Source: Gaertneriomyces semiglobifer
Taxonomy: Eukaryota > Chytridiomycota > Chytridiomycetes > Spizellomycetales > Spizellomycetaceae
NCBI GenBank assembly: GCA_025558075.1
Contig: JAHLKF010000001.1
Location: forward strand, 682,001 to 746,000
DNA: 64,000 nt
Direction of reading: 5' to 3'
Under the pieces are notes generated by a model that was not told where the DNA came from, made no database searches, and worked only from the letters and a program-made list of their open reading frames with translations. Made by a program: the position numbers and the translations under genes. Positions 1 to 64,000 of the stretch are shown piece by piece. How positions within the stretch are numbered: the stretch's first letter is position 1; every line of letters begins with the position of its first letter.

Positions 1-1361
1 CTTGACCGTGAAACCCTGCTAAATGTGGCACGCACATCGCTTCGCACGAAGGTCCGCCAGGAACTTGCGGATACTTTAACAGAAGCTGTTGTGGATGCCG
101 TTCTATGTATTCGTCAGAAAGACGAACCCATCGACCTTCACATGGTTGAAATTATGAAAATGCAGCACAAGAGTGACACAGACTCTCGACTTGTGCGTGG
201 TTTGGTATTGGATCATGGTGCAAGACACCCGGACATGCCCAAGCGCGTGGAGGATGCATTCGTTCTCACATTGAACGTGTCCCTTGAATACGAAAAGAGG
301 TAAACGTCCCCAAGTCCTTTTATTTCACATTTTCTCCGGTTAACACGGTCTCAATTGCTCTCTTAGTGAGATCAATTCTGGATTCTTCTACAGCAGCGCA
401 GATCAGCGCGAAAAGCTCGTCGAGTCCGAAAGGCGCTTCGTAGACCAAAAACTGGCGAAACTAGTGGAATTTAAGAAGAAGGTCTGCGATGGTAACAACA
501 AGGGCTTTGTTATCATTAACCAGAAGGGGATTGATCCGCTCTCCTTGGATGTTCTGGCGAAAAATGGAATTGTTGGCCTCCGTCGTGCAAAGAGGCGTAA
601 CATGGAGCGGTAGGTGTATGCATCTTCGGTTCAGCTAACACTCATAACTAACGTCTGCGGTTACAGCATGCAACTTTGTTGCGGAGGTGTTGCACAGAAC
701 TCCGTGGATGATCTGACTCCCGACGTACTGGGGCATGCTGGTCTTGTTTACGAGCACGTTCTGGGCGAGGAAAAGTTTACATTTGTGGAAGACGTAAAGA
801 ACCCGCGCTCCGTCACCATTTTGGTAACAGGACCAAACGCCCACACTCTGGTCCAGATTAACGATGCCATCCGTGACGGCCTTCGAGCTGTCAAGAATGC
901 ACTTGAAGACCAGTACCTTGTACCAGGAGCTGGTGCCTTCCACATTGCCCTGCACAATCATCTATCCAAATTCAAGGACACCGTGAAAGGCCGCGCGAAA
1001 ATGGGAGTTCAGGCATTTGCAGATGCTATGTTGATCATTCCGAAAGTGCTGGCGCAAAATGCTGGATTTGACGTGCTGGATGTTATCGTTGCATTACAAG
1101 AAGAGTATGCCGCTGGTCACATTGTTGGTGTGGACCTCAACACTGGGGAGACGTTGGATCCAGTAGCTGAGGGTATCTGGGATAACTACCGGGTACACCG
1201 CCATATGCTCCATTCCTGGTGAGTTTCGTTTACAGCCGACGACGTGTTTGCCTCTCCACTCACATAATCCCATTAGCTCTGTCATCGCAAGTAACTTCCT
1301 TCTCGTTGATGAAATGATGAGGGCAGGGCGTTCTAGCTTAAGGCAGTCAAATGCCGAATAG
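1..1361 (+). CDS. CCT6: T-complex protein 1 subunit zeta (CCT6), 3' part
   Basis: This is the C-terminal part of a subunit of the cytosolic CCT/TRiC chaperonin, which folds actin, tubulin and other proteins using ATP. The gene enters from the left edge. I read four exons: 1-299, 367-609, 667-1218 and 1277-1361, with GT-AG introns of 67, 57 and 58 nt that keep the frame. Family signatures are the EYEK / [11 protein letters not shown] junction across intron 1, GIDPLSLD, the CCGGVAQNS segment, the [11 protein letters not shown] motif and the terminal [15 protein letters not shown]. The stop is TAG at 1359-1361. The reading frame is intact, so the gene looks functional; the N-terminal third lies outside the window. 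Confidence 0.95.
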
Positions 1362-1608
1362 GAGGTTCCACGAAGATAATCAAATAAGAGTGTAGTGCCA
1401 AATAGATATTGTGAACTCTACAATGTACATTCGGTGCGCTTTGCGTAAAAATCTCACAAATTGCAATCTAAGAATCAGTGGGGCCGTCTTTAGCAACTCG
1501 ATCTGTTCTATCCATTAGCTGCCGGCCCATCGAAGCATCACCGGTGGTGCACTGCTTGCACAGCATTCCTGGCCACAGCGTCGTCCTTTCTTCCGGCAAC
1601 GTGCTTGA

Positions 1609-2093
1609 TCACTTTGGTGCTGACGGCAAGTTCATTTGCTTAATGTACTCGTTGCGGCGTTTTTCCCTCATGTCACGCTTAACAAAGTACAGTGTGGTAA
1701 AGCCAATCGCAGCGGCTGCAAACCTGTAGAGCAAAAGCGTGAGTGGGAATTCGAATGCAGCAACTTTCGAGCTAAGGAAGAACAAACCAGCCAACTAGAG
1801 TCGATTTTACGGGATTACTTGCCATGGCTCTACAGCTATGGTCATTTCAATGAGCTATAGACGTAGATTGGTTAAGATAATTTCAATCGCAATGACCGGG
1901 CGCTGGCCTGCCAAATGCGACGTGTGTTTTTTCCGCACACGACCATCATCTGAAAGCTCCAACGTAAAGCTGAAGGGATGACGAGAACATACCTGTCAGC
2001 GACGTCGACGAAGCGAGCGGCCAATGAATCGCTTGTCAGTTGAAACTCTGAAGTTGCAATGGTACCTTGGAGGGGAACAAAGTTCCAAAACAT
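1609..2093 (-). CDS. small single-pass membrane protein, unrecognised
   Basis: Two exons can be joined: 2093-1993 (start MFWNF) and 1771-1609, with a GT-AG intron of 221 nt that is long for this genome. The product is about 87 aa. Its C-terminal half has one hydrophobic segment (LTLLLYRFAAAAIGFTTLYF) followed by a very basic helix (VKRDMREKRRNEYIKQ), as in small mitochondrial inner-membrane proteins. I do not recognise the family. It is divergent from RPB4, whose ATG is 90 bp away. An extra exon inside the long intron, or a different start, is possible. Confidence 0.4.
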
Positions 2094-2183
2094 ACTTTGT
2101 ATGACTGTGCCACCAGTCCATGCTCAACTAAAGTTGACCGAGGAATCCTGCCAACAACATTTGCCAATTTCTCACGATACACA

Positions 2184-2994
2184 ATGAACGCTACGATTCT
2201 AGAACCACCGAACGAAGACGGGCTTGCGCCCGGAACCATTCGTGCGGAGAGCAGTGAAACTGTCGAAAGAAACGCTAACCGACGCCTGGTATCCAACCGG
2301 GCTGCACGAGCAGACTTTGAAGATCAAGATGCGGGGTTGGCAAGATTAGGGAAAGGTTCGTGTACATGCTCCTCAATGAGATTCTGAACTTTGAAGTTAA
2401 GCGCAACTTTCATTGTAGATTTCCAGAATGCGAATTGTATGTTAATAGCAGAAGTGAAAGTTATTCTGGAATCCATCAAGAATAGTCGCATGGCAGGCCA
2501 ACAGGGTCGCCCAGCACCGAACGAGTGAGCATTGACGGTTAACCGTCGAGCATTGCTCTTGTTGGTGGCGACAGACTCCCCTTAATGCACTTATTGCGTT
2601 AGGATCCTCGACAAAACTTTAGACTACTGCAACAGGTTCAGTCAATTCACAAATCCGCATACTGTTAAGAACGTTCGATCGTAAGGACTTCAAAATTGCG
2701 CTTGTGCAGGATCATAGGAATGGGGATGGCTGATACCAAAGATCTCAACAGATCGGTCGACCGAGACAAGTATCACCTGTTTGAAATTGCGTTGATGGCA
2801 AATTTGGGAATTGAGACTGTGGACGAGGCAAAATCATTAATTCCGAGGTAAGATCATCTACCGCTTTTGCAAGCCATGTGCAGTCAATACTTAAATGGTG
2901 AGAAAGTCTGAACCGCGACATTCTCGACGATAACACCATACACGGCACTTTGAACGACCTACAGAATCTTAAAAAGTACCAGGCATCAGGGTGA
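2184..2994 (+). CDS. RPB4: RNA polymerase II subunit RPB4
   Basis: RPB4 pairs with RPB7 to form the stalk of RNA polymerase II. Five exons assemble into one 179-aa frame: 2184-2355, 2419-2524, 2603-2680, 2752-2847 and 2907-2994. The four introns are 59-78 nt, all GT-AG. Conserved segments are LARLGKDFQNANCMLIAEV, the KTLDYCNRFSQF helix, the HRDC-like YHLFEIALMANL, and DEAKSLIPSL near the end. Splice phases agree at every junction and no single exon is long, so a simple ORF search misses the gene. The ATG at 2184 was chosen because it starts the acidic N-terminal leader usual for RPB4. Stop is TGA, showing that TGA is a normal stop here. Confidence 0.93.
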
Positions 2995-3349
2995 TTTCCT
3001 CTATGCGCATCCAACCCCGCCATATAATAATCAGGTATGTCTGTTTCGGCCGTCTGTCCTGTCCAGTGTATGTTACTTAGGAGATGCACCTTCTGCTACT
3101 GGCACAGGTAGAGCACGATGTAACGGATTGGATAAAGGGATTGGCCTGCTACAAGGCAGTCCGCGGTGCATCCGCAGGGAAATGATAGAGCGGCAAATGA
3201 AAATAACTTGGTGCCTATCGTATCAAATGCGGTCGCTTGCGTGGCCTACACTGCTCATCGGTGTCTACAGCGGCGATGGTATTGACGCTAATGTGCTGCA
3301 CACATCCGGCAATAGCCCTGGTAAATATCATTTAAGAAAATATACAAAT
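2995..3349. other. intergenic, convergent gene ends
   Basis: This stretch lies between the convergent ends of RPB4 and the PRP46 homologue. A plus-strand open stretch starting at 3084 (MHLLLLAQVEHD) reads 33 codons and could be spliced further, but nothing in it matches a family I know and any extension would overlap the PRP46 3' exon. I treat it as noncoding. Confidence 0.4.
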
Positions 3350-4991
3350 CTACCATCTTGCTGCCGTTAGGCTCGGCTTCCAGTCGATCGGATGGGTTTC
3401 GGGTGTCTAAACATGCCAAAACGAAATCAGCTTCCATGACATAAGGTTGGAGAAACCACACCAGTAAAACTTACCGCGTTCTCATCTTCCTTCCATATCT
3501 TGATAGTCTTGTCTGCTTCGCCAGTGATAAGCCTGGAACCGGTTCTGTCAAACGTGGAGCAAAAGATGCCTGCTTCACTGTCCAGTGATCCTGGTTGAAC
3601 CAGGGACTCGGCCGTCTGAAAGTTATATCCAGTCTTGTAATCCCAAAAGTACATTGACCCATTGTCAGCGCCGGAGAACAGAACTCCGTCCTGGTTGCAT
3701 GCTAGCGTGTTGACAATCGCATTATGTCCCGACAGGTTCTGGATGAAATCTCCTCGAGGACACTTCCATTGCTTGATGTTATCTGTACTTGCGCTTGCAA
3801 ATGTGAATTCCGTTGGATTGATAGCAAGAGCTCGCACAGACTTTTTGTGATGAGTCAGAGTCGTCATCGCTTTTCCTGAGGTAAGATCCCACAGCTTCAC
3901 GGTAGAATCCATGGAGCCAGTAATGATTTGAGGGTCGGCCTCTTGGCACTTAACGTCTGCAACGGTGGATTGATGTCCAGTGAGCGCAAAGATCTGTGCT
4001 TTAGTTCGCATATCCCACACCTATACAAATACTTGAATGAATGTCATGCAAACACTGAATAGCAATAGGTAGCAACATACCCGAGCAGTCGAGTCTCGCC
4101 CACCCGTGACCATTACATCCAATGTCGGATGGATGGCTAAGCTATATACTCCACTCAGGTGCCCGTGGTAATGTCTGATCACCTTATTGTACTCCAAATC
4201 CCAGCACTTGACCATTTTGTCTTCGCCACATGAAAATAAATAAGGATGTCTTGATGAGATTGCCAGACCTCTTACAGACGAGATATGTCCCGTTAGCGTC
4301 AACTTGAGGGTCCCAGATGCCAAATCCCAGATCTTGATGACCCGGTCGCCTGCACCAGTGGCAAACCATTCATTTCCAGGGTCGACTGCCACTGAGCGCA
4401 CCCAGCCCAAATGTCCACTGATAACCCGCATAAGCTTCCACGGTGCATGCCATTGTGGTTTCGGAACCTTCCGAGGCTCCTTCACACGAACTAATGATGA
4501 AGAACCATTGCGTCCTGCCTGTGACCTATCAATCAGTGGGACTCCCCCAGCTTGTGCGCGCAACGCAAGAGCATTGGACGTTTTGGATGACTCTTGGACC
4601 ACAGGTAGATGTTCAATCATTAACTGGACGTTGTTATCTGATCCATCGGAAGGCTTGGCTGCCTTTTCTGCATGACGTTGCTTGGCCGCTTGGCTTGCTT
4701 TGGCTGCTTGCTCTTTCAATGGTGCCGGGAGTTCTTTCACATGCTCCCATTCGTCCATAATTTTGGATGTGAGCTTAATCCGCTGGCTATCCCATTAGGC
4801 CTCAGTCAGCCCATATGAATCAGTGAAAAGTGCGTCCGTGCAAATGCCCACCTTGGAGGATCTGGCGGTGCCTGCTTGCCATAACTGGAACTGAACACTT
4901 CGTGGGTTCTCTTCACCGAATTTTCTACTAGCTCCTTGAGTGCTGTCACTGGCTTCTCTGCCAAGCCGTTGCCCGGTTGTATATCCGTCAT
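3350..4991 (-). CDS. PRP46: pleiotropic regulator 1 / PRP46 WD40 splicing factor
   Basis: This is the homologue of PLRG1/PRL1/Prp46, a WD40 protein of the NineTeen complex of the spliceosome. Four exons on the minus strand join in frame: 4991-4852, 4786-4081, 4020-3475 and 3406-3350, giving 482 aa (human PLRG1 is about 514). The N-terminus has the SVKRTHEVF segment. Seven WD repeats follow, from [19 protein letters not shown] through [12 protein letters not shown] to [13 protein letters not shown]. The short last exon gives [10 protein letters not shown], the family-typical tail. Introns are 60-68 nt. The gene is intact and ends convergently with RPB4. Confidence 0.95.
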
Positions 4992-5222
4992 CGTATTATT
5001 GTGTTGTGTGCCTCAGCAATGTGCTCAGAAAAGTTGGTTGGCAGGAAAGATGCCTCAATTATCGCGACAAAACGTCTCAAGAGCACTAAACAAAATGCAC
5101 AAGGACGACTCACAATAGGACTTTGAACATATATTGGCTTCATTAATCATAAAACCCCCCAACCGCAATGTTGGTCATGAATTAAGCGACTCATGACCGT
5201 CGAAAATATGTCGATGCATGCC

Positions 5223-5570
5223 TCACACCAAGTCTGGATCTGGTGCAAACCCAAGGAAAACTGCCTGTCCCTTTGCTGGTTGAGTTTCTTGATTGGATTG
5301 GATTCTTCCAATCTCATCAAAATAGTTCCTTCCATCCAACATTAACTTTACTAGCGTCTTTCTAGTAATGCTGGTTGTAATACCGCTTGAGAGTACGGAT
5401 GCCGACTTCATCGTGCGCTGCTCGACGACCGGATGGAATAACGAGACCTTTTTAAATTCTGCAACAGTGGAGGTGGATAAAACGCAATCTTCCAATGCCA
5501 AATTCGAACTGCTAGTTTGAAACGGTGCTTCGCTTGTATGAAAGCTACCATCTTGAGCGCGATTAGATAA
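5223..5570 (-). CDS. unrecognised coding exon
   Basis: One minus-strand frame is open for 115 codons from 5570 and ends at TGA 5223-5225. It reads continuously through SNLALEDCVLSTSTVAEF, a basic/hydroxylated middle (GITTSITRKTLVKL) and a tail ending FLGFAPDPDLV. Its composition looks protein-like, and it sits between two real genes on the same strand. I found no ATG in the frame, so an upstream exon is likely (around 5575-5650). I do not recognise the family. Confidence 0.35.
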   Translation of the reverse strand, partial: LSNRAQDGSFHTSEAPFQTSSSNLALEDCVLSTSTVAEFKKVSLFHPVVEQRTMKSASVLSSGITTSITRKTLVKLMLDGRNYFDEIGRIQSNQETQPAKGQAVFLGFAPDPDLV

Positions 5571-5676
5571 TCAGGAAGGCTACCTTCTACTTTCCAGCCA
5601 CTATATTCCGATGATGCATTCAATCAACTCACTTAAGCCGATGCTAGTGGTATCGTGAGATGCACATGTATTGCAA

Positions 5677-6419
5677 TCAATTGTATCTCTTCGGGAGGAT
5701 TTCAACCCAATAACCGTCTGGGTCGGTCACGAAGGCAATGTTTTTCATGCGTCCTATAAGAAGCCGTCAGCATGCTGCATCTGTACCTTTATGTGTAAAA
5801 AGCAATCTTACCATCCTGAGGTTTTTTGACAAAGTTCACGCCATGCTGTTCCAAGCGGTTGCAGCACGCATCCACATCGTCAACAATTACTCCAATATGA
5901 CCGTAGCCCTTTGGATCCTTATTGCCAGTATGGTAGCCTTCGAATGAACTGTCGGATTCAGTGCCCCAATTACTGTAACATAAAGCGAATGAGATCTCAA
6001 AAACTGGACAGTCGCAAGATAGATCTAATACATACTGGGTCAGTTCCAAAACCCCCGGTCGGGAGAATGCATATTGACGTTTCTCTTCATGGGAGGAGGA
6101 CAAAATAGCTTCCGGAACACCATAAGCCAAGAAATACAAGGAGAATTCGGCTTCTTCGAAGTCCAACTTCACAATTAGGCTGTAGCGAAGCAGCAACGTA
6201 GTCAGCGGGATCCATAGGCACACCATGCAAAATTCATGGCAAGTACCTCATTCCCATGAGCTTGGTGTAAAAGTCGATGGACTTTTGCGGGTCCTTGACC
6301 CTGTACATGGTGTGGTTAAACTGCATTGGATGGCTGGCTATTAGACGGACAATTCGAACGTTTGGACTCCAGCCGGTAGACAGTCCTACCTCATAGTTGG
6401 CGGGGTTCGTAGTAGCCAT
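5677..6419 (-). CDS. GLO1: glyoxalase I (lactoylglutathione lyase)
   Basis: Glyoxalase I turns the hemithioacetal of methylglyoxal and glutathione into S-lactoylglutathione in the cytosol. Five exons on the minus strand join to 161 aa: 6419-6390, 6320-6247, 6179-6036, 5972-5812 and 5753-5677. Introns are 58-69 nt. The start MATTNPANYE runs into FNHTMYRVKDPQKS. The metal ligands expected for the fold are visible: His in FNHTMYRVKDP (position of the human Gln33), Glu in LELTHNWGTE, His in GYGHIGVIVDD and Glu in DGYWVEIL. SLYFLAYG is also conserved. The length equals one glyoxalase module, so it is the single-domain form. The gene is intact. Confidence 0.95.
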
Positions 6420-7130
6420 AGTAAACGTTAGAAAATGCCTCCTTTGAAGTTTTGGACTCTTTTTCGGCTGGTTTTTTTTGGAACGTCGCCTAAACGCGAG
6501 ACCACACCAACAAGCTGGCCGAGCTTCACTCAAACCCAAGTGATGTAATGGAACTCTGTTCACTTGACAAACTCCACACCAGAATCGTGTCCTACTACTA
6601 GGTCATAGTATGCAACCTATCAACCACACTCCAGATCATTGAATATGATTTCCTTGCAGATAATGGACGGCCAATGCCTCTGCCGGATGTGGTCCAAGAA
6701 TTGTCGCTGGCAAACGCAATGAAAGTCATTTTCTTTTAGCATTGACCAACACATGAACTTCATTCCACAATTTGCGGATGGAAAATACATGATATTGTGG
6801 AGACATGATGCATGTACTCGCCATCGTCGAACGACAGCGACAAAGTGGGAGGTGTCATGTTCAGATTCAGGTCCGGGAAGAACACTCAGCGCGTCCGTTG
6901 CTTATATCAATAACCATTCGGGTAAACAGCCCACGCGCATCGGACAATGTTCCGAATACACCCGGCGATCTTGCTAACGCTTTGCTCCAGTTCCAGTTGC
7001 AATACCACCCACTACCACCACCACCTCCCACCAGCAGCATCAAGGCAATACCACCACCGCAGCAGCAGCAGCAGCATCAACAGCGGTCGCTCACCATCAA
7101 AGCCATTCCATTCATCTTGCCAGCGGAATC
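6420..7130. other. intergenic, divergent promoter region
   Basis: This region lies between the divergent starts of glyoxalase I and hydroxyacyl-CoA dehydrogenase. Near the 3' end (about 7010-7090) it holds CAC/CAG-rich microsatellite-like tracts that probably form the leader of the downstream gene. The open frames across the tracts are low-complexity and I do not call them genes. Confidence 0.5.
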
Positions 7131-8144
7131 ATGCTGTCTTCAAGCACACTACGCGCTTGCGCCCGTGGCCCCCTCGCCGTCAGGCAAAGCACCACAGCAT
7201 CTCGCCTCGTCTCTACCGCTGCCTACGCTACTGCCGCAAATGTACAAAAGCTCACTGTGGTGGGCTCCGGTCTGATGGGCGCCGGTATTGTCCAAGTCGC
7301 AGCTCAGGCTGGGTACAAGGTGGCTATGGTCGACCTGAAGGAGGATTTCTTGAAGAAAGGAGAGAAAATCATCACATCATCCCTCAAGCGGGTAGCAAAG
7401 AAAAAGTTCAACGGCGATGAGGCTCAAATAAAGACTTTTACCGACGAGGTCATGTCTCGCATATCATTATCAACCGATTCGGCCAAGGCCGTGTCAGACT
7501 CTCAATTGGTCATTGAAGCCATTGTTGAGAACCTGGACACCAAAAAAGCGCTTTTCAAGGGGCTGGATGCTGCTGCCCCCAAAGATGCCATTTTTGCTAG
7601 TAACACCTCATCTCTGCCCATCGCTGATATTGCTGCCGCCACCAACAGAAAGGATCGCTTCGTCGGCCTCCACTACTTCAACCCTGTACCGCAAATGAAA
7701 TTGGTAGAGATTATCCGCATCCCCGAGACTAGCGACGCGGTCTTCCAGACGCTTGTAGATGTATCGAAAAAGATGGGCAAAGTCCCCGTCGCCTGCAAGG
7801 ACACCCCTGGATTTATCGTCAACCGTCTTTTGGTACCGTACATGATGGAGTCACTGAGACTTGTTGAGCGCGGCGATGCTTCCATGGAGGATGTCGACAC
7901 AGCCATGAAACTTGGTGCCGGATACCCCATGGGTCCCTTCGAACTGATGGACTACGTTGGTCTGGACACCATCAAATTCATTACCGACGGTTGGTACAAG
8001 AACGGCAAAGGTCTTGCCGGCGACAACCTGGTGGCTCCGTCTGCGTTGCTCGAGAAGCATGTGCAGGCAAAGCAGTTTGGTCGGAAGTCGGGCAAGGGCT
8101 TCTACAGCTACGAGGGCGTTGGCGCGGACAAGGGCAAGAAATAG
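7131..8144 (+). CDS. HADH: mitochondrial 3-hydroxyacyl-CoA dehydrogenase
   Basis: This enzyme performs the NAD-dependent third step of fatty-acid beta-oxidation, 3-hydroxyacyl-CoA to 3-ketoacyl-CoA. The single-exon frame gives 337 aa, close to the 314 aa of human HADH plus a longer presequence. The first about 35 residues are rich in Arg, Ser and Ala with no acids, as in a mitochondrial targeting peptide. The Rossmann motif GSGLMGAG is at residues 45-52. The catalytic His is at about 181 in [14 protein letters not shown], with its Glu partner in the same segment. The C-terminal dimerisation domain has [24 protein letters not shown] and the final SGKGFYSY. Confidence 0.96.
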
Positions 8145-8355
8145 GCCATCTTTCGCCATGTTTGTACTTAGTTATCCTCTGTCTGCAACACAGCCTGCCA
8201 CTCATACTTATAAAATACTCCCTACAATCCTGTCCTTCTTCCTCACGAAAGTTTCCATTATAAAATGATTCGCCTGCCATGGCGATATGTGTTTTCGTCA
8301 ATCCGGCAGAGGGCAACCAGATTTTGACGACCCTATCATAATGCCTAACGGTACG

Positions 8356-9255
8356 CTACAGTCTGGGCTCCCGTCCCGTCAAGATCTTGAAAACTTCAAT
8401 ATACTTGTCTAAAGTATTCTTAACTACATCGTCCGGCAATTGCACTCCCGTAGTTTTGTCAAAGTTGATGGAGGTTAAATAGTCTCTGACATATTGTTTG
8501 TCATAACTTGGTTGACCCTTCCCAATGGCATACTTATCTGCAGGCCAGAAGCGAGAGGAATCCGGCGTCAGTACTTCATCAGCTAAAACCAGTGTCCCGT
8601 TCTCATCCACGCCAAATTCAAATTTAGTATCAGCAATAATGATTCCCCGCTGCTTGGCATAGTCCCGAGCTGTAGAATACACTTTGATCGCAGCTTCGGC
8701 GACTTCCTTCGAATAGCGCTCCCCAATGATACCCGTGAGCTTGTTAGGATGAATGTTCTCATCGTGGTCGCCGAGTTCGGCCTTGGTACTAGGGGTGAAG
8801 AGCGCTTTCTCCAACTCTTGTGATTCCTTAAGTCCAGTTGGAATTTCGATGTCACAGATTGTTCCCTTCTTCTGATACTCGGCCCATCCGGACCCGCTAA
8901 TGTAGCCACGTACAATAGCCTCAACAGGAAGAATCTTCAGTTTGCGGACCAGCATGCAACGACCTTCCAATTGGGAGCGATACTCCTTAACAGACTCCGG
9001 CATCTCGTCAATGTTACATGTGATGATATGGTTTGGGATCACATCCTTCAAAAGATCAAACCAGAACTCGCTGATCTGAGTCAAGATCTTTCCCTTGCCG
9101 GGGATGCCATTCTTCAAGATAACATCGTAGGCACTGAGTCTGTCGGTGGCCACAAAAAGCAAGGAGCGTTCGTCAATGTCGTAAAGATCGCGAACCTTAC
9201 CGCGGGCGAGTAGCTTCAGGTTCGGGCACTTTGTCTCAGTGACTACAGAGGACAT
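8356..9255 (-). CDS. ADE1: SAICAR synthetase (phosphoribosylaminoimidazole-succinocarboxamide synthase)
   Basis: The enzyme joins CAIR and aspartate with ATP in purine synthesis. The 299-aa single-exon frame is the length of yeast Ade1. Conserved blocks are GKVRDLYDI near the N-terminus, ATDRLSAYDV, VEAIVRGYISGSGW, the HDENI segment, IIADTKFEFG and DEVLTPDSSRFWP. The enzyme stands alone rather than being fused to AIR carboxylase as in animal PAICS, which supports a fungal host. It runs tail to tail with the dehydrogenase gene, 211 bp apart. Confidence 0.96.
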   Translation of the reverse strand: MSSVVTETKCPNLKLLARGKVRDLYDIDERSLLFVATDRLSAYDVILKNGIPGKGKILTQISEFWFDLLKDVIPNHIITCNIDEMPESVKEYRSQLEGRCMLVRKLKILPVEAIVRGYISGSGWAEYQKKGTICDIEIPTGLKESQELEKALFTPSTKAELGDHDENIHPNKLTGIIGERYSKEVAEAAIKVYSTARDYAKQRGIIIADTKFEFGVDENGTLVLADEVLTPDSSRFWPADKYAIGKGQPSYDKQYVRDYLTSINFDKTTGVQLPDDVVKNTLDKYIEVFKILTGREPRL

Positions 9256-10343
9256 CGTTCTGGTTCCTCGATCAACTTGTGCTGTGTTGCTGCACAGATC
9301 GCAACGAAAACCGGGAAAATGTCGCTGCTACGCGGTCTCTCTCATCTTCCATCTCGCGCGCACACAAGACATGAAAGCGAATCATAGCACCGATGTCCAC
9401 CACCTATTACACATGCCTCCCCGGATTTAAACGTCATCTGCTAAGTAATGGGTCCTTGATGACCGTTAGTGGACATGCTTCCATGGGGGCTTTGAACATG
9501 GGACGGAATTCTAGAAGCAAGTAAACGCTCGAGCGGAGAGCACTTTGTCAAAGCCTGCTTCCTCTTACTACCGGATGTGCGTGACTGGCGAGATGTATGG
9601 AGGCCACCTCGTGGCACAAGGTCGATCCGCTTGAATCGTTGAAGGTGCTTTGCCGAGCGTTGGAGCCTGTTCAGGAGAGTCAAGCCTGTGGATTGCTTTT
9701 CCGTCTACCGCTGTTAACCGCTATGAAGGTTGCGGTGCCTTGCATTCTTTGAATGACAAATGACACCCGACAGTCGTGCTCGGGATCAGTAGGTGCCTTA
9801 CCGTCGGTTTGGCAGAAGCAAATCCCGTACGCCATGCGCGGGCGCTAGAGGACTGCATAATGATGCCACCAAAAACCCGCGAAACAACGCCAGTCGATAT
9901 TGAATGTGAGCCGCGCCGTCTGAACGCAGTTGTTACTTTAGAGGCGCTGCTGACGAAGGGTTAGAATGCAGAGTGTAAGCGAAGGATTTTGCAGCATTGT
10001 CAAGTGCCTGTTTTTTCTGTCAGTACTCTCATTCCCGCCCATGGTGGGAGGAACGTCGCCACACGCTCAGGGCCTCGGCATTGTGTGTTCTCAACCGTGC
10101 GTTGTTGTTGCTGCATCATCATTTCTTTGAGAGTTAGCCTGATGCAACCTCTGAGAAGTCCTCTCAGAGCGACCGTACTGGTGGAATCAGACGTCTCACC
10201 ACCATCTAGTCTCAGTTGATAGACAGACTCCTGGCGATGGCGGCACATAGTTGTATCGATGTGAAGCACCGGTCTTTCTTGTGACACACGCTCTTGGACG
10301 CTAAATTCAATGTTTGTGGTAGTTTTATATGTGTCAGATGTAT
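9256..10343. other. intergenic, no supported gene
   Basis: About 1.1 kb lies between ADE1 and MGR2. Open frames of 60-120 codons occur on both strands (for example minus 9683-9441, and minus 10371-10000 starting MAKTPQSS) but none shows a domain, a convincing start context or splice partners. The second would overlap the 3' end of MGR2 on the same strand. I see no RNA gene or repeat here. Confidence 0.4.
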
Positions 10344-10952
10344 CTATTGACGATTGGGGCGTTTTTGCCATTCTCTTTCCTCGATAACTACAGGCAATCG
10401 CGGCCGGTTGTTCAGCGCCCAAATAGTTGACGGTTGTTGGTAGGCGGCATACTCTGCGGAGGATTCTTCGGCTCGCTGAGAGTTGAACGTCCGGTTAGTA
10501 CCAATGCAACCCACTGTAATGACCCTGCGTGGCATACCAGGAAAGCTCCGATGGATAAAAAGAAGCCGAGCATAGCACCGTGCTGTAGCATGTACTTTCC
10601 AACCGTAGAAATGTAACCCCGGCCAGGTTCAGGTCCTCCTCTGCACGAACGTAAATGTCAGTTTTCGTTTTGGCTAGTTCTTGTCCGCTTACACTGAAAT
10701 CAACGTACCTCAGAACAGTCATGCTTCCATACAGAAAACCAACACAGGCTCCAGCAGATGCACCCATCATGAAGCCCATCTTTGCCTTATCAAACCTTCA
10801 ATCAAGATATAGTGGACATGTGGAGTTTCATGGCACAATAATTGTGGTTTGTGAAGAACGTCAAGAGAATGCAGTTAGTTTGGACGATACCGCAAGTAGA
10901 ATGAAAGCAGCAATCCTTACCACGACGGTTCACCTGGACGTTGCATTGACAT
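10344..10952 (-). CDS. MGR2: mitochondrial inner-membrane protein MGR2/ROMO1
   Basis: Mgr2/ROMO1 is a small two-pass inner-membrane subunit of the TIM23 translocase that controls lateral release of preproteins. Four exons on the minus strand give 117 aa (yeast Mgr2 is 113): 10952-10921, 10795-10709, 10640-10538 and 10475-10344. Introns are 125, 68 and 62 nt. The first membrane segment is in KMGFMMGASAGACVGFLYGS with its glycine motif. A GGPEPGRGYISTVGKYM turn follows, and the second segment is MLQHGAMLGFFLSIGAFLR. Phases agree at all junctions. It is divergent from the HIG1-domain gene, 162 bp away. Confidence 0.92.
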
Positions 10953-11114
10953 GTTGCCTAATTACTGGTGGTTATCAGATACTCCAGTAGCTAGTGGTGG
11001 TGCATACAACAGTGAAGGATCTGGAAGACGCGATAGTCGGAGGATTTATAGTTCTAGCAAACTTTCTCAACAACACCCGGAAGCAACACACCATCGACCG
11101 GAAACCTCGTCAAG
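10953..11114. promoter_or_regulatory. shared divergent promoter of two mitochondrial genes
   Basis: Only 162 bp separate the ATG of MGR2 (minus) and the ATG of the HIG1-domain gene (plus). The promoter elements of both genes must lie here or in their first introns. I see no clear TATA box. Joint control of two inner-membrane protein genes is an inference from the layout. Confidence 0.45.
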
Positions 11115-11656
11115 ATGTCGGGCGAGCAAGGTACGAATGCTTAGCCGTCTGTGGTCGCATTGCAAAGACTAAACGATTCCTGCAGCAACTATATGGCAGA
11201 AGATTAAGCATAAAAATCAGGAAAACCCCTTTCTGTTTCCAGGTAGGAAGTTATCCCACCACACCCGCAAACTATGCGCCATCAACTATGGTCTTAATTG
11301 CGCTTTGGAATGTTGCAGCTTTTGCGTTGACTGTCCTAGCCTTTGGACGAATGACAACCTCGTTATTTCGGCGTGACGTATATGGTTTCCAAATCGGCCA
11401 AAGATGGCGGGTAGCAGCACAAACACTTACCATCGGCCTCATTGGCGGGACGATGTGGTCTGTATCGCTTACTCCAGTCTGAGTTGCGAATGTAACGATT
11501 AATATCAAGAGCTTCCACAGGTATGAGGATTATAAGAAGACACAAAAAGCCGCTGCGGTCAAAGCTGCTCTAGAAAGCAACGGATCCGCAGGTACCCAAA
11601 ATGCCGCCGAAGCTACAGCATTGGGCGCATCCACAGGTGGGGCGGCTAAGGCATAG
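11115..11656 (+). CDS. HIG1-domain mitochondrial protein (RCF1-like)
   Basis: HIG1-domain proteins associate with respiratory supercomplexes (Rcf1 with complexes III and IV in yeast). Four exons join to 115 aa: 11115-11130, 11186-11242, 11319-11457 and 11521-11656. Introns are 55-76 nt, all GT-AG. The read starts MSGEQATIWQK, then NQENPFLFP (the family has ENP-[LFI]-x-P before the first membrane helix), a hydrophobic AFALTVLAFG helix, and the QRWRVAAQTLT segment before the second helix IGLIGGTMW. The tail is Ala/Lys-rich. Exon 1 is only 16 nt. Whether it is the true RCF1 orthologue cannot be settled from sequence alone. Confidence 0.82.
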
Positions 11657-12301
11657 TTCCCAACCGGTGTCAGAAGAAAGCATAAAATATAGGGTTTCAG
11701 AATTCAACGTCCTCAAGAGGTTGGTATCCGTCTAATGCATGTCCGTCCATACGTTCACGCCGTCTTACGCTTACGAAGAACCTCAGAGTACGCTTGCTAT
11801 TCCAATGATGATGCATGGTGTTCGAGCGGCGACCGACCTGTGTGTCCCACCAGTTGGGATACCCGGTAGGGCAGTATGCAGTAGCATGATGCGGTGTCCT
11901 GCTTACAGTGGCATGCGGCCATACGAAAATACAATAAGGGAGATAGTTGTCCGTCCGTGTGTCCACGTGATCGCGTCGCTTATGTAACAACTCCGCTTCC
12001 TGCCGTAGGATCCTGCATGTTGCTCCCATTTGCCTCTTTGCTCTTTTGCCAACGTTAACAGACATCCCGGTGGCAAGTCAGGTGAATTGAAAGATGAGAT
12101 CTCATCAGATAAACCAGATGAAATATGGCTGGAGCATAACCTCTATAAAAAGGGAGGAGGTCAGGCAGCGTTCTTTCCTTTGCCTCATTACCAGTTGGGC
12201 ATGGGCTCTTTTTGAAGGCCCTAGCTCTCTGAATCTTTTTCCCTCTCGGCTTCGGCTCTTGACTTCTTTATTTTCATTTCAGTATTGACAGACATCAGCT
12301 T
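11657..12301. other. intergenic with a TATA-type promoter
   Basis: No gene is supported in the first 450 bp. A TATAAAA box lies at 12144-12150, followed by a pyrimidine-rich stretch (about 12205-12290) and an ATG at 12302. This looks like the promoter and leader of the host gene interrupted by element 1. Confidence 0.5.
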
Positions 12302-12324
12302 ATGGCTTCAACATCATGGCGGGT
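12302..12324 (+). pseudogene. 5' start of a host gene split by element 1
   Basis: An ATG at 12302 downstream of a TATA box and pyrimidine-rich leader opens a frame reading MASTSWR plus two bases before the element begins at 12325. If 12324 is joined directly to 40141, on the far side of the element, the frame continues without a stop through AGQLKKKRKMDVLSPQ to the stop at 40762. The predicted empty-site protein is 214 aa. That this is the original gene is an inference from the continuous frame. Confidence 0.5.
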
Positions 12325-12374
12325 GACACAGTGCGCATAAATAAGCTGTACAGCTTATTTATGCGCACTGTGTC
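12325..12374. repeat. 50-bp perfect palindrome at the left end of element 1
   Basis: The 50 bases are their own reverse complement, starting GACACAGTGCGCATAAATAA and centred on GTAC at 12348-12351. The right end has the outer arms of the same palindrome (GACACAGTGC/GCACTGTGTC) but lacks the 30-bp centre. Such ends could come from hairpin telomeres or a recombinase site. Confidence 0.9.
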
Positions 12375-12379
12375 AATGG

Positions 12380-12524
12380 GACTTATTGATAGGACTTATT
12401 ATTGTCGACTTATTAAGGTTGACTTATCGATATGACTTATTTGGAGGACTTATGAGGATACAAGTTAATTAAGGACTTATAAGGATAAGAATTACTTAAT
12501 GACTTATTGAGAGAAATAAGTCGC
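12380..12524. promoter_or_regulatory. phased GACTTAT iteron array in the TIR
   Basis: GACTTAT starts at 12380, 12393, 12407, 12421, 12434, 12447, 12474 and 12501, so spacings are 13, 14, 14, 13, 13, 27 and 27. One inverted copy (ATAAGTC) follows at 12518. The same array is mirrored in the right TIR (about 39977-40115). Such phased arrays are usual for replication-initiator or recombinase binding; the protein is unknown. Confidence 0.7.
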
Positions 12525-12706
12525 GCCGGTCATGATCGCCATTGACAATCATTGCCATTATCACCATCATCACCATCATCACCAATCATTGCCACTAACC
12601 AGTTTCCCTTCAGCATCAGTTTAACTTGCGTCCAAGTTGCAGCCGCAAATGCGACCAACACCGTCGCAACTTCAAAACCGTCGCAACTTCAACACAGTCC
12701 TAAGTT

Positions 12707-12983
12707 TGTTGCAGAGGGATCCTGCTGATGCTCTGATCCTTCTAATAAGCTTATGTGTATTCAAGTCTAAGGTTACAAGAGTGCAGTTGAATGCCCGGCA
12801 TAAGAGAACCACCGACGGACAAGGTCACGTGTCGGGTGTTAGGGCACCCAGTCACATGGGTCACGTACGCATGGGCACATGACGCACGTGTACATGCTGA
12901 TATGAATAAGAACCCATGTCATAGAGCGTGCCCTGGTTAGGGTATCCCTATGACGTGTATGTCACCGGGACCCCCTTACAACA
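12707..12983 (-). repeat. copia 3' LTR
   Basis: A 277-bp LTR with TGTTG/CAACA ends. It is followed at 12984-12993 by CTCCCCCCTC, the complement of the polypurine tract. Confidence 0.93.
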
Positions 12984-13043
12984 CTCCCCCCTCGGTGCAT
13001 GCACGACATTTCCTGCAAACTGCCTGACACCTTCAGCAGCTGT

Positions 13044-16000
13044 TTAGTGCTTATTTTCAGTGTTCGACACCTTCAGCAGCTTGTCAGCAGTGTCAGGCAT
13101 TGTCAACAACCTGTTAGCAGTGTCAGACACCTTGTCAGGCACTGTCAGCAGCTTGTCAGCAGTGTCGGGCGCTGTCAGCAACTTGTCAGAAGCGTCGGAC
13201 ATATGGAGACCCATGCGAGAATGCATGCTATTCAGAGCAGGAGCAGCTAGAGCCTTGATAAGTCCATCAGCAAGCTGACTATTGGTGGATACATAGCGGA
13301 GAGCGATTTCCTGGGTCTGATGAACTTTTTCGCGGATGAAATGATGGCGGAGATCAATGTGCTTGGTGCGATTGTGATTAACTGGGTTGTTGACAAGTTT
13401 GATGGCTGCCTGGTTGTCCTCGTACACTGTCAGAGCACCATAAGTGCCGGGTTCAGTGCCGGGGAGGATGGACCGTGTGGTGTCAGTGTGTGGAAAGTGC
13501 TCGAGGAGCGCGATCATCAGTCGACGGAGCCATACTGCCTCTTTGGCGGCCTCAGCTAATGCAATGTATTCCGCTTCTGCTGTAGATTGTGCTGTGCAGT
13601 TCTGGAGCTTAGATGCCCACGAAATAGCGCCTCCGTTCAGCAAGAAAGGTACGCCGACGTCGAACGTCGATTTTCAGCATTTGCCGCGAAATCAGCGTCG
13701 GAGTAACCATGTAGGGAAGATACTCCCCCGTCTCTAGGGCCATACAAGAGCTTGAGGTTGCGAGTGCCTTTTACATAGCGGAGGACACAGCGAGCAGCAC
13801 TCAGATGCTGTTCAGTTGGTTTCGACAAGAAGCGGGACAGTTTGGAGATTGCAAATGCGAGATTGGGCCGTGTAGCGATGGTAAGATACATCAAACTGCC
13901 GATTATTGACTGATAAATTTTTTGATCAGCCAGGACGTCGTCGTCGGTGGCAGCGACAAGCGATAAGCTGGGCGACAGTGGAACAGTGACAGATGTGGCA
14001 TCGGCAAGGCCATAGCGAAGGAGCATGTCATCAATGTATTTGCCTTGGTTCAGTGTCAGTGTGTCAGCAGTGCGTGTGACTTCAATGCCAAGAATGTACG
14101 AAATCTCCCCCATGTCCTCCATCGCGAATCGCCGGGCAAGACCATCCTTAATGGACTGTATGCGGGCCGTCGTGGAGCAGATGGTGAGGTCATCAACGTA
14201 CAGGGCGATGATGTCAGGTGTGCCGCCGGCAGCAGGGCGAATGTACAGCGCGATGTCGAGAACCGTGGGTTGGAAACCAACGGACTTCAGATAAGTGTCA
14301 AGGGTTTGGTTCCATAAGCGCGGTGACTGCTTTAACCCATAAATCGAATGTAGGAGTTTAACGTACGACCCGTCGGGGAGTTGCATATGAATGTCGGTGT
14401 CGATTACAGCGTTCAGGAATGCCGTGAGGACATCCATTTGGTGGACGACAAGGCCGAAGAGCTGAGAGAGAGCCAATAGCAGGCGGAGCGTGCTGAACTT
14501 GACGACCGGGGCATAGGTTTCATTGAAAGCGAGACCCGGGCGCTGGGTAAACCTACGGGCAACAAGGCGGGCCTTATACTTCTTCATGGACCCATCCGGG
14601 CGATGCTTAATCTTGAAAACCCATTTAGAGTCGATGGCATAAGCGTCGGACAGCAAGGCGTCGACGGGCATCCAGGTCTGATTAGCGAGCAAGGATTGGA
14701 GTTCTTTATCGATGGCCTGCTGCCAGGCATGACGGTCAGGTGAGCGCAGCGCTTGCTTATAAATGACGGGTTCCCGGGCATGGAGGCCGTCCAGAGCGGA
14801 CGCTACTAAGGCCTCGACTGTAGGAGGGGACGTGGAGGAAGATGCCTGGGAGCGATGCTTACGAGCAAAATATTCATCAACAACCGGCAAGCCGTGTAAG
14901 TTGAACGCATCGTTCCATCCAGGTTCAGAATACCCGACGTACTTAACAAAATATTGATGCTCCCCCGTCGGTGCGATCCGTTCATCAACAATGTACTCAA
15001 CTTCAAAGACTTCATCATTGGGAGCGTCGGGAGCAGGATCGACATAGTTGGTTTCATCGAACGTGACGTCGCGGGACCGATGGATGCGCTGTGTCAGTGG
15101 GTCATAGAACCGATAACCCGTGGAGTCAATGTACCCGATTAGTTTCATGCGACGAGCCCGGGGTTTGAGCTTTTTGTGGGGACGGCGTTCGACAGGGATA
15201 TGAACATAAGCGTCGGACCACAGGACCCGCAGGTTCGCCACATCCGCGGGAGAACCGTGCCATTTTTCGTATGGAGTTGCATTGCCGATGGCGCGGGACG
15301 GCGTGCGCTGACAGAGGTAGTTGACAGCAACGACGATTTCCCCCCACAGGTGCTGAGGTATGTGACTCGACAGCATGACCGCCCGGGTTTGTGTCATTAA
15401 TGTCTGATTATAACGCTCGGCGATGCCGTTTTGTGCCGGAGAGTATGCGTGGGTGGGACGAACCCGGGTGCCGTGCTGCCGAAGATCGCCGACAAGGGCA
15501 TGACTCAGATATTCACCACCGTTGTCGCATCGCAGTTCAAGGATTTTGCATCCATGGAGGTTTTCAGCATGTTGACGGAAAGCATGGAATTCAGCGGGGA
15601 CATCGTGTTTATTTTTGATGATGGCAACATGTACGTATCGAGTAAGTTCGTCGATGAACGTGACAAGGTACGGGCAGTGATCGAGGGTGTCATGCTCGAC
15701 TGACTGCACGTCACTGTGGATGCGACCGAGGACGCGGGTGACAGGTTGGGGGTTGTCATGATTGAATGGAGAGCGTCGAAACTTAGCGAAACGACACCCA
15801 ACGCATGTCGCAAGGGTGCCGGGCGCGGAAATGCCGTATGCGCGAAGCACTAGTTGGAGATTAGCAGCGCTCGGATGACCAAAACGTAGGTGCCAGAGCT
15901 CAAGGGTGACAGAGTCGGCGGAACTAGGGACAGGGTCAGCGATAACATGTGAAGTAGGCGGTATATTTTGTGAATAAACAGTGTCAGCAGCCGCAATCGC

Positions 16001-17149
16001 AGGTGTCGAAGGTGTCGGAGGTGTCGGCGGTGCCGACGGTGTCGACTCGGTCGAATTGGTCGATTCCGGTCGATTTGTCGGAAAGTGCTGTGCCACCGTG
16101 TCGGGCGCGTGAAGTGGCTGTGGCGTCGGACGTGCAGTGACGATAACCGGGGGCGCAGTCACGGACAGGGGGTCACGGGGGGCGGCACACGACGTACGAT
16201 GCGCAATGCGCGCGGACTTGCGGACATGGGTGGTAAAGGCCTCATATTCAGCCGGAGAGGCAGTGGTATACCCAGCAATTAAATAAAGTGTATTGTGACG
16301 TATGACATCAGCTACACGAGCACCCGACTTGCGATGAGTAATCCACCCGGCACTAAGATCAGCCGAGAAGTCTAAGGCATAACGAGACTGGGCCAATGAT
16401 GCGAAGGAGAGCAGGTTCCGCAGACATTCGGGAGCATAGAGCACGTCAGTAAGCTTAAAGAAACCGTGACATGTGTTGATGATTAAGGTTCCCTTGCCGT
16501 AAGCAGCGCACGTGCCGATGCCGGAGATTTGTCGGGCCGAGGGAAAAGCTTGAAATTCCGTCAGGAGAAAGCGGTCTGGAATGATGCTATGCATGGCGCC
16601 CGAGTCGAGAGCAATGGAGTGCGGCGCGTCACGGTCAGTCGATAAGACAAGGAAGGCCTCAGGATCAGAGTCAGCGTCGTCCGCGGGGTTGGGTGAATCG
16701 GAGAGATCGGCGTCGTCATGGGCAAGTTCAGCGGCATGTGCGGCCGGGCCGGACTGAGCGCGTTTCTTGGCGTCAATGACAAGGGGACAGTCACGAACAT
16801 AGTGGGTTCCTTGGGTGCAGATGTCACAGGGACGGGCCGCCAGCCTGGGACGGCGACGGGGGTGCGTGGCGGCGGCGGCAGCGGCAAAGACTTCAGGAAT
16901 GCCAGGAGTGCGAGGTTTCGTGTACACAGAAGCATCCAAGTCCAGGGCGGCAATTTGTAAGGCGTCAAGGGTCTGGGTGTCAGCGGCAACTCGATTGCGA
17001 ATGCGGTCACGAACCGAGAGTTTGAGACCGCAAATGTAAGTAAGGCAAACGTCGTCAGAGTCCATGTTCGGCAGTCGTTCAGCGAACAGTGACGGAGGGT
17101 TGTCGGGGGCCGAGAATTCCTTCTTGGCACTGCGGGTCGAGCGGGCCAT
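13044..17149 (-). pseudogene. copia Gag-Pol polyprotein, frameshifted before RNase H
   Basis: The ATG is at 17149. A short Gag remnant (MARSTRSAKKEF) leads to a zinc knuckle CDICTQGTHYVRDCP. The aspartic protease has ALDSGA. The integrase has the HLRFGHP...C-x2-C finger and catalytic D, D, E in IHSDVQSVEHD, LRCDNGGEYLS and GIAERYNQT. A chromodomain lies at about 14895-15016 (EVEYIVDERI, YFVKYVGYSEPGWN). Reverse transcriptase has ALYVDDLTI. The frame breaks near 13640, and RNase H (QSTAEAEYIAL, VYEDNQAAIK, KHIDLRHHF) continues in the next frame to 13044. Gag is much shorter than the usual copia Gag, so the N-terminal part may be deleted. The C-terminus ends in a repeat tail. Confidence 0.92.
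13060..13215 (-). repeat. tandem repeat coding the C-terminal tail of copia Pol
   Basis: Imperfect units of about 30 bp (GTCAGCAGTGTC, TTGTCAGCA and variants on the plus strand) encode repeats of the type DTADKLLTVP after RNase H. Such a tail is not part of the usual copia Pol and may have grown by slippage. Confidence 0.7.
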
Positions 17150-17193
17150 CTTAAAAAAGTGTTATACACTGGCAAGGTGTTCAATAAGCAGTC

Positions 17194-17300
17194 GTCGTTG
17201 ATCGCAGGCAGGGGGATCAATGGCAGTCGTCGTTGATCGCAGGCAGGGGGATCAACAAGTGTCAGGCGTCGTTAATCGCTGGCAGGGGGATTAACGGTGT
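17194..17300 (-). repeat. tandem leader repeats of the copia element
   Basis: Units close to GTTGATCGCAGGCAGGGGGATCAA repeat between the primer-binding site and Gag. The same unit is repeated more often in the deleted copia derivative at 25310-25610, so it is a feature of this family's leader. Confidence 0.75.
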
Positions 17301-17422
17301 CGGGAGCGTCGTATGTCGGGAAAGCAGCGCGATCGCTCGGGCAAGTGAGGAATCGTCGGTAACGGGCCGTTCCACCGGAGACTGAAGGGCAGAGGATAAG
17401 CAGGTAACAGCAATCGATGCCA

Positions 17423-17435
17423 GGGGCTCATAACC
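17423..17435 (-). other. copia primer-binding site, internal initiator-tRNA type
   Basis: Directly after the 5' LTR the minus strand reads GGTTATGAGCCCC. It is complementary to the anticodon stem-loop of fungal initiator tRNA-Met (GGGCTCATAACC), not to a tRNA 3' end. Priming from a cut tRNA half is known for Drosophila copia and yeast Ty5. The deleted relative has the same site at 25228. Confidence 0.72.
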
Positions 17436-17713
17436 TGTTGCAGAGGGATCCTGCTGATGCTCTGATCCTTCTAATAAGCTTATGTGTATTCAAGTCTAAG
17501 GTTCTAAGAGTGCAGTTGAATGCCCGGCATAAGAGAACCACCCAACGGAAAAGGTCACGTGTTGGGTGCTAGGGCACCCAGTCACATGGGTCACGTGCTC
17601 ATGGGCACATGACGCACGTGTACATGCTGATATGGATAAGAACCTATGTCATAGCGCGCGCCCTGGTTAGGGTATCCCTATGACGTGTATGTCACCGGGA
17701 CCCCCTTACAACA
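17436..17713 (-). repeat. copia 5' LTR
   Basis: A 278-bp LTR, about 95% identical to the other copy by eye. It is followed by the target duplication AAGTT at 17714-17718. Confidence 0.93.
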
Positions 17714-18415
17714 AAGTTTGCCGCGAGAATCAACGTGATTCTGTGTCCCCCTTCATACAACCCCATACAAATCTTCCCAGTTCCCAGGCTTCTTCTGGTT
17801 GCTTATTCATACAAATCTACAAATGTACCACAAAAATCGTTCTCGCAAGCGTTTTGGCACGTCTGGCACATATAACATTTGCGTTTTCGGGTAGTAAATG
17901 TTTAAATACAGCTTTTTTTTATGATCTTGTCCAACGAGATCTACTTTTTTTTTCATTTCTGAAAATTCTTAAGTGAAAATTAAATGTACAAATGTGCCAA
18001 ATGTGTCAAAACGCTTACCGAAACCTTTTTTAATGGCACATTTACTTTTATTATAATATATAAATGTACCAATAACCATTACGCTAACACTTTTATCTGG
18101 CACATTTGTGGTACATCTGTGAAAACCTTCCAAAGCTTTCCTCTAAAGTTTCCTTTTTTTGTTTTCATATCTAATGATTTGCGGCAAGCAATCCATCATG
18201 GCGCCAACTGTTCACCCATCACCGCCCATAGCTTCCCATGTGCCCCACAAACTTGTCTGTATTCGCAGCCACTTCTGACACCTTTTTTAACCCTAGGTCT
18301 GAAAACTCCGTTGCCCGACGCGATGCTTCTCGCACCTTGTTGTTAAACAGCGCATTGCCTTGGACTCCTGCATTGGCGTGTTGAATCAGTCTACCAGCTC
18401 TTCCGGCATTTGCCT
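17714..18415 (+). repeat. left TIR of element 1, inner segment
   Basis: This continues the TIR after the copia insertion and matches the reverse complement of about 39094-39800. It is AT-rich, with repeated GTGCCA/TGGCAC motifs in both orientations, T-tracts and an ACGAGAT hairpin near 17930. A partly similar third copy is at 29356-29692. The open frame across it is T-rich and unlikely to be a gene. Confidence 0.9.
18219..18415 (-). pseudogene. 3' half of a small TIR-border gene, duplicated copy
   Basis: The minus strand reads NAGRAGRLIQHANAG through to a TGA at 18219-18221. It is the same protein tail as the gene at 38994-39290, whose 5' half lies outside the right TIR. Only the part inside the TIR is present here, so this is a fragment without a start. 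It keeps Arg where the right copy has a stop. Confidence 0.75.
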
Positions 18416-18455
18416 TTTAATGTTTCCTTTTTTTATGTCTGTCCATTGATAACAA

Positions 18456-18749
18456 ATGAAAATGATCTGGCAAGGAACCAGGTTCTTTGGTGAGTATGAT
18501 GAGATAGTCCACGAACGATGCTTCGATTTATGCTCTCTAATAGCCAATGAACATAGGAACACTTTCCTCAATGATCTCGAAGAACTGAGTATCCTTCCAC
18601 CCAAAAGTGTTCAATTATTGAAAGTAATGGTAGAGCTTGACACATTGGAAGAAAAATACAAGGAATACATGCGTCTGGATGATACACTCCGTTCAACAAA
18701 AAAGAAGATTGTAACAGCAAAGAAGAAAGTTGTGACGAAGAAGAAATAG
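18456..18749 (+). CDS. element 1 protein of 97 aa, unrecognised
   Basis: The frame opens with ATG at 18456 just inside the TIR. The product has an N-terminal half with several aromatic and Cys residues (ERCFDLCSLIANEH), a leucine-rich middle and a very basic Lys-rich tail (KKKIVTAKKKVVTKKK). The tail suggests DNA or RNA contact. It lies 12 bp upstream of the next gene in the same direction, as in an operon-like viral cluster. No family recognised. Confidence 0.5.
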   Translation: MKMIWQGTRFFGEYDEIVHERCFDLCSLIANEHRNTFLNDLEELSILPPKSVQLLKVMVELDTLEEKYKEYMRLDDTLRSTKKKIVTAKKKVVTKKK

Positions 18750-18761
18750 TTATAACAAAGA

Positions 18762-19088
18762 ATGTTCCCGCCGGAAGTACTTCTGATGATCCTGAATGAG
18801 CAGCTTCGTCTCTCGAAACATAACTGGTTCCATACACGACGACAGGCTGTAGAGGCAAACCTCAAGTTTCCAGTGAGATACTTTATCTTGCAACGCATCC
18901 GTACCAATCCACCGGGGATGGATATCGAACTGCAATACAGAGTTGGAAGGCATCACCAATGGGACATCTTTCATCATAGTGAATTTGATGGAACCATCAT
19001 ACGTCACTCATTTATTACTCAAAAGATATTTCGAAAGCGTCGTGTTTCGATTTGGTATGAAGAAGACATACGTTTGAACACGATTTGA
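18762..19088 (+). CDS. element 1 protein of 108 aa, unrecognised
   Basis: ATG at 18762, stop TGA at 19086-19088. The protein is rich in Arg, Ile and aromatic residues (LKFPVRYFILQRIR, HHQWDIFHHSEFDG) and has no membrane segment or zinc motif. It follows the 97-aa gene closely. No family recognised. Confidence 0.45.
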   Translation: MFPPEVLLMILNEQLRLSKHNWFHTRRQAVEANLKFPVRYFILQRIRTNPPGMDIELQYRVGRHHQWDIFHHSEFDGTIIRHSFITQKIFRKRRVSIWYEEDIRLNTI

Positions 19089-19109
19089 GAACAATTTAGA
19101 AATGTTACA

Positions 19110-19235
19110 ATGAACATTGTAGATATGGACAGAATAAAGCCGCATCTACTCACAGTTATATGTTTAGAAAAAAATGAGGATTGGGCATGGTTGTTATCTA
19201 TGTATCATAGAAGAGCTCCACGTAAAAAGAAATGA
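19110..19235 (+). CDS. element 1 small protein of 41 aa
   Basis: A short frame starts MNIVDMDRIKPHLLTV, continues through EDWAWLLSMYHRRA and ends in PRKKK. It is the third small plus-strand frame in a row after the TIR and shares the basic C-terminus of the first one. It is too short to be sure of. Confidence 0.3.
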   Translation: MNIVDMDRIKPHLLTVICLEKNEDWAWLLSMYHRRAPRKKK

Positions 19236-19338
19236 ACAGAAAATGAAGAATCCTTTTTTGATCGAGAAAAGAATCGGAAATAAATAATTCAACTTCAGAG
19301 TGGTAAAGCTTCTTTTTCACATATGCACGGTAAATGGG

Positions 19339-22300
19339 TTATGCCACTTTATGTATCATGATTCTAGAATATGAAAGCATTCTCGAAGACCAATTTGGTA
19401 AAAGCGTTGATTGTCCAGCGCTGAAGGATGCAGTCTCAGCGCCGCCATTCGCTATGTTGATTCTGGCTTGTTTTGATTGTGCTGTGGTCACGTACATGAA
19501 ATGAAACGAGCATGTACTTGGGGCTCCTCCTTGCCCCAAGCCCACGAATGGACCTTTAACGCAACTACTTTCGACTTGTTCCCAAACATCATTCTGATTG
19601 TTCTCCAAGAGGAAAGCGGTAAACCTTGCAAGATTACCAAGATGGGTAGATGTGACAAAGAGACATATGTTTATCATATACATACCCACTTCTTCAAAGA
19701 CGATAATGGTATTGTCAGTGGGATGTATACGAATCTTATCTGTCATATAAACGTCGGAGTAGGTATTTGTCCAACTGCTGTTTCCATTACCAAAGGCAGG
19801 AATTTCCATAGGCTGTAAAAGGTTGAATGCAGCTGCAACACCTGAATTCACCAGAGTGTCGCCAACTTTTAACGCATCCACACTCAGAACCTTCGACTTG
19901 GGTCCGCTTTTGAATTTCAATGCATAGATCTAGGCATACTTTGCATTCGATCCACCCACAATCGATTTTGCAATCAACCTGTACATTTTGTAAGCGAGTG
20001 GATTAGTAGTTATCGAGACATTCAATTCACGTAACAAACCATTGGTTGTCGCACTATTCCAATCGAGTGTTCCTGCAGTCATTTGTTTCCAAGTTGAGTT
20101 ATTGTTACTTCCGGCAATAACATAATCTTTGATATCAAAGGGTTGACTGCTTGCAGAATTAGGACCAGCGATGTAAAAATATGTTAAAGCAATCAAAGAT
20201 TGCATTTCCAATTGGACCCATTCACCCATTATAGGTACCCCGTCTACTGTTGTGGACATGCTTCGTATGTACGAATAGGGTGTCGTGGTTGCATAGGTAT
20301 CTGTAGCAGAAAACCATGTATTGTTATTTTTAGAATCATACTGATTGTAAATCTTCCACGGTGTCCATGATGCGCTATAAACACTTGATGAACTAGCAGT
20401 ATATTGTCCGGTAGTTGCCGCTGTCATAGTAATCTCAGGGAAAGTCATGGTTGAAACAATTTCTTCTTGAAAAGTCATGCCATTCATCTTCACATCTCCA
20501 GAACATACCAAGTCCTCCGTGATGACCTGTTTTGTAAATAGTGAACCCTTGATGTCCAAGACAGGAATCCCATTGAATACCAATTTATTCACAGTACAGA
20601 ATGTTGAATTTCCTGCCATGGATTTTGCAATTAGACAATATGTGTTAAATGCTTTGGCGGACTTGGGAACTGGTATGTTGATCGTTTGTACCGATTCAGT
20701 CCCCCAATTCATTGTTGACGACAGGATATTCGTAAATGTGGCACCGTTGTCGTCCGAGGCAACAAGATCGAAATCTTTTATGAATCTGGAAGTTGTGGAA
20801 CTTGAAATGTCGAACGACGATAATATGATAGAAACCGGCATTTGAAGTTGGATCCACTCTCCAGCCACAGATACAGAGTCAACAAGGGTCGTTATTCCTC
20901 TTATATAACTGTATGGACTCGTTGAGCTGTATGAGTTAACTAGGGGGTACCAAGGACCTGTTGCAAACGCTTGCCATGGACTATAGTACGTCGAGTTATT
21001 ATATACAGAACTTGCACTAGCAGTGTATGTACCGTTTCCATAAGTTTGTCCGGAAATAACAGTTGTCTCTGCAGTCGTATTAGCCGGTGGGAACGATACA
21101 ATATCTGTAATAATTCCACTGCCACCTGAAACGTTTATCGATCCTCCAACAGAGAGACTGCCGCTGATGACTAGCGTTCTAAGATTCAATGCGCCAACAG
21201 ATAGGCTTGTCGGAATATTCATAGCACCCGAAGTATCAATTATGATACCGCCAGTCTCGGTCTTGCTTAGCAACCTTAATGCACCTGCATAGTTTTGAAT
21301 GGTTGCAGTATTCACGCCTCCGTATGACCCTCGTGCAGCGCTGTTTATATGAAGGTACAAACCTTGAGTACCACCTGCTTTAAGATGAAGAGAAGTACAT
21401 GACGTTGAAGCACTGAACTGCTTATTCAATATATGGTTGAAACGACCATTGATGTTTCTGTTAGCAAAAAAGGCGCCGCCTATATCTACGTTTCCTGTCG
21501 CGTATATATTGGCTCCAACAGAAATGCCTGATGCAGTTGTTAAAGTATCAACGCTCACTGCTGGGTTCAACGACACCGTGTTATTACTGAACAACAGACC
21601 ACTTCCATAAGTTACAGACGCTGGGACATTAAGTAAACCGGCAGTATAGTCAACCTTGTCTTTGTAAGCCAATCCTTTAAGCGATGTTTTAGTTTCATAG
21701 ATTGACAAGTCCGGTTTGTTGATTATATCTGTCGAGTTGTAATCAATGTTGTTCTTTGTCGATAAGGTTCCAAGCGTTGGCTTATTTGCCACTTCAGTTG
21801 TCCATGATACACTGGATTTAGCAGCAAGTGTTCCCAACGTTGGTTTCGAAGTAACTTCAGTCCAACTTACAGCATCCTTGTAAGCAAGAGCCTTGAGATT
21901 GGTTTTGACTTCAAGGGCACCAAGATCTGATCCCAGAAATATTGTGCTCCCTGTTTTGACCAACCCTGTTCCAACCGTGAGATATGTTAAAGAATCCACA
22001 TATGTCTTGGTGGGCAAATCTGTCGGTTTATTTAGAATATCTGTTCCAGTCCAATCAATTGTATTCTTTGTCGATAAGGTTCCAAGAGTCGGTCTAGAGG
22101 TCACTTCTGTCCAGGCAATGCTGTTTTTTGCTGCCAATGTGCCAAGTGTGGGACACCTCGTTAACTCCGAATAGGACAAGGTATCTTTGAATCCCAATGC
22201 TTTGATGCTGCTTATTTTGGCAAACATTGAGGGATCATCACTGAGAGACAATATGTTACCCGTTTTGACAAGTCCTTGTCCGACACTAATGTAGTTGATG

Positions 22301-24551
22301 CTCTCTATATACGGTAGAATGTAGGACTCGTACGCTTGATAAATCATGGCAAGGTTGGGAACAGTTGAAGGATGCTCGTGAAGGATCCCGCCTTGGTTGA
22401 TGAATCCGCTTTGCAGGTGGCGATCGTGTGTGAGGATGGCAGTAGAAACACGATCATCATCTGTACGTCGTAATATGATATCAAGGTGACCCGGTGGTGT
22501 GATAAGGATTCCATTCTGATCATACTCCAAGATGGACCGTGTGAATCCTTCCTCGGTAACCTCAGTTTGAATTTCCTCCGACCAACGACGTCCCCATGAG
22601 TCGACGAAGGTCGTGCGTTCTTCTCGACTATCACGATTCTTAAAAATAGGAGGCACTCCGTTAAGGCATAATCCTCCACCTCCTCCACCTCCTCCACCTC
22701 CTCCACCTCCACCACCTCCTCCACCAATTTTACCAGTATTTGTAAGGTTTGTCGGGTCGATGGGATTCGTTGGTGGTAATATCGGGTTCTCAAGGTCAGG
22801 TACTCTTCCTGTCAGTTCGCCAGTTGTTCCTCCTCCTCCCCCTCCTCCTTCACCATCTCCATCGTACGTATCTTTCAAGGTACCTTCTGTTCCTTTGTTG
22901 GTTGGGTTAACTGGGGCAGTAGGCTTTGTCATTAATGGTCCTGTCGCGGAACTGATGAATGTGAAGCCAGTAAGTGAGTCTGTCACGGCGATAATTTCCA
23001 CACCAGGAATAATACCACGAACCACAGGCATCGCTTGGATAGCCGCTACCGTCGATGACAATCCAGTAACCTTGCCGGCAATTCCGGTGACAATACCTTG
23101 AAGACTAGTGACGTCGCCTTCTATAAGTGCGTTTGCAACCTGAATTGCTGATTGCGCAGTCTGGATTGTCCCAAGTAACTCGGTTGTTCTGGTCAGTCTT
23201 TTCGTTCAAATCATCCATCTTGTCCTCCAGATTGTCAATTTGACTCTGAGGATTCAGCACGGACACTTCATAACTGAAAGGACTCGTTTCGACAACAGTG
23301 ACATTACTAGAGCCGGAAAGAACAGTCTTTCCAATGACTTGATTGCCTTCACATTGCAAAGAACCGCTATACGTTAACTTGGACGAAATCACGTTGTCAA
23401 TGATACTGATGGAATCTCCTGCCGTGTAGGCATCCACTGTCAACTTGTTATTTACCGCTTTAACCGAAGTGCCATCAATGAGGTTGCTGACATTGACACC
23501 AAGACAATTTGCTTCATCAATGGACAAGGAATCATCATGATTCAATTTGATCAATTTCCGTCCATTTGCAATGGCACCGATATCCACTGCTGAACCAGCC
23601 TCACTTTGCATCAATTGGTGTATGTACGCCGCGGTAGGTACTTGGGTAGGTTCCGTAATATTGTAGTCAACATTGGTATGTATCATCGGAACAGACAATA
23701 TGTTGAGGGTGTTGTTGTATGTGAAATTTGCATCCGAGTCGAAACCCGATAGATCACTATAGAAGGGAATTTTGTATAAGCTGTGTGACCTCAACCCCAA
23801 GTGACCGGACCTTTGTTGAAAGTCGTCACTGACTTGGAGTTTGACCAACATGCCGTTTTGAAGATAATCATCCAGTCCAAGTGGTAACTCAATGTCCAGC
23901 CAGTCTGGCATATCAGGCGCTATACCACCGATATCATTTGCCGTATAGACACGGATAGCACCCGCCTCTTCTGCAATCTCCTTGGTATCAACTGTCAATT
24001 GGTCATCCTCAACAAGAAGTGGCTCTTTGAATCTCAACTTAACCACATTATCAGTGTCCTTCACGTTAGGAAGTTCATAGGTTTCGTTTTCTTCACGGAC
24101 AACGGTCAATTTTCCTTCTTCGTCCAATTGTAAAGATGAATCGGTTACCAAACTCAAGCCGTGTTGAGAGATTCCAAATGGAGCCGCATACTGCAGAGTC
24201 ACCAAGTCATGGTCAGCATCCTGTCTATCCACGGTCACAGGGAACTCTCCTCCAAGTGACCGACGCAAACAGAAGGTACCGTATTGATTATTACGAAAGT
24301 CATCCTCAGAGAAGTTTAATTGAACGGTTGCGGTCCCATCTTCAGTTGTTGAAGATAAAGGTACTTCGGCTTCTATCGTGTTGACTTTCAATGGACCGTT
24401 CTTGTTAGAGATCTCTTTGAAACCTTCTAAATTCACATTGTCACCTTTACCAATCAAACCCTTCCCTGTAACATACGCCGACACAAAGGTTCGTGTTATC
24501 GAGTATCCGCAGCCCGCTACTGCTTCGGCTATTCAATTCTCTACCTGACAT
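19339..24551 (-). pseudogene. giant viral fibre/attachment protein, broken
   Basis: Three long minus-strand frames (24484-23105, 23061-19930, 19920-19339) form one gene of about 1700 codons, broken by a frameshift near 24485, one near 23190 and a single TAG at about 19930 within a continuous frame. The first ATG is at 24551. In order it has an N-terminal beta-rich region, a poly-Gly tract (about 22669-22730), tail-fibre-like repeats of the type PTLGTLAAK and TKNTIDW (about 21700-22200), two related discoidin-like beta domains (SSVYNNSTYYSPWQAF and SSVYSASWTPWKIYN) and a C-terminal domain resembling the TNF/C1q jelly-roll. Likely role is host attachment (inference). Confidence 0.72.
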
Positions 24552-25022
24552 GATGGTTCGATTTCCCTTTTACTTAAGCTTTTAAAAAAGCAATAAACAA
24601 AAACCTTTCTTCAATATTTAGACCTGCAATAAATCTGCCTGGTCATCATACACACCAAAGGTTACTACCATCAGCGTCGACGTCTTGATCTTTTGCATAC
24701 TTAGTGAATCCACGAGTTGCAAGTCAATGGAAGACAAGGTCATCTGGACTTGGAAGAACTTGTCCGATGGATTATTATATACGATCACATCGCCATGGTT
24801 ATCCAACGGAATGCACGCCAGGATGTTTTGTTCAGAACCCTCTGAACCGTTTGGGTAAACAATCCCACGATCGAGTTGAACAGAACGACTTGTCAACAGG
24901 ACCGGAGCACTGCTCGATAAGTTAACTTGGTTGGTAAACGTATAAGATGTAGCGAATCCACTGTCTGCCGTTTTGCTGATACCAAGTATATTGTACGCCG
25001 TTGTTCCTCGATTACCCAGCAG

Positions 25023-25227
25023 TGTTGTAATAGGATCCCGGTGGCATACACGCCATTGGGGTTACCCCGTTATCGGTAACTGCTATGTCAGCACTGCCCT
25101 AAGTCACATGATCTTTTCCGTCGGGAAGCGCTTAACGCAACCGTCAGCTTAGAACGTAGAACCTTAGACTTGAGAGATAACAGAGCTTATAAGAAGGATA
25201 AGAGCATCAGCAGGTTCCTCTGCAACA
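25023..25227 (+). repeat. 5' LTR of the deleted copia element
   Basis: 205 bp, TGTTG...CAACA. It is related to, but clearly different from, the LTRs at 12707 and 17436 (both start TGTTGTAA and share the CCCGGTG block). Confidence 0.93.
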
Positions 25228-25309
25228 GGTTATGAGCCCCGGCATCAACAGCTGCCTGCTTATGCTCTGCCTCTCAGTCTCCGGGTGGATCTGCCCGTTA
25301 TTGACAGTT

Positions 25310-25610
25310 TCCGCCTGCACCGTTAATCCCCCTGCCAGCGATTAACGACGCCCGACACCGTTGATCCCCCTGCCTGCGATCAACGACGACTGCTATTGAA
25401 CACCCTGCCTGTGTTCAACTGCTTACACCCCCGGACCGTTGATCCCCCTGCCAGCGATTAACGACGCCCGACACTTATTGATCCCCCTGCCTGCGATCAA
25501 CTGCTTACACCCCCGGACCGTTGATCCCCCTGCCTGCGATCAACGACGACTGCCATTGATCCCCCTGCCTGCGATCAACGACGACTGCTTATTGAACACC
25601 TTGCCAGTGT
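25310..25610 (+). repeat. tandem leader repeats in the deleted copia element
   Basis: Repeats of about 24-40 bp built from GTTGATCCCCCTGCCTGCGATCAACGACG-like units (longest exact part under 20 bp varies). They match the leader repeats of the full element at 17194-17300. Confidence 0.8.
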
Positions 25611-25626
25611 ATAACACTTTTTTAAG

Positions 25627-25941
25627 ATGGCCCGCTCGACCCGCAGTGCCAAGAAGGAATTCTCGGCCCCCGACAACCCTCCGTCACTGTTCGCTGAACG
25701 ACTGCCAAACCTGGAATCTGACGCCGTGTGCCTCACGTACATATGCGGCCTCAAACCGTCTGTTCGTGCCCGCATTCGCAATCGAGTTGCCGCTGACAAG
25801 CAGACCCTTGACGTCTTACAAGCTGTCGCCCTGGAACTGGATGCATCCATGTACCGAAATGTCGTGTATGCACCGAGGGGGGAGTGTTGTAATAGGATCC
25901 CGGTGGCATACACGCCATTGGGGTTACCCCGTTATCGGTAA
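25627..25941 (+). pseudogene. truncated copia Gag
   Basis: Starts MARSTRSAKKEFSAPDNP and stays close to the Gag start of the full copia element for about 80 residues (DAVCLTYICGLKPSVRAR). It then runs straight through the polypurine tract into the LTR. Everything from the zinc knuckle to RNase H is missing. Confidence 0.85.
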
Positions 25942-26089
25942 CTGCTATGTCAGCACTGCCCTAAGTCACATGATCTTTTCCGTCGGGAAGCGCTTAACGC
26001 AACCGTCAGCTTAGAACGTAGAACCTTAGACTTGAGAGATAACAGAGCTTATAAGAAGGATAAGAGCATCAGCAGGTTCCTCTGCAACA
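25885..26089 (+). repeat. 3' LTR of the deleted copia element
   Basis: 205 bp, apparently identical to 25023-25227 base for base. Confidence 0.93.
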
Positions 26090-26489
26090 AGCAGCACCTT
26101 GAAAGTGGTTGGAGCGCTGATCGTAAGACGCCGTGTAATATCATCGTAGTTGACCGTAAAAGTCACTCCTCCGGACACTGCGGTCATGCTAGATGCCAAG
26201 GCATGCGTGATATTGATGGCATTATAGGTTCCTGGTGTTATTTTGGCTGTCCTCACCGTTGTCTCTCGATTGAGAGAGAATGCGATCGCATTGTTCCGTG
26301 AATCAACACCATCCATCCCAACTTTGTAGGAGAGACACCGAGATCAACTTGATCGCATAACACTGAACGGCAGGCGCAATGTTGAAACTCGAGTTCTCGC
26401 TCGCAAGCGTTGCCGTGTTGAGGACGATCTCGTGGTACATTTTTGACTTTAATAATCTCTCGTAAAGGGTATACTATACCTTATACAAC

Positions 26490-27224
26490 ATGTCAATTTA
26501 TCCCGTGAAAATTCCGATTGAGAATCGCATCAAATATGTCGACAAGACCCCACCTGAGATCCCTCTGAAGAAATTCTTTTGTCTCTCCATTTGTGGATTG
26601 TCTCGGTCAGGGAAAACAACACGCATGGTCAATCTCATCCAACAACTTTCAAATGCTTACACTTCTGTTATCATTTTCACTCCGTCCATTCAAGACGACA
26701 AGTGGGCATCGTTGAAGAAAAAAGACAATGTGTTTATCGGCGATCTGATAAGCAACCATGTCCTTCACAGTTTATTCGAGAAGCAAAAGGCATTATACAA
26801 ACGTAACAAGGAGGAGAGTCTTATGTTAATTTGTATCGATGATTTTGAAATCCTCGCTCGCCAGTCAGGTGAAGATGTGTCGAAGCCATTGAAGAAGAAA
26901 CAGGCGACATCCTCAGGCATAAAACAGATGCTGGACATGCTTTATTCACGTGGCAGGCATTTCGGATGCAGTATCATGATGTCCTTCCACGATGCCCTGC
27001 AACTCACTCCGCTACAGCTTGTCAACAACACGGCTGTGATCCTCTACCGTCTCAACCGGAAGCAATACAAGAAAATCGCGCCCAAGCTCCGTTGTCATCT
27101 GTCGGAACGAGAATTCATTGATCTGATGGACGAGCATACAATGCAACCGTTTTCCTTTGTCCTTGTCAATCTCAAAGCACCGCGTAATGAGGACGTCTTC
27201 GTGTTGGGCGGACCGAAAGGGTAA
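26490..27224 (+). CDS. A32-type genome-packaging ATPase of element 1
   Basis: This is an FtsK/HerA-superfamily ATPase that drives viral DNA into capsids. The 244-aa frame has a Walker A loop GLSRSGKTTRM at about residue 34, a Walker B strand LMLICIDDFEI at about 112, and a later SFHDALQLTP segment placed like the sensor motif of A32 ATPases. The start MSIYPVKIPIENRIKY lies 49 bp from the divergent penton gene. The frame is intact. It differs in sequence from the ATPase of element 2, so the two elements belong to different lineages. Confidence 0.85.
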   Translation: MSIYPVKIPIENRIKYVDKTPPEIPLKKFFCLSICGLSRSGKTTRMVNLIQQLSNAYTSVIIFTPSIQDDKWASLKKKDNVFIGDLISNHVLHSLFEKQKALYKRNKEESLMLICIDDFEILARQSGEDVSKPLKKKQATSSGIKQMLDMLYSRGRHFGCSIMMSFHDALQLTPLQLVNNTAVILYRLNRKQYKKIAPKLRCHLSEREFIDLMDEHTMQPFSFVLVNLKAPRNEDVFVLGGPKG

Positions 27225-27645
27225 CAAGGACAGTCAGCCATTGATAAAACGCGTCGATCCCCGTAGTAAGTACAGGGGTCGACTGTTTATGTAGGCTCAT
27301 TGACCTTTTGCTTGCATGTAGGGTAAGAACGACGCGTCGATCCGCACACAGACTGTGCGGGTTTCATCGTGGATAGCCTTGTCGATTTCTCCAGGTCTGG
27401 GAACAATTTATCTATATTAATCGATCAATATTATGGTAGAGAGGGAACTGGAAAGGTCCGGGTTCTTTTATATGTTGCTGATCAATCTAAATATAGCTTT
27501 TTCCCAAAGGGAAATCTATTTTTAGTAACGGAAGCGAAAAGAAAGGGAAAAGAGCCACCCTTTCAGATGTTTCAAAAATTCATATAAAAAAGCTGGTCTA
27601 TCGAATGCCCACCCTTCGATAAATCCAAATACCTGTTTTTTCATC
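27225..27645. other. intergenic with two hairpins
   Basis: Inverted repeats at about 27254-27284 (GTCGATCCCC...GGGGTCGAC) and 27340-27360 (CCGCACA...TGTGCGG) can fold into hairpins just after the ATPase gene. They might shape mRNA 3' ends. A 72-codon frame at 27369-27587 (KVRVLLYVADQSKYSFF) has no ATG and is doubtful. Confidence 0.4.
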
Positions 27646-28065
27646 ATGTCAACACCGACAGTCCTTCCGTCTACGCCCCCCAGGGCTAGGTTACCACCTA
27701 CAGTTCCTCCGACTCCACCAGAAGATTCCAATTCTGCAAGATTTCGACAATCCCAACAACAAAGGAAGCCTAATGGTCCCGATCAAAGTGCGACAGAAGT
27801 TCCCAGGTCTGGGAACTCTCAACAATCTCAACAAAAAAGAAAACCTGATGGTCCCGATGAAAGTGCGACTGTCAACAAAAGACAAAGAACAGCCGCAACA
27901 GAATGGGATCTTTACCAGATGGCTGTGAAGGAGTTTCTACAAAAGGCATCTAAGGAAAGTGCGATATTCAGATTTCTGGAACTTGTCGACAACCGATTTG
28001 ACAAAGTCCAGACCGCTCTTCAGGACAACGCAGTGACTGAAAAAAGCAGCAGAGCGACACGCTGA
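27646..28065 (+). CDS. element 1 protein of 139 aa with an internal duplication
   Basis: ATG at 27646. The N-terminal half is Pro/Ser/Gln-rich and holds a duplicated block (QSQQQRKPNGPDQSAT then QSQQKRKPDGPDESAT), the second copy followed by a possible nuclear localisation signal NKRQR. The C-terminal half looks helical (DLYQMAVKEFLQKASKE). It lies 15 bp before the next gene on the same strand. No family recognised; a virion or DNA-binding accessory role is possible. Confidence 0.5.
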   Translation: MSTPTVLPSTPPRARLPPTVPPTPPEDSNSARFRQSQQQRKPNGPDQSATEVPRSGNSQQSQQKRKPDGPDESATVNKRQRTAATEWDLYQMAVKEFLQKASKESAIFRFLELVDNRFDKVQTALQDNAVTEKSSRATR

Positions 28066-28080
28066 GCGAGGATTCTTTTA

Positions 28081-28785
28081 ATGGGGAAGAAGCACATTGC
28101 ATCTGTTGCTGTGGTGTTGGGTACACAGATTGAGTATGATCATATGAAACTGGACCCTGAAGCGGTCTCTGTCATTCGTTCATTTCAAATCGATGAAGAA
28201 GCGACCACGATCCTGAAAAACAGGAAATTTGTCGATAGAGACATAAAACGCTACCTACTTCACCTTTGGTATCAGACGGCGCTGAAAGTACCGTTTCAAA
28301 AGAACAAGACAACTGAAAAAGAACGAATAAAGAATCGTCCAAAACTATTGGAACAGTTAGGTTTAGAGAAGAATGAACACAAGAAGTTGGATCGTTTCAC
28401 CAAGAAACTTAAAAATCTCAAGCTTATCTTGAGTGAAATTGGAAAGGATGGGAAAAACATTTTATTGCTCACCGATCTTGCCGGCGACGGTGGTGGAAGC
28501 TTTCTTCGAAACCTTACGCATGAGGAAATCACAGAAGCTATGGTACTTTTGAAACAATTCGAGTTGGAAGGCATTCCGTCCAAGATTCCCAGGAAATGGG
28601 AATGGGCGCCTAAGCAGAGAGCCCGTTTTAGGAACTTGGAAAAGGATGATTATGAAAGAAAGAACCAGAAAGAAGGAGAAGATGATGATGATTATATCGA
28701 TAAAGAGGTAGATGAAGATGCAGAGGCGGATTCGAATGAGGGTTCGAATGATGGTTCGGATGAGAGTTCGAATGCCACAGAGTAA
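28081..28785 (+). CDS. element 1 protein of 234 aa with an acidic tail
   Basis: ATG at 28081. The protein is Lys-rich and mostly helical in appearance through about residue 190 (EKNEHKKLDRFTKKLKNLKL), then ends in a long acidic stretch (EGEDDDDYIDKEVDEDAEAD). There is no membrane segment or known motif. Mixed basic body and acidic tail recall nucleic-acid chaperones, but that is only a comparison of composition. It is co-oriented with and 15 bp after the 139-aa gene. Confidence 0.5.
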   Translation: MGKKHIASVAVVLGTQIEYDHMKLDPEAVSVIRSFQIDEEATTILKNRKFVDRDIKRYLLHLWYQTALKVPFQKNKTTEKERIKNRPKLLEQLGLEKNEHKKLDRFTKKLKNLKLILSEIGKDGKNILLLTDLAGDGGGSFLRNLTHEEITEAMVLLKQFELEGIPSKIPRKWEWAPKQRARFRNLEKDDYERKNQKEGEDDDDYIDKEVDEDAEADSNEGSNDGSDESSNATE

Positions 28786-28864
28786 ATATATTCATTTTTG
28801 CCGTGTATAAAAGAAACTGCAAGTGTATGAATGCAAATACAAAGCCCGTATTCGGAAAAATCCA

Positions 28865-29080
28865 ATGAATCCCCAGCCTTGTCCTTCTTCTCGTCCAAGG
28901 ACCCGTCCGACGCATCGTAGATGCCTCGGCACAGCAGATGAGCCCTGTTCTACCATCATTGAATGGATCCAGTACCGTCCCCGTTGTCTCAATTGTTACT
29001 TGAAGTTCTTAAGTACCCGCATGATACCTCTTCCTGTGATCAGTGTGGAGGAAGATGAGGATGATGATGATGAGGACTAA
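28865..29080 (+). CDS. small Cys-rich protein of element 1
   Basis: The frame is open from 28823; the first ATG in it is at 28865 (MNPQPCPSSRPR). A TATAAAA box lies at about 28805. The product has several Cys and His (THRRCLG, DEPCST, PRCLNCYLKF) that could bind zinc, and an acidic C-terminus. It overlaps the 3' end of the opposite HTH gene by about 40 nt. No family recognised. Confidence 0.35.
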   Translation: MNPQPCPSSRPRTRPTHRRCLGTADEPCSTIIEWIQYRPRCLNCYLKFLSTRMIPLPVISVEEDEDDDDED

Positions 29081-29249
29081 TGTTAATTTTATGCTTGATT
29101 CTGCATTGAGGATGGTCTTTTATGATGCGCCAAACGGTACCGTGGTCGATACCGAGTTTCTTGGCTAAGTCGCGATATGACCTGCCTTCAACGGTGATGA
29201 TTTGACCGGCAATTGACTGAGTTGCTATGTATTTGGCAGGACGATCCAT
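29040..29249 (-). CDS. small helix-turn-helix DNA-binding protein
   Basis: The 69-aa frame starts MDRPAKYIATQSIAGQI. Its centre has a clear helix-turn-helix of the homeodomain-like/transposase type: RSYRDLAKKLGIDHGTVWRI, with the small-residue turn at GIDHGTV. The His-rich tail lies in the overlap with the opposite gene. As an autonomous HTH protein next to the internal repeat at 29356 it is a candidate for the factor that binds the element's repeated sites (inference). Confidence 0.6.
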   Translation of the reverse strand: MDRPAKYIATQSIAGQIITVEGRSYRDLAKKLGIDHGTVWRIIKDHPQCRIKHKINISPHHHHPHLPPH

Positions 29250-29355
29250 TTTGAGTTTGATTTGTATTATCTACCATACAGACACATAAAAAAAGACGTT
29301 GAACAATGTAAACTTTGTTTGCCGTCCGCGTTTACTTTGAAGCTTTTGCATGCGC

Positions 29356-29692
29356 ATTCATACAAAATTACAAATGTGCCACAAAAATTGTTCTCGCAAG
29401 CGTTTTGGCACGTCTGGCACATGTAACATTTGTGTTTTCGGTTAGTAAACGTTTAAAAATCCTTTTTTTTTATGATGTCGTTCAACGACATCTACTTTTT
29501 TTTCCATTTTTGAAAATTATTAATCGAAATTAAATGTGCCAAATGTGCCAAATGTGCCAAAACGCTTACCGGAACGATTTTTGTGGCACATTTACTTTTA
29601 TAATAATATATATATGTACCAATCCTCTTACGACAATACTTTTAACTGGCACATTTGTGGTACATTTCCCGAAAGCCTTCAAAGCTTTCCTT
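29356..29692 (+). repeat. internal third copy of the TIR sequence
   Basis: About 340 bp here are similar to the left TIR at 17807-18150, in the same orientation. Shared blocks are CTCGCAAGCGTTTTGGCACG, the T-tract plus ACGACAT hairpin, AAATGTGCCAAA repeats and ACTGGCACATTTGTGGTACA. It lies between the HTH gene and the helicase 3' end and holds no credible gene. Confidence 0.8.
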
Positions 29693-29749
29693 TCAAATCT
29701 CGTTCTATTTATCCGACTCATAGTTCTTATCCGATCCAGCCCATATTCT

Positions 29750-32360
29750 TCAAGTTGGAACTTGTGCCACAGTCAAAGTAATCTGTGTCCCATTCCGCCG
29801 GTTTGTCGACCGTGGAGCAATCTGAAGCCGTTTCTTGATGAGTTTTCCAAAACCCTTAAGGCATATATCGCCGTTGGCTTTTCGTCCACCGTATCCCTGT
29901 TCAATGAACTCTTTATACTTTGAAAAAAAGACTTCGGTGGTGATTTCATATGTTTTGCCCTGTTCAAAATACTGAGCCTCCCGCTTTCCTTCCTTGTTAG
30001 CAAGATTTTGGTAAATGATGTTGCCTTCCAATAGATCATCAGCAAACAGTTCCAAAGGTGTTTTTGCCCATACCTTCATGTCTTCCTTTTCCTGAGTCTC
30101 AGGAACCTTGCGAGGATGGAAACCGGTCAAGTCAATGCTCATCAAATACGTGTAGTAATGATCAGCCACCTCCTGCATCAGACTCAACGCCAACTTTTTA
30201 AAGTACTCTTCATTTCCGCGTTGGCAACTTGATGATTCCTTGACAAAGTACCGGCGGTCACTCTGTTCTACCCGGACACAATTGTCTTGATTGGATAGAA
30301 ACACAAAATTCATAAAGGCATCAATCATCACAGAATCTACGCCTTTTTTCTCCAACTTCTGCCATACTTGGGTGATGAGGGACTTGAGTTTATTGTTGAT
30401 TTTGTGCCCACCCGCAAAAGCAACTTCATCACCCAACACAAAATCTTTCCAGCATGCAATGAGGTAAACTGTCCTGTCAAAACATCCAGATCATTCAAAT
30501 AAAGATAATGTTCATGACCAATGATGAACTTGCCAAAGAATTCCCAAAAGACGTTCTTGCCAATTCCTTGCCTGCTAAAGTTTACAATCGCTGTTTCCGT
30601 CTTCACAAAAGGTTTCTGGAGAATGGACGCCATCCACTTTTCTGTAAAGTCCCCATGTTCTTTGACGCCGGCATTCAGAATTGTGTATATATAATGACGA
30701 ATCGGTGCAATGAGTTCTTCAGAATACTCTTCAAGAAGCGTCGCTTGAAACCCATAAAAGAGGTTCAGTTTAGAATGTGGCTTGTCTCCGATGAACGAGG
30801 GGTCCATGACAATGTTTTTGAACGTCATCATATAGGATGCTTGTCCCAAAGGCTGAAGAGTGAAACTGTTGTCTTTTCCCTGCTACGCTTATCCGGCACT
30901 TGAATGTTGTAGTGATCCTTGGCAGCTCCCGTTTCATTTTTCTTCCTAATGATCCACGACTCACTTGGAGTGTTGCGGTAGCAGTACATGACTGAAGTCT
31001 TGTTGGTGACCTTGGCAAAGTAGTGGTTAAGGTAACCGATCAGATCTGCAGGTCTCTTATCAAAGATCTCTTGTGCGCATTGAACGGACAGCTCTTCGTC
31101 CTGTTGCACGTGAATGTCGTTCCGCTTATTGACATATTCAGCCCAAGGATCTTCTTCCTTTACCGGCTTTTCTTTGTTGCCTTTGTCTAGACAAAGGCGC
31201 TTGTAAAATTCCTTCTTCACAATCATCGGCTTGATTGCCAGAGGAATCCCCATCCCGGTGTGTTGCTTGACATACTGTTGGATGTCGTGAAAGGTGTTCT
31301 TATCGACGACATGGACAGGATTCGTGCGTGCCTGAAGTCCATCGAATATCAAAACATCCGGAGAAATGTTGTTTTCCTCCAAATACTGTATGGTCTTTTG
31401 AAGTGCCTGATTCTCCAGAGTCTGGACAACCAGACTGAGAAATGAGCCGGTGCGGTTGACAGAAATCTTTTTGTGACGTGAACTTTGAATGTGTTTTCAC
31501 AGAGTAGTGTACAAGGTATCTCCTGCTTGAAACTTGGGAACAAGTGATCCATAGATCGCCTGATGAATGGCTCTGAAGAATCCGATTTTGGGCTCTACAT
31601 AGCCCTTCATCAGCATTGAGATGACTTGTTCCTTGTCAATTTTGTACTTTTGGAGAATTATTTGACAGTTTCCCATATACTGTCCAAGTTCTTTGCATTC
31701 AATGCTAAATGTCTCACATAGATGTGCAAGGATGGTAGGGGCACTGTTCACTTGATCAACATCAACATAAAAATCGGCGCTGAGAAAGGCACGGACGCTC
31801 TTGGGAAATCCTTGCAGTCCTAAATTGGAGCGGGCAAAGAGGCGACCGCTTCCATTGATGGAATACTTGGAATAAGTGTCTTCCACGCGGAACTCATTGG
31901 TATTGCCCGTGTAGCAACTTTTCCAATATTCTTTGAGTTGTTTCTTGACTTTGGTGTCAAGATACGGATTGCGCAACAACACTTTTAACTTTTCTTCATC
32001 ACAGAGTTCGATTCTTGATTCAATGGTCGACATCTCTTTATTGTCGACAGGAAATTCAAAGATCTCATTGTCGTTGATTGATGGCACCACTTCCATTTTG
32101 TTGATACCATGGGCAACTTTGCGAACATCAGGAGAGGCACGATGAATTACAGGAGGTTCAGGAGTGGCATCCTTAGCAGTGTCACCATCACTGCACTTGG
32201 GCTCCTCCTCGTACTTGTAGTCATCGATCTCTGCCTCGCGCTGTCGTTCGTATGCCTTTACGTGCCTACGCGTCTCCCTCATGAACTCTGCATCCACTGC
32301 AGCCAGAACACTTTTCCATTCAAGATCGGAAGTCATTTCTTTGAGCGAAAAGATGGGCAA
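29750..32360 (-). pseudogene. TVpol/primase-superfamily 3 helicase fusion, broken
   Basis: This is the replication protein of element 1. The N-terminal frame (32360-31497) has the segment FYVDVDQVNSAPTILAHL, as in transposon-virus polymerase/primase domains that precede S3H helicases. The C-terminal helicase has RQGIGKNVFWEFFGKFI (Walker A-like, with Asn in place of the usual Ser/Thr), VLGDEVAFAGGHKINNKLK and VFLSNQDNCV. The gene is cut by one in-frame TGA at about 31497, a frameshift near 30840 and another near 30430, so it is very likely dead. ATG at 32360 or at the Met a few codons later (MT SDLEW). Domain naming is by motif pattern only. Confidence 0.75.
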
Positions 32361-32618
32361 AGATCGGTAAATGGGAAAAGTGTTGTATAGTTTTTTGTAT
32401 GTTTCTTAATACAACCTAAATTTTTTTGAAGGGTAAAACTAAAGCTTTTTTCTCAAATGCACCTTTTTATCGAAAAATGCAGCGTCATAACATGACGTCA
32501 TCCATTTTTCTCAAAAAACTATTTAAGTCGACTTATAGTAAAAATAAATTTTATAAGTCACTTATTAAAAATAGAACAAGTCAACTTTTACGCATTTTCT
32601 CACGACAAATTCCAAGCC
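32361..32618. promoter_or_regulatory. divergent control region with TIR-type iterons
   Basis: The region between the divergent helicase and recombinase genes is AT-rich. It carries GACTTAT at 32530-32536 and the inverted ATAAGTC at 32553-32559, the same heptamer that forms the iteron array in both TIRs. A TGACGTCA palindrome is near 32493-32501. One protein may therefore bind the ends and this promoter. Confidence 0.5.
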
Positions 32619-33755
32619 ATGGCTGATCATATGGATGTGTGTACCGTTCCCGACGTCGATGGAACTTCCACTTGCACCGACGACGATGAAGAACAAGTGA
32701 CACCTGTGTTCAAGGGCACCACTTTTCCTACCCACAACCGTGAATTTCGCAAAATCGAGACCATCTTCCGCGAGATCTTTGACAATACAACCTTTACCAA
32801 GTCGGAGCGTCCGAACATCAAGTCTTCTATCAACAAACTCGCCGGAGATCATCTTGAAGTCAATTGTATCGGCGATCTGAAACGTTTCGTGAAGCACATT
32901 GAAGAAAAGTTCAAGTCTGCCACGCGACACAATGTCAAAAACAAGATCCGTCACGTCCGTTTGCTCCTGGATAATTCGACACTTGATCATCGTCGTGAAA
33001 TGCTGAAGATGCCGGATGCAGATGAAGAGGAGGTCAATGATATCTTCAACAGGATCATTCCTGTTTACGGTAAGAAGACTGATGAGCTCAAGCAGCAAGA
33101 GAAGAATGCGAGATTCAAGCAAGCAACACCTCATGAAAGGAGGAACTACATGCCATATGAAGAGTTATATCCTGCGTTGCTGGAGAAATTGGATGAGATC
33201 ACACCGGAAAATGTACGTACCGTTCACTCACAGATGTTGATCGGTGCCTCCATCTTGCTGGGTGGATCAAAGATGCGCAGGTTGAATATTGGGGAAACAA
33301 AGGCGATGGACTTTGGTGCTAATATGAAACTTTTACTGTCGGACTACATCATTAAAATCAAGAAATGCAACAAGAGCAAGGAGAAACCTACTGATTATGA
33401 CCACAATGTGGAAATCGTGATCGAGGATGAAAAGATCATGGAAAAGTTGAAACTCTTGGCTGACACTCGTAATGCTGATTCCGACCATTATTTCTTCAAA
33501 AGGGACATGATCAACCAGGAGACCAATGACTATGCACCTGATTGTGCTTGGTTCGGTGTTCGTCTTTCCAAGACCCTCGAGAGGGAATTCGGTAAGAAAT
33601 TGACTGTGGGTATGCTACGTATTATCTGCGGTAAGTATCTCTCCAAGACAATGGACAATGGTGATCCAAGGAAACAAGAAGAGATCGCCGAGATTATGGG
33701 ACACGCTTACAAGACTCATCAAGAGCATTACAACATTGAAGGATTGGAAGTCTAG
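32619..33755 (+). CDS. tyrosine recombinase of element 1
   Basis: The 378-aa frame has a helical core-binding region and a C-terminal catalytic domain. The last part reads TVGMLRIICGKYLSKT, then EEIAEIMGHAYKTHQEHYN, which fits box II of tyrosine recombinases: Arg in the LRI segment, His in GHAY and the final Tyr nucleophile in EHYN. The first catalytic Arg is probably in GGSKMRRLNI. The family includes recombinases of Tlr elements, virophages and large DNA viruses. The frame is intact and ends 18 bp from the end of the convergent rve integrase gene. Confidence 0.82.
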   Translation: MADHMDVCTVPDVDGTSTCTDDDEEQVTPVFKGTTFPTHNREFRKIETIFREIFDNTTFTKSERPNIKSSINKLAGDHLEVNCIGDLKRFVKHIEEKFKSATRHNVKNKIRHVRLLLDNSTLDHRREMLKMPDADEEEVNDIFNRIIPVYGKKTDELKQQEKNARFKQATPHERRNYMPYEELYPALLEKLDEITPENVRTVHSQMLIGASILLGGSKMRRLNIGETKAMDFGANMKLLLSDYIIKIKKCNKSKEKPTDYDHNVEIVIEDEKIMEKLKLLADTRNADSDHYFFKRDMINQETNDYAPDCAWFGVRLSKTLEREFGKKLTVGMLRIICGKYLSKTMDNGDPRKQEEIAEIMGHAYKTHQEHYNIEGLEV

Positions 33756-33773
33756 TTTTGTATAGTCATGTAC

Positions 33774-35012
33774 TTAGTGTGTATTTTCATAATCATATAT
33801 TTTATCTTGTGCATTGCTCAAGTTCGACACTGGCTCCCATGTTGATTCGGAGTGCGGGTAGCCTCGCCAGAGTACCAAGTACTCGCTTATATCTTCTCCT
33901 CTCGCTTGTCGACGCACCCTTTTATCGAGGATGGTCTCCACTTCAAATTCATCTTCACTCATATCTTCGTCTTCTTCAGCTTCATCCCTTGTAGTGCCCC
34001 TTTGTGTTCCCTCTGGAACGAGCCTTAGCTGGTATGCAGCATAGAGACCTACTTTACCTGCAAGGCGATAAGCATCCATGTAATTCGGATGCTTACTCGG
34101 CACTCCGCCTGTAATGGTAAAAATATCGTCGGTGAAGTAGCCTTGTTTAGCTCGCCTTCGAATATCCGTGCTTTCAGTCTTCAATAACCGTACCTTATCT
34201 CCGATCGAGAATTTCGGCAGGACTTTTATTCCTCTGCCTTTCGTTCGGAGAGCGAGTTGATTTCTATAGGCATTCTGTAAATCCATCTCTATTTCATCGG
34301 GCGTCCTGAGTTTCTTCTCCGCTTCAAAGGACACATCCGAGTTAATATTCTCCACAAATTGCGGTAAGGATCCTACCCAGTCTCTGTTACCCATTTTGAT
34401 ATCTGCATACAGCCTTCGTTTCAGTGTTCCATTCATTCTTTCCACTATGCCATTTGTTTGTGGTGCACCAGGTTTGGAATAGCGCCAAGGGATATCTTGC
34501 TGTTCAGCCCATGTCTGCACAATATCCAGCAATTCGGTTCCATTATCACTTTGAATACTTCGAATTTCAACTCCATCGTCCACTAACCCTTGTAAGAAAT
34601 CACGGACATTCATTTGATTATTGGCACGGATTGCTTTACTATACAACCTCTTGGTCAGAATGTCGACTGCATTGACAACGTAGGAATACCTGTTGTAGCT
34701 CACTGCCGACAGATTAATTGTATCGATCTGAAGCACGCCTTTTTCGCTGGAAAGGATAGGTCTTATGCCGCCCTTGCTCACAATGGGTCTTGTCGTCTTT
34801 TGATGGAGTTCTTGCTTCTTCAGCCATTCGAGGACAGCTCGTTGGCTTCCCTTGAAAAAGCTGTAACGGCTCTTTGCTAAAAAATACAACCGGTCGCGTC
34901 CCATGTATGCCTTCTTGTCATAGTAGAGTTCTTCCAAAATGTCTTCATCTTTCTTGGAGAGACTTTTCCACCTGTTCGTGGATCTATGTCCACCATCATC
35001 TTCGTCGCTCAT
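33774..35012 (-). CDS. rve (DDE) integrase with C-terminal chromodomain
   Basis: This is a retroviral-type integrase like those of Polintons and Ginger elements, 412 aa and intact. The catalytic triad is visible as Asp in VLQIDTINL, Asp in IQSDNGTELL and Glu in TNGIVERMNGT. A chromodomain closes the protein (EFEVETILDKRV, YLVLWRGYPHSESTWEP), which may target integration to marked chromatin. The N-terminal Zn-finger helix bundle is weak. The ATG at 35012 faces the small basic gene at 35047. It sits directly beside the tyrosine recombinase, so the element codes two different integration enzymes. Confidence 0.93.
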   Translation of the reverse strand: MSDEDDGGHRSTNRWKSLSKKDEDILEELYYDKKAYMGRDRLYFLAKSRYSFFKGSQRAVLEWLKKQELHQKTTRPIVSKGGIRPILSSEKGVLQIDTINLSAVSYNRYSYVVNAVDILTKRLYSKAIRANNQMNVRDFLQGLVDDGVEIRSIQSDNGTELLDIVQTWAEQQDIPWRYSKPGAPQTNGIVERMNGTLKRRLYADIKMGNRDWVGSLPQFVENINSDVSFEAEKKLRTPDEIEMDLQNAYRNQLALRTKGRGIKVLPKFSIGDKVRLLKTESTDIRRRAKQGYFTDDIFTITGGVPSKHPNYMDAYRLAGKVGLYAAYQLRLVPEGTQRGTTRDEAEEDEDMSEDEFEVETILDKRVRRQARGEDISEYLVLWRGYPHSESTWEPVSNLSNAQDKIYDYENTH

Positions 35013-35046
35013 TCTTTTTTAGATTCTTATCATTAAGCCCGTAAAA

Positions 35047-35211
35047 ATGCCAAAAAGGAAGAAGACCGTGTCGCTACCTGCTAGCATGCGAACAATGTTC
35101 CCAGCTGCATCTGTTATCAGGAACAAGCCTGGACCCAAAAAATATCACAACAAGGTCGAGGATGAGTTGAAGGCAATCCGTCAAATCCTAAAAACAACCC
35201 TCATGACTTGA
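35047..35211 (+). CDS. small basic protein of 54 aa (possible virion core peptide)
   Basis: The frame starts MPKRKKTVSLPASMRTMF at 35047 and ends with TGA at 35209-35211. It is strongly basic (RKK, RNKPGPKKYH, KTT) and lies between the integrase and the capsid gene. Small basic core peptides are common in polinton-like and adenoviral relatives, but this assignment is by size, charge and position only. Confidence 0.45.
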   Translation: MPKRKKTVSLPASMRTMFPAASVIRNKPGPKKYHNKVEDELKAIRQILKTTLMT

Positions 35212-35307
35212 CGGTCCATCTGAGACAAATAAGTAGAAATGATATATTTGAGAAAGCTTTTGAAAACACTAAAAGAAAAACTTCACAACGAATTTCCCTC
35301 AAGGAAT

Positions 35308-36549
35308 TTAGATGATCGACGTTGTCAGTCCGAACATCAAGGTACGAACAGTATAGACCGTCGTGATCATGCTCACTCGAGTGGACGGAACGTTAGCAGG
35401 GTCGTGGTGTAATACAACTCGCAAATTTCCGTCTGTCCCCATCAGATTCAGGGAAGAGCCCATTAATTCCTCGTCCTTCAATGCGAACAAATGTCATATC
35501 GTGAAGGACTGATCGTCAAATGTGCTGAAGTCCAGGTCTTCACTTTCATACATGTCGGAATTCGACATACTTAATGCACCGCTCATCACGGCATCTTCTC
35601 GAGTAAAGTCCTCCTGCAACGGGAGCCTCCAACCTCCCAAGGTATACCTATAAGACAACAGACCGGCATCGTTGTACACTTGTTCTTTATTTCCAGTCGT
35701 TGTACCATAGGTGTCGTCGTTGCGAAACCTATGACTAAGACCTACCACTCTAGAATTCGTGAGCGGCAGAATGATGGTGTTCATCGACGAACCGCTCAAT
35801 GGGGAAATAATTTGGGTAGCTTGGACGAAGTCCATTTCCAAATAGTGTCCTTTTTGGATTGCGGAATGTCCGGCGGCTAAAAATTCGGCTGAAGGTCCCA
35901 CAACTTGGCATATCATCCGTACATCGTCAATGATAAAGTACGCATTCCCTGCATTCTGAAGAGTGTAGGTTGGAGAGTTCAGACTTAGCGAGATTTCACA
36001 AGAGTTGCCAGCGAGCAAACACAAGGGGATAGGTTGTCCATTGACGGGATTCAGAGACCCCACCTGTAGGTGATGGCGGACAACTGTCCCTTCATCTGTA
36101 GTATTGAAGAAATCAGTACGACCATATCCTTCGAAATGGCGGAGGTATTTTTTTCGTCCTGTGGTTTCGAATTGGTACGTCTGTGATAGGAGTTCGGGAT
36201 AATCGTCCACAGAATCTGAAACTTTGCCTGCTAATTTGACTGTTACTCCCTTGATTACTGACATTGCTCCTACAGTGTTATTTTGGATGCTCCCATCTGC
36301 GCCATACCACCTGACGCGAAACGATAGGTAGCACCTCTGGGGGCGCCAGAAGCACGTAGGGTTATCTACCTTGATCTGAATGAGATTACCAGGACTTCTC
36401 GAATCGTACCTGTCCTTGATCGGTCTCACCACGTCGATGTTCTCACTAAGTGCGTCACTGGTCATACCAAACTGGGATGATTCATAAATCCAGTTCCTGG
36501 GAACCATCGGATAGGTCAAGCCCGAAACTGCAGTATTCACAACAGCCAT
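35308..36549 (-). CDS. double-jelly-roll major capsid protein of element 1
   Basis: The ATG is at 36549 (MAVVNTAVSGLTYPMVPRNW). The frame is open for 351 codons to TGA at 35494. It then stays open in the same frame for another 60 codons (FALKDEELMGSSLNLMG...TTVYTVRTLMFG) to 35308, so the TGA is probably a late nonsense mutation in a protein of about 413 aa. The beta-rich sequence with paired jelly-roll-like blocks (CYLSFRVRWYG, GVTVKLAG, CEISLSLNSPTYTLQNAG, IILPLTNSRVVGLSHRF) and the gene order suggest the PLV capsid protein. It is not detectably similar by eye to the capsid gene of element 2. The call needs a profile or structure comparison. Confidence 0.62.
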
Positions 36550-36646
36550 TTTTTTTGTCTTGTTTTTCTTTACTCTCACACGGAGGAATCGCCCAGGGAA
36601 AAAAAATGTATCAGTTAGTTTCTGATACATAAAATACATTTTTTTT

Positions 36647-37144
36647 TCATTGAAATCGGCTACGTCTGGGGAAGATAGCCAAGTAAGGATTCATTTCAGG
36701 TTGTTGTTGAACAGGTTGAGGCTGCATCTGTTGTTCATCTTCACTGCTGGTATCATCCATTTTTACATAGACTTTCTTCTTCCTTGGTGTCTTTGGTTTT
36801 GACGGAGGTGCCGGTGCAGGTACAGGCGCAGGTTCAGACTTGGCTCTTACCTGTCTAGGTTTCCTTTTTGCACGCTGCTCTTCCTTGTGTTTCGCAAGCA
36901 ATGCTTTGGCTTCTTCGATCCTCTGCTGCTCCTTCTTCTTCTTTTGTTCCTCCGAGAGTTGTCGGAGATTCTCCGTTTGTGCAGCTCTTGCCCTCTCGAA
37001 AGCCGCAATCTGAGCAGCAGACCGTGGCTTCTTTACCTTGGGCTGTTCTTCAGTATATACAGGATTTTGTACTACATTTTGTACCACGTCCGTCTTGAGA
37101 ACATTCTTGGTCGTCGGGACAGTGTTTTTCTGAATTTCTGACAT
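36647..37144 (-). CDS. Lys-rich coiled-coil protein of element 1
   Basis: A 165-aa frame starting MSEIQKNTVPTTKN. The middle is a charged helix (SAAQIAAFERARAAQ, LSEEQKKKKEQQRIEE) followed by a Pro/Lys-rich part (PAPAPPSKPKTPRKKK) and an acidic/Gln tail. A protein of the same build lies in element 2 at 55285-55992, also with a SEEQK helix start. Such proteins are common near the capsid genes of polinton-like viruses; function unknown. Confidence 0.55.
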   Translation of the reverse strand: MSEIQKNTVPTTKNVLKTDVVQNVVQNPVYTEEQPKVKKPRSAAQIAAFERARAAQTENLRQLSEEQKKKKEQQRIEEAKALLAKHKEEQRAKRKPRQVRAKSEPAPVPAPAPPSKPKTPRKKKVYVKMDDTSSEDEQQMQPQPVQQQPEMNPYLAIFPRRSRFQ

Positions 37145-37215
37145 TTTCGTTGGTTGTTTAACTTAAGCTTTCTAAAAAAAAATCAAAACTTTACAAACTG
37201 CGAAAAGAAAAGAAA

Positions 37216-38876
37216 TCACTTTTTCTTCTTGTACCCCTTATTGCTTCGCGCGTCTGGTTCCGCATACACAACCTCTTTTCCTTTGTTCCTTCCACTGTGA
37301 CGAGGCTGTGGCTCTTCGACAGACGCAGTCGCTATGGGAATGGCGGAAGAACTTGACGGTGGGAAACCAGGAAGTGTGTAACCAGCATTCGATCGTGCAT
37401 CTGGTTCTTTGTATGTGGTTTGTTTTCCTTTGTTGCATCCTGACCTTCTAGGGACTACAGGGGTCACTGCAGTAGGTGAGATAGCAGGAGTTGTAGGCGA
37501 TGCTCTTGTGGATCGTGCTCTAGGTGTGCTGGATGAAGCAGTTGGAGAGATACGTTCTTGCTTGACCGCTGTGATAGGTGATGTGATGACATCTTGCCCG
37601 GGCGAAGGCGGCACAATAGGATCGCGACTAGGTGTCAATAACACAGGACCGGCAAGCGCTGTTTCAACCTTGAGATCAGGTTTGTATCTTTTACTTCTTT
37701 TGGGTGTTGTCACTGTGGGGCTGTCGTGATCGCTCTTGATCAGAATGAACGGTTCGGGTGTTGGAAGGGACTGCGGGGACTGCGGTGATGCTAATCTAGG
37801 ACTGCGTGGGTATTCGATTCTTGGTTGAACACTGGGGTACATTTGGACCGGTGAAGCACTTGGATAAGTGATCCGTGCCGGCAATGGTGGCTGCGCAGGT
37901 TCAGGAGTAGCACTTGGATAGTAATGAGCATACGGAAGCTGTGGGAGTTGATACGGCGCAGCTATGGTGGGACTTGGGGGTAATGTTACCTCAGGGGTGG
38001 TTGTCCTACTGCTACGTCGACGGACAGGACTGACTGCCGTGATATCCATCGGTTCGTTATTTGGTACAATGCCTTGCAGCTCGTCGATAGGAACTCTTTG
38101 TTGGAACAGGTCAGCCATTGTGGCTGCATCTCTAAACTTCTTTGTTTTTGTCTGTGCCTCTGCATTCCTCAGTTCAGTGTGTGTCGTCTGAGCTCCGGTA
38201 CTGCTTGATTGGGTATGAGTTTGTGTTGTTGAAGTCCGGAAATCTCTGATGCGTGTTCCATGCCGTAAAGTACCTTCGGTAGGGGCAACATCCAGTATAA
38301 TTGGTCCAGGTTTCCCAATGGTGCCAACTTCATCACTTACCTGGACACCAGTGTCGGTCATGTTGATCACAGGATTGCTGGCATGGATCGTCTTGGATAC
38401 GTGGGTCAGATTGTCATGTTTTGGGAAACCAGGAAGGTCACGGACAACATTCCTTGACGAGTCCCCGAGAAACTGATTCGGCTGGTGGAAGACATTAACA
38501 GATCCATCACCATTGTCTTCATACTTGACTGTACCGCTCATGTTAACGATACGCCCATCCCGTGGGATCAGATTTCCATTGTCCAATTCATCGAAATATT
38601 ATCCCTTTGCCTTGTATTCTTTGACAGCGACGAATGCCTCTACTGCATCCTTGGCTACCTTGGAAACATAATCAGGACCGGAAAAATGAGGACCGTTTAG
38701 TTCAAGATCTTTTTAACCTGTCCAAACGAAGGAAACACAAAGTCTCCATGTGTTCTTCTGTCCTTGGCGACGCCCGGTCGTATCAGAGCAAACTGGGTCC
38801 AGTCGACAACTACGGTCGGAGCTGCATCTATTCGCCTGAACCAAACACTCAGATCCTGATCGAAGATGGCAGGCAT
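37216..38876 (-). pseudogene. large Pro/Ser-rich structural-type protein, broken
   Basis: The minus strand opens with ATG at 38876 (MPAIFDQDLSVWFRRIDAAP), shifts frame near 38705, meets one in-frame TAA near 38601, and continues open to 37216, about 550 codons in all. The N-terminal part is globular (VDWTQFALIRPGV). The rest is Pro/Ser/Thr-rich with a C-terminal duplicated motif (NKGKQTTYKEPDARSNAGY and NKGKEVVYAEPDARSNKGY) and a Lys tail. The first 59 codons form a frame too short to stand out alone. No family recognised. Confidence 0.5.
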
Positions 38877-38993
38877 ATGGGTTGGTTAATAGAGGAATAT
38901 TTCTGTGTCTATATATTAAGATAGAAATAAAATAACAGCCAGCGAGAAGACGTTGAACAGTAAAAACTCTTCAAGTTCAAAGGATCAAAAGAC

Positions 38994-39290
38994 ATGGCAA
39001 ACTTCTTCCGGAACATCAGACAACGAGCAGGTGGGTTCTTACGAGCCCTTCCACAGAACGTTACAAAGGCATGTGGATTCCTAACAGCCGTCCAGGCGAA
39101 TGCCGGAAGAGCTGGTTGACTGATTCAACATGCCAATGCAGGAGTCCAAGGCAATGCGCTGTTTAACAACAAGGTGCGAGAAGCATCGCGTCGGGCAACG
39201 GAGTTTTCAGACCTAGGGTTAAAGAAGGTGTCGGAAGTGGCTGCGAATACGGACAAGTTTGTGGAGCACATGGGAAGCTATGGGTGGTGA
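38994..39290 (+). pseudogene. small protein gene spanning the TIR border, nonsense-mutated
   Basis: ATG at 38994 (MANFFRNIRQRAGGF). The frame meets TGA at 39117-39119 and then stays open to 39290, 98 codons in total. The left-TIR copy has Arg (AGA) at the stop position. The right TIR begins at about 39094, so the 3' two-thirds of the gene are duplicated at the other end and the 5' third is unique. The protein is basic with a glycine-rich start, and looks like a small virion or membrane-active peptide (inference). Confidence 0.6.
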
Positions 39291-40140
39291 TGAGTGAACA
39301 GTTGGCGCCATGACGGATTGCTTGCCGCAAATCATTAGATATGAAAACAAAAAAAGGAAACTTTAGAGGAAAGCTTTGGAAGGTTTTCACAGATTTACCA
39401 CAAATGTGCCAGATAAAAGTGTTAGCGTAATGGTTATTGGTACATTTATATATTATAATAAAAGTAAATGTGCCATTAAAAAAGGTTTCGGTAAGCGTTT
39501 TGGCACATTTGGCACATTTGTACATTTAATTTTCTTAAGAATTTTCAGAAATGAAAAAAAAAGTAGATCTCGTTGGACGAGATCATAAAAAAAAGCTGTA
39601 TTTAAACATTTACTACCTGAAAACGCAAATGTCACATGTGCCAGACGTGCCAAAACGCTTGCGAGAACGATTTTTGTGGCACATTTGTAGATTTGTATGA
39701 ATAAGCAACCAGAAGGAGACTGGGAACTGGGAAGATTCATATGGGGTTGTATGAAGGGGGACACAGAATCACGTTGATTCTCGCGGCAAACTTAGGACTG
39801 TGTTGAAGTTGCGACGGTTTTGAAGTTGCGACGGTGTTGGTCGCATTTGCGGCTGCGACTTGGACGCAAGTTAAACTGATGCTGAAGGGAAACTGGTTGG
39901 TGGCAATGATTGGCGATGATGGTGATGATGGTGATGATGGCAATGATTGTCAATGGCGATCATGACTGGCGCGACTTATTTCTCTCAATAAGTCATTAAG
40001 TAATTCTTATCCTTATAAGTCCTTAATTAACTTGTATCCTCATAAGTCCTCCAAATAAGTCATATCGATAAGTCAACCTTAATAAGTCGACAATAATAAG
40101 TCCTATCAATAAGTCCCATTGACACAGTGCGCACTGTGTC
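39094..40140 (-). repeat. right TIR of element 1
   Basis: 1047 bp, inverted relative to 12325-12706 plus 17714-18415. It has the GTGCCA/TGGCAC-rich inner part, the CATCAC-type microsatellite, the mirrored GACTTAT iterons (about 39977-40115) and the 20-bp terminal palindrome. A few substitutions separate the two TIRs. Confidence 0.93.
40121..40140. repeat. 20-bp palindrome at the right end of element 1
   Basis: GACACAGTGCGCACTGTGTC is a perfect palindrome. It corresponds to the outer arms of the 50-bp palindrome at the left end with the central 30 bp missing. Confidence 0.9.
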
Positions 40141-40762
40141 AGCAGGGCAACTTAAAAAAAAGCGAAAGATGGATGTACTATCACCTCAGAGTAATACGTT
40201 ATTGAATTACTTTGCTACTGCGCCTACACCAGCACCAACACCAACACCAGTACCACCACCAGTACCACCACCAGTACCACCACCAACACCAGCATCAGTA
40301 CCAACCTCAACACCAGCATCAGTACCAACACCAGCATCAGTACCAACACCAACACCAGTACCACCACCAACACCAGCATCAGTACCGGCACCAGCACAAA
40401 AGCATTCCAGCATCAAGTGCTCCTTATTGGCCATTCTCAAAGACGGTTATCATGTACCGGTCAATGCCTTCATTCGTACTGCAGGCAATCTTGTCCGACA
40501 CACCACAGTTTTTCTAAAGTACTGGCTGGCCCATTATGACACATCACATTACAATGCGGACTTTCCATCGATCACTAACAAGCACATATGGATGGCTTTC
40601 CAGTTGCTTAACAAGGGACCAACCGTACAAAGGTCTGAAGAATCGCAGTGGATTCAGGAAGAACTCTGGCCGTTTGTCCATGGATATGTGCCATTTTTGG
40701 TTTTCAACATCCACACGGGGGAAGATGGGAACGCAAGTTGTCACATAAGTAAATTCCTATGA
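40141..40762 (+). pseudogene. main part of the host gene split by element 1
   Basis: The frame runs GQLKKKRKMDVLSPQ, then QSNTLLNYFA (a PIP-box-like TLLNYF), a low-complexity Pro/Thr repeat tract (about 40215-40395) and a globular C-terminal domain (SSIKCSLLAILKDGYHVPV, FLKYWLAHYDTSHYN, IHTGEDGNASCHISKF). Stop at 40760-40762. It lacks its own promoter; the ATG is on the far side of element 1 at 12302. Translation from the internal ATG at 40169 is conceivable. No family recognised; it might itself belong to an older mobile element. Confidence 0.45.
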
Positions 40763-41701
40763 CTGTGCCGGAGTGAACGTGTTTCGACAGTGGAAATTCT
40801 TGATGTGCGACCAATACACGTGACTGGCACAGTTGTGTTAGTGGCTGAGTCAATTTTATAAGCAGAGTGGTGGTGGCTTCGATGAGTCAAGGAAGCGGTG
40901 CACCTCGATTTGATATTGTACTAAGGACATCCCAATCGTGCAAAGCTCTAACGCTTTTTGCTTAAACTACATGGGTCGATGTCTGCTGATTCAAGGCCTT
41001 GGTTTCTTTCGTTTTGGGGGTGTAGGCGATTGTGTTCATTATTCAATGCGTGATATTTCGTTTTGTACCTAACAGATGCAACTTGCATACTTTTTCCAAG
41101 AACGCTTCCCCATTGATCTTCTTCAGCCAATCGTTTTTGCTGTCCTTCACCACCATGGCATCCAATTTCCAGAATCCTTCTGAGGGTGCCTTCACCGCAT
41201 AGACGGCCTCTGCATTTAACTGCTTTTGAAGTTCTTCGCATCCGATTCCCGCGATTGGAATGGTATAGGGGTCCAATGGCTAGGAGCCCGGAGGAAGGTC
41301 TGTCATCGGACCATTGATCTTGTAGACTGGAATTTGCATTTCGTGGTATGTTATGTGAGCGTGTAGTTTTCAGCAGTGGAGTTGCTGGATAAGGCGGAAG
41401 CTTAAGCAATCTCTTGGGATCACGGTTTCCAAGTACTTAAAGCTTACCAAAGCCAGTCCGAGCAGGGCCAAGCGCGCATGAATGCTTTCATTTCGCCCCG
41501 ACACGTAAGCCATCAGCACATGTGGCGCTGCTTGAAAATACTGTTTATTAAAAGGGGATTCAGTTTCTATAGACTCTATCAACAGTTTTGATGAGATCGG
41601 GATGATGCTTCTTTATCCAATCGACGGCGGTCTTGCTTTTGGCAAATTCTTGGTACAGCTCCCACGTCGGTTCCCACGTGCGATTTGCAGAGGGTTGCCA
41701 G
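40763..41701. other. gene fragments between the two viral elements
   Basis: Apart from the pseudogene at 41043-41339, a minus-strand stretch 41700-41584 reads WEPTWELYQEFAKSKTAVDW and DLIKTVDRVYRN before a stop. It resembles the end of a chromodomain-containing protein and is cut off upstream by the LTR fragment at 41702. I see no intact gene here. Confidence 0.4.
41043..41339 (-). pseudogene. unrecognised 98-codon frame with an in-frame stop
   Basis: ATG at 41339 (MQIPVYKINGPMTDLPPGS), then TAG at 41280-41282, then an open frame (DPYTIPIAGIGCEELQKQL, GFWKLDAMVVKDSKNDWL) to the stop at 41043. The layout recalls ubiquitin-like header domains of Crinkler-type proteins, but the match is weak and I do not name it so. 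Confidence 0.35.
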
Positions 41702-41758
41702 TGTTGTAAGGGGGTCCCGGTGACATACCTGTCCTAAGGGTTGCCCTAAACAGGGCGC
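41702..41758 (+). repeat. truncated copia LTR at the edge of element 2
   Basis: TGTTGTAAGGGGGTCCCGGT and what follows match the first about 57 bp of the LTR of the copia element at 12707-17713, read in the opposite direction, at roughly 85%. It stops where element 2 begins. The rest of the LTR is not present to the right of element 2. Confidence 0.75.
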
Positions 41759-42009
41759 GAGAGAAGGGGGTATGATAGTTTGTAACACCTTTTTCGGTAT
41801 CGATAACGCAAAAGTGGGCGCGGAAGCGGAGTAAATTTCAATAGATTTCAATGGATTGCGATATATTTCATATGACGCGCGTCTTATTATGAAACAAACG
41901 GAAAGAATCGGAAATGTGGAAAGATTCGTGAAAGAAATAAAGTTTGCATTGACGCGGGACCCACGGGGCCGGGAGATGGTGACACCGAATGAGCGGGGGT
42001 GACTCAGTT
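41759..42009 (+). repeat. left TIR of element 2
   Basis: The outer about 95 bp match the right end almost perfectly (GAGAGAAGGGGGTATGATAG, TTTTTCGGTATCGATAACGC). The inner part is more diverged but alignable to about position 42009 (GGTGACTCA). Confidence 0.9.
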
Positions 42010-42021
42010 GAACACTACATA

Positions 42022-42093
42022 TCCCAGATCGTATAGTGGTTAGTATCTCTTCTTGTCGCGGGGAAGGCCTGGGTTCGATTCCCAGTCTGGGAG
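42022..42093 (+). tRNA. tRNA-Asp (GTC)
   Basis: A full cloverleaf can be folded: acceptor TCCCAGA with TCTGGGA, D-arm GTATAGTGGTTAGTATC, anticodon loop TTGTCGC (anticodon GTC) on a 5-bp stem with two G-U pairs, and T-arm CTGGG TTCGATT CCCAG, with discriminator G at 42093. A and B boxes (TAGTGGTTAGT; GGTTCGATTCC) are both intact. No intron. It lies 12 bp inside the left TIR of element 2. The weak anticodon stem differs from the usual GC-rich stem of eukaryotic tRNA-Asp. Confidence 0.88.
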
Positions 42094-42117
42094 CTCCATC
42101 TGTTCTTCCATGTGGCA

Positions 42118-42615
42118 TTATTGTGGAAAGGCACCATTGAGACGAATGTGCGTGCTGAGAATGTTCACTCCACCGTCCAGCTTACACTGGACGCAGCACA
42201 TATAGTCCTTATTGATGGTACGGATAAAACTGTCTCTGCAGTAGAGATGGGAACATCCTGGAAGTTTCAAGAGACCGGCAACCTCGCTTTTACAAAGGCA
42301 ACAACAGACCACAGGGCGGCTTAGAATCGCCGAACAAAAAGGACCGCTGCATACCATACTAGGAAGCGTAGCGACACAGTGGAGGAGGTAAAAGTGGCAA
42401 CAATTGGTGTAGGCCCGAGGAGCGTCGGGGGAAATGGCTTTGAGACAGGCGGAACAACGGAGGAGCGACCTGGCACCTTTTGGAGTGGCGACGTAAGGTG
42501 GTGGAGGAGGAGGAGGAGGAGGGTGAGAAGAGGAAGAATCATCGTGAACAGTATTGTGGGCCATGTTTGAGAGATGTGAGGCAGAGAACAGGAAATAGGA
42601 GAGCCTTTGCAGCAT
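42118..42615 (-). CDS. RING-finger-like protein of element 2
   Basis: ATG at 42615, or at 42564 (MAHNTVHDD). After a poly-Pro stretch there are two Cys clusters: CSACLKAISPDAPRAY...CC and a RING-like CCLCKSEVAGLLKL, CSHLYCRDS, CCVQC, matching C-x2-C...C-x-H-x2-C...C-x2-C with one ligand uncertain. RING proteins usually act as ubiquitin E3 ligases; in a virus this would suggest control of host proteins (inference). The frame is intact. It is the first gene inside the left end, after the tRNA. Confidence 0.6.
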   Translation of the reverse strand: MLQRLSYFLFSASHLSNMAHNTVHDDSSSSHPPPPPPPPPYVATPKGARSLLRCSACLKAISPDAPRAYTNCCHFYLLHCVATLPSMVCSGPFCSAILSRPVVCCCLCKSEVAGLLKLPGCSHLYCRDSFIRTINKDYMCCVQCKLDGGVNILSTHIRLNGAFPQ

Positions 42616-42812
42616 AAAAGCTTTCGCAAAAAATTTAAGGGGTAGTCAAACACAAACATTCATGTTCTAATTATGAAAGTGAGTCATACACATGTGCTGT
42701 CGTGTTGAATCGCGTATGTGTTTCCATTGGGACCTTGAACTTGAACTTTGAAGGTTGTCGGTAACACTATCCAAACACTACCCTAAGGATAGGGGCGAGC
42801 GGTGTAGATACA

Positions 42813-44372
42813 ATGGTCCCAGAAAAAGATCAATCGATTGAAGCGAGGATCAAGTGCTGCAAACAGGTGCAGTCCAACAGCAGAATCAAGATCCACGACA
42901 GTGTGGGAGAGGTGGTTCCGTGGAACGCCAAGTACTTGTATCCGACACAAGCGAGTCGAGCATGGAAGACGTTAGTGAAAATTCCACCCAAGAACGGGTT
43001 CGACTTCCGGTCCGGTATGCAGAACACCATTCGTCTCGAACTTCCAGCTACAGGATACGTGAACCCAGCAAATCACTCTCTCTCCTTTCAAGTCAAACAT
43101 GTCTTGAAAACTCGAACGGTTGGCACACCCCTCCCACGCTTCCAGAACAACATTGCGAGTATCTTTTCACGTATACGATGTTCCTATGGATCCATGACAT
43201 TTGAGGACCTACAAAATCAAGGAATATTGGCCCGGGTTTTGACGGAGGGCGCTACCAACAACATGATAGGAGTGAGCGCGCAGAGTAGTATTTCCGAAGG
43301 TGTTGGAGGAACCACACAATGTTGGGATAAAGTTGGAAAGAAAGTGTCAGTGACGAACACACGGTTTGCAGACATCCAAGGAGGTACTAGCAAGTCTGTG
43401 GAGGACGACTCTTTGACAGCGGCTATGGTAGTGAATCGACAGTACACCATCCAGTTACCCCTCGGCTTATTTCAACAGAGCAAGCTCATTCCTCTCAAAT
43501 GGATGGCGTCGCAACTGGCCATCGAGTTGGAATTGGCTGATTATGAAAATCGCGTGGCTCAAACCGATAACAAACAACTCGAGGATTACTTTCAACTAAC
43601 CAACGTGTCTTTGAATCTGGAGCTGTTAGAGTTTGATGCGACATATGACCAAGCAATGTTGGAAGGATTACGCGGGGGTGGAGTACCTATCAAGTTTGCC
43701 ACCTACGATTGCTTTATTGCAACACCTCACAAATCCAATAAACAAGTCCTGACGATTCCCGAACGGAACCGATCCATCAAGGCCGTGTTCAATGTACAAG
43801 TACCTGGAAAAGGTACTAACGTGAACCAGAAATATCCCAAAGACTCGCATGCCTTTTTACAGTCCTCGACGGGATACTTTAACGCCATGGAGAAACCTTG
43901 GTGTGTTGGACATGTGGTGGACTTTCAATGGCGTATCGGTGGTAAATACCATCCCGCACAACCTGTGGTATGTGGAACGGACACTGCCACCAACCGTGCT
44001 GCTGACGCATACTGGGAATTCGCCAAAGCGTTGAATATTGTTGGGGATTATCGTGTAACGACAGGTTTGAACAGCACACGTTGGGCTCGTGGCGATGACA
44101 AGAGTATTTTCTGTGATTGGATCGGTGAAGAACAGAAAGACGCAATGAGCAACAAAACCATTGACGGTCCCTCCGCCTTTGTGATTGCGTGCAACCTTGA
44201 GACAAGTGATGGCACAGAGATTTCTGGTATCAACGGAGAAGAACAAAACGACATTGCACTTGTGATCAACTACAGTTCAGAACAGTCTCCAGAGACTTTT
44301 TACTACACGTTTGTTTATTACGATGCAATGTTGGTCCTGCGTGAGAACAATGTTGTAGAACTGATCAAATAG
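42813..44372 (+). CDS. double-jelly-roll major capsid protein of element 2
   Basis: 519 aa, intact, ATG at 42813. The N-terminal part matches the style of Polinton/adintovirus capsid proteins: TIRLELPATGYVNPANHSL, then ASIFSRIRCSYGSMTFEDL (the S-G-S/T-x-x-E-D motif region). The second jelly-roll follows after YDQAMLEGLRGGG, with ALVINYSSEQSPETFYYTF near the C-terminus. It is followed 62 bp later by the penton gene on the same strand, the usual pair. The capsid would be a T-number icosahedron of pseudo-hexameric trimers, as known for the family. Confidence 0.82.
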   Translation: MVPEKDQSIEARIKCCKQVQSNSRIKIHDSVGEVVPWNAKYLYPTQASRAWKTLVKIPPKNGFDFRSGMQNTIRLELPATGYVNPANHSLSFQVKHVLKTRTVGTPLPRFQNNIASIFSRIRCSYGSMTFEDLQNQGILARVLTEGATNNMIGVSAQSSISEGVGGTTQCWDKVGKKVSVTNTRFADIQGGTSKSVEDDSLTAAMVVNRQYTIQLPLGLFQQSKLIPLKWMASQLAIELELADYENRVAQTDNKQLEDYFQLTNVSLNLELLEFDATYDQAMLEGLRGGGVPIKFATYDCFIATPHKSNKQVLTIPERNRSIKAVFNVQVPGKGTNVNQKYPKDSHAFLQSSTGYFNAMEKPWCVGHVVDFQWRIGGKYHPAQPVVCGTDTATNRAADAYWEFAKALNIVGDYRVTTGLNSTRWARGDDKSIFCDWIGEEQKDAMSNKTIDGPSAFVIACNLETSDGTEISGINGEEQNDIALVINYSSEQSPETFYYTFVYYDAMLVLRENNVVELIK

Positions 44373-44434
44373 AATGCGCCAATGTAATATGAGTGAACTA
44401 CATACGTGATACTGTATTTATTCTTGGAAAAAAC

Positions 44435-45433
44435 ATGGCCGAAGCTGTTCCCCTCCGACCTCCGATTCAAACTGTTGGCATCAACGACATCTACGTCTAT
44501 CATGAACTTCACTTTGATTCCTCACAACGGGACAACGGTACCAACAGCCATCCTGTATTCATGTTGACCAACCCCTTGAACAACGTTTTGGGTATCAAAG
44601 TCATCAGTGCCGATATCCCATATGTGTATTATTCTTTTAACAAAAGCAACAACGTTTTTTACGTGGAGGAACTGGACCTGGATCAGACAAAACGTACCGC
44701 CATACGTATTCGTGAAGGAAACTACTCTGCCGAAGAAATAGTGAGAGAGCTACGTTATCAATTCTTGGAAGCCGGTCTGGATTTGGAAATCGAATATGAG
44801 GCTCGTACAAGTACCTATGCAGTCTTTAGCAAAAGTACGGAGTTTGCATTGGTCTTTGGTCTTGACCCTGAAGGAAAAGAAGAAGATCTTCAACATACAC
44901 ATGACAGTTTCCGTTTGCTGGGTTTCGACCGTGGAAGATATCCTTCTGAGGAATTTGCGCCCACCTTACAGACTGGACCACTGGGTGCATATGCTTATAT
45001 AGCGTACCCACCCTACCCGTGTTTTCCCACCAGCCCTAGTTACCTTCTTCTTAGTAGTGACACTTTGGGTGCTAGGATTTCCCGTTACGTGCATGTGAGC
45101 GGAAAAGCCATGCAAAACGCCGGGGTGTTGGCAAAGATACCTGTCAACGCGCTGCCATTTGATATGATTCATTATGAGGACCCAACACCTATCTACGTCT
45201 TTGATACGAGCGCTGGAAATGTGCAAGCTGTTGACCTTCAACTGAAATACGGAGATACGGGTATGGAGGTGGATTTAAACGGTATTGCTTGGTGCGTCAC
45301 CTTGGGAGTTTTAGTGAAACGCGAGGCGAGTTTGGCCCGTTACGACTTTGTAAACAACCGAAACAAAAGGACTTTACCAGTTACGATGTCAATGGGGCCA
45401 GGTTCAAGTGCTAAACGCTTCAAAGTTATGTAA
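44435..45433 (+). CDS. penton (single-jelly-roll minor capsid) protein of element 2
   Basis: ATG at 44435 (MAEAVPLRPPIQTVG) gives 332 aa. Typical penton features are YVYHELHFDSSQRDNG near the start, the LGIKVISADIPYVYYSFN strand pair and RIREGNYSAEEIVRELRYQF (the I-x-E/P-G-N-Y-T/S motif of Polinton pentons). The C-terminus is basic (NKRTLPVTMSM, SSAKRFKVM). It follows the capsid gene directly. Confidence 0.82.
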   Translation: MAEAVPLRPPIQTVGINDIYVYHELHFDSSQRDNGTNSHPVFMLTNPLNNVLGIKVISADIPYVYYSFNKSNNVFYVEELDLDQTKRTAIRIREGNYSAEEIVRELRYQFLEAGLDLEIEYEARTSTYAVFSKSTEFALVFGLDPEGKEEDLQHTHDSFRLLGFDRGRYPSEEFAPTLQTGPLGAYAYIAYPPYPCFPTSPSYLLLSSDTLGARISRYVHVSGKAMQNAGVLAKIPVNALPFDMIHYEDPTPIYVFDTSAGNVQAVDLQLKYGDTGMEVDLNGIAWCVTLGVLVKREASLARYDFVNNRNKRTLPVTMSMGPGSSAKRFKVM

Positions 45434-45546
45434 TGATTCTATAATAAAAGCTACAACTGTCATTGTTGCCCACTATCATATGAAAATCCATTCGTAAAGA
45501 AGGACACTATCTGAGAACCAGGGAGACTTGGATCGATCAAGTCCGG

Positions 45547-47352
45547 TCATTGATGTAAGGATGCTTTTCGATGTCGACGTATGCGTGCGAGCATGCTCCT
45601 AGCATGTTCATTGTTTTCCCGCTGTGTCATCGGTGTTAGGTTACCAATACGGTTATCGTGCTTTTGCATGTTGTCGTGGTTGATGGTCAGGTTGTCAATA
45701 TTGACATGTGGGAAAAAACACCGATAAAGAGCCCGATGCACGTAAACACTTTTGTTTCGACCCTCGTGCCTTAGGGTTACCGTTCGGTAACCTTCCTTTG
45801 CACGCTGCGCCAAAATTTTTTTACTTTTTCCAAGGACAGCACCCCGGCTAGAGAAAAAGTATCCTGGAAAATCCGGATGCTCTTTCCAGATTTCGTGCGT
45901 GTGGTCGGTATCAAAGAACTGCGCATAATGACCCTTCCCGATGTTGACTTTCTCTAGACAAGATCGCAGTACGGCTTGAACGGTTGTTTGGTAAGCGTCA
46001 GCACACTCCTGTGCATCGGCGTACATCTTGGGTGGTTGAAGGGGTTGGTGCGTAGAGGATTCAAAGATATGTACCGATTTTGAACGCATACGTAATGACG
46101 AGTTATAGCGTGGGTCATTACCAAACCCAGACTCAAGGGATTGGAACGGGGTACAGGTGGTGTACTGTGTGGCATCTATAGCCACAGTCGCTGTAGCGTT
46201 AGGCACGGATAGTTCATCGTCTTCTTCCGAGACCGGTTGTGTGGGCACATCAGCTTCTTCTACTTCATCCTGTAAGGGTTGCGAATTTGCCCACTCTGAT
46301 GCTTTGCCATAGATCTCTTCCCAATCTTCCTCTTCTTCTTCTTCTTCTTCTACCGTTTCTGTTGTTGTTGCTGTCGTTGCGGCGGCAGCACCATCAATAT
46401 CCATGTCACTTGTGTTGATTACTGTAATCGTACCGTCAATATTCATATGATCCGTGGTTACCACATCGGACTGGGAAGGTGGATCTTGGCGATAACGTTT
46501 GGACCAAGCGGGTCGACTGCTTCCTACGATATGCATCCTCTTGTGGTTGATATATTCCCTGTTTTTCTGCAAAAACATCCATCGGTTCGTTAAGGGGGTT
46601 ACAGGAGGGGGTGGCGACCTTTGTGGTACACGTTGTTTCCCTTTTGCGGTGGCATTGATCGCCTCGTATTTTTGACGCACCCTTTCTGCCTCCGCAGGGT
46701 CCTTATACATAGTGAGGTCCGGCATCGGTAACCATGGTTCCTCACCTTGTGAAGGCTGCTCCAACGACCTTGCTTCTGACTCATCATACGATGGTAGTTC
46801 CAAGGAGCATACCGTTTCTTCAGTTCTCTGCGAAACTGTAGCGGTACATGATGGTTGGCTTGCAGGGGATGTGACCGTATTGGTTGTAACTGGCGAAGGA
46901 GATCTTGATACGTTGCGAGGGCAACGTAGCGCCGATTTCAAGGCCTGCCCCATTAACGTTGAGCGAACAAGGGATCGGGGCACACTTTCTGTGTTATGTG
47001 TAAAGAGCCGAACTTCAGGTAATGAATTTATTTGAACATGTCGGTTTGTCGGTTCTGGCGCTGGCGTCGTTAATGTATTGGTCATACTTGGCACTTCGTC
47101 ATCGTCCGATACCACAACGGTTTCAACGTCGCTTACATCATCCACCCATGGTGCTTGCTGAATGATGGTTGTAGGCACTTTGAAACGTGTTTCCGTTTTC
47201 ATAAAGACGGTAAAAGTTGTTATCGTTGAATACGTCTTGAAATCCTTTGAAACACGTTCGCGATAGACAACATCACACAGGATGTGATGGTATGGGAACA
47301 TTGTCTTGTCCAACACTGTAACATTGCATGGGGGTAATGGAACACGTGGCAT
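45547..47352 (-). CDS. large HNH-endonuclease protein (NUMOD4/HNH type C-terminus)
   Basis: I choose ATG 47352 (MPRVPLPPCNVTVLD), which gives 601 aa; the frame is open to 47550. The first about 450 residues are low in known motifs, with Ser/Thr/Pro-rich and acidic parts (a run of Glu at about 46335-46360). The last about 110 residues are an HNH homing-endonuclease module: FPGYFFSSRGAVLGKSKKIL (NUMOD4-like), YVHRALYRCFF, NLTINHDNMQKHDNRIGNL and NLTPMTQRENNEHA. It could cut competing DNA or support spread. It is convergent with the penton gene and divergent from the ATPase. Confidence 0.78.
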   Translation of the reverse strand: MPRVPLPPCNVTVLDKTMFPYHHILCDVVYRERVSKDFKTYSTITTFTVFMKTETRFKVPTTIIQQAPWVDDVSDVETVVVSDDDEVPSMTNTLTTPAPEPTNRHVQINSLPEVRLFTHNTESVPRSLVRSTLMGQALKSALRCPRNVSRSPSPVTTNTVTSPASQPSCTATVSQRTEETVCSLELPSYDESEARSLEQPSQGEEPWLPMPDLTMYKDPAEAERVRQKYEAINATAKGKQRVPQRSPPPPVTPLTNRWMFLQKNREYINHKRMHIVGSSRPAWSKRYRQDPPSQSDVVTTDHMNIDGTITVINTSDMDIDGAAAATTATTTETVEEEEEEEEDWEEIYGKASEWANSQPLQDEVEEADVPTQPVSEEDDELSVPNATATVAIDATQYTTCTPFQSLESGFGNDPRYNSSLRMRSKSVHIFESSTHQPLQPPKMYADAQECADAYQTTVQAVLRSCLEKVNIGKGHYAQFFDTDHTHEIWKEHPDFPGYFFSSRGAVLGKSKKILAQRAKEGYRTVTLRHEGRNKSVYVHRALYRCFFPHVNIDNLTINHDNMQKHDNRIGNLTPMTQRENNEHARSMLARIRRHRKASLHQ

Positions 47353-47532
47353 GATAGTCGTGAGAAAATGATAAGCTGTAGGTAGAGACAAACAAAGGGA
47401 TAGTGGACAGGACACTCCCCTTTTATAGCCATTCGTTTTTAGTATGAAGGTAGGAGTGTACCGGCAACCCCGATCGATCACAACACCTGGTGACAACAAA
47501 AAACACGAGAAACACGAAACATTGATTAGTCC

Positions 47533-48486
47533 ATGGCACCGCGGAAACACTCAAACCGTCAAGAGTTACAGGTGCGGCCCATTCCGCTGCCTGTAACAGC
47601 GCATCACCCTCCTCCACCCATCGGCGACGATGTTTTTCCGTATCACGAATTTACAGCCGGACTGATTGCACCGAAAAGGAGTGGGAAAACAACGCTTATC
47701 TGCAACATCCTCAAATTCTATCAGGGCTACTTCCACGTTATCACGGTCTTCAGCCCAACGTTGCACTGTGACGAAAAGTGGGAAACAGTCCGCCGTTTAC
47801 CGTTATTAGCCGAAAATACACAACTCGTCAAATTTCTAAAGAAGAAGGGGCAGAGTAAAAATCCGGTGGTGGGAAGACCCAGTATCATCGATCAGGGTAA
47901 CAAACCTTTCAACCCGCATATATCAGACAGTCACTTTATCAGCGAATACGATAAGTCCACGTTGGATGACATGCTTACAGAGCAGCGGGACATGATCAAA
48001 GAAATAGAAGGGTTGGGAGGAACCAAACACCTCGCAAACCGTTGGTTGATCATTTTTGATGATCTTGTAGGTAGTACCTTATTCAGCAATAAGCGACAGA
48101 GTGTGTTTAAAATGCTGAACACGAATCATCGACACGCGTCTGCCAGTTTGCTTTTGGTCTCCCAAGCGTACCGGGAGGTAAGCAAAACACGAGCGTGTTT
48201 TTGATTACCTAACTCCGACGATATAGTATATCAACACTTGTGTTACTAGATCCCCAAAACCGTGCGGGTAAACCTTACCGCTTTGATTCTTTTTGAAGTG
48301 ACAAATGAATCCGAGTTGAAAGCGCTTTATGAAGAGAACACTTGCGGAATGACTTGGGATGTGTGGATGCAAGCATATAGGTACTGCACAGAACAGGACT
48401 ACGATTTTATGTACATCAACTACAAGAAGCCGAAAAAACTCCGTGTTATGAAGAATTTTGATCAGTACATCTTTCTGGATAATTAA
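47533..48486 (+). CDS. A32-type packaging ATPase of element 2, with a spliceosomal intron
   Basis: Exons 47533-48177 and 48250-48486 join to 293 aa across a 72-nt GT-AG intron (GTAAGC...TACTAG). Walker A is APKRSGKTTL at about residue 49 and Walker B is LIIFDDLVG. After the Q-S/A-Y-R motif (VSQAYRE) the second exon starts IPKTVRVNLTALILFEV, exactly the continuation expected for Polinton ATPases. Without splicing the protein ends 8 codons into the intron and lacks the C-terminal part. The ATG is 180 bp from the divergent HNH gene. Confidence 0.87.
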
Positions 48487-48628
48487 TCGGAAAAGGCAAT
48501 ACAGTTTAATCTTTAGAGTAAATGAATTTTTATTCCATGACAAGTAAATCACTGTTACAACACGCGTGGTCTCTCTGTGACGGCCAACCGTTCTGACAAC
48601 CCTCACATCTAGTCTGGCGCGTTCTAAG

Positions 48629-49213
48629 TCATTCCTCCTTCTTCTCATCCTCGAGACCTGGGAACACAACGTTTGTGGCTGCAAAGTTCATTCCAAAGCG
48701 TTTCATGCCCTTGTTGAACCAACCCCCAACACTACAGTGAACTACCATCGGGATACCAGCACAAAGGGTTTTAGGCGGTGCACCAGGCACAAGTTTGATG
48801 TTGCTCTTGGCTTTGAAGTACTTCTTTGTCGTGTCAGTGGTCATTTTGACATAGATACGTGGTGTCGTCTCAGTGGGGTCAAAGAGACATCCGTTCCAGC
48901 CTTTCTCCTTATCTTCGCTATGGAACGCCACAGCATCTTTGTCCGTAACACAACCTTCAAGACGTTCAAAGAGAGTTTGCAAAGCACCCAGGTCTTGAGC
49001 ACTAACGGTGATACCGAACGTGTGGTTGCCCCAATTATCCGTGTTGATGGTGTTTGTGGCAAGTTGTCCCACTAACTCGAGCAATAATGGACGCACAGTC
49101 AGGTTGGTAAACATCAGATTAGGTGCATTGGGATTACTGAGTGTCACACATTGAAATGCGGTGTCAGGGTTGTTCTCCAGCAGGGCCGATGGTGTGAAGG
49201 TCGTAACAGTCAT
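48629..49213 (-). CDS. element 2 protein of 194 aa, possible ssDNA-binding protein
   Basis: ATG at 49213 (MTVTTFTPSALLENNPD). The C-terminal part (TLCAGIPMVVHCSVGGWFNKG, then KRFGMNFAATNVVFPG) has the strand pattern and the W...FG-[MLV] spacing seen in OB-fold single-strand DNA-binding proteins of large DNA viruses. That is a pattern comparison only. The frame is intact, and it ends in an acidic tail (EDEKKEE). Downstream it converges on the ATPase. Confidence 0.5.
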   Translation of the reverse strand: MTVTTFTPSALLENNPDTAFQCVTLSNPNAPNLMFTNLTVRPLLLELVGQLATNTINTDNWGNHTFGITVSAQDLGALQTLFERLEGCVTDKDAVAFHSEDKEKGWNGCLFDPTETTPRIYVKMTTDTTKKYFKAKSNIKLVPGAPPKTLCAGIPMVVHCSVGGWFNKGMKRFGMNFAATNVVFPGLEDEKKEE

Positions 49214-49527
49214 TTTCCAAATGGGGAAATAGAATTACTCACGTTGATGTTGTTGTTGTTGTTGTTGTTGCTCTTGTCGGGACCCTGGGGTTCTTGATGG
49301 TTAAGGTTGTTTGCTAGAAAAAACTTCTGGGGGCACAGAGAACCTTTCGCCGTTTTATATTCCAATCCGTGAAACAATGTAAAATAGTGAGCATACTACT
49401 CTATGAGAGTCGACAATATCAGTGGAAGTGTATAGAACTCAAAAGAACAAAATTGGTACGACCTGATGTTCAACCGTTCGGAAAAAAGCACGGATGCTCA
49501 CATTGTCTCGTTTTTCTTTCATGCACA
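49214..49527. other. intergenic with a (GTT)n microsatellite
   Basis: The leader of the 194-aa gene carries a GTTGTT repeat (about 49236-49270). The rest is unremarkable, and open frames here use no ATG. Confidence 0.4.
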
Positions 49528-49803
49528 ATGTTGCCAGGGGCGGTTCAAGACATGTTCAGGCGAAAGAACCTTCGAGTAACGCGTCGGCCTCGGTATCGTC
49601 GACAGCGACGACAACTTGGTGCTCTTTGGGAGAGTCGTGGCACCAGCCGTGGCAGCGTCGCCACCCACTCGGCAGACTGGTACGACATTTCAATGAAAGT
49701 CCCACGACCGCCATCTGTCGGGAGCGGAATGATGGGGAAGGCGACGATGTACACTGGTGTTGGACCTCAGACTCAAAAACGACGGGGTGTGCAGATGAGA
49801 TAG
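49528..49803 (+). CDS. small Arg-rich protein (core-peptide-like)
   Basis: From ATG 49528 (MLPGAVQDMFRRKNLR) 91 aa are read. The N-terminal part is extremely Arg-rich (RVTRRPRYRRQRRQL), the rest Gly/Ser/Thr-rich (VGSGMMGKATMYTGVGPQ). Such peptides condense DNA in adenoviruses and Polintons, but an opposite-strand open frame overlaps the same bases. Support is composition and position. Confidence 0.4.
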   Translation: MLPGAVQDMFRRKNLRVTRRPRYRRQRRQLGALWESRGTSRGSVATHSADWYDISMKVPRPPSVGSGMMGKATMYTGVGPQTQKRRGVQMR

Positions 49804-49877
49804 TAGGCATCCCCTTTCTCTGGAACCCTCTTTTGCTCACCCATACGGTTGTAAAAACTCCATAAATTCAATACAAG

Positions 49878-50516
49878 ATGGTTCGCCCTGCTAACGTAGA
49901 GGACTTGACCCTTGTCATTGGCGAGTACGAGCGTGCGCGGTTCTTTGAACTCTTAGGTAGCGAAACTTTCGAGAACGTTCCTGAAGTGCGTGAAGACCAA
50001 CTTCTCCTATATCTGTACCCTGCAATGGATCAAATCTGCCCCTTGATTGTCAACGTCCGGAATCTGACCGTGTGCCATTGGCCCTTACGACAACACAACC
50101 GCATGAACACCTTCCTACTCTTTGTCCCGACAAACTTTCCTGAACCATTCCATATGACACCCTACTCTTTCGCGGAGATCCCGCTCGGTCTGGAGTTTCA
50201 CGTACCACGCGGTATGACAGTTCAGATCGAGCATGTGGCCGATGTGTCCCATTCGGTCGTGCTTCAGACGTTTACTCATGAAACCAACACCAACGGTTGT
50301 GTCGGTACAAGTGAAGTGCAAAGTCTCCATATCACCATTCGAAACCCTACCGCGTCAGTACTCACCATCGACCCGACGAAAGCTGTTGCTGTTATGCGGT
50401 TAATACCTAGACTGGGCGCACCTTCCAGAAGCATCCCAGTCAACGTGTTCAACCCACCCACGGATGCATTTCAAGTGGTCAATGATGATACGATTAGTTT
50501 TCAAGGAACTCAGTAG
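49878..50516 (+). CDS. element 2 protein of 212 aa with dUTPase-like pattern
   Basis: ATG at 49878. The C-terminal half (AEIPLGLEFHVPRGMTVQI, then LHITIRNPTASVLTI and KAVAVMRLIP) follows the strand order of trimeric dUTPases (GL-x-[IV]-x-[IV]-P-x-G, a motif-3 region, the L-x-N strand and the G-D-R-I-A-Q-L equivalent). The catalytic Asp of motif 3 is absent (NGCVGTSEVQ instead), so it would be an inactive or structural relative. It may equally be a jelly-roll virion protein. Intact frame. Confidence 0.45.
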   Translation: MVRPANVEDLTLVIGEYERARFFELLGSETFENVPEVREDQLLLYLYPAMDQICPLIVNVRNLTVCHWPLRQHNRMNTFLLFVPTNFPEPFHMTPYSFAEIPLGLEFHVPRGMTVQIEHVADVSHSVVLQTFTHETNTNGCVGTSEVQSLHITIRNPTASVLTIDPTKAVAVMRLIPRLGAPSRSIPVNVFNPPTDAFQVVNDDTISFQGTQ

Positions 50517-50537
50517 TGAACGCCGGTTCAGTTCTTG

Positions 50538-50545
50538 TATAAATA
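50538..50545 (+). promoter_or_regulatory. TATA box before the polymerase gene
   Basis: TATAAATA lies 62 bp before the ATG at 50607, in a short gap after the 212-aa gene. The spacing suits a eukaryotic TATA promoter. Confidence 0.5.
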
Positions 50546-50606
50546 AGATGTTCGACTATTTTGTGTGTATCATAGTTTGAACAGAAAATACACACCATTG
50601 TCAGCG

Positions 50607-53600
50607 ATGAGTACAGTACCATTTCAAGTGGTTGAACCTTCTGCAGCCAGGACACCTACCTATGAGGTGACAGTTCGCCGTGCACGAGATGGTCGTCCTA
50701 TCGAAATTACGATGCGTGCTATACGTTTGGGTAACGATCAAGCAATTGATAATGATCGGGTTCGAGCTCTTTTTGGGATATCTTTTCGGAGTCGAATATT
50801 TGCTGAGCTTCAAGCGTACCTACCGAATTGGACACCAACTCAAATCATGACTCGCGTCCATGGATTTTTACAACTGAGAAATGTGGATGGCCCAGCGGTA
50901 ACAGTAAATGAAACGGGAGTAGCGTTACATCATGTGACTGATCGACGCTTTGATGATATGTTGGAACGGGCAGTACATTCACAAACCGAAGTTACCATCT
51001 ACACCATCGCTTATTCTTACTACATTCACGCGATACTCTGAATGTTGGTGCGGGAACAAAAAGAGGTCTGTGTGGAGTTAAAGGTGTTCGCCAAGCATCT
51101 CTCACCACCCATTATCACAATGATCAACCGGTTGCTTGCGCCGCTGTGGCGATCATGCTCCACCTCATCTACACCCGCCCGGATCTATACCCTTCGGGAA
51201 GAATGATGGTAGTTCGGGGCACGCCTATGGTTCGTGAAGCTGCAGCACTTCAGACAAAACTGGGTTGGTCTCAAGAAGTGACCATTGCCCAGTTGGAGGA
51301 TTTTGTCAAACACCCTGACTATTCTGCCTATCGTATCGTGTTCATTATCCCCACGCTCAAGTCCATGGCAATGCATGATTGGTCAGGGGTAGATTATGAT
51401 TATGACGCCCTACCCAACCGTATTGTGTATGTTCACTTGGACGAAGTCAAACGTCACTATGTTTCTGTGGATGCGCCTCCCGCCTTTATCAGTCAGATGC
51501 GACGAGCTCAGAACTGGAGCTGGTGCAGTCGATGTTCCAGCACATTTCTTGCAGTCGCTGGACATTCTTGTTGCGACGAGATTGGAGAGCCCTACGTTCG
51601 TAAGATGGCACGTTTCGTGGAAAACAAAATATGTGATATGTGCGGCATCTCCTATTCACCAAAACATCGCCATGTATGTAACGTGATGAAGTGCAAATTT
51701 TGCTATCTGGACGTTAATTTTACGGAACTACGATCGCACCGATGTACCATATGGAAAGATTTTGCCCAACACAAACCTACGTTTCTGTCCCACGGTGAGC
51801 AGAGTGAAAAGGACCAGTACATGGTTTGGGCATACGACATTGAGAGTTGTCTAGTACCTGTGCCGGATACGGAATCTCTCCATTTCATATCGGATGAGGG
51901 TGGGAACTTTGTCTTGGATCAAGAGACGGGTAAAGTCAGAACATACACCGTAACGGAACAAACTCAAGTACCCAATCTTGTCTGTTACCGGAACCTTTTC
52001 GACCATGTTGGCGACACCTGTGTTGTGGATTCTCTAGAGGAGTTTATTCATTTCATGCTTCAACACAACGAAGGTAAAAACATTTGTCTTGCACACAATG
52101 CTAGCGGATACGACTCACGGTTATTGTTCAACACTTTAATCAAGATGACCGGCTTAGCCACCAGCATCAAACCGATCTTGCGCGGCGGAAAGTTCATGCG
52201 TCTCCAAGTTGGGAATACGATCTTTCTGGATACCATGCTCCATTTCAAAGGTCGTTTGAAGGATCTGGCAAATGATTTCTTTCCTAATAATACGGATGTT
52301 GACAAGGGACATTTCCCTCATCTGTTTAACACACCCGAAAATCAGCATTATGTGGGACCTATTCCGGACAAGAGCTTCTTTGACCTGAGTTTCAGTTGTC
52401 GCGACGCCGCCGAGTTACAGGAATTCAACGACTGGTATGCTACTTGGATGGGGCGCAACGATTGGAACTTTCGCCATGAAATAGTCAAGTACTGTAAACA
52501 GGACGTGGAGGTCTTGGTTCAGATTGCTCGCAAATACCACGATCTTTGTACTGAAAACCTGGCAGCGTTCGATGAAGACCTTGCTATCTCCCCATGGTTG
52601 CACCCAACCTCAGCAGGTTATGTCCACAATCTGTTTTTACGATACAACAGTAAGATGATGGAGCTCGACCTGGACGATCCTGACAGTGTGGCTCAATCAG
52701 CATACGACAACTGGTGCGCCTTGGAAGCTGAAGAATATTACTTTGACCGTGCTGCGCTCCGCGGTGGTCGAACGGACATTCGCAAGTTTCACCATCGTGT
52801 TTCTGATGCTGACTGGGAACGTGGAGAGCGCATCTCCTACATTGATGTGGTGTCGATGTATCCATTTGTCCAAGTGGTCAACGATTATCCGGTGGGGCCA
52901 CCTACCATACATATATACGATGACGCTTTCTATTCTTGTTACAAACATTTCAATCGACCGTTAGACGGATGCAGGTGTCATATTGAAGAGAGGAGACACA
53001 CTCATAATCGACGCATTCATGTTGTTGAACACACTGAACAACCCACACCTCAATACCTAGAAACCTTTTTCGGGATCATCTGTTGCGATGTGACACCTCG
53101 AAGAGATTTATACCATCCTGTCCTTGTCCACTTTGATCATACACAAACCAAGTGTTTGGCGACCTTGGAACCTTTGAACAGGGTGTTTTCACTTCGGTCG
53201 AGTTACAAAAAGCGGTCACCTGTGGATACAAGATCTCTCGAGTCTATCGCTTCACGAGTACAAGCGCGCACCATCTAAATGGTCGGGTTTGTTGCACGAA
53301 TTATACAAACTCAAATTGTACAACAGTGGGGAGCTTCGGTCTGAAGAAGAAGGTCAGAGACTCAAACAGGAGTATCTAGAAAGGTTCGGAATGGACATCG
53401 ACCCCACCAAGTTCCGAAACATGCCAGCTGTCAAACAGACATTCAAAATTCTTTTCAACAGTACTTGGGGAAAGCATGCTGAGACTGTAGACCATCAACA
53501 GAGCGTCATTGTTCATGAAGAAGATGATGAAGATGTGTCGCGCTTCTTGCAAACAGTAGCTGACGATACGAACCGTGTCAGCTCTTATGATGCTTTGGAC

Positions 53601-54176
53601 GAGTACACGTTGTTCCGATACAAACACAATCGGGAAAAAAGCCGACCTGATCTCCATAAGGGTTACATACCAGCGGCCATCTTTGTTCCAGCATACGGAC
53701 GCCTCCTACTGTTAGAGCAAATGCTCAAGCTCGATACCAACGTTCTTATGCATGACACTGACAGTATCATTTATGTAAAGACACCCGATATGCCCAAGGA
53801 TTTTATACCAGCAGGTGATATCTGGGGAGACTGGGAAGTGGACAAGTTTGAAAAGAAACATAACGGGATTCGTGAGTTTGTCGGTTTGGGACCCAAGACG
53901 TATGGGTTACGTGGTGACGACGGCTACACTACCTTCAAATGTAAAGGTGTCTCTCTCAAAGTGGCTCACAACAAAATCTTCAATTTCAACACCGCCTTGG
54001 AGATTCTCTTGTCCGACAGAACCGTTGATGTGCCACAATTCACCTTTACGTATCATATGGGTCGTGATATGACAAGTCGGCGTTTTTTCAAAAAGATCAC
54101 GTTTGATCAAGACAAGTTGAAGGGTGTGTACGATAAAGAAAGAAACAATTGTGGCCTTTTGGACACAGTATTTTAG
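50607..54176 (+). pseudogene. protein-primed-type family B DNA polymerase, frameshifted
   Basis: The replication polymerase of element 2. An N-terminal frame (ATG 50607, MSTVPFQVVEPSAAR) appears to run on after a shift near 51030 into the main frame (to 53278), then two single-base shifts near 53172 and 53255 lead to the last frame (to 54176). All motifs are present: exonuclease YDIES, AHNASGYDSR and YCKQDVEV; polymerase motif A DVVSMYP, motif B KILFNSTWGKH and motif C HDTDSIIY; KGVSLK near the end. CCGISY-type Cys/His pairs (CSRCSSTF, CDMCGISYSPKH) suggest a zinc ribbon. The shifts may be mutations or assembly errors; the rest of the gene shows no decay. Confidence 0.85.
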
Positions 54177-54232
54177 AGGATATGTGTTAAATAATATGCA
54201 CATTTACATTGACAAGTGACGTGACATCTACT

Positions 54233-54454
54233 ATGGACGTTTCCGGTGACCCTGCCACGACCTGCAAAGCACCGGATTCGCTTACCATTGTGACCGTTGT
54301 TTTGGGTGTCCTTCTTGGAGTATCAGAAGCTTTGGGAATCAAAGCACCGAACCGCACTGCTAGTGTCACAGGTGCTCTTTTCAAGGGAACAAAAGCGACC
54401 ACCACAACACTTGTTGAGGCTGTGAGCCGGCGTGGTTCTGCGGCCCCCGGTTGA
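54233..54454 (+). CDS. small membrane protein of element 2
   Basis: ATG at 54233 (MDVSGDPATTCKAPD) gives 73 aa. One hydrophobic helix (SLTIVTVVLGVLLGVSEALG) is followed by a basic, Thr-rich tail. Small one-helix proteins are common in Polinton-like genomes, but their roles are unknown. It lies just after the polymerase. Confidence 0.5.
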   Translation: MDVSGDPATTCKAPDSLTIVTVVLGVLLGVSEALGIKAPNRTASVTGALFKGTKATTTTLVEAVSRRGSAAPG

Positions 54455-54511
54455 CCAACGTGTTCCAGACGATTCTCCGCCGGCGACCGGACACAGTAAC
54501 GTGACACTGTC

Positions 54512-55069
54512 ATGGGCATCGATAACGTTACCGTGTACGCACCACGCAGACCGATAGAACGTGTGAATGTTGGAAGTTGCGGAACCCGTTACTTTCCCGT
54601 TGCCAACTGGCGAGAACATCGTACCCGTACTACCATTGCAAAAACCATTTATCAAGACTTCCGGAAATCCGATGTCAAGGCGGTGATACAAGCCCCTTAC
54701 CCTTTTGGAAGATTTCATACGTTGGCCACTCAAACCGAGTCAGCCATGAAACGTACTCCTACATCTGTGAGACTCCGACAACCCCCACATGGAACAACAC
54801 CTGTCATTGCTGGACGTTCGGAAGGTCCTCCAAACGCCTTTTACGGTGGTAACGTTGATCAAATTCACAAGGTTACCTATCAAGACGATCCTATGGAGGG
54901 TATCGAGTACCGCACAGGTAAAATAATGAAAGGTGGTGTGCTTAACTTGAAGACCTCCTCTCCTAGTGACAAGTGGATGAAATACCGAACGACCCGTTTG
55001 GTTGGCCCCACAGGGCGTCATCACGGTCCACCATCACAGGGAACCAGTGTGACGGAACGTCGAGCGTGA
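54512..55069 (+). CDS. basic protein of 185 aa of element 2, unrecognised
   Basis: ATG at 54512 (MGIDNVTVYAPRRPIERV). The protein is rich in Arg, Thr, Pro and Gly without a clear fold motif. IMKGGVL at about residue 137 fits the adenoviral-protease cleavage consensus (M/I/L-x-G-G-x), but I found no protease gene here. A virion precursor role is possible. Intact frame. Confidence 0.45.
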   Translation: MGIDNVTVYAPRRPIERVNVGSCGTRYFPVANWREHRTRTTIAKTIYQDFRKSDVKAVIQAPYPFGRFHTLATQTESAMKRTPTSVRLRQPPHGTTPVIAGRSEGPPNAFYGGNVDQIHKVTYQDDPMEGIEYRTGKIMKGGVLNLKTSSPSDKWMKYRTTRLVGPTGRHHGPPSQGTSVTERRA

Positions 55070-55284
55070 GTAGCAGGGCTTCATCTGGTGGAGTGGTGAT
55101 CCCTCATGCTGCGGCGGGGTCTGTTGGGTCGCTCCTTGATGAAATGAAAGGATTATGAGATAGTGTGCACCTCATACTGTACCTTACACCCTCACACGAC
55201 CGTCCGACGCAATAGATACCTCGTTTTCTTTTTCTTCTTGTGCACACTTGATTATTCATTCTTTTTGTGTAGACGCCGCTCCAC

Positions 55285-55992
55285 ATGCCAAAGTCAGCTG
55301 CACCTACCAAGACTTCCCCATCCTTGTATGTCGCTTCGGCCCAGTCGATGGGCCCACCTACGAAACTGGATGAGACATCATCAGCGTCAGTTGAAACGAA
55401 ACCTAAGCGGACTCTTTCAGAGGAACAAAAACAAAACATGAAGGAAGCTCGCGAGAAACGCCGCCAAGAGAAACTAGCCGAAGAACAAAAACGTCGTGAG
55501 GAAGAACTTTTAAAAGTAAAAGCCGAAGAAGAAGCTGCTAATGCTGCCAAGGCTAGAAAGGAAGCCGCGAACACGAAACGCCGTGAAGCCCGCAAACGGA
55601 AGCAAGAAACCGTCACCGAAAACGAAAACAGTGACACCAAGTCGGACCCTCGTTCCGAAACCGAAACCGAAGGACGTTCGGACCAAGTGTCGTCTCCCCC
55701 GACAGAGACCGTGAGCAACGGTGTTAGTAAACCAAAACGTGTCCGCAAACCAAAGAGTGAACCTAATTTGGATCCTTCAGAGGACAAGCCCCCAACCTGG
55801 TTCACCAAGTTTGTCACCTCCATTGTGAAGGAGCAAGAAGAGCAAAAAGGTGCCAAGATGACCAAGAAGGAACTGAAAGAGTTGGCAAACCATGAGGTTG
55901 AACAAAGATGGCATGATGGGTACACTCGTGAACGTGTGCGTGGAGCTGTAGATAACCATGTCGCATCCATGTATTCGATGATTTTTGGTTAA
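55285..55992 (+). CDS. Lys/Glu-rich coiled-coil protein of element 2
   Basis: ATG at 55285 (MPKSAAPTKTSPSLYV), 235 aa. A long charged helix (LSEEQKQNMKEAREKRRQEK to KARKEAANTKRREARKR) is followed by a Ser/Thr/Asp linker and a C-terminal helical domain (WFTKFVTSIVKEQEEQKGA, RERVRGAVDNHVASMYSM). It has the same architecture as the element 1 protein at 36647-37144. Confidence 0.6.
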   Translation: MPKSAAPTKTSPSLYVASAQSMGPPTKLDETSSASVETKPKRTLSEEQKQNMKEAREKRRQEKLAEEQKRREEELLKVKAEEEAANAAKARKEAANTKRREARKRKQETVTENENSDTKSDPRSETETEGRSDQVSSPPTETVSNGVSKPKRVRKPKSEPNLDPSEDKPPTWFTKFVTSIVKEQEEQKGAKMTKKELKELANHEVEQRWHDGYTRERVRGAVDNHVASMYSMIFG

Positions 55993-56009
55993 CAATATAT
56001 GTACGTCTT

Positions 56010-57210
56010 TTATTCATCTATACGTACATGAAGCAAAACATTTTGACGATGAATGGGAAGCAACCCTGTCAACGTTGATTCAAACACTGAATCCTCATTG
56101 TAGAGTAAAAACAGTTCAGCGTCATCACAGCTGAGTTTGACAAGTTCAGCGAAGCGGCACCATTCGATCCAGTTTTCGCCATACTTGTAAGGTATACGTT
56201 GCTGAAACCCGATGACAATACACGGATGCATTAGGTGCTTGACTGGTTCCATTGTCACATGAGATGAGGTCGCGTCGATGTGGGGTTGATTCGGCCCGTA
56301 GGAAGTTCGTACAATACGGTAGTGCCAATGGAACCCGCTCCCCATCCCAAGGATTTAAAACGCATGGGGCCTGCCGCACCATAACCTGTAGGACGTTCCC
56401 GCACTCGAATCATCATCTGTCGCATGCTTCTGTGTCTCACAAATGCTTGGATACGTAAAGGAACAAAGGGGCGGTGCATCAATGTACGATCATCGCCCGA
56501 TTCGTCCAAAATAAACTCATCGTCATCCTCGTCGTCTTCCTCTTCTTGCATCGTTGATGGTGCATCTTCCGACCATGTCGAATCTTGCGAATGAATCGAT
56601 TCCGAGTCAATGCCGCTACCTTCTTCCAGAGTCGATGTAACATGTTGTACAGTGCGTTCTGCAATGTGTAATGAAAGATCCTGATCATAGTAATTGCAAA
56701 GAATGTTACAGGGGGAGTAATCAGCATTATTCCGAAACTGATAAACACAGTACTGCAGTGTCGTATCAAAGATGTCGTCGACGAAATTTCGTTCTTCACG
56801 AGTAATTTCAAAAGCGGCTCCGGCGACAAGGTGTAAGATGTTGAATGTTCGAACGTTTGGTGAATCATGGTGAATGTAGAGACTTTATCCACGGTGTGAA
56901 GACCCCTGACGAACCGTCGAAAAAACCATCTTAACAACGGTTGGCTGATGGCTACCAGTCTAGCAGCCTCTGCAATCGCATGTCCTTTCAACATTGTCAA
57001 CACAGTGTATTGCAGAACACGTTCCCTCAGCTCTGGTGGTAATCGTTGGGTAAGAACCTTTTGAACTTTAACGTCGTCCAACGTATCTTCACTCCAATGG
57101 ATGCCGGTAAACATTTGCATCTCAAAGCGGCCGTCGTTTGTGACATTTTCAATCTTGAATATCCGTCCATGACGACCGTGTAGTACTTGTACGTTTTCTT
57201 CGACAGTCAT
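56010..57210 (-). pseudogene. unrecognised element 2 protein, frameshifted
   Basis: The start MTVEENVQVLHGRHGR at 57210 is read to about 56890. There the coherent frame shifts and continues as SLYIHHDSPNVRTFNILHL, then NFVDDIFDTTLQYCVYQF and an acidic EEEDDEDDDEFILDE stretch to about 56255. A third frame (MEPVKHLMHPCIVIGFQQ, WIEWCRFAELVKLSCDDAEL) ends at 56010. This may be one gene of about 390 codons with two shifts or two genes. An LPPELRERVLQY segment resembles an F-box-like helix. No family recognised. Confidence 0.45.
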
Positions 57211-57289
57211 TGTTACATGTTGGTTTTTCCATTTCACAAACTCTACTCTTTTTATATGCACCTCATAATAGCAATCTCCTCAACCTGCC

Positions 57290-57547
57290 ATGCCAGCGAC
57301 CTTTGACGATCTTCCTGTGGAGCTTCGAAAACTCATTTTCGGGATCCGCGCCAAAGACCATATGTATGATCGTATTCGGACCTTCGAGAAGCTTTTTACT
57401 CCACAGCGTTTACGCGCCATTTTGAACCCGTCTTGCTCAACGCATTGGTCCATGGGAAGCTTGTTAGGTCCTGTTCTCGATGAACGAACATATGTCACCA
57501 AGTTAGGAGGTCGTGTCTTCGGCGTCGTCGCTATCAAACCTATGTGA
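57290..57547 (+). CDS. small F-box-like protein of element 2
   Basis: ATG at 57290 (MPATFDDLPVELRKLIFGIR); 85 aa. The start matches the first helix of an F-box (LP-x-E-[IL]...I). A second open frame begins right at its stop (57544-57762, ILEGSDKPRLLYDVELHF) and may be its continuation after a one-base shift. F-box proteins recruit substrates to SCF ubiquitin ligases; with the RING gene this would be a second possible ubiquitin-pathway protein. Weak evidence. Confidence 0.4.
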   Translation: MPATFDDLPVELRKLIFGIRAKDHMYDRIRTFEKLFTPQRLRAILNPSCSTHWSMGSLLGPVLDERTYVTKLGGRVFGVVAIKPM

Positions 57548-57894
57548 TTCTCGAAGGTTCTGATAAGCCAAGATTGCTCTACGATGTGGAACTTCACTTT
57601 AAGCCTGGTGTACCTTCCGGACACTTGCAATATCAACCTCAAGTCCATTTGCTATTTTGTGCAATATGTGCGTCCCTCTTTGGTACCATCATCATGGACT
57701 TTGGTCATGACAATCTTCGTTCCTGCTATGGTGAAATGTTGTCTGCGGAGATGGTCTGGTAGAGCTTTGTCGAAGAATGTTTGTCAAGTACAACCTGACT
57801 ATTTAATAAATGACTCTGTCGGGTAAACCCTCTCAAAATATTCCAAAACCTTCTATGAGTTTCCATAAACGACACAGAGTGTCCGAAACTCTTT

Positions 57895-58146
57895 GTGGCT
57901 GTGTGGCGTACTATGAGTCACCTCTTCCGATCCCCTGGGTCGCACGCACAATCCAAACTCTATTTCTTTCACGAAACTTTCATACATTTCCATTGTTTCC
58001 TTTCTTTTCTATAAAACGCGCTTTCCCGAAATCTATGCAATTTATCCGAAATCTATGAAATTTATCGAATTTACTCCGCTGCCGCGCCCACTTTTGCGTT
58101 ATCGATACCGAAAAAGGTGTTACAAACTATCATACCCCCTTCTCTC
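57895..58146 (-). repeat. right TIR of element 2
   Basis: Inverted copy of 41759-42009. The outer 95 bp differ from the left end in only a few bases; the inner part is AT-rich with repeated AAATCTATGAAATTTAT-like units and is more diverged. Confidence 0.9.
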
Positions 58147-58564
58147 ATGTTCAGTGAAAATGTGCAACTGCATGTCGTACAAAAGGTGCTGAGGCACTTG
58201 AAAAGGAATGTCAGAAGGAGGTGCGTTGGGGGTAGGGGTGTATACAATGCATTACATTGTATTCCCAAATCTCCTGGTGTTACGCGCAATCCGGGCGAAT
58301 AGCATGGAATTCCTTGAGTGCCCGATGAAAGAGCATTCAGTGCCCGATGAAAAAGCGTTGAGTGCCCGATACCATCTCTTAGAAAGTGTATCACATAGGA
58401 GCACACATCGGATCATATACGGGATTCTGAATAGCATTGACAAGCATCTCACACTATGTTCAGATATAAAAGTAGCGACCACAGCAGAGAGAAGGTAGTG
58501 AATTACGGACGAACCTATGTGCGCAACGTAACACTAGGCCTCGGTCAGTGGACGATTCGACAAG
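58147..58564. other. intergenic with a TATA box and short repeats
   Basis: It has three copies of GTGCCCGAT (about 58319-58371), an imperfect palindrome TACAATGCATTACATTGTA near 58240, and ATATAAAAG at about 58461-58469, about 100 bp before the ATG of the next gene. No gene is supported. Confidence 0.45.
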
Positions 58565-59428
58565 ATGGCATCAACCAGACAGATTATGAGGTTGTGTTTA
58601 GCCACCACTTCCCTAGGCTCAGTGATCGTCATGCAGGGGTTACGGAAAGAAGGTCGCCGTGGGAGAACTCAGATATTGGCGGATGCGATGCTGGCCACTG
58701 AATTCGTCCAATCATGGATGTATTTCACGGCGGAGATGATTACTGTCGAAAAGACTGCCCTCGGAATTTTCTATGCCAGTAGCGTCGTGTATGTGGTGAC
58801 TGAGAGCATTCAAACATACCTAAGTTTGCTGTACACGAGAGCCATCGTCACATCTGAAAAAAAGTGGTTGCGATCCCTTGCCCTGGCGGCAGCAGTCTCG
58901 GCAATCGTGAGCTCTGCGCTCGTTGTTATTGGTTCTGGATGGCTGAACTACACCCTACGCACTTGGGAAGGACTCGGCTTTACCGCTGGTGTGGATATCG
59001 CTAATTACGCAACAATAACACGCTGGATATCCATGTGCATCATCGACGCACTTCCTTTGATTGTGCTGTTGGATAAGCGTGCCGTGAAAGTCCCGGGAAG
59101 CATCTCTGCAGAACTGGGGGCGCGTGCTATCAAGATCACTGCGGTTCTGACCTCCTTGAGCATTGTGGCGATCATCTATGCTGTGGTGCCAGGCGGCCCA
59201 TTTACCAACTTGGGACTAATTGGAACACAAGTGACGGCCACCTTGAGCAGACTTTACGCAGCGATTCTGTACAACACACTCCTGCGCTCGGTACATATCA
59301 CTTCTCACGGCAGCACAGACGCGAAAACGGGTGTAAGCGACGATTTACGCAGGGCGAAGGGTTCGTCAGCCGGGCAGCGGCCGTCAATGCAGGCGACAGT
59401 ACCTGGTACCGGCACTCGACCGGCATAG
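58565..59428 (+). CDS. multi-pass membrane protein, unrecognised
   Basis: ATG at 58565 (MASTRQIMRLCLATTSLG), 287 aa, single exon. At least five or six hydrophobic segments can be seen (for example LALAAAVSAIVSSALVVIG, MCIIDALPLIVLL, AVLTSLSIVAIIYAVV). The C-terminus is a soluble Ser/Thr/Arg tail. The layout resembles fungal seven-helix proteins, but I do not recognise the family. Intact, with a TATA box upstream. It is the only intact host-type gene between element 2 and the protease gene. Confidence 0.6.
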   Translation: MASTRQIMRLCLATTSLGSVIVMQGLRKEGRRGRTQILADAMLATEFVQSWMYFTAEMITVEKTALGIFYASSVVYVVTESIQTYLSLLYTRAIVTSEKKWLRSLALAAAVSAIVSSALVVIGSGWLNYTLRTWEGLGFTAGVDIANYATITRWISMCIIDALPLIVLLDKRAVKVPGSISAELGARAIKITAVLTSLSIVAIIYAVVPGGPFTNLGLIGTQVTATLSRLYAAILYNTLLRSVHITSHGSTDAKTGVSDDLRRAKGSSAGQRPSMQATVPGTGTRPA

Positions 59429-59564
59429 TATCGAAAACGTGTAACAAACGGATGAGTTGAATGAATAGGTTATAAGAGATTAGTGAAAACTACCTAGTCG
59501 CCTTCTATACCTTTATATAATGACAGATCCCATTCTATCATCCGCTTGCCTCCACCTTGCCAAT

Positions 59565-62050
59565 TCATTTACTGAGTCCGCGGATCAGGTATAAAACGTT
59601 GGGGTGCAATGGTAGCCCGGGTGGGTGCCGTATCGGTAGATGTTGGACCGGGGGATCCTGTGCACTCTCCTGCAATTCAATGGCCCGCTGGTACCCGGTC
59701 AGCCACAGCTGCGTAGTCCTTCGTTCGTAGATGCCCTTGAGCGCCTGGGTCTGAAAGTACACATCCTTGAAGAATCGCCGGGAGACTATTTCGACGCCCA
59801 TGCCGTCGTCGAAGCAGAACTGGGGCACGTGGACCTGGTGTCCCCGAGCAGAATGTCCTTGGCCACGTCAAAGTTGAGCAGCTTCTTGTGGGCGGCCTTG
59901 ATGCTAATCCCCTTGATCTTGAATGTGGTGAACCCGCCCTCGCCGCGGACACCGCACGTCAAACTTCCGGATGCCCCGGTGCTTCTTCTCGAACGTGTCC
60001 ACCTCCCAGTCGCCCCAGATGCCTCCCTCGTCCAATCGCGGGATGATTGAGTCCGTGTCGTGCATCCGCACGTCCTCAAGCCGCATATCTGTTCCGGCGG
60101 GAGCAAGTGACGTATGCCGGGACAAACACCGCAGTCGGGCAGGTACCCCTTGTGCAGGGTGGGTCGCTGCTTCTCCCGGTTGTTGGTGTAGCGGAACAGT
60201 GTGTACTCGTCCAGCGCCGAGAAGGAGGCCACCCGGTTGGTCGCATCGGCCACCGCCTGCTCCTCACCCTCCTCGTGCACGATGAGCGCTTGGAGGTGGT
60301 CCACCTTTCGGCGTGCTTGTCCCAGGTGCTGCTGAAGAGGGAGGATCTTGAAGGTCTACTTGACCGCCAACACGCTCTGGAACAGGGAGGGATCGATCTC
60401 CATCCTGAACCGTTCCTCGTACTCCCGCCTTAAGCGCTCGCCGTCATCGGCAGACTTGATGGTCCCGCTGTTGTACAGCTTGAGTTTGAACAGCTCTTCC
60501 AACAGACCGTGCCACTTGGACGGGGCCTTTTTGTACTCGTGGATGCGGTAGGCGTGCGTCACTCAGTAGCCCACCGACAGGGCCTTTTGCAGCTCCATGG
60601 ACGTAAACACCCATTTGACCATGGGCTCGCGTGCGGCGACGCACTTGCCCTGCGCGTGGTCAAAGTGCACCAGGACCGGGTGGTAGATGTCTCGCGGCGG
60701 GGCTACGTCGCAGCAAATGATTCCGAAAAACGACTGCAGGTAACCGTCGGTCGGTTGCTTTCCGTGCATCTCGATGGTCAGCCGGCGGTTGTGGCGACGG
60801 CGCCGCTTCTCCAGGGCGCACGCGCACCCCTCCAGAGGCCGAGCAATTGGCACGAAGCCCACGTACATTGTCGCGTCGTAGATCCGGATAGTCGTGCGCC
60901 ACCTGCACATAGGGGTACATGGAGACGACGATCATGTAGGAAATGCGCTCTCCGCTCGCCCAGGCCTCGTGCGAGACCTCGTGGTGGAACTTGCGCACAT
61001 CCGTCCGCCCGCCCCGCAGCGCCGTCCGGTCAAAATAGTACTCTTCCGCCTCCACCCACCACGTGTCGTAGGACGCCCGCTCGCAGGCTTCGGGATCGTC
61101 CACGTCCAACTCTTATCGTCTTGGAGTTATACCGCAAAAACAGCTGGCGGGGTGGTGCCACGGTGAGATGGTCAGGTCGGGATCGAGGGTGCCCAGCCCT
61201 ATGCAGAGGTCATGGTACCGCCGAGCAATCTGGTGAGAACTTCCACGTCCTGTCCTGCTTGCAGTACTTGACGATCTCAGTCTAAAAGTCCCAGTCGTTC
61301 CTCCCCTCCCAGGTGGCATACCACGCGTTGAACTCGTCGATCTCGGTTTCGTCGTGGGGGAACAGATGCGAAAGTTCCCTTTGTCGTCTCGGCGTCCTCA
61401 GGAAAAAAGTCGTTCGCCAGGGCCTTCAGCCGCCGTTTGAGGTGCAGCATGGTGTCTATGAAGGGGAGCTTACCCACCTGCAGTCGCATAAACTTGCCAC
61501 TGCGGAGGATGGGTTTGATGTTGTGACCCTCCCCAGCCATCCTGACCACGGCGTTGAATACCAGAAGGGAATCGTAGCCGCTCGCATTGGGGCCAGGCAG
61601 ATTTTGCGTCCACCTTTAATCTGCAGCATGTACCGGATGAAATCCTCCAGACGTCAAACAGGTTGCGGAAACACACCAGGTTGGGCACGTGACGTTGCTT
61701 GGTCACCGTCATGGTGCGCACGTACGCACCATTCTCATTGCGAGTCATCGCAAACTCGCCCGTCTCCTCGTCGGCCACAAACTCAAGCGACTCAATGTCA
61801 TCCACCCACACCTTGTACATGTAGGCCTTGTCCTTCTTTTTACCTGCTGGGGTTGCCGTTCATCGTCATCGTGGTGTTCGGTAGCGGCGAGGGCAGTGTG
61901 GGGCAAAAACTCGGGTTTCTTCTTCTCCCCATAGTCCTTCCACAGCGGACACCAGTGGTGCGTAATCTTGCACTTGTGCTTCTTCTTGCTGAAGCACCGG
62001 ACCGATCGTAGTGCTTGTCGGGTCAAAAGCAGGCAAACTTGACGACCTGG
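59565..62050 (-). pseudogene. decayed GC-rich family B polymerase of a third viral element
   Basis: Fragments in changing frames follow the order of the element 2 polymerase: exonuclease WVDDIESLEFV (about 61800), NIKPILRSGKFMRLQVG (61500), EAEEYYFDRTALRGGRTDVR and SMYPYVQVAHDYP (about 61000), FFGIICCDVAPPRDIYHPVL (60750), KAPSKWHGLLEELFKLKLYN (60530), ALDEYTLFRYTNNREK (60200), MHDTDSII (60060), FKIKGISIKAAHKKLLNF (59900). More than ten frameshifts or stops interrupt it. It is far richer in G+C than element 2, so it comes from another lineage. No other genes of that element remain nearby. Confidence 0.85.
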
Positions 62051-62260
62051 GTGTACTCCCCATCATCCGTGTCGTGAGAGTGGCCAGCTCTCGGTGTAGG
62101 TCTCCGCGCACAGGTCACACCACATCCATCGATCCGTTGTTTCGGTTACGCAGCGAACTGATGAACGTTGCCCGGCGTTGACAGCGAGGTAGTGCTGGCA
62201 GTGGCAGGACATTGCAGGCGCCCTCCAGATCCAGTTCCAGTCGTTGCGCGCTCTCGAGAG

Positions 62261-62307
62261 TTTAGGGTTAGGGTTAATAGTTAAGTGACCCTAACCCTAA
62301 CCCTAAA
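62261..62307. repeat. head-to-head telomeric repeat
   Basis: TTTAGGGTTAGGGTTA is followed after 13 bp by GACCCTAACCCTAACCCTAAA, about 2.5 and 3 units in opposite directions. The order (TTAGGG then CCCTAA on one strand) is that of two chromosome ends joined. Confidence 0.85.
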
Positions 62308-62713
62308 CGGCCCTGAGGATTCTTTAGACTTGTACGTCGAAGGTACATACGAGGGATACGTTCATAGCAGTGATCCCCAGCAACACTACGGGGACCTGTA
62401 CCTGTATATGTAACATGTACTTGTATGCACATGCAACCCTTCTTAGCCGTGCTCCCAGACAGGACGGGTTGGGCAATGCGAATAGTTTGACCTGGACTGT
62501 GATAGCTCCGGAGTTCCTGCGATTTCACGCGTCGCAATGCGCAGACGTTGAAAAACTCAAAATTTATCACTCAAACCAGATGTTGTCAAACCTTAATTTC
62601 GAAGAAAACCTCACTGATGACAGTGTAGGTCGTCGTGCACTGCTGCTGCTGCTGCGACATGTTGGCTCGCCTGACTGGCAATGGCTCGCCGGACTCACAG
62701 CAACCAAGCCAAG
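62308..62713. other. upstream region of the protease gene
   Basis: About 400 bp with no supported gene. Open frames on either strand lack domains. The start of the protease gene is at its end. Confidence 0.4.
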
Positions 62714-64000
62714 ATGTCGCGCGCTTGCGTCGGCGTGCGAAGCGTTCGTCTCTTGACAGGGATGTTCGCCATTGCAGTGTACATATCGGTCGTGCTCACA
62801 GTGTTTTTCCTTGCCTCGAAGCAGAGTCTCCCTCAAGAATCGTTGACTCATGCGACAGCGCATGCCTCTAACTCGTCATTTTGCGCCGCTCGCGCTATCA
62901 GCGAGACCTTGTCGATCATAGCTCAAGAATCTAGCATGACCAATTCGGAACAAAACAAAGTCATTCGGCTCTTCATTGCCGACCAGCTCAGCGCGCTGCA
63001 AGCGTACGGTACTGAGCGAGGACATACGGTTGACCTCATGCTGGAAGATGATGCCAACATCATAATTAATACCGCTTATTGGCAATCAACCAACCTTGCC
63101 CTGCGAATACGAGGAACGACATTCGCTTCCGAGGCTGGCGCTGCGTTACTTATCTCCACTCATTTTGATTCTGCACCACGCGCCCCTGGCGCGACCGACT
63201 CTGGCGTCGCAGTTGCGGTCATGGTCGAGGCGATTCGCAGCCTTCTCTCGGATTCAAAAGTCCTAGAGAGCTCCCTCATATTTCTCTTTAACAACGGCGA
63301 AGAAATCGATAAGCTGGGCAGCCAAGCCTTTACACATCATCCTTGGTTTGCCAGTGTGTCAGCATTTATCAACCTGGACAGCGCCGGCGCAGCTGAACGT
63401 GGAGCACGATCCATGCTGTTTCGCTCGAATTCTGCGGACATGGTCAGAGCGTACGCCGCGGGTGCGCCGTATCCCCACGCCAGCGTCTTGGCCCAGAATG
63501 CCTTTGATTATATCCCTAGCGACACCGATGGCTCTATTTACTCGCTGCTCGGCGGCAAAGCTGGTATGGATATTGGCTTCTACAATGCTCGGTACCTTTA
63601 TCACTCGCAGCTCGACGATCTCGCGCACGTCTCAGCCGATAGCGTGCAACAAATGGGGGAGAACCTGCTGGGAACAATCAAGATCGTTGCATCTGGAGAC
63701 GTGGGTAAGATGCGCCTTGATGGAGACACCCGTGGATTTGCTACAACCGAATTGGTCTATGGTGAGATTCAGGGTATGGGCATGTTTGTCATTTCTGCGA
63801 CAAGGTACCGGATTGCCATGATTGTCTTCATTGTCTTTGTTATCGGTTCCGCTTCAGTAGCCACGATGTATCGCGTTCGCCGCCTTGGCTGGCGACGAAT
63901 GATCGCGCGTGCCGCTTTGCCATTTTTTGATGAAGCGATTGTTGTTCTACTTTGTTGCATTTCCCTGCCTGCAATCGTTTATCTTCTTTCCTTACTCAAG
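62714..64000 (+). CDS. M28-family membrane metalloprotease (PFF1/ERMP1-like), 5' part
   Basis: The frame is open from ATG 62714 to the window edge (429 codons). After a short N-terminus, a membrane helix (MFAIAVYISVVLTVFFLA) leads to the lumenal M28 aminopeptidase domain. Zinc ligands and catalytic residues are in place: STHFDSAPRAPGATDSG (His and Asp), FLFNNGEE (Glu pair), NLDSAGA (Asp) and YHSQLDD (His). Further helices begin near the edge (YRIAMIVFIVFVIGSA, AIVVLLCCISLPAIVYLLSL). This is the layout of the vacuolar membrane protease PFF1 of fungi and ERMP1 of the ER in animals. The C-terminal membrane domain is outside the window. Confidence 0.9.
   Translation, partial: MSRACVGVRSVRLLTGMFAIAVYISVVLTVFFLASKQSLPQESLTHATAHASNSSFCAARAISETLSIIAQESSMTNSEQNKVIRLFIADQLSALQAYGTERGHTVDLMLEDDANIIINTAYWQSTNLALRIRGTTFASEAGAALLISTHFDSAPRAPGATDSGVAVAVMVEAIRSLLSDSKVLESSLIFLFNNGEEIDKLGSQAFTHHPWFASVSAFINLDSAGAAERGARSMLFRSNSADMVRAYAAGAPYPHASVLAQNAFDYIPSDTDGSIYSLLGGKAGMDIGFYNARYLYHSQLDDLAHVSADSVQQMGENLLGTIKIVASGDVGKMRLDGDTRGFATTELVYGEIQGMGMFVISATRYRIAMIVFIVFVIGSASVATMYRVRRLGWRRMIARAALPFFDEAIVVLLCCISLPAIVYLLSLLK

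Follow-up and report, generated by a model that had tools for sequence, protein, structure and literature searches.

A polinton-like provirus with palindromic ends

The element at positions 12324–40141 of the window (the whole 64,000-nucleotide stretch of DNA analysed here) is a partly decayed provirus of a polinton-like virus (PLV) in a chromosome of Gaertneriomyces semiglobifer (Chytridiomycota). This provirus very probably arrived as a linear duplex with TGACACAG...CTGTGTCA palindrome ends and generated a 5-bp target duplication, the signature of its own retroviral-type integrase. The first-pass annotation had described a PLV provirus without a family B polymerase (PolB) in a chytrid chromosome, and this description is backed by the capsid model, an A32 ATPase, the integrase, the terminal inverted repeats (TIRs), and the target duplication. 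The boundaries, previously placed at 12325 and 40140, were found at 12324 and 40141, and the TIRs of about 1.05 kb were present as described. A Copia element divides the left TIR into an outer piece (12324–12706, forward strand) and an inner piece (17714–18415, forward strand), the latter beginning with the target duplication of the Copia element. These match the right TIR (39094–40141, reverse strand) with 98.6% identity over 347 bp and 96.7% over 702 bp. The element is flanked by the target-site duplication GCGGG on the left (12319–12323, forward strand) and GCAGG on the right (40142–40146, forward strand), which are identical at four of five bases; the sequence at a related, unoccupied site in L004 is GCGAG.

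The 27,818-bp span, which had been taken as a virus size of 27.8 kb and called large for a PLV, is inflated because two LTR elements, neither of them viral, are nested inside it. The first is a Copia LTR retrotransposon of 5,007 bp (12707–17713, reverse strand; pol ORF at 13637–17149), with 278-bp LTRs that are 95% identical and a 5-bp duplication, AAGTT. The second is a short LTR element of 1,067 bp (25023–26089; duplication AGCAG), which interrupts the penton candidate. Once these elements and their duplications are removed, 21,734 bp (about 21.7 kb) remain; this is an ordinary PLV size, and the element has the TIRs and the length between 14 and 40 kb that are used to delimit PLVs.

Gene content of the provirus

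The capsid gene annotated at 35308–36549 (reverse strand) was confirmed, in that the predicted structure of its product matches double-jelly-roll major capsid proteins. The gene contains an in-frame stop approximately 60 codons short of the end of its homologue in the C7 copy. Its dN/dS is 0.08–0.12 at a synonymous divergence of 0.7–1.5, and dN/dS values between copies range from 0.05 to 0.30. The A32-type packaging ATPase (26490–27224, forward strand) was also recovered (PF04665, E 4.2e-5, 23.6 bits against a cut-off of 22.8). As had been claimed, both proteins are unlike those of element 2, the PolB-encoding element in the window: the capsid proteins have no significant similarity (hhalign E 0.11) and the ATPases share 23% identity over 82 residues. 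The penton candidate (24618–26473, reverse strand) is cut by its LTR insert as previously described; in the C7 copy it is an open frame of 251 amino acids with a weak DUF5901 match under the cut-off (E 0.006), and its comparison with the element 2 candidate gave an hhalign E of 0.007 but a probability of 5.6%. The fibre gene (19339–24484, reverse strand), which encodes F5/8 type C domains and is indeed about 5.1 kb long, lies in three open pieces and corresponds to a single open frame of 1627 amino acids in the C7 copy. Further ORFs include two small ones of 139 and 234 amino acids without a Pfam match (27646–28785, forward strand), a small basic protein of 165 amino acids (36647–37144, reverse strand), with homologues in C7 and C42 judged by eye, and a proline-rich protein of 456 amino acids (37216–38586, reverse strand), with a homologue in C42 judged in the same way.

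The previously reported helicase gene lies within a fused replicase and superfamily 3 helicase of the TVpol-S3H type (29750–32405, reverse strand; four open pieces), of which the polymerase half is putative. The helicase half matched DUF5906 in the window copy (E 4e-9); in the C42 copy it matched D5_N (E 2e-9) and the P4-type primase C-terminus, the latter with an E of 2e-19 but below the curated cut-off. The polymerase half had no match among profiles or in the PDB, and we take it to be TVpol from characteristic motifs and the published architecture. No PolB was detected inside the element: a query consisting of the first 710 amino acids of the element 2 enzyme matched, on contig C1, only element 2 and fragments at 60605–61811 of the window. 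The fused replicase-helicase appears, from the gene content, to take the place of PolB in this provirus. Passages of two published surveys describe the absence of PolB as common among PLVs (PMC4642659, PMC12220804). With its capsid, penton, fibre, and replicase-helicase genes broken in these ways, the window copy is no longer able to make the full protein set.

Because TIRs, an integrase, and a target duplication are also features of transposons, the element could be read as a DNA transposon bearing unrelated cargo. We consider this very improbable in view of the capsid model and its match to double-jelly-roll proteins, the ATPase, the penton and fibre candidates, and the dN/dS of the capsid gene at its synonymous divergence. 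The first-pass annotation had named as refuting a lack of jelly-roll folds in the capsid and penton candidates, or TIRs of a DNA transposon with unrelated cargo; judged by the capsid model and the cargo, the provirus reading stands.

Integrase and probable tyrosine recombinase

Between the capsid and replicase genes are two open genes which, together with the terminal palindromes, were missed in the first reading. One (33774–35012, reverse strand) encodes a retroviral-type integrase of 412 amino acids with a C-terminal chromodomain (rve, E 1.2e-8; chromodomain, E 4e-15; PFV integrase, E 0.003). The product of the other (32619–33755, forward strand; 378 amino acids) is probably a tyrosine recombinase, as judged from its predicted structure. 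The eight best VIA matches of this model were all tyrosine recombinases, the best score of 8.9 being in a range that, by the tool's own warning, may reflect merely a shared arrangement of helices. The structure prediction itself is of low quality (mean pLDDT 46, with the catalytic half mostly below 50). Telomere resolvases are related to tyrosine recombinases, and chains of the telomere resolvase TelA ranked first to fourth in a Foldseek search, in a weak and non-significant list (E 0.8); TelA was absent from the 50 VIA matches listed. Sequence searches of Pfam, PHROGs, NCBIfam, and PDB sequences gave no match, including none to TelN or TelA in the PDB. The recombinase gene is located inside the element-1 and lineage A elements and next to the D ends; the lineage B candidate was called by eye, its profile and sequence searches having no match.

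Terminal palindromes

The left end of the provirus is a perfect palindrome of 52 bp (12324–12375), and the right end is a palindrome shortened to 22 bp with the same outer arms (40120–40141). A search for palindromes with arms of at least 16 bp and at most one mismatch found one in the window, at the left end of the element, and none in one shuffled window. In element 2, no perfect palindrome with arms of at least 10 bp was found. Across the genome, the pattern CACAGTGC-N(20-40)-GCACTGTG occurs at 40 places, compared with none for the reversed control. We tabulated 39 palindromes of 48–57 bp from at least five lineages, 28 of which are perfect, and mismatches affect 17 of 1014 arm pairs. Among the 18 distinct arm pairs, 17 mismatches were counted against a mean of 186 when the arms were re-dealt (minimum 122 in 1000 re-deals). 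The search pattern itself fixes the outermost 8 bp per arm, which are symmetrical by construction. A scan of IMG/VR gave 16 stretches with matching arms, none with a palindromic interior: each has at least 11 mismatched positions when both members of a pair are counted.

The outer arms, TGWCACAGTGC, are common to all the tabulated lineages save for single mismatches, a conservation partly demanded by the search, whereas the inner stems are lineage-specific yet symmetrical. Within the element-1 family, the stretch from the conserved outer arm to the conserved centre varies in both sequence and length and keeps its symmetry. In each of the two families with odd-length palindromes, reading inward gives T as the central base at four of six ends and A at the other two, as flip and flop would give; this count covers 12 ends and one base and leaves out the odd-length C40:72523, a single imperfect end. 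The two ends of the C6 element carry different centre bases.

The palindromes might be paired binding sites for the integrase or the recombinase, with selection for dimer binding keeping the arms alike and the genome ends being ordinary and open. The shared outer arms terminate in TG...CA, which is typical of the substrates of retroviral-type integrases. A passage of PMC13236599 describes inverted repeats as frequently flanking the core of tyrosine recombinase sites. However, the inner stretch of the arms is symmetrical though unconserved, and this is so even in three copies with recombinases of 85–92% identity. Stems that vary and remain symmetrical are not predicted from protein binding alone, and we regard this explanation as rather unlikely.

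As a further alternative, symmetry might be repaired once the virus is in the host chromosome, through correction of quasi-palindromes or TIR-TIR conversion. No viral hairpin would then be needed, and lone palindromes would be scars of homologous recombination, like solo LTRs, or bare MITE-like palindromes mobilised by the integrase. Within each of three copies the TIR arms are indeed alike (95–99%), and some lone palindromes have 5-bp duplications of their own, which call for no more than an integrase or recombination. Conversion between TIRs, however, equalises the two ends and not one arm to the other. Moreover, symmetry is eroded in integrated copies (both C42 ends, the left C7 end, and five of six lone palindromes), indicating that the host does not keep the palindromes perfect. 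This alternative is therefore, in our judgement, unlikely.

Target duplications and lone palindromes

The palindromes sit within the 5-bp target duplications and therefore arrived with the virus. Exact 5-bp copies flank five of nine full-element pairs, in addition to the window copy with its four matching bases, and the remaining three lack a clean duplication: two of five bases agree in C6, and the flanks are inverted in C35 and C31. The length of the duplication is matched at four unoccupied sites, and at three of these every letter is the same. Six lone palindromes have duplications of their own, four exact and two with four of five bases; the off-junction background is 0.15% for exact duplications and 1.6% for four of five bases. 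Entry via the recombinase instead of the integrase was considered and rejected, the duplications being 5 bp long and outside the palindromes.

Six contig ends (C2, C19, C30, C34, C39, and C47) terminate exactly 1426 bp beyond the integrase gene, and the last 400 bases at the ends of C2, C19, C30, and C47 look identical and lack TTAGGG. C35 extends past this point. A telomeric origin of the lineage A copies was rejected, and these ends were judged to reflect an unresolved repeat.

Proposed mechanism

The symmetry of the stems suggests that the free viral genome would have hairpin or snap-back ends. Replication would flip each hairpin, so that one arm of the palindrome would be templated by the other and symmetry would be kept despite sequence drift. 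The probable tyrosine recombinase would work on the 48–57-bp palindromes in one of two ways. In the manner of a phage telomere resolvase, it might convert the junctions between replicated genomes to hairpin ends; or, in the manner of Cre/lox, it might recombine the two terminal palindromes, allowing the virus to exit and leaving one palindrome behind. DNA would be copied by the fused replicase-helicase, with hairpin ends substituting for the protein priming of relatives with PolB, and the particle would be built from the capsid, penton, ATPase, and fibre proteins. We give even chances to this account as a whole, including the hairpin or snap-back ends and the action of the recombinase on the palindromes.

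A broader version is more tentative, and we hold it to be somewhat less probable than its converse: an entire radiation among fungal PLVs may have lost protein priming and adopted a hairpin-telomere cycle. Covalently closed or snap-back ends of linear genomes would be made at the 48–57-bp palindromes by a viral tyrosine recombinase of the telomere-resolvase type, the opened form would be inserted by the integrase with a 5-bp duplication, and the same recombinase would later excise the virus between its end palindromes. The lone palindrome that stayed behind would be a scar comparable to a solo LTR.

Relationship to known elements

The gene types of the provirus are known from PLVs or virophages. 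Its closest counterparts, as characterised in passages of PMC4642659 and PMC12220804, are PLVs with a TVpol-S3H replicase (PgVV, PLV-YSL1, and cryptophyte cluster C1), which likewise have capsid and packaging genes, long TIRs, and a similar size, and whose fused polymerase-helicase, in place of PolB, corresponds to the putative one of the provirus. Compared with these descriptions, the chytrid element adds the terminal palindromes, the chromodomain integrase, and the probable recombinase, and the sequence relatives found for its capsid come from chytrids, apart from two further records. Three scans of IMG/VR confirmed no capsid relative, and neither the capsid candidate of element 2 nor the replicase of C42 yielded any relative there, such scans detecting only shared short exact patterns. 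The earlier suggestion of a new lineage is plausible on this distribution. The first-pass annotation was fair in calling fungal PLVs poorly described, although passages of PMC7805220 report a PLV from the genome of Spizellomyces punctatus as well as Allomyces capsid genes. The S. punctatus PLV, likewise from a chytrid genome, belongs to a group that, by that partial account, clusters with metagenome contigs and carries a chitinase gene in 52%; it is set apart from the present element by description only, together with the lack of a confirmed IMG/VR relative of the present capsid.

Polintons/Mavericks share the retroviral-type integrase, capsid genes, TIRs, and a 5–6-bp target duplication but carry a protein-primed PolB, which the present element lacks. 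Mid-GC endogenous mavirus-like elements of Cafeteria combine a retroviral-type integrase with a tyrosine recombinase, as the present element probably does, and share its short target duplications and nested retrotransposons (PMC8547959, in part), but these are virophages; the words "palindrom" and "hairpin" are absent from that text. In recombinase-bearing PLVs, target-duplication-like sequences of 7–23 bp are described as often partly symmetrical (PMC12220804, in part), possibly a vestige of the same phenomenon. Phage N15 (56-bp palindrome) and Ectocarpus phaeoviruses pair a telomere resolvase with a palindrome, and closed hairpin ends of a linear genome are made or proposed; the excerpts of PMC13236599 describe the phaeovirus palindrome as internal in the integrated form, whereas the chytrid provirus is capped by one palindrome at each end. 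Any homology of its probable recombinase to these enzymes is putative.

Implications for PLV biology

Among the titles and abstract openings listed, none announced terminal palindromes in PLVs, and no report linked Gaertneriomyces with a polinton, or with a virus and a capsid, in a search that largely covered literature other than subscription journals and bioRxiv. Replicases of the PolA type are widespread in PLVs and virophages, and the published passages cited here do not explain how a linear genome has its ends copied when there is no protein primer. Palindromes that drift in sequence but stay symmetrical point to hairpin ends. Poxviruses and parvoviruses have such ends. They occur in phage N15 and have been proposed for phaeoviruses (PMC13236599, in part). 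The many copies of several lineages in one genome make the hairpin idea directly testable, and G. semiglobifer is available in culture. A survey of 1,352 protist assemblies excluded Fungi by design, according to a passage of PMC10120064. Lone palindromes with target duplications would tally past infections by viruses that have since departed and that are unseen by gene-based surveys.

Decayed provirus and its sister copies

The window corresponds to positions 682001–746000 of contig C1 in a 20.9-Mb assembly of 66 contigs. The PLV provirus lies at 12324–40141 of the window and measures 21,734 bp once the nested elements and their duplications are removed. One of these, a 5,007-bp Copia element (12707–17713; LTRs 95% identical over 278 bp; duplication AAGTT), splits the left TIR, and a 1,067-bp LTR element (25023–26089; duplication AGCAG) interrupts the candidate penton gene. 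The polyprotein of the Copia element (13637–17149) has a partial match to the chromodomain, a domain unusual in Copia elements, with an E value of 2e-4, under the family cut-off. The integrase, probable tyrosine recombinase, and ATPase of the window copy are open frames, and its capsid, candidate penton, fibre, and replicase genes are broken.

Two sister copies were found, at C7:887306–908724 (TIR arms 99.3% identical over 1062 bp) and C42:6119–28848 (95.4% over 839 bp). In the C7 copy, the 1627-aa fibre and the 251-aa penton candidate are each encoded in one open frame, and the 413-aa capsid protein (P0001, Gaertneriomyces semiglobifer), which was matched in the capsid search, is uninterrupted; the replicase-helicase has a frame change in the same region as that of the window copy. 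Purifying selection was evident between the copies, with dN/dS values of 0.08–0.12 for the capsid (first 221 codons only for C42), 0.075–0.08 for the integrase, 0.19–0.30 for the recombinase, 0.11 for the ATPase (C1–C7), and 0.05 for the penton candidate (C7–C42). The dS values depended on the gene (0.16–0.36 for the recombinase versus 0.6–1.5 for the capsid and integrase), as would be expected of mosaic genomes. The copies were functional viruses while they diverged, and their decay followed insertion.

Gene content also varied. The C42 provirus encodes a C5-cytosine DNA methyltransferase (L029:7756–9699 = C42:17756–19699; PF00145, E = 4e-36), and none was seen with Pfam among the searched ORFs of the window copy. 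Elements of another PLV lineage, A, carry two capsid-type genes, encoded on opposite strands with about 3 kb between them (C19:374429 and 377623), an arrangement repeated in C30, C34, C39, C47, C35, C2, and C59; one is 51% identical to the window capsid and the other about 24–30%.

Symmetrical terminal palindromes

Palindromes of the form TGACACAG...CTGTGTCA occur at both ends of the window, C7, and C42 copies, although two arm pairs of the left C7 palindrome are mismatched and the right palindrome of the window copy is shortened to 22 bp. Across the genome, 40 places fit the pattern CACAGTGC-N(20-40)-GCACTGTG, versus none for the reversed control. Reading of the flanks gave a table of 40 palindromes, 39 of them 48–57 bp long, from which the matches at C24:45267 and C31:94731 were omitted, each lacking an outer end. 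We grouped the tabulated ends ourselves into the element-1 family (6), lineages A (11), B (6), C (6), and D (4), and palindromes without an attached element (lone; 6), with the single end at C40:72523 outside these groups.

Perfect palindromes accounted for 28 of 39, and only 17 of 1014 arm pairs were mismatched; in each palindrome, the eight arm pairs inside the search pattern are symmetrical by construction. When the arms were re-dealt among the 18 distinct pairs, the mismatches rose from 17 to a mean of 186 (minimum 122). In the element-1 family, the stretch from the conserved outer arm to the conserved centre reads CATAAAT, CTGCAT, AAAAAAT, CATAATT, GATAATT, or GATGATT, and each variant is matched by the opposite arm, save the single mismatches counted. 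The non-conserved part of the palindrome stays symmetrical, which would require one arm to be copied from the other. Families B and C have odd-length palindromes, whose centre base, read from the outside inward, is T at four of six ends and A at two of six in each family; the C6 element of lineage B has T at one end and A at the other. Flip and flop predicts these two centre states, and 12 ends are insufficient as proof of it.

Element 2 (41759–58146), a PLV/polinton beside the provirus and the one PolB element examined for palindromes, encodes a family B polymerase, an A32 ATPase, and capsid candidates between 79-bp TIR cores, and contains no perfect palindrome with arms of at least 10 bp. 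Close copies of its PolB are numerous in the rest of the genome. A tRNA-Asp gene (42022–42094) lies within the left end of element 2, and beyond the element the minus strand holds pieces of another, degraded family B polymerase (60605–61811).

Insertion sites and lone palindromes

For nine pairs of ends, we compared the 5-mers directly outside the left palindrome with those outside the right one. The two 5-mers were identical in C7, C42, B/C21, C/C38, and A/C2–C32 (the last pairing two contigs), agreed at four of five positions in the window copy, and at two of five in B/C6. Unoccupied counterparts are known for four insertion sites. The C7 provirus sits in a Copia whose unoccupied relative is the window's own Copia (16712–16716); the lineage A insertion interrupts a PolB element within its candidate penton gene, and element 2 holds the free version of that site (45206–45210); the unoccupied C/C38 sequence is present in locus L034; and that of the window copy, in L004, fits in length and differs by one letter. 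The palindromes therefore came in with the element. Several contig ends hold a lineage A PLV nested within a PolB element, and the PLV has apparently multiplied together with that element.

The remaining pairs, A/C35 (two of five) and C/C31 (none of five), have flanks that are inverted copies of each other, without target duplication: 1,943 bp at 100% in C35 (L104/L105; 88630–91629 and 115206–118205) and 1,113 bp at 98.7% in C31 (L106/L107; 92887–95886 and 120215–123214). Such flanks may have arisen when a break in one terminal palindrome was repaired by synthesis primed from the opposite TIR. In C31, some of the flanking sequence recurs elsewhere as repeats, and the C35 flanks could be an assembly fault.

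Lone palindromes, five with element-1-type centres and one with D-type arms, are also flanked by duplications. These are exact over 5 bp at C3:675873, C1:1471506, C15:850, and C46:31863 (off-junction background, 0.15%) and match at four of five positions at C21:184720 and C40:69465 (background, 1.6%). They would be the expected remnant of exact recombination between two end palindromes, or else inserted bare ends.

Novelty and proposed mechanism

Chytrid PLVs (PMC7805220), PLVs that lack PolB (PMC4642659, PMC12220804), and, in virophages, an integrase and a recombinase within one element (PMC8547959) are already in print. In the text available from PMC4642659, PMC7805220, PMC8547959, PMC12721341, and PMC12220804, neither "palindrom" nor "hairpin" occurs, nor does "palindrom" in that from PMC10120064. 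We judge the terminal palindromes, their distribution across lineages, and the lone copies to be new.

Replication of polintons and their relatives is started by protein-primed polymerases (PMC11071308), and the TVpol-S3H type, to which the replicase-helicase of the window copy is tentatively assigned, is known in PgVV, Sputnik, and cryptophyte PLVs (PMC4642659, PMC12220804). The eight best VIA matches of the recombinase model all belonged to the tyrosine recombinase superfamily, though for a helical model their scores are low, and in Foldseek, TelA ranked first, but with an E value of 0.8. A published eukaryotic case is that of the phaeoviruses, for which a telomere resolvase and a palindromic site have been proposed (PMC13236599). 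In the PLVs described here, a hairpin or snap-back end of the free viral DNA would provide the means of copying one arm from the other, and the probable tyrosine recombinase would be the natural enzyme for processing such palindromic ends.
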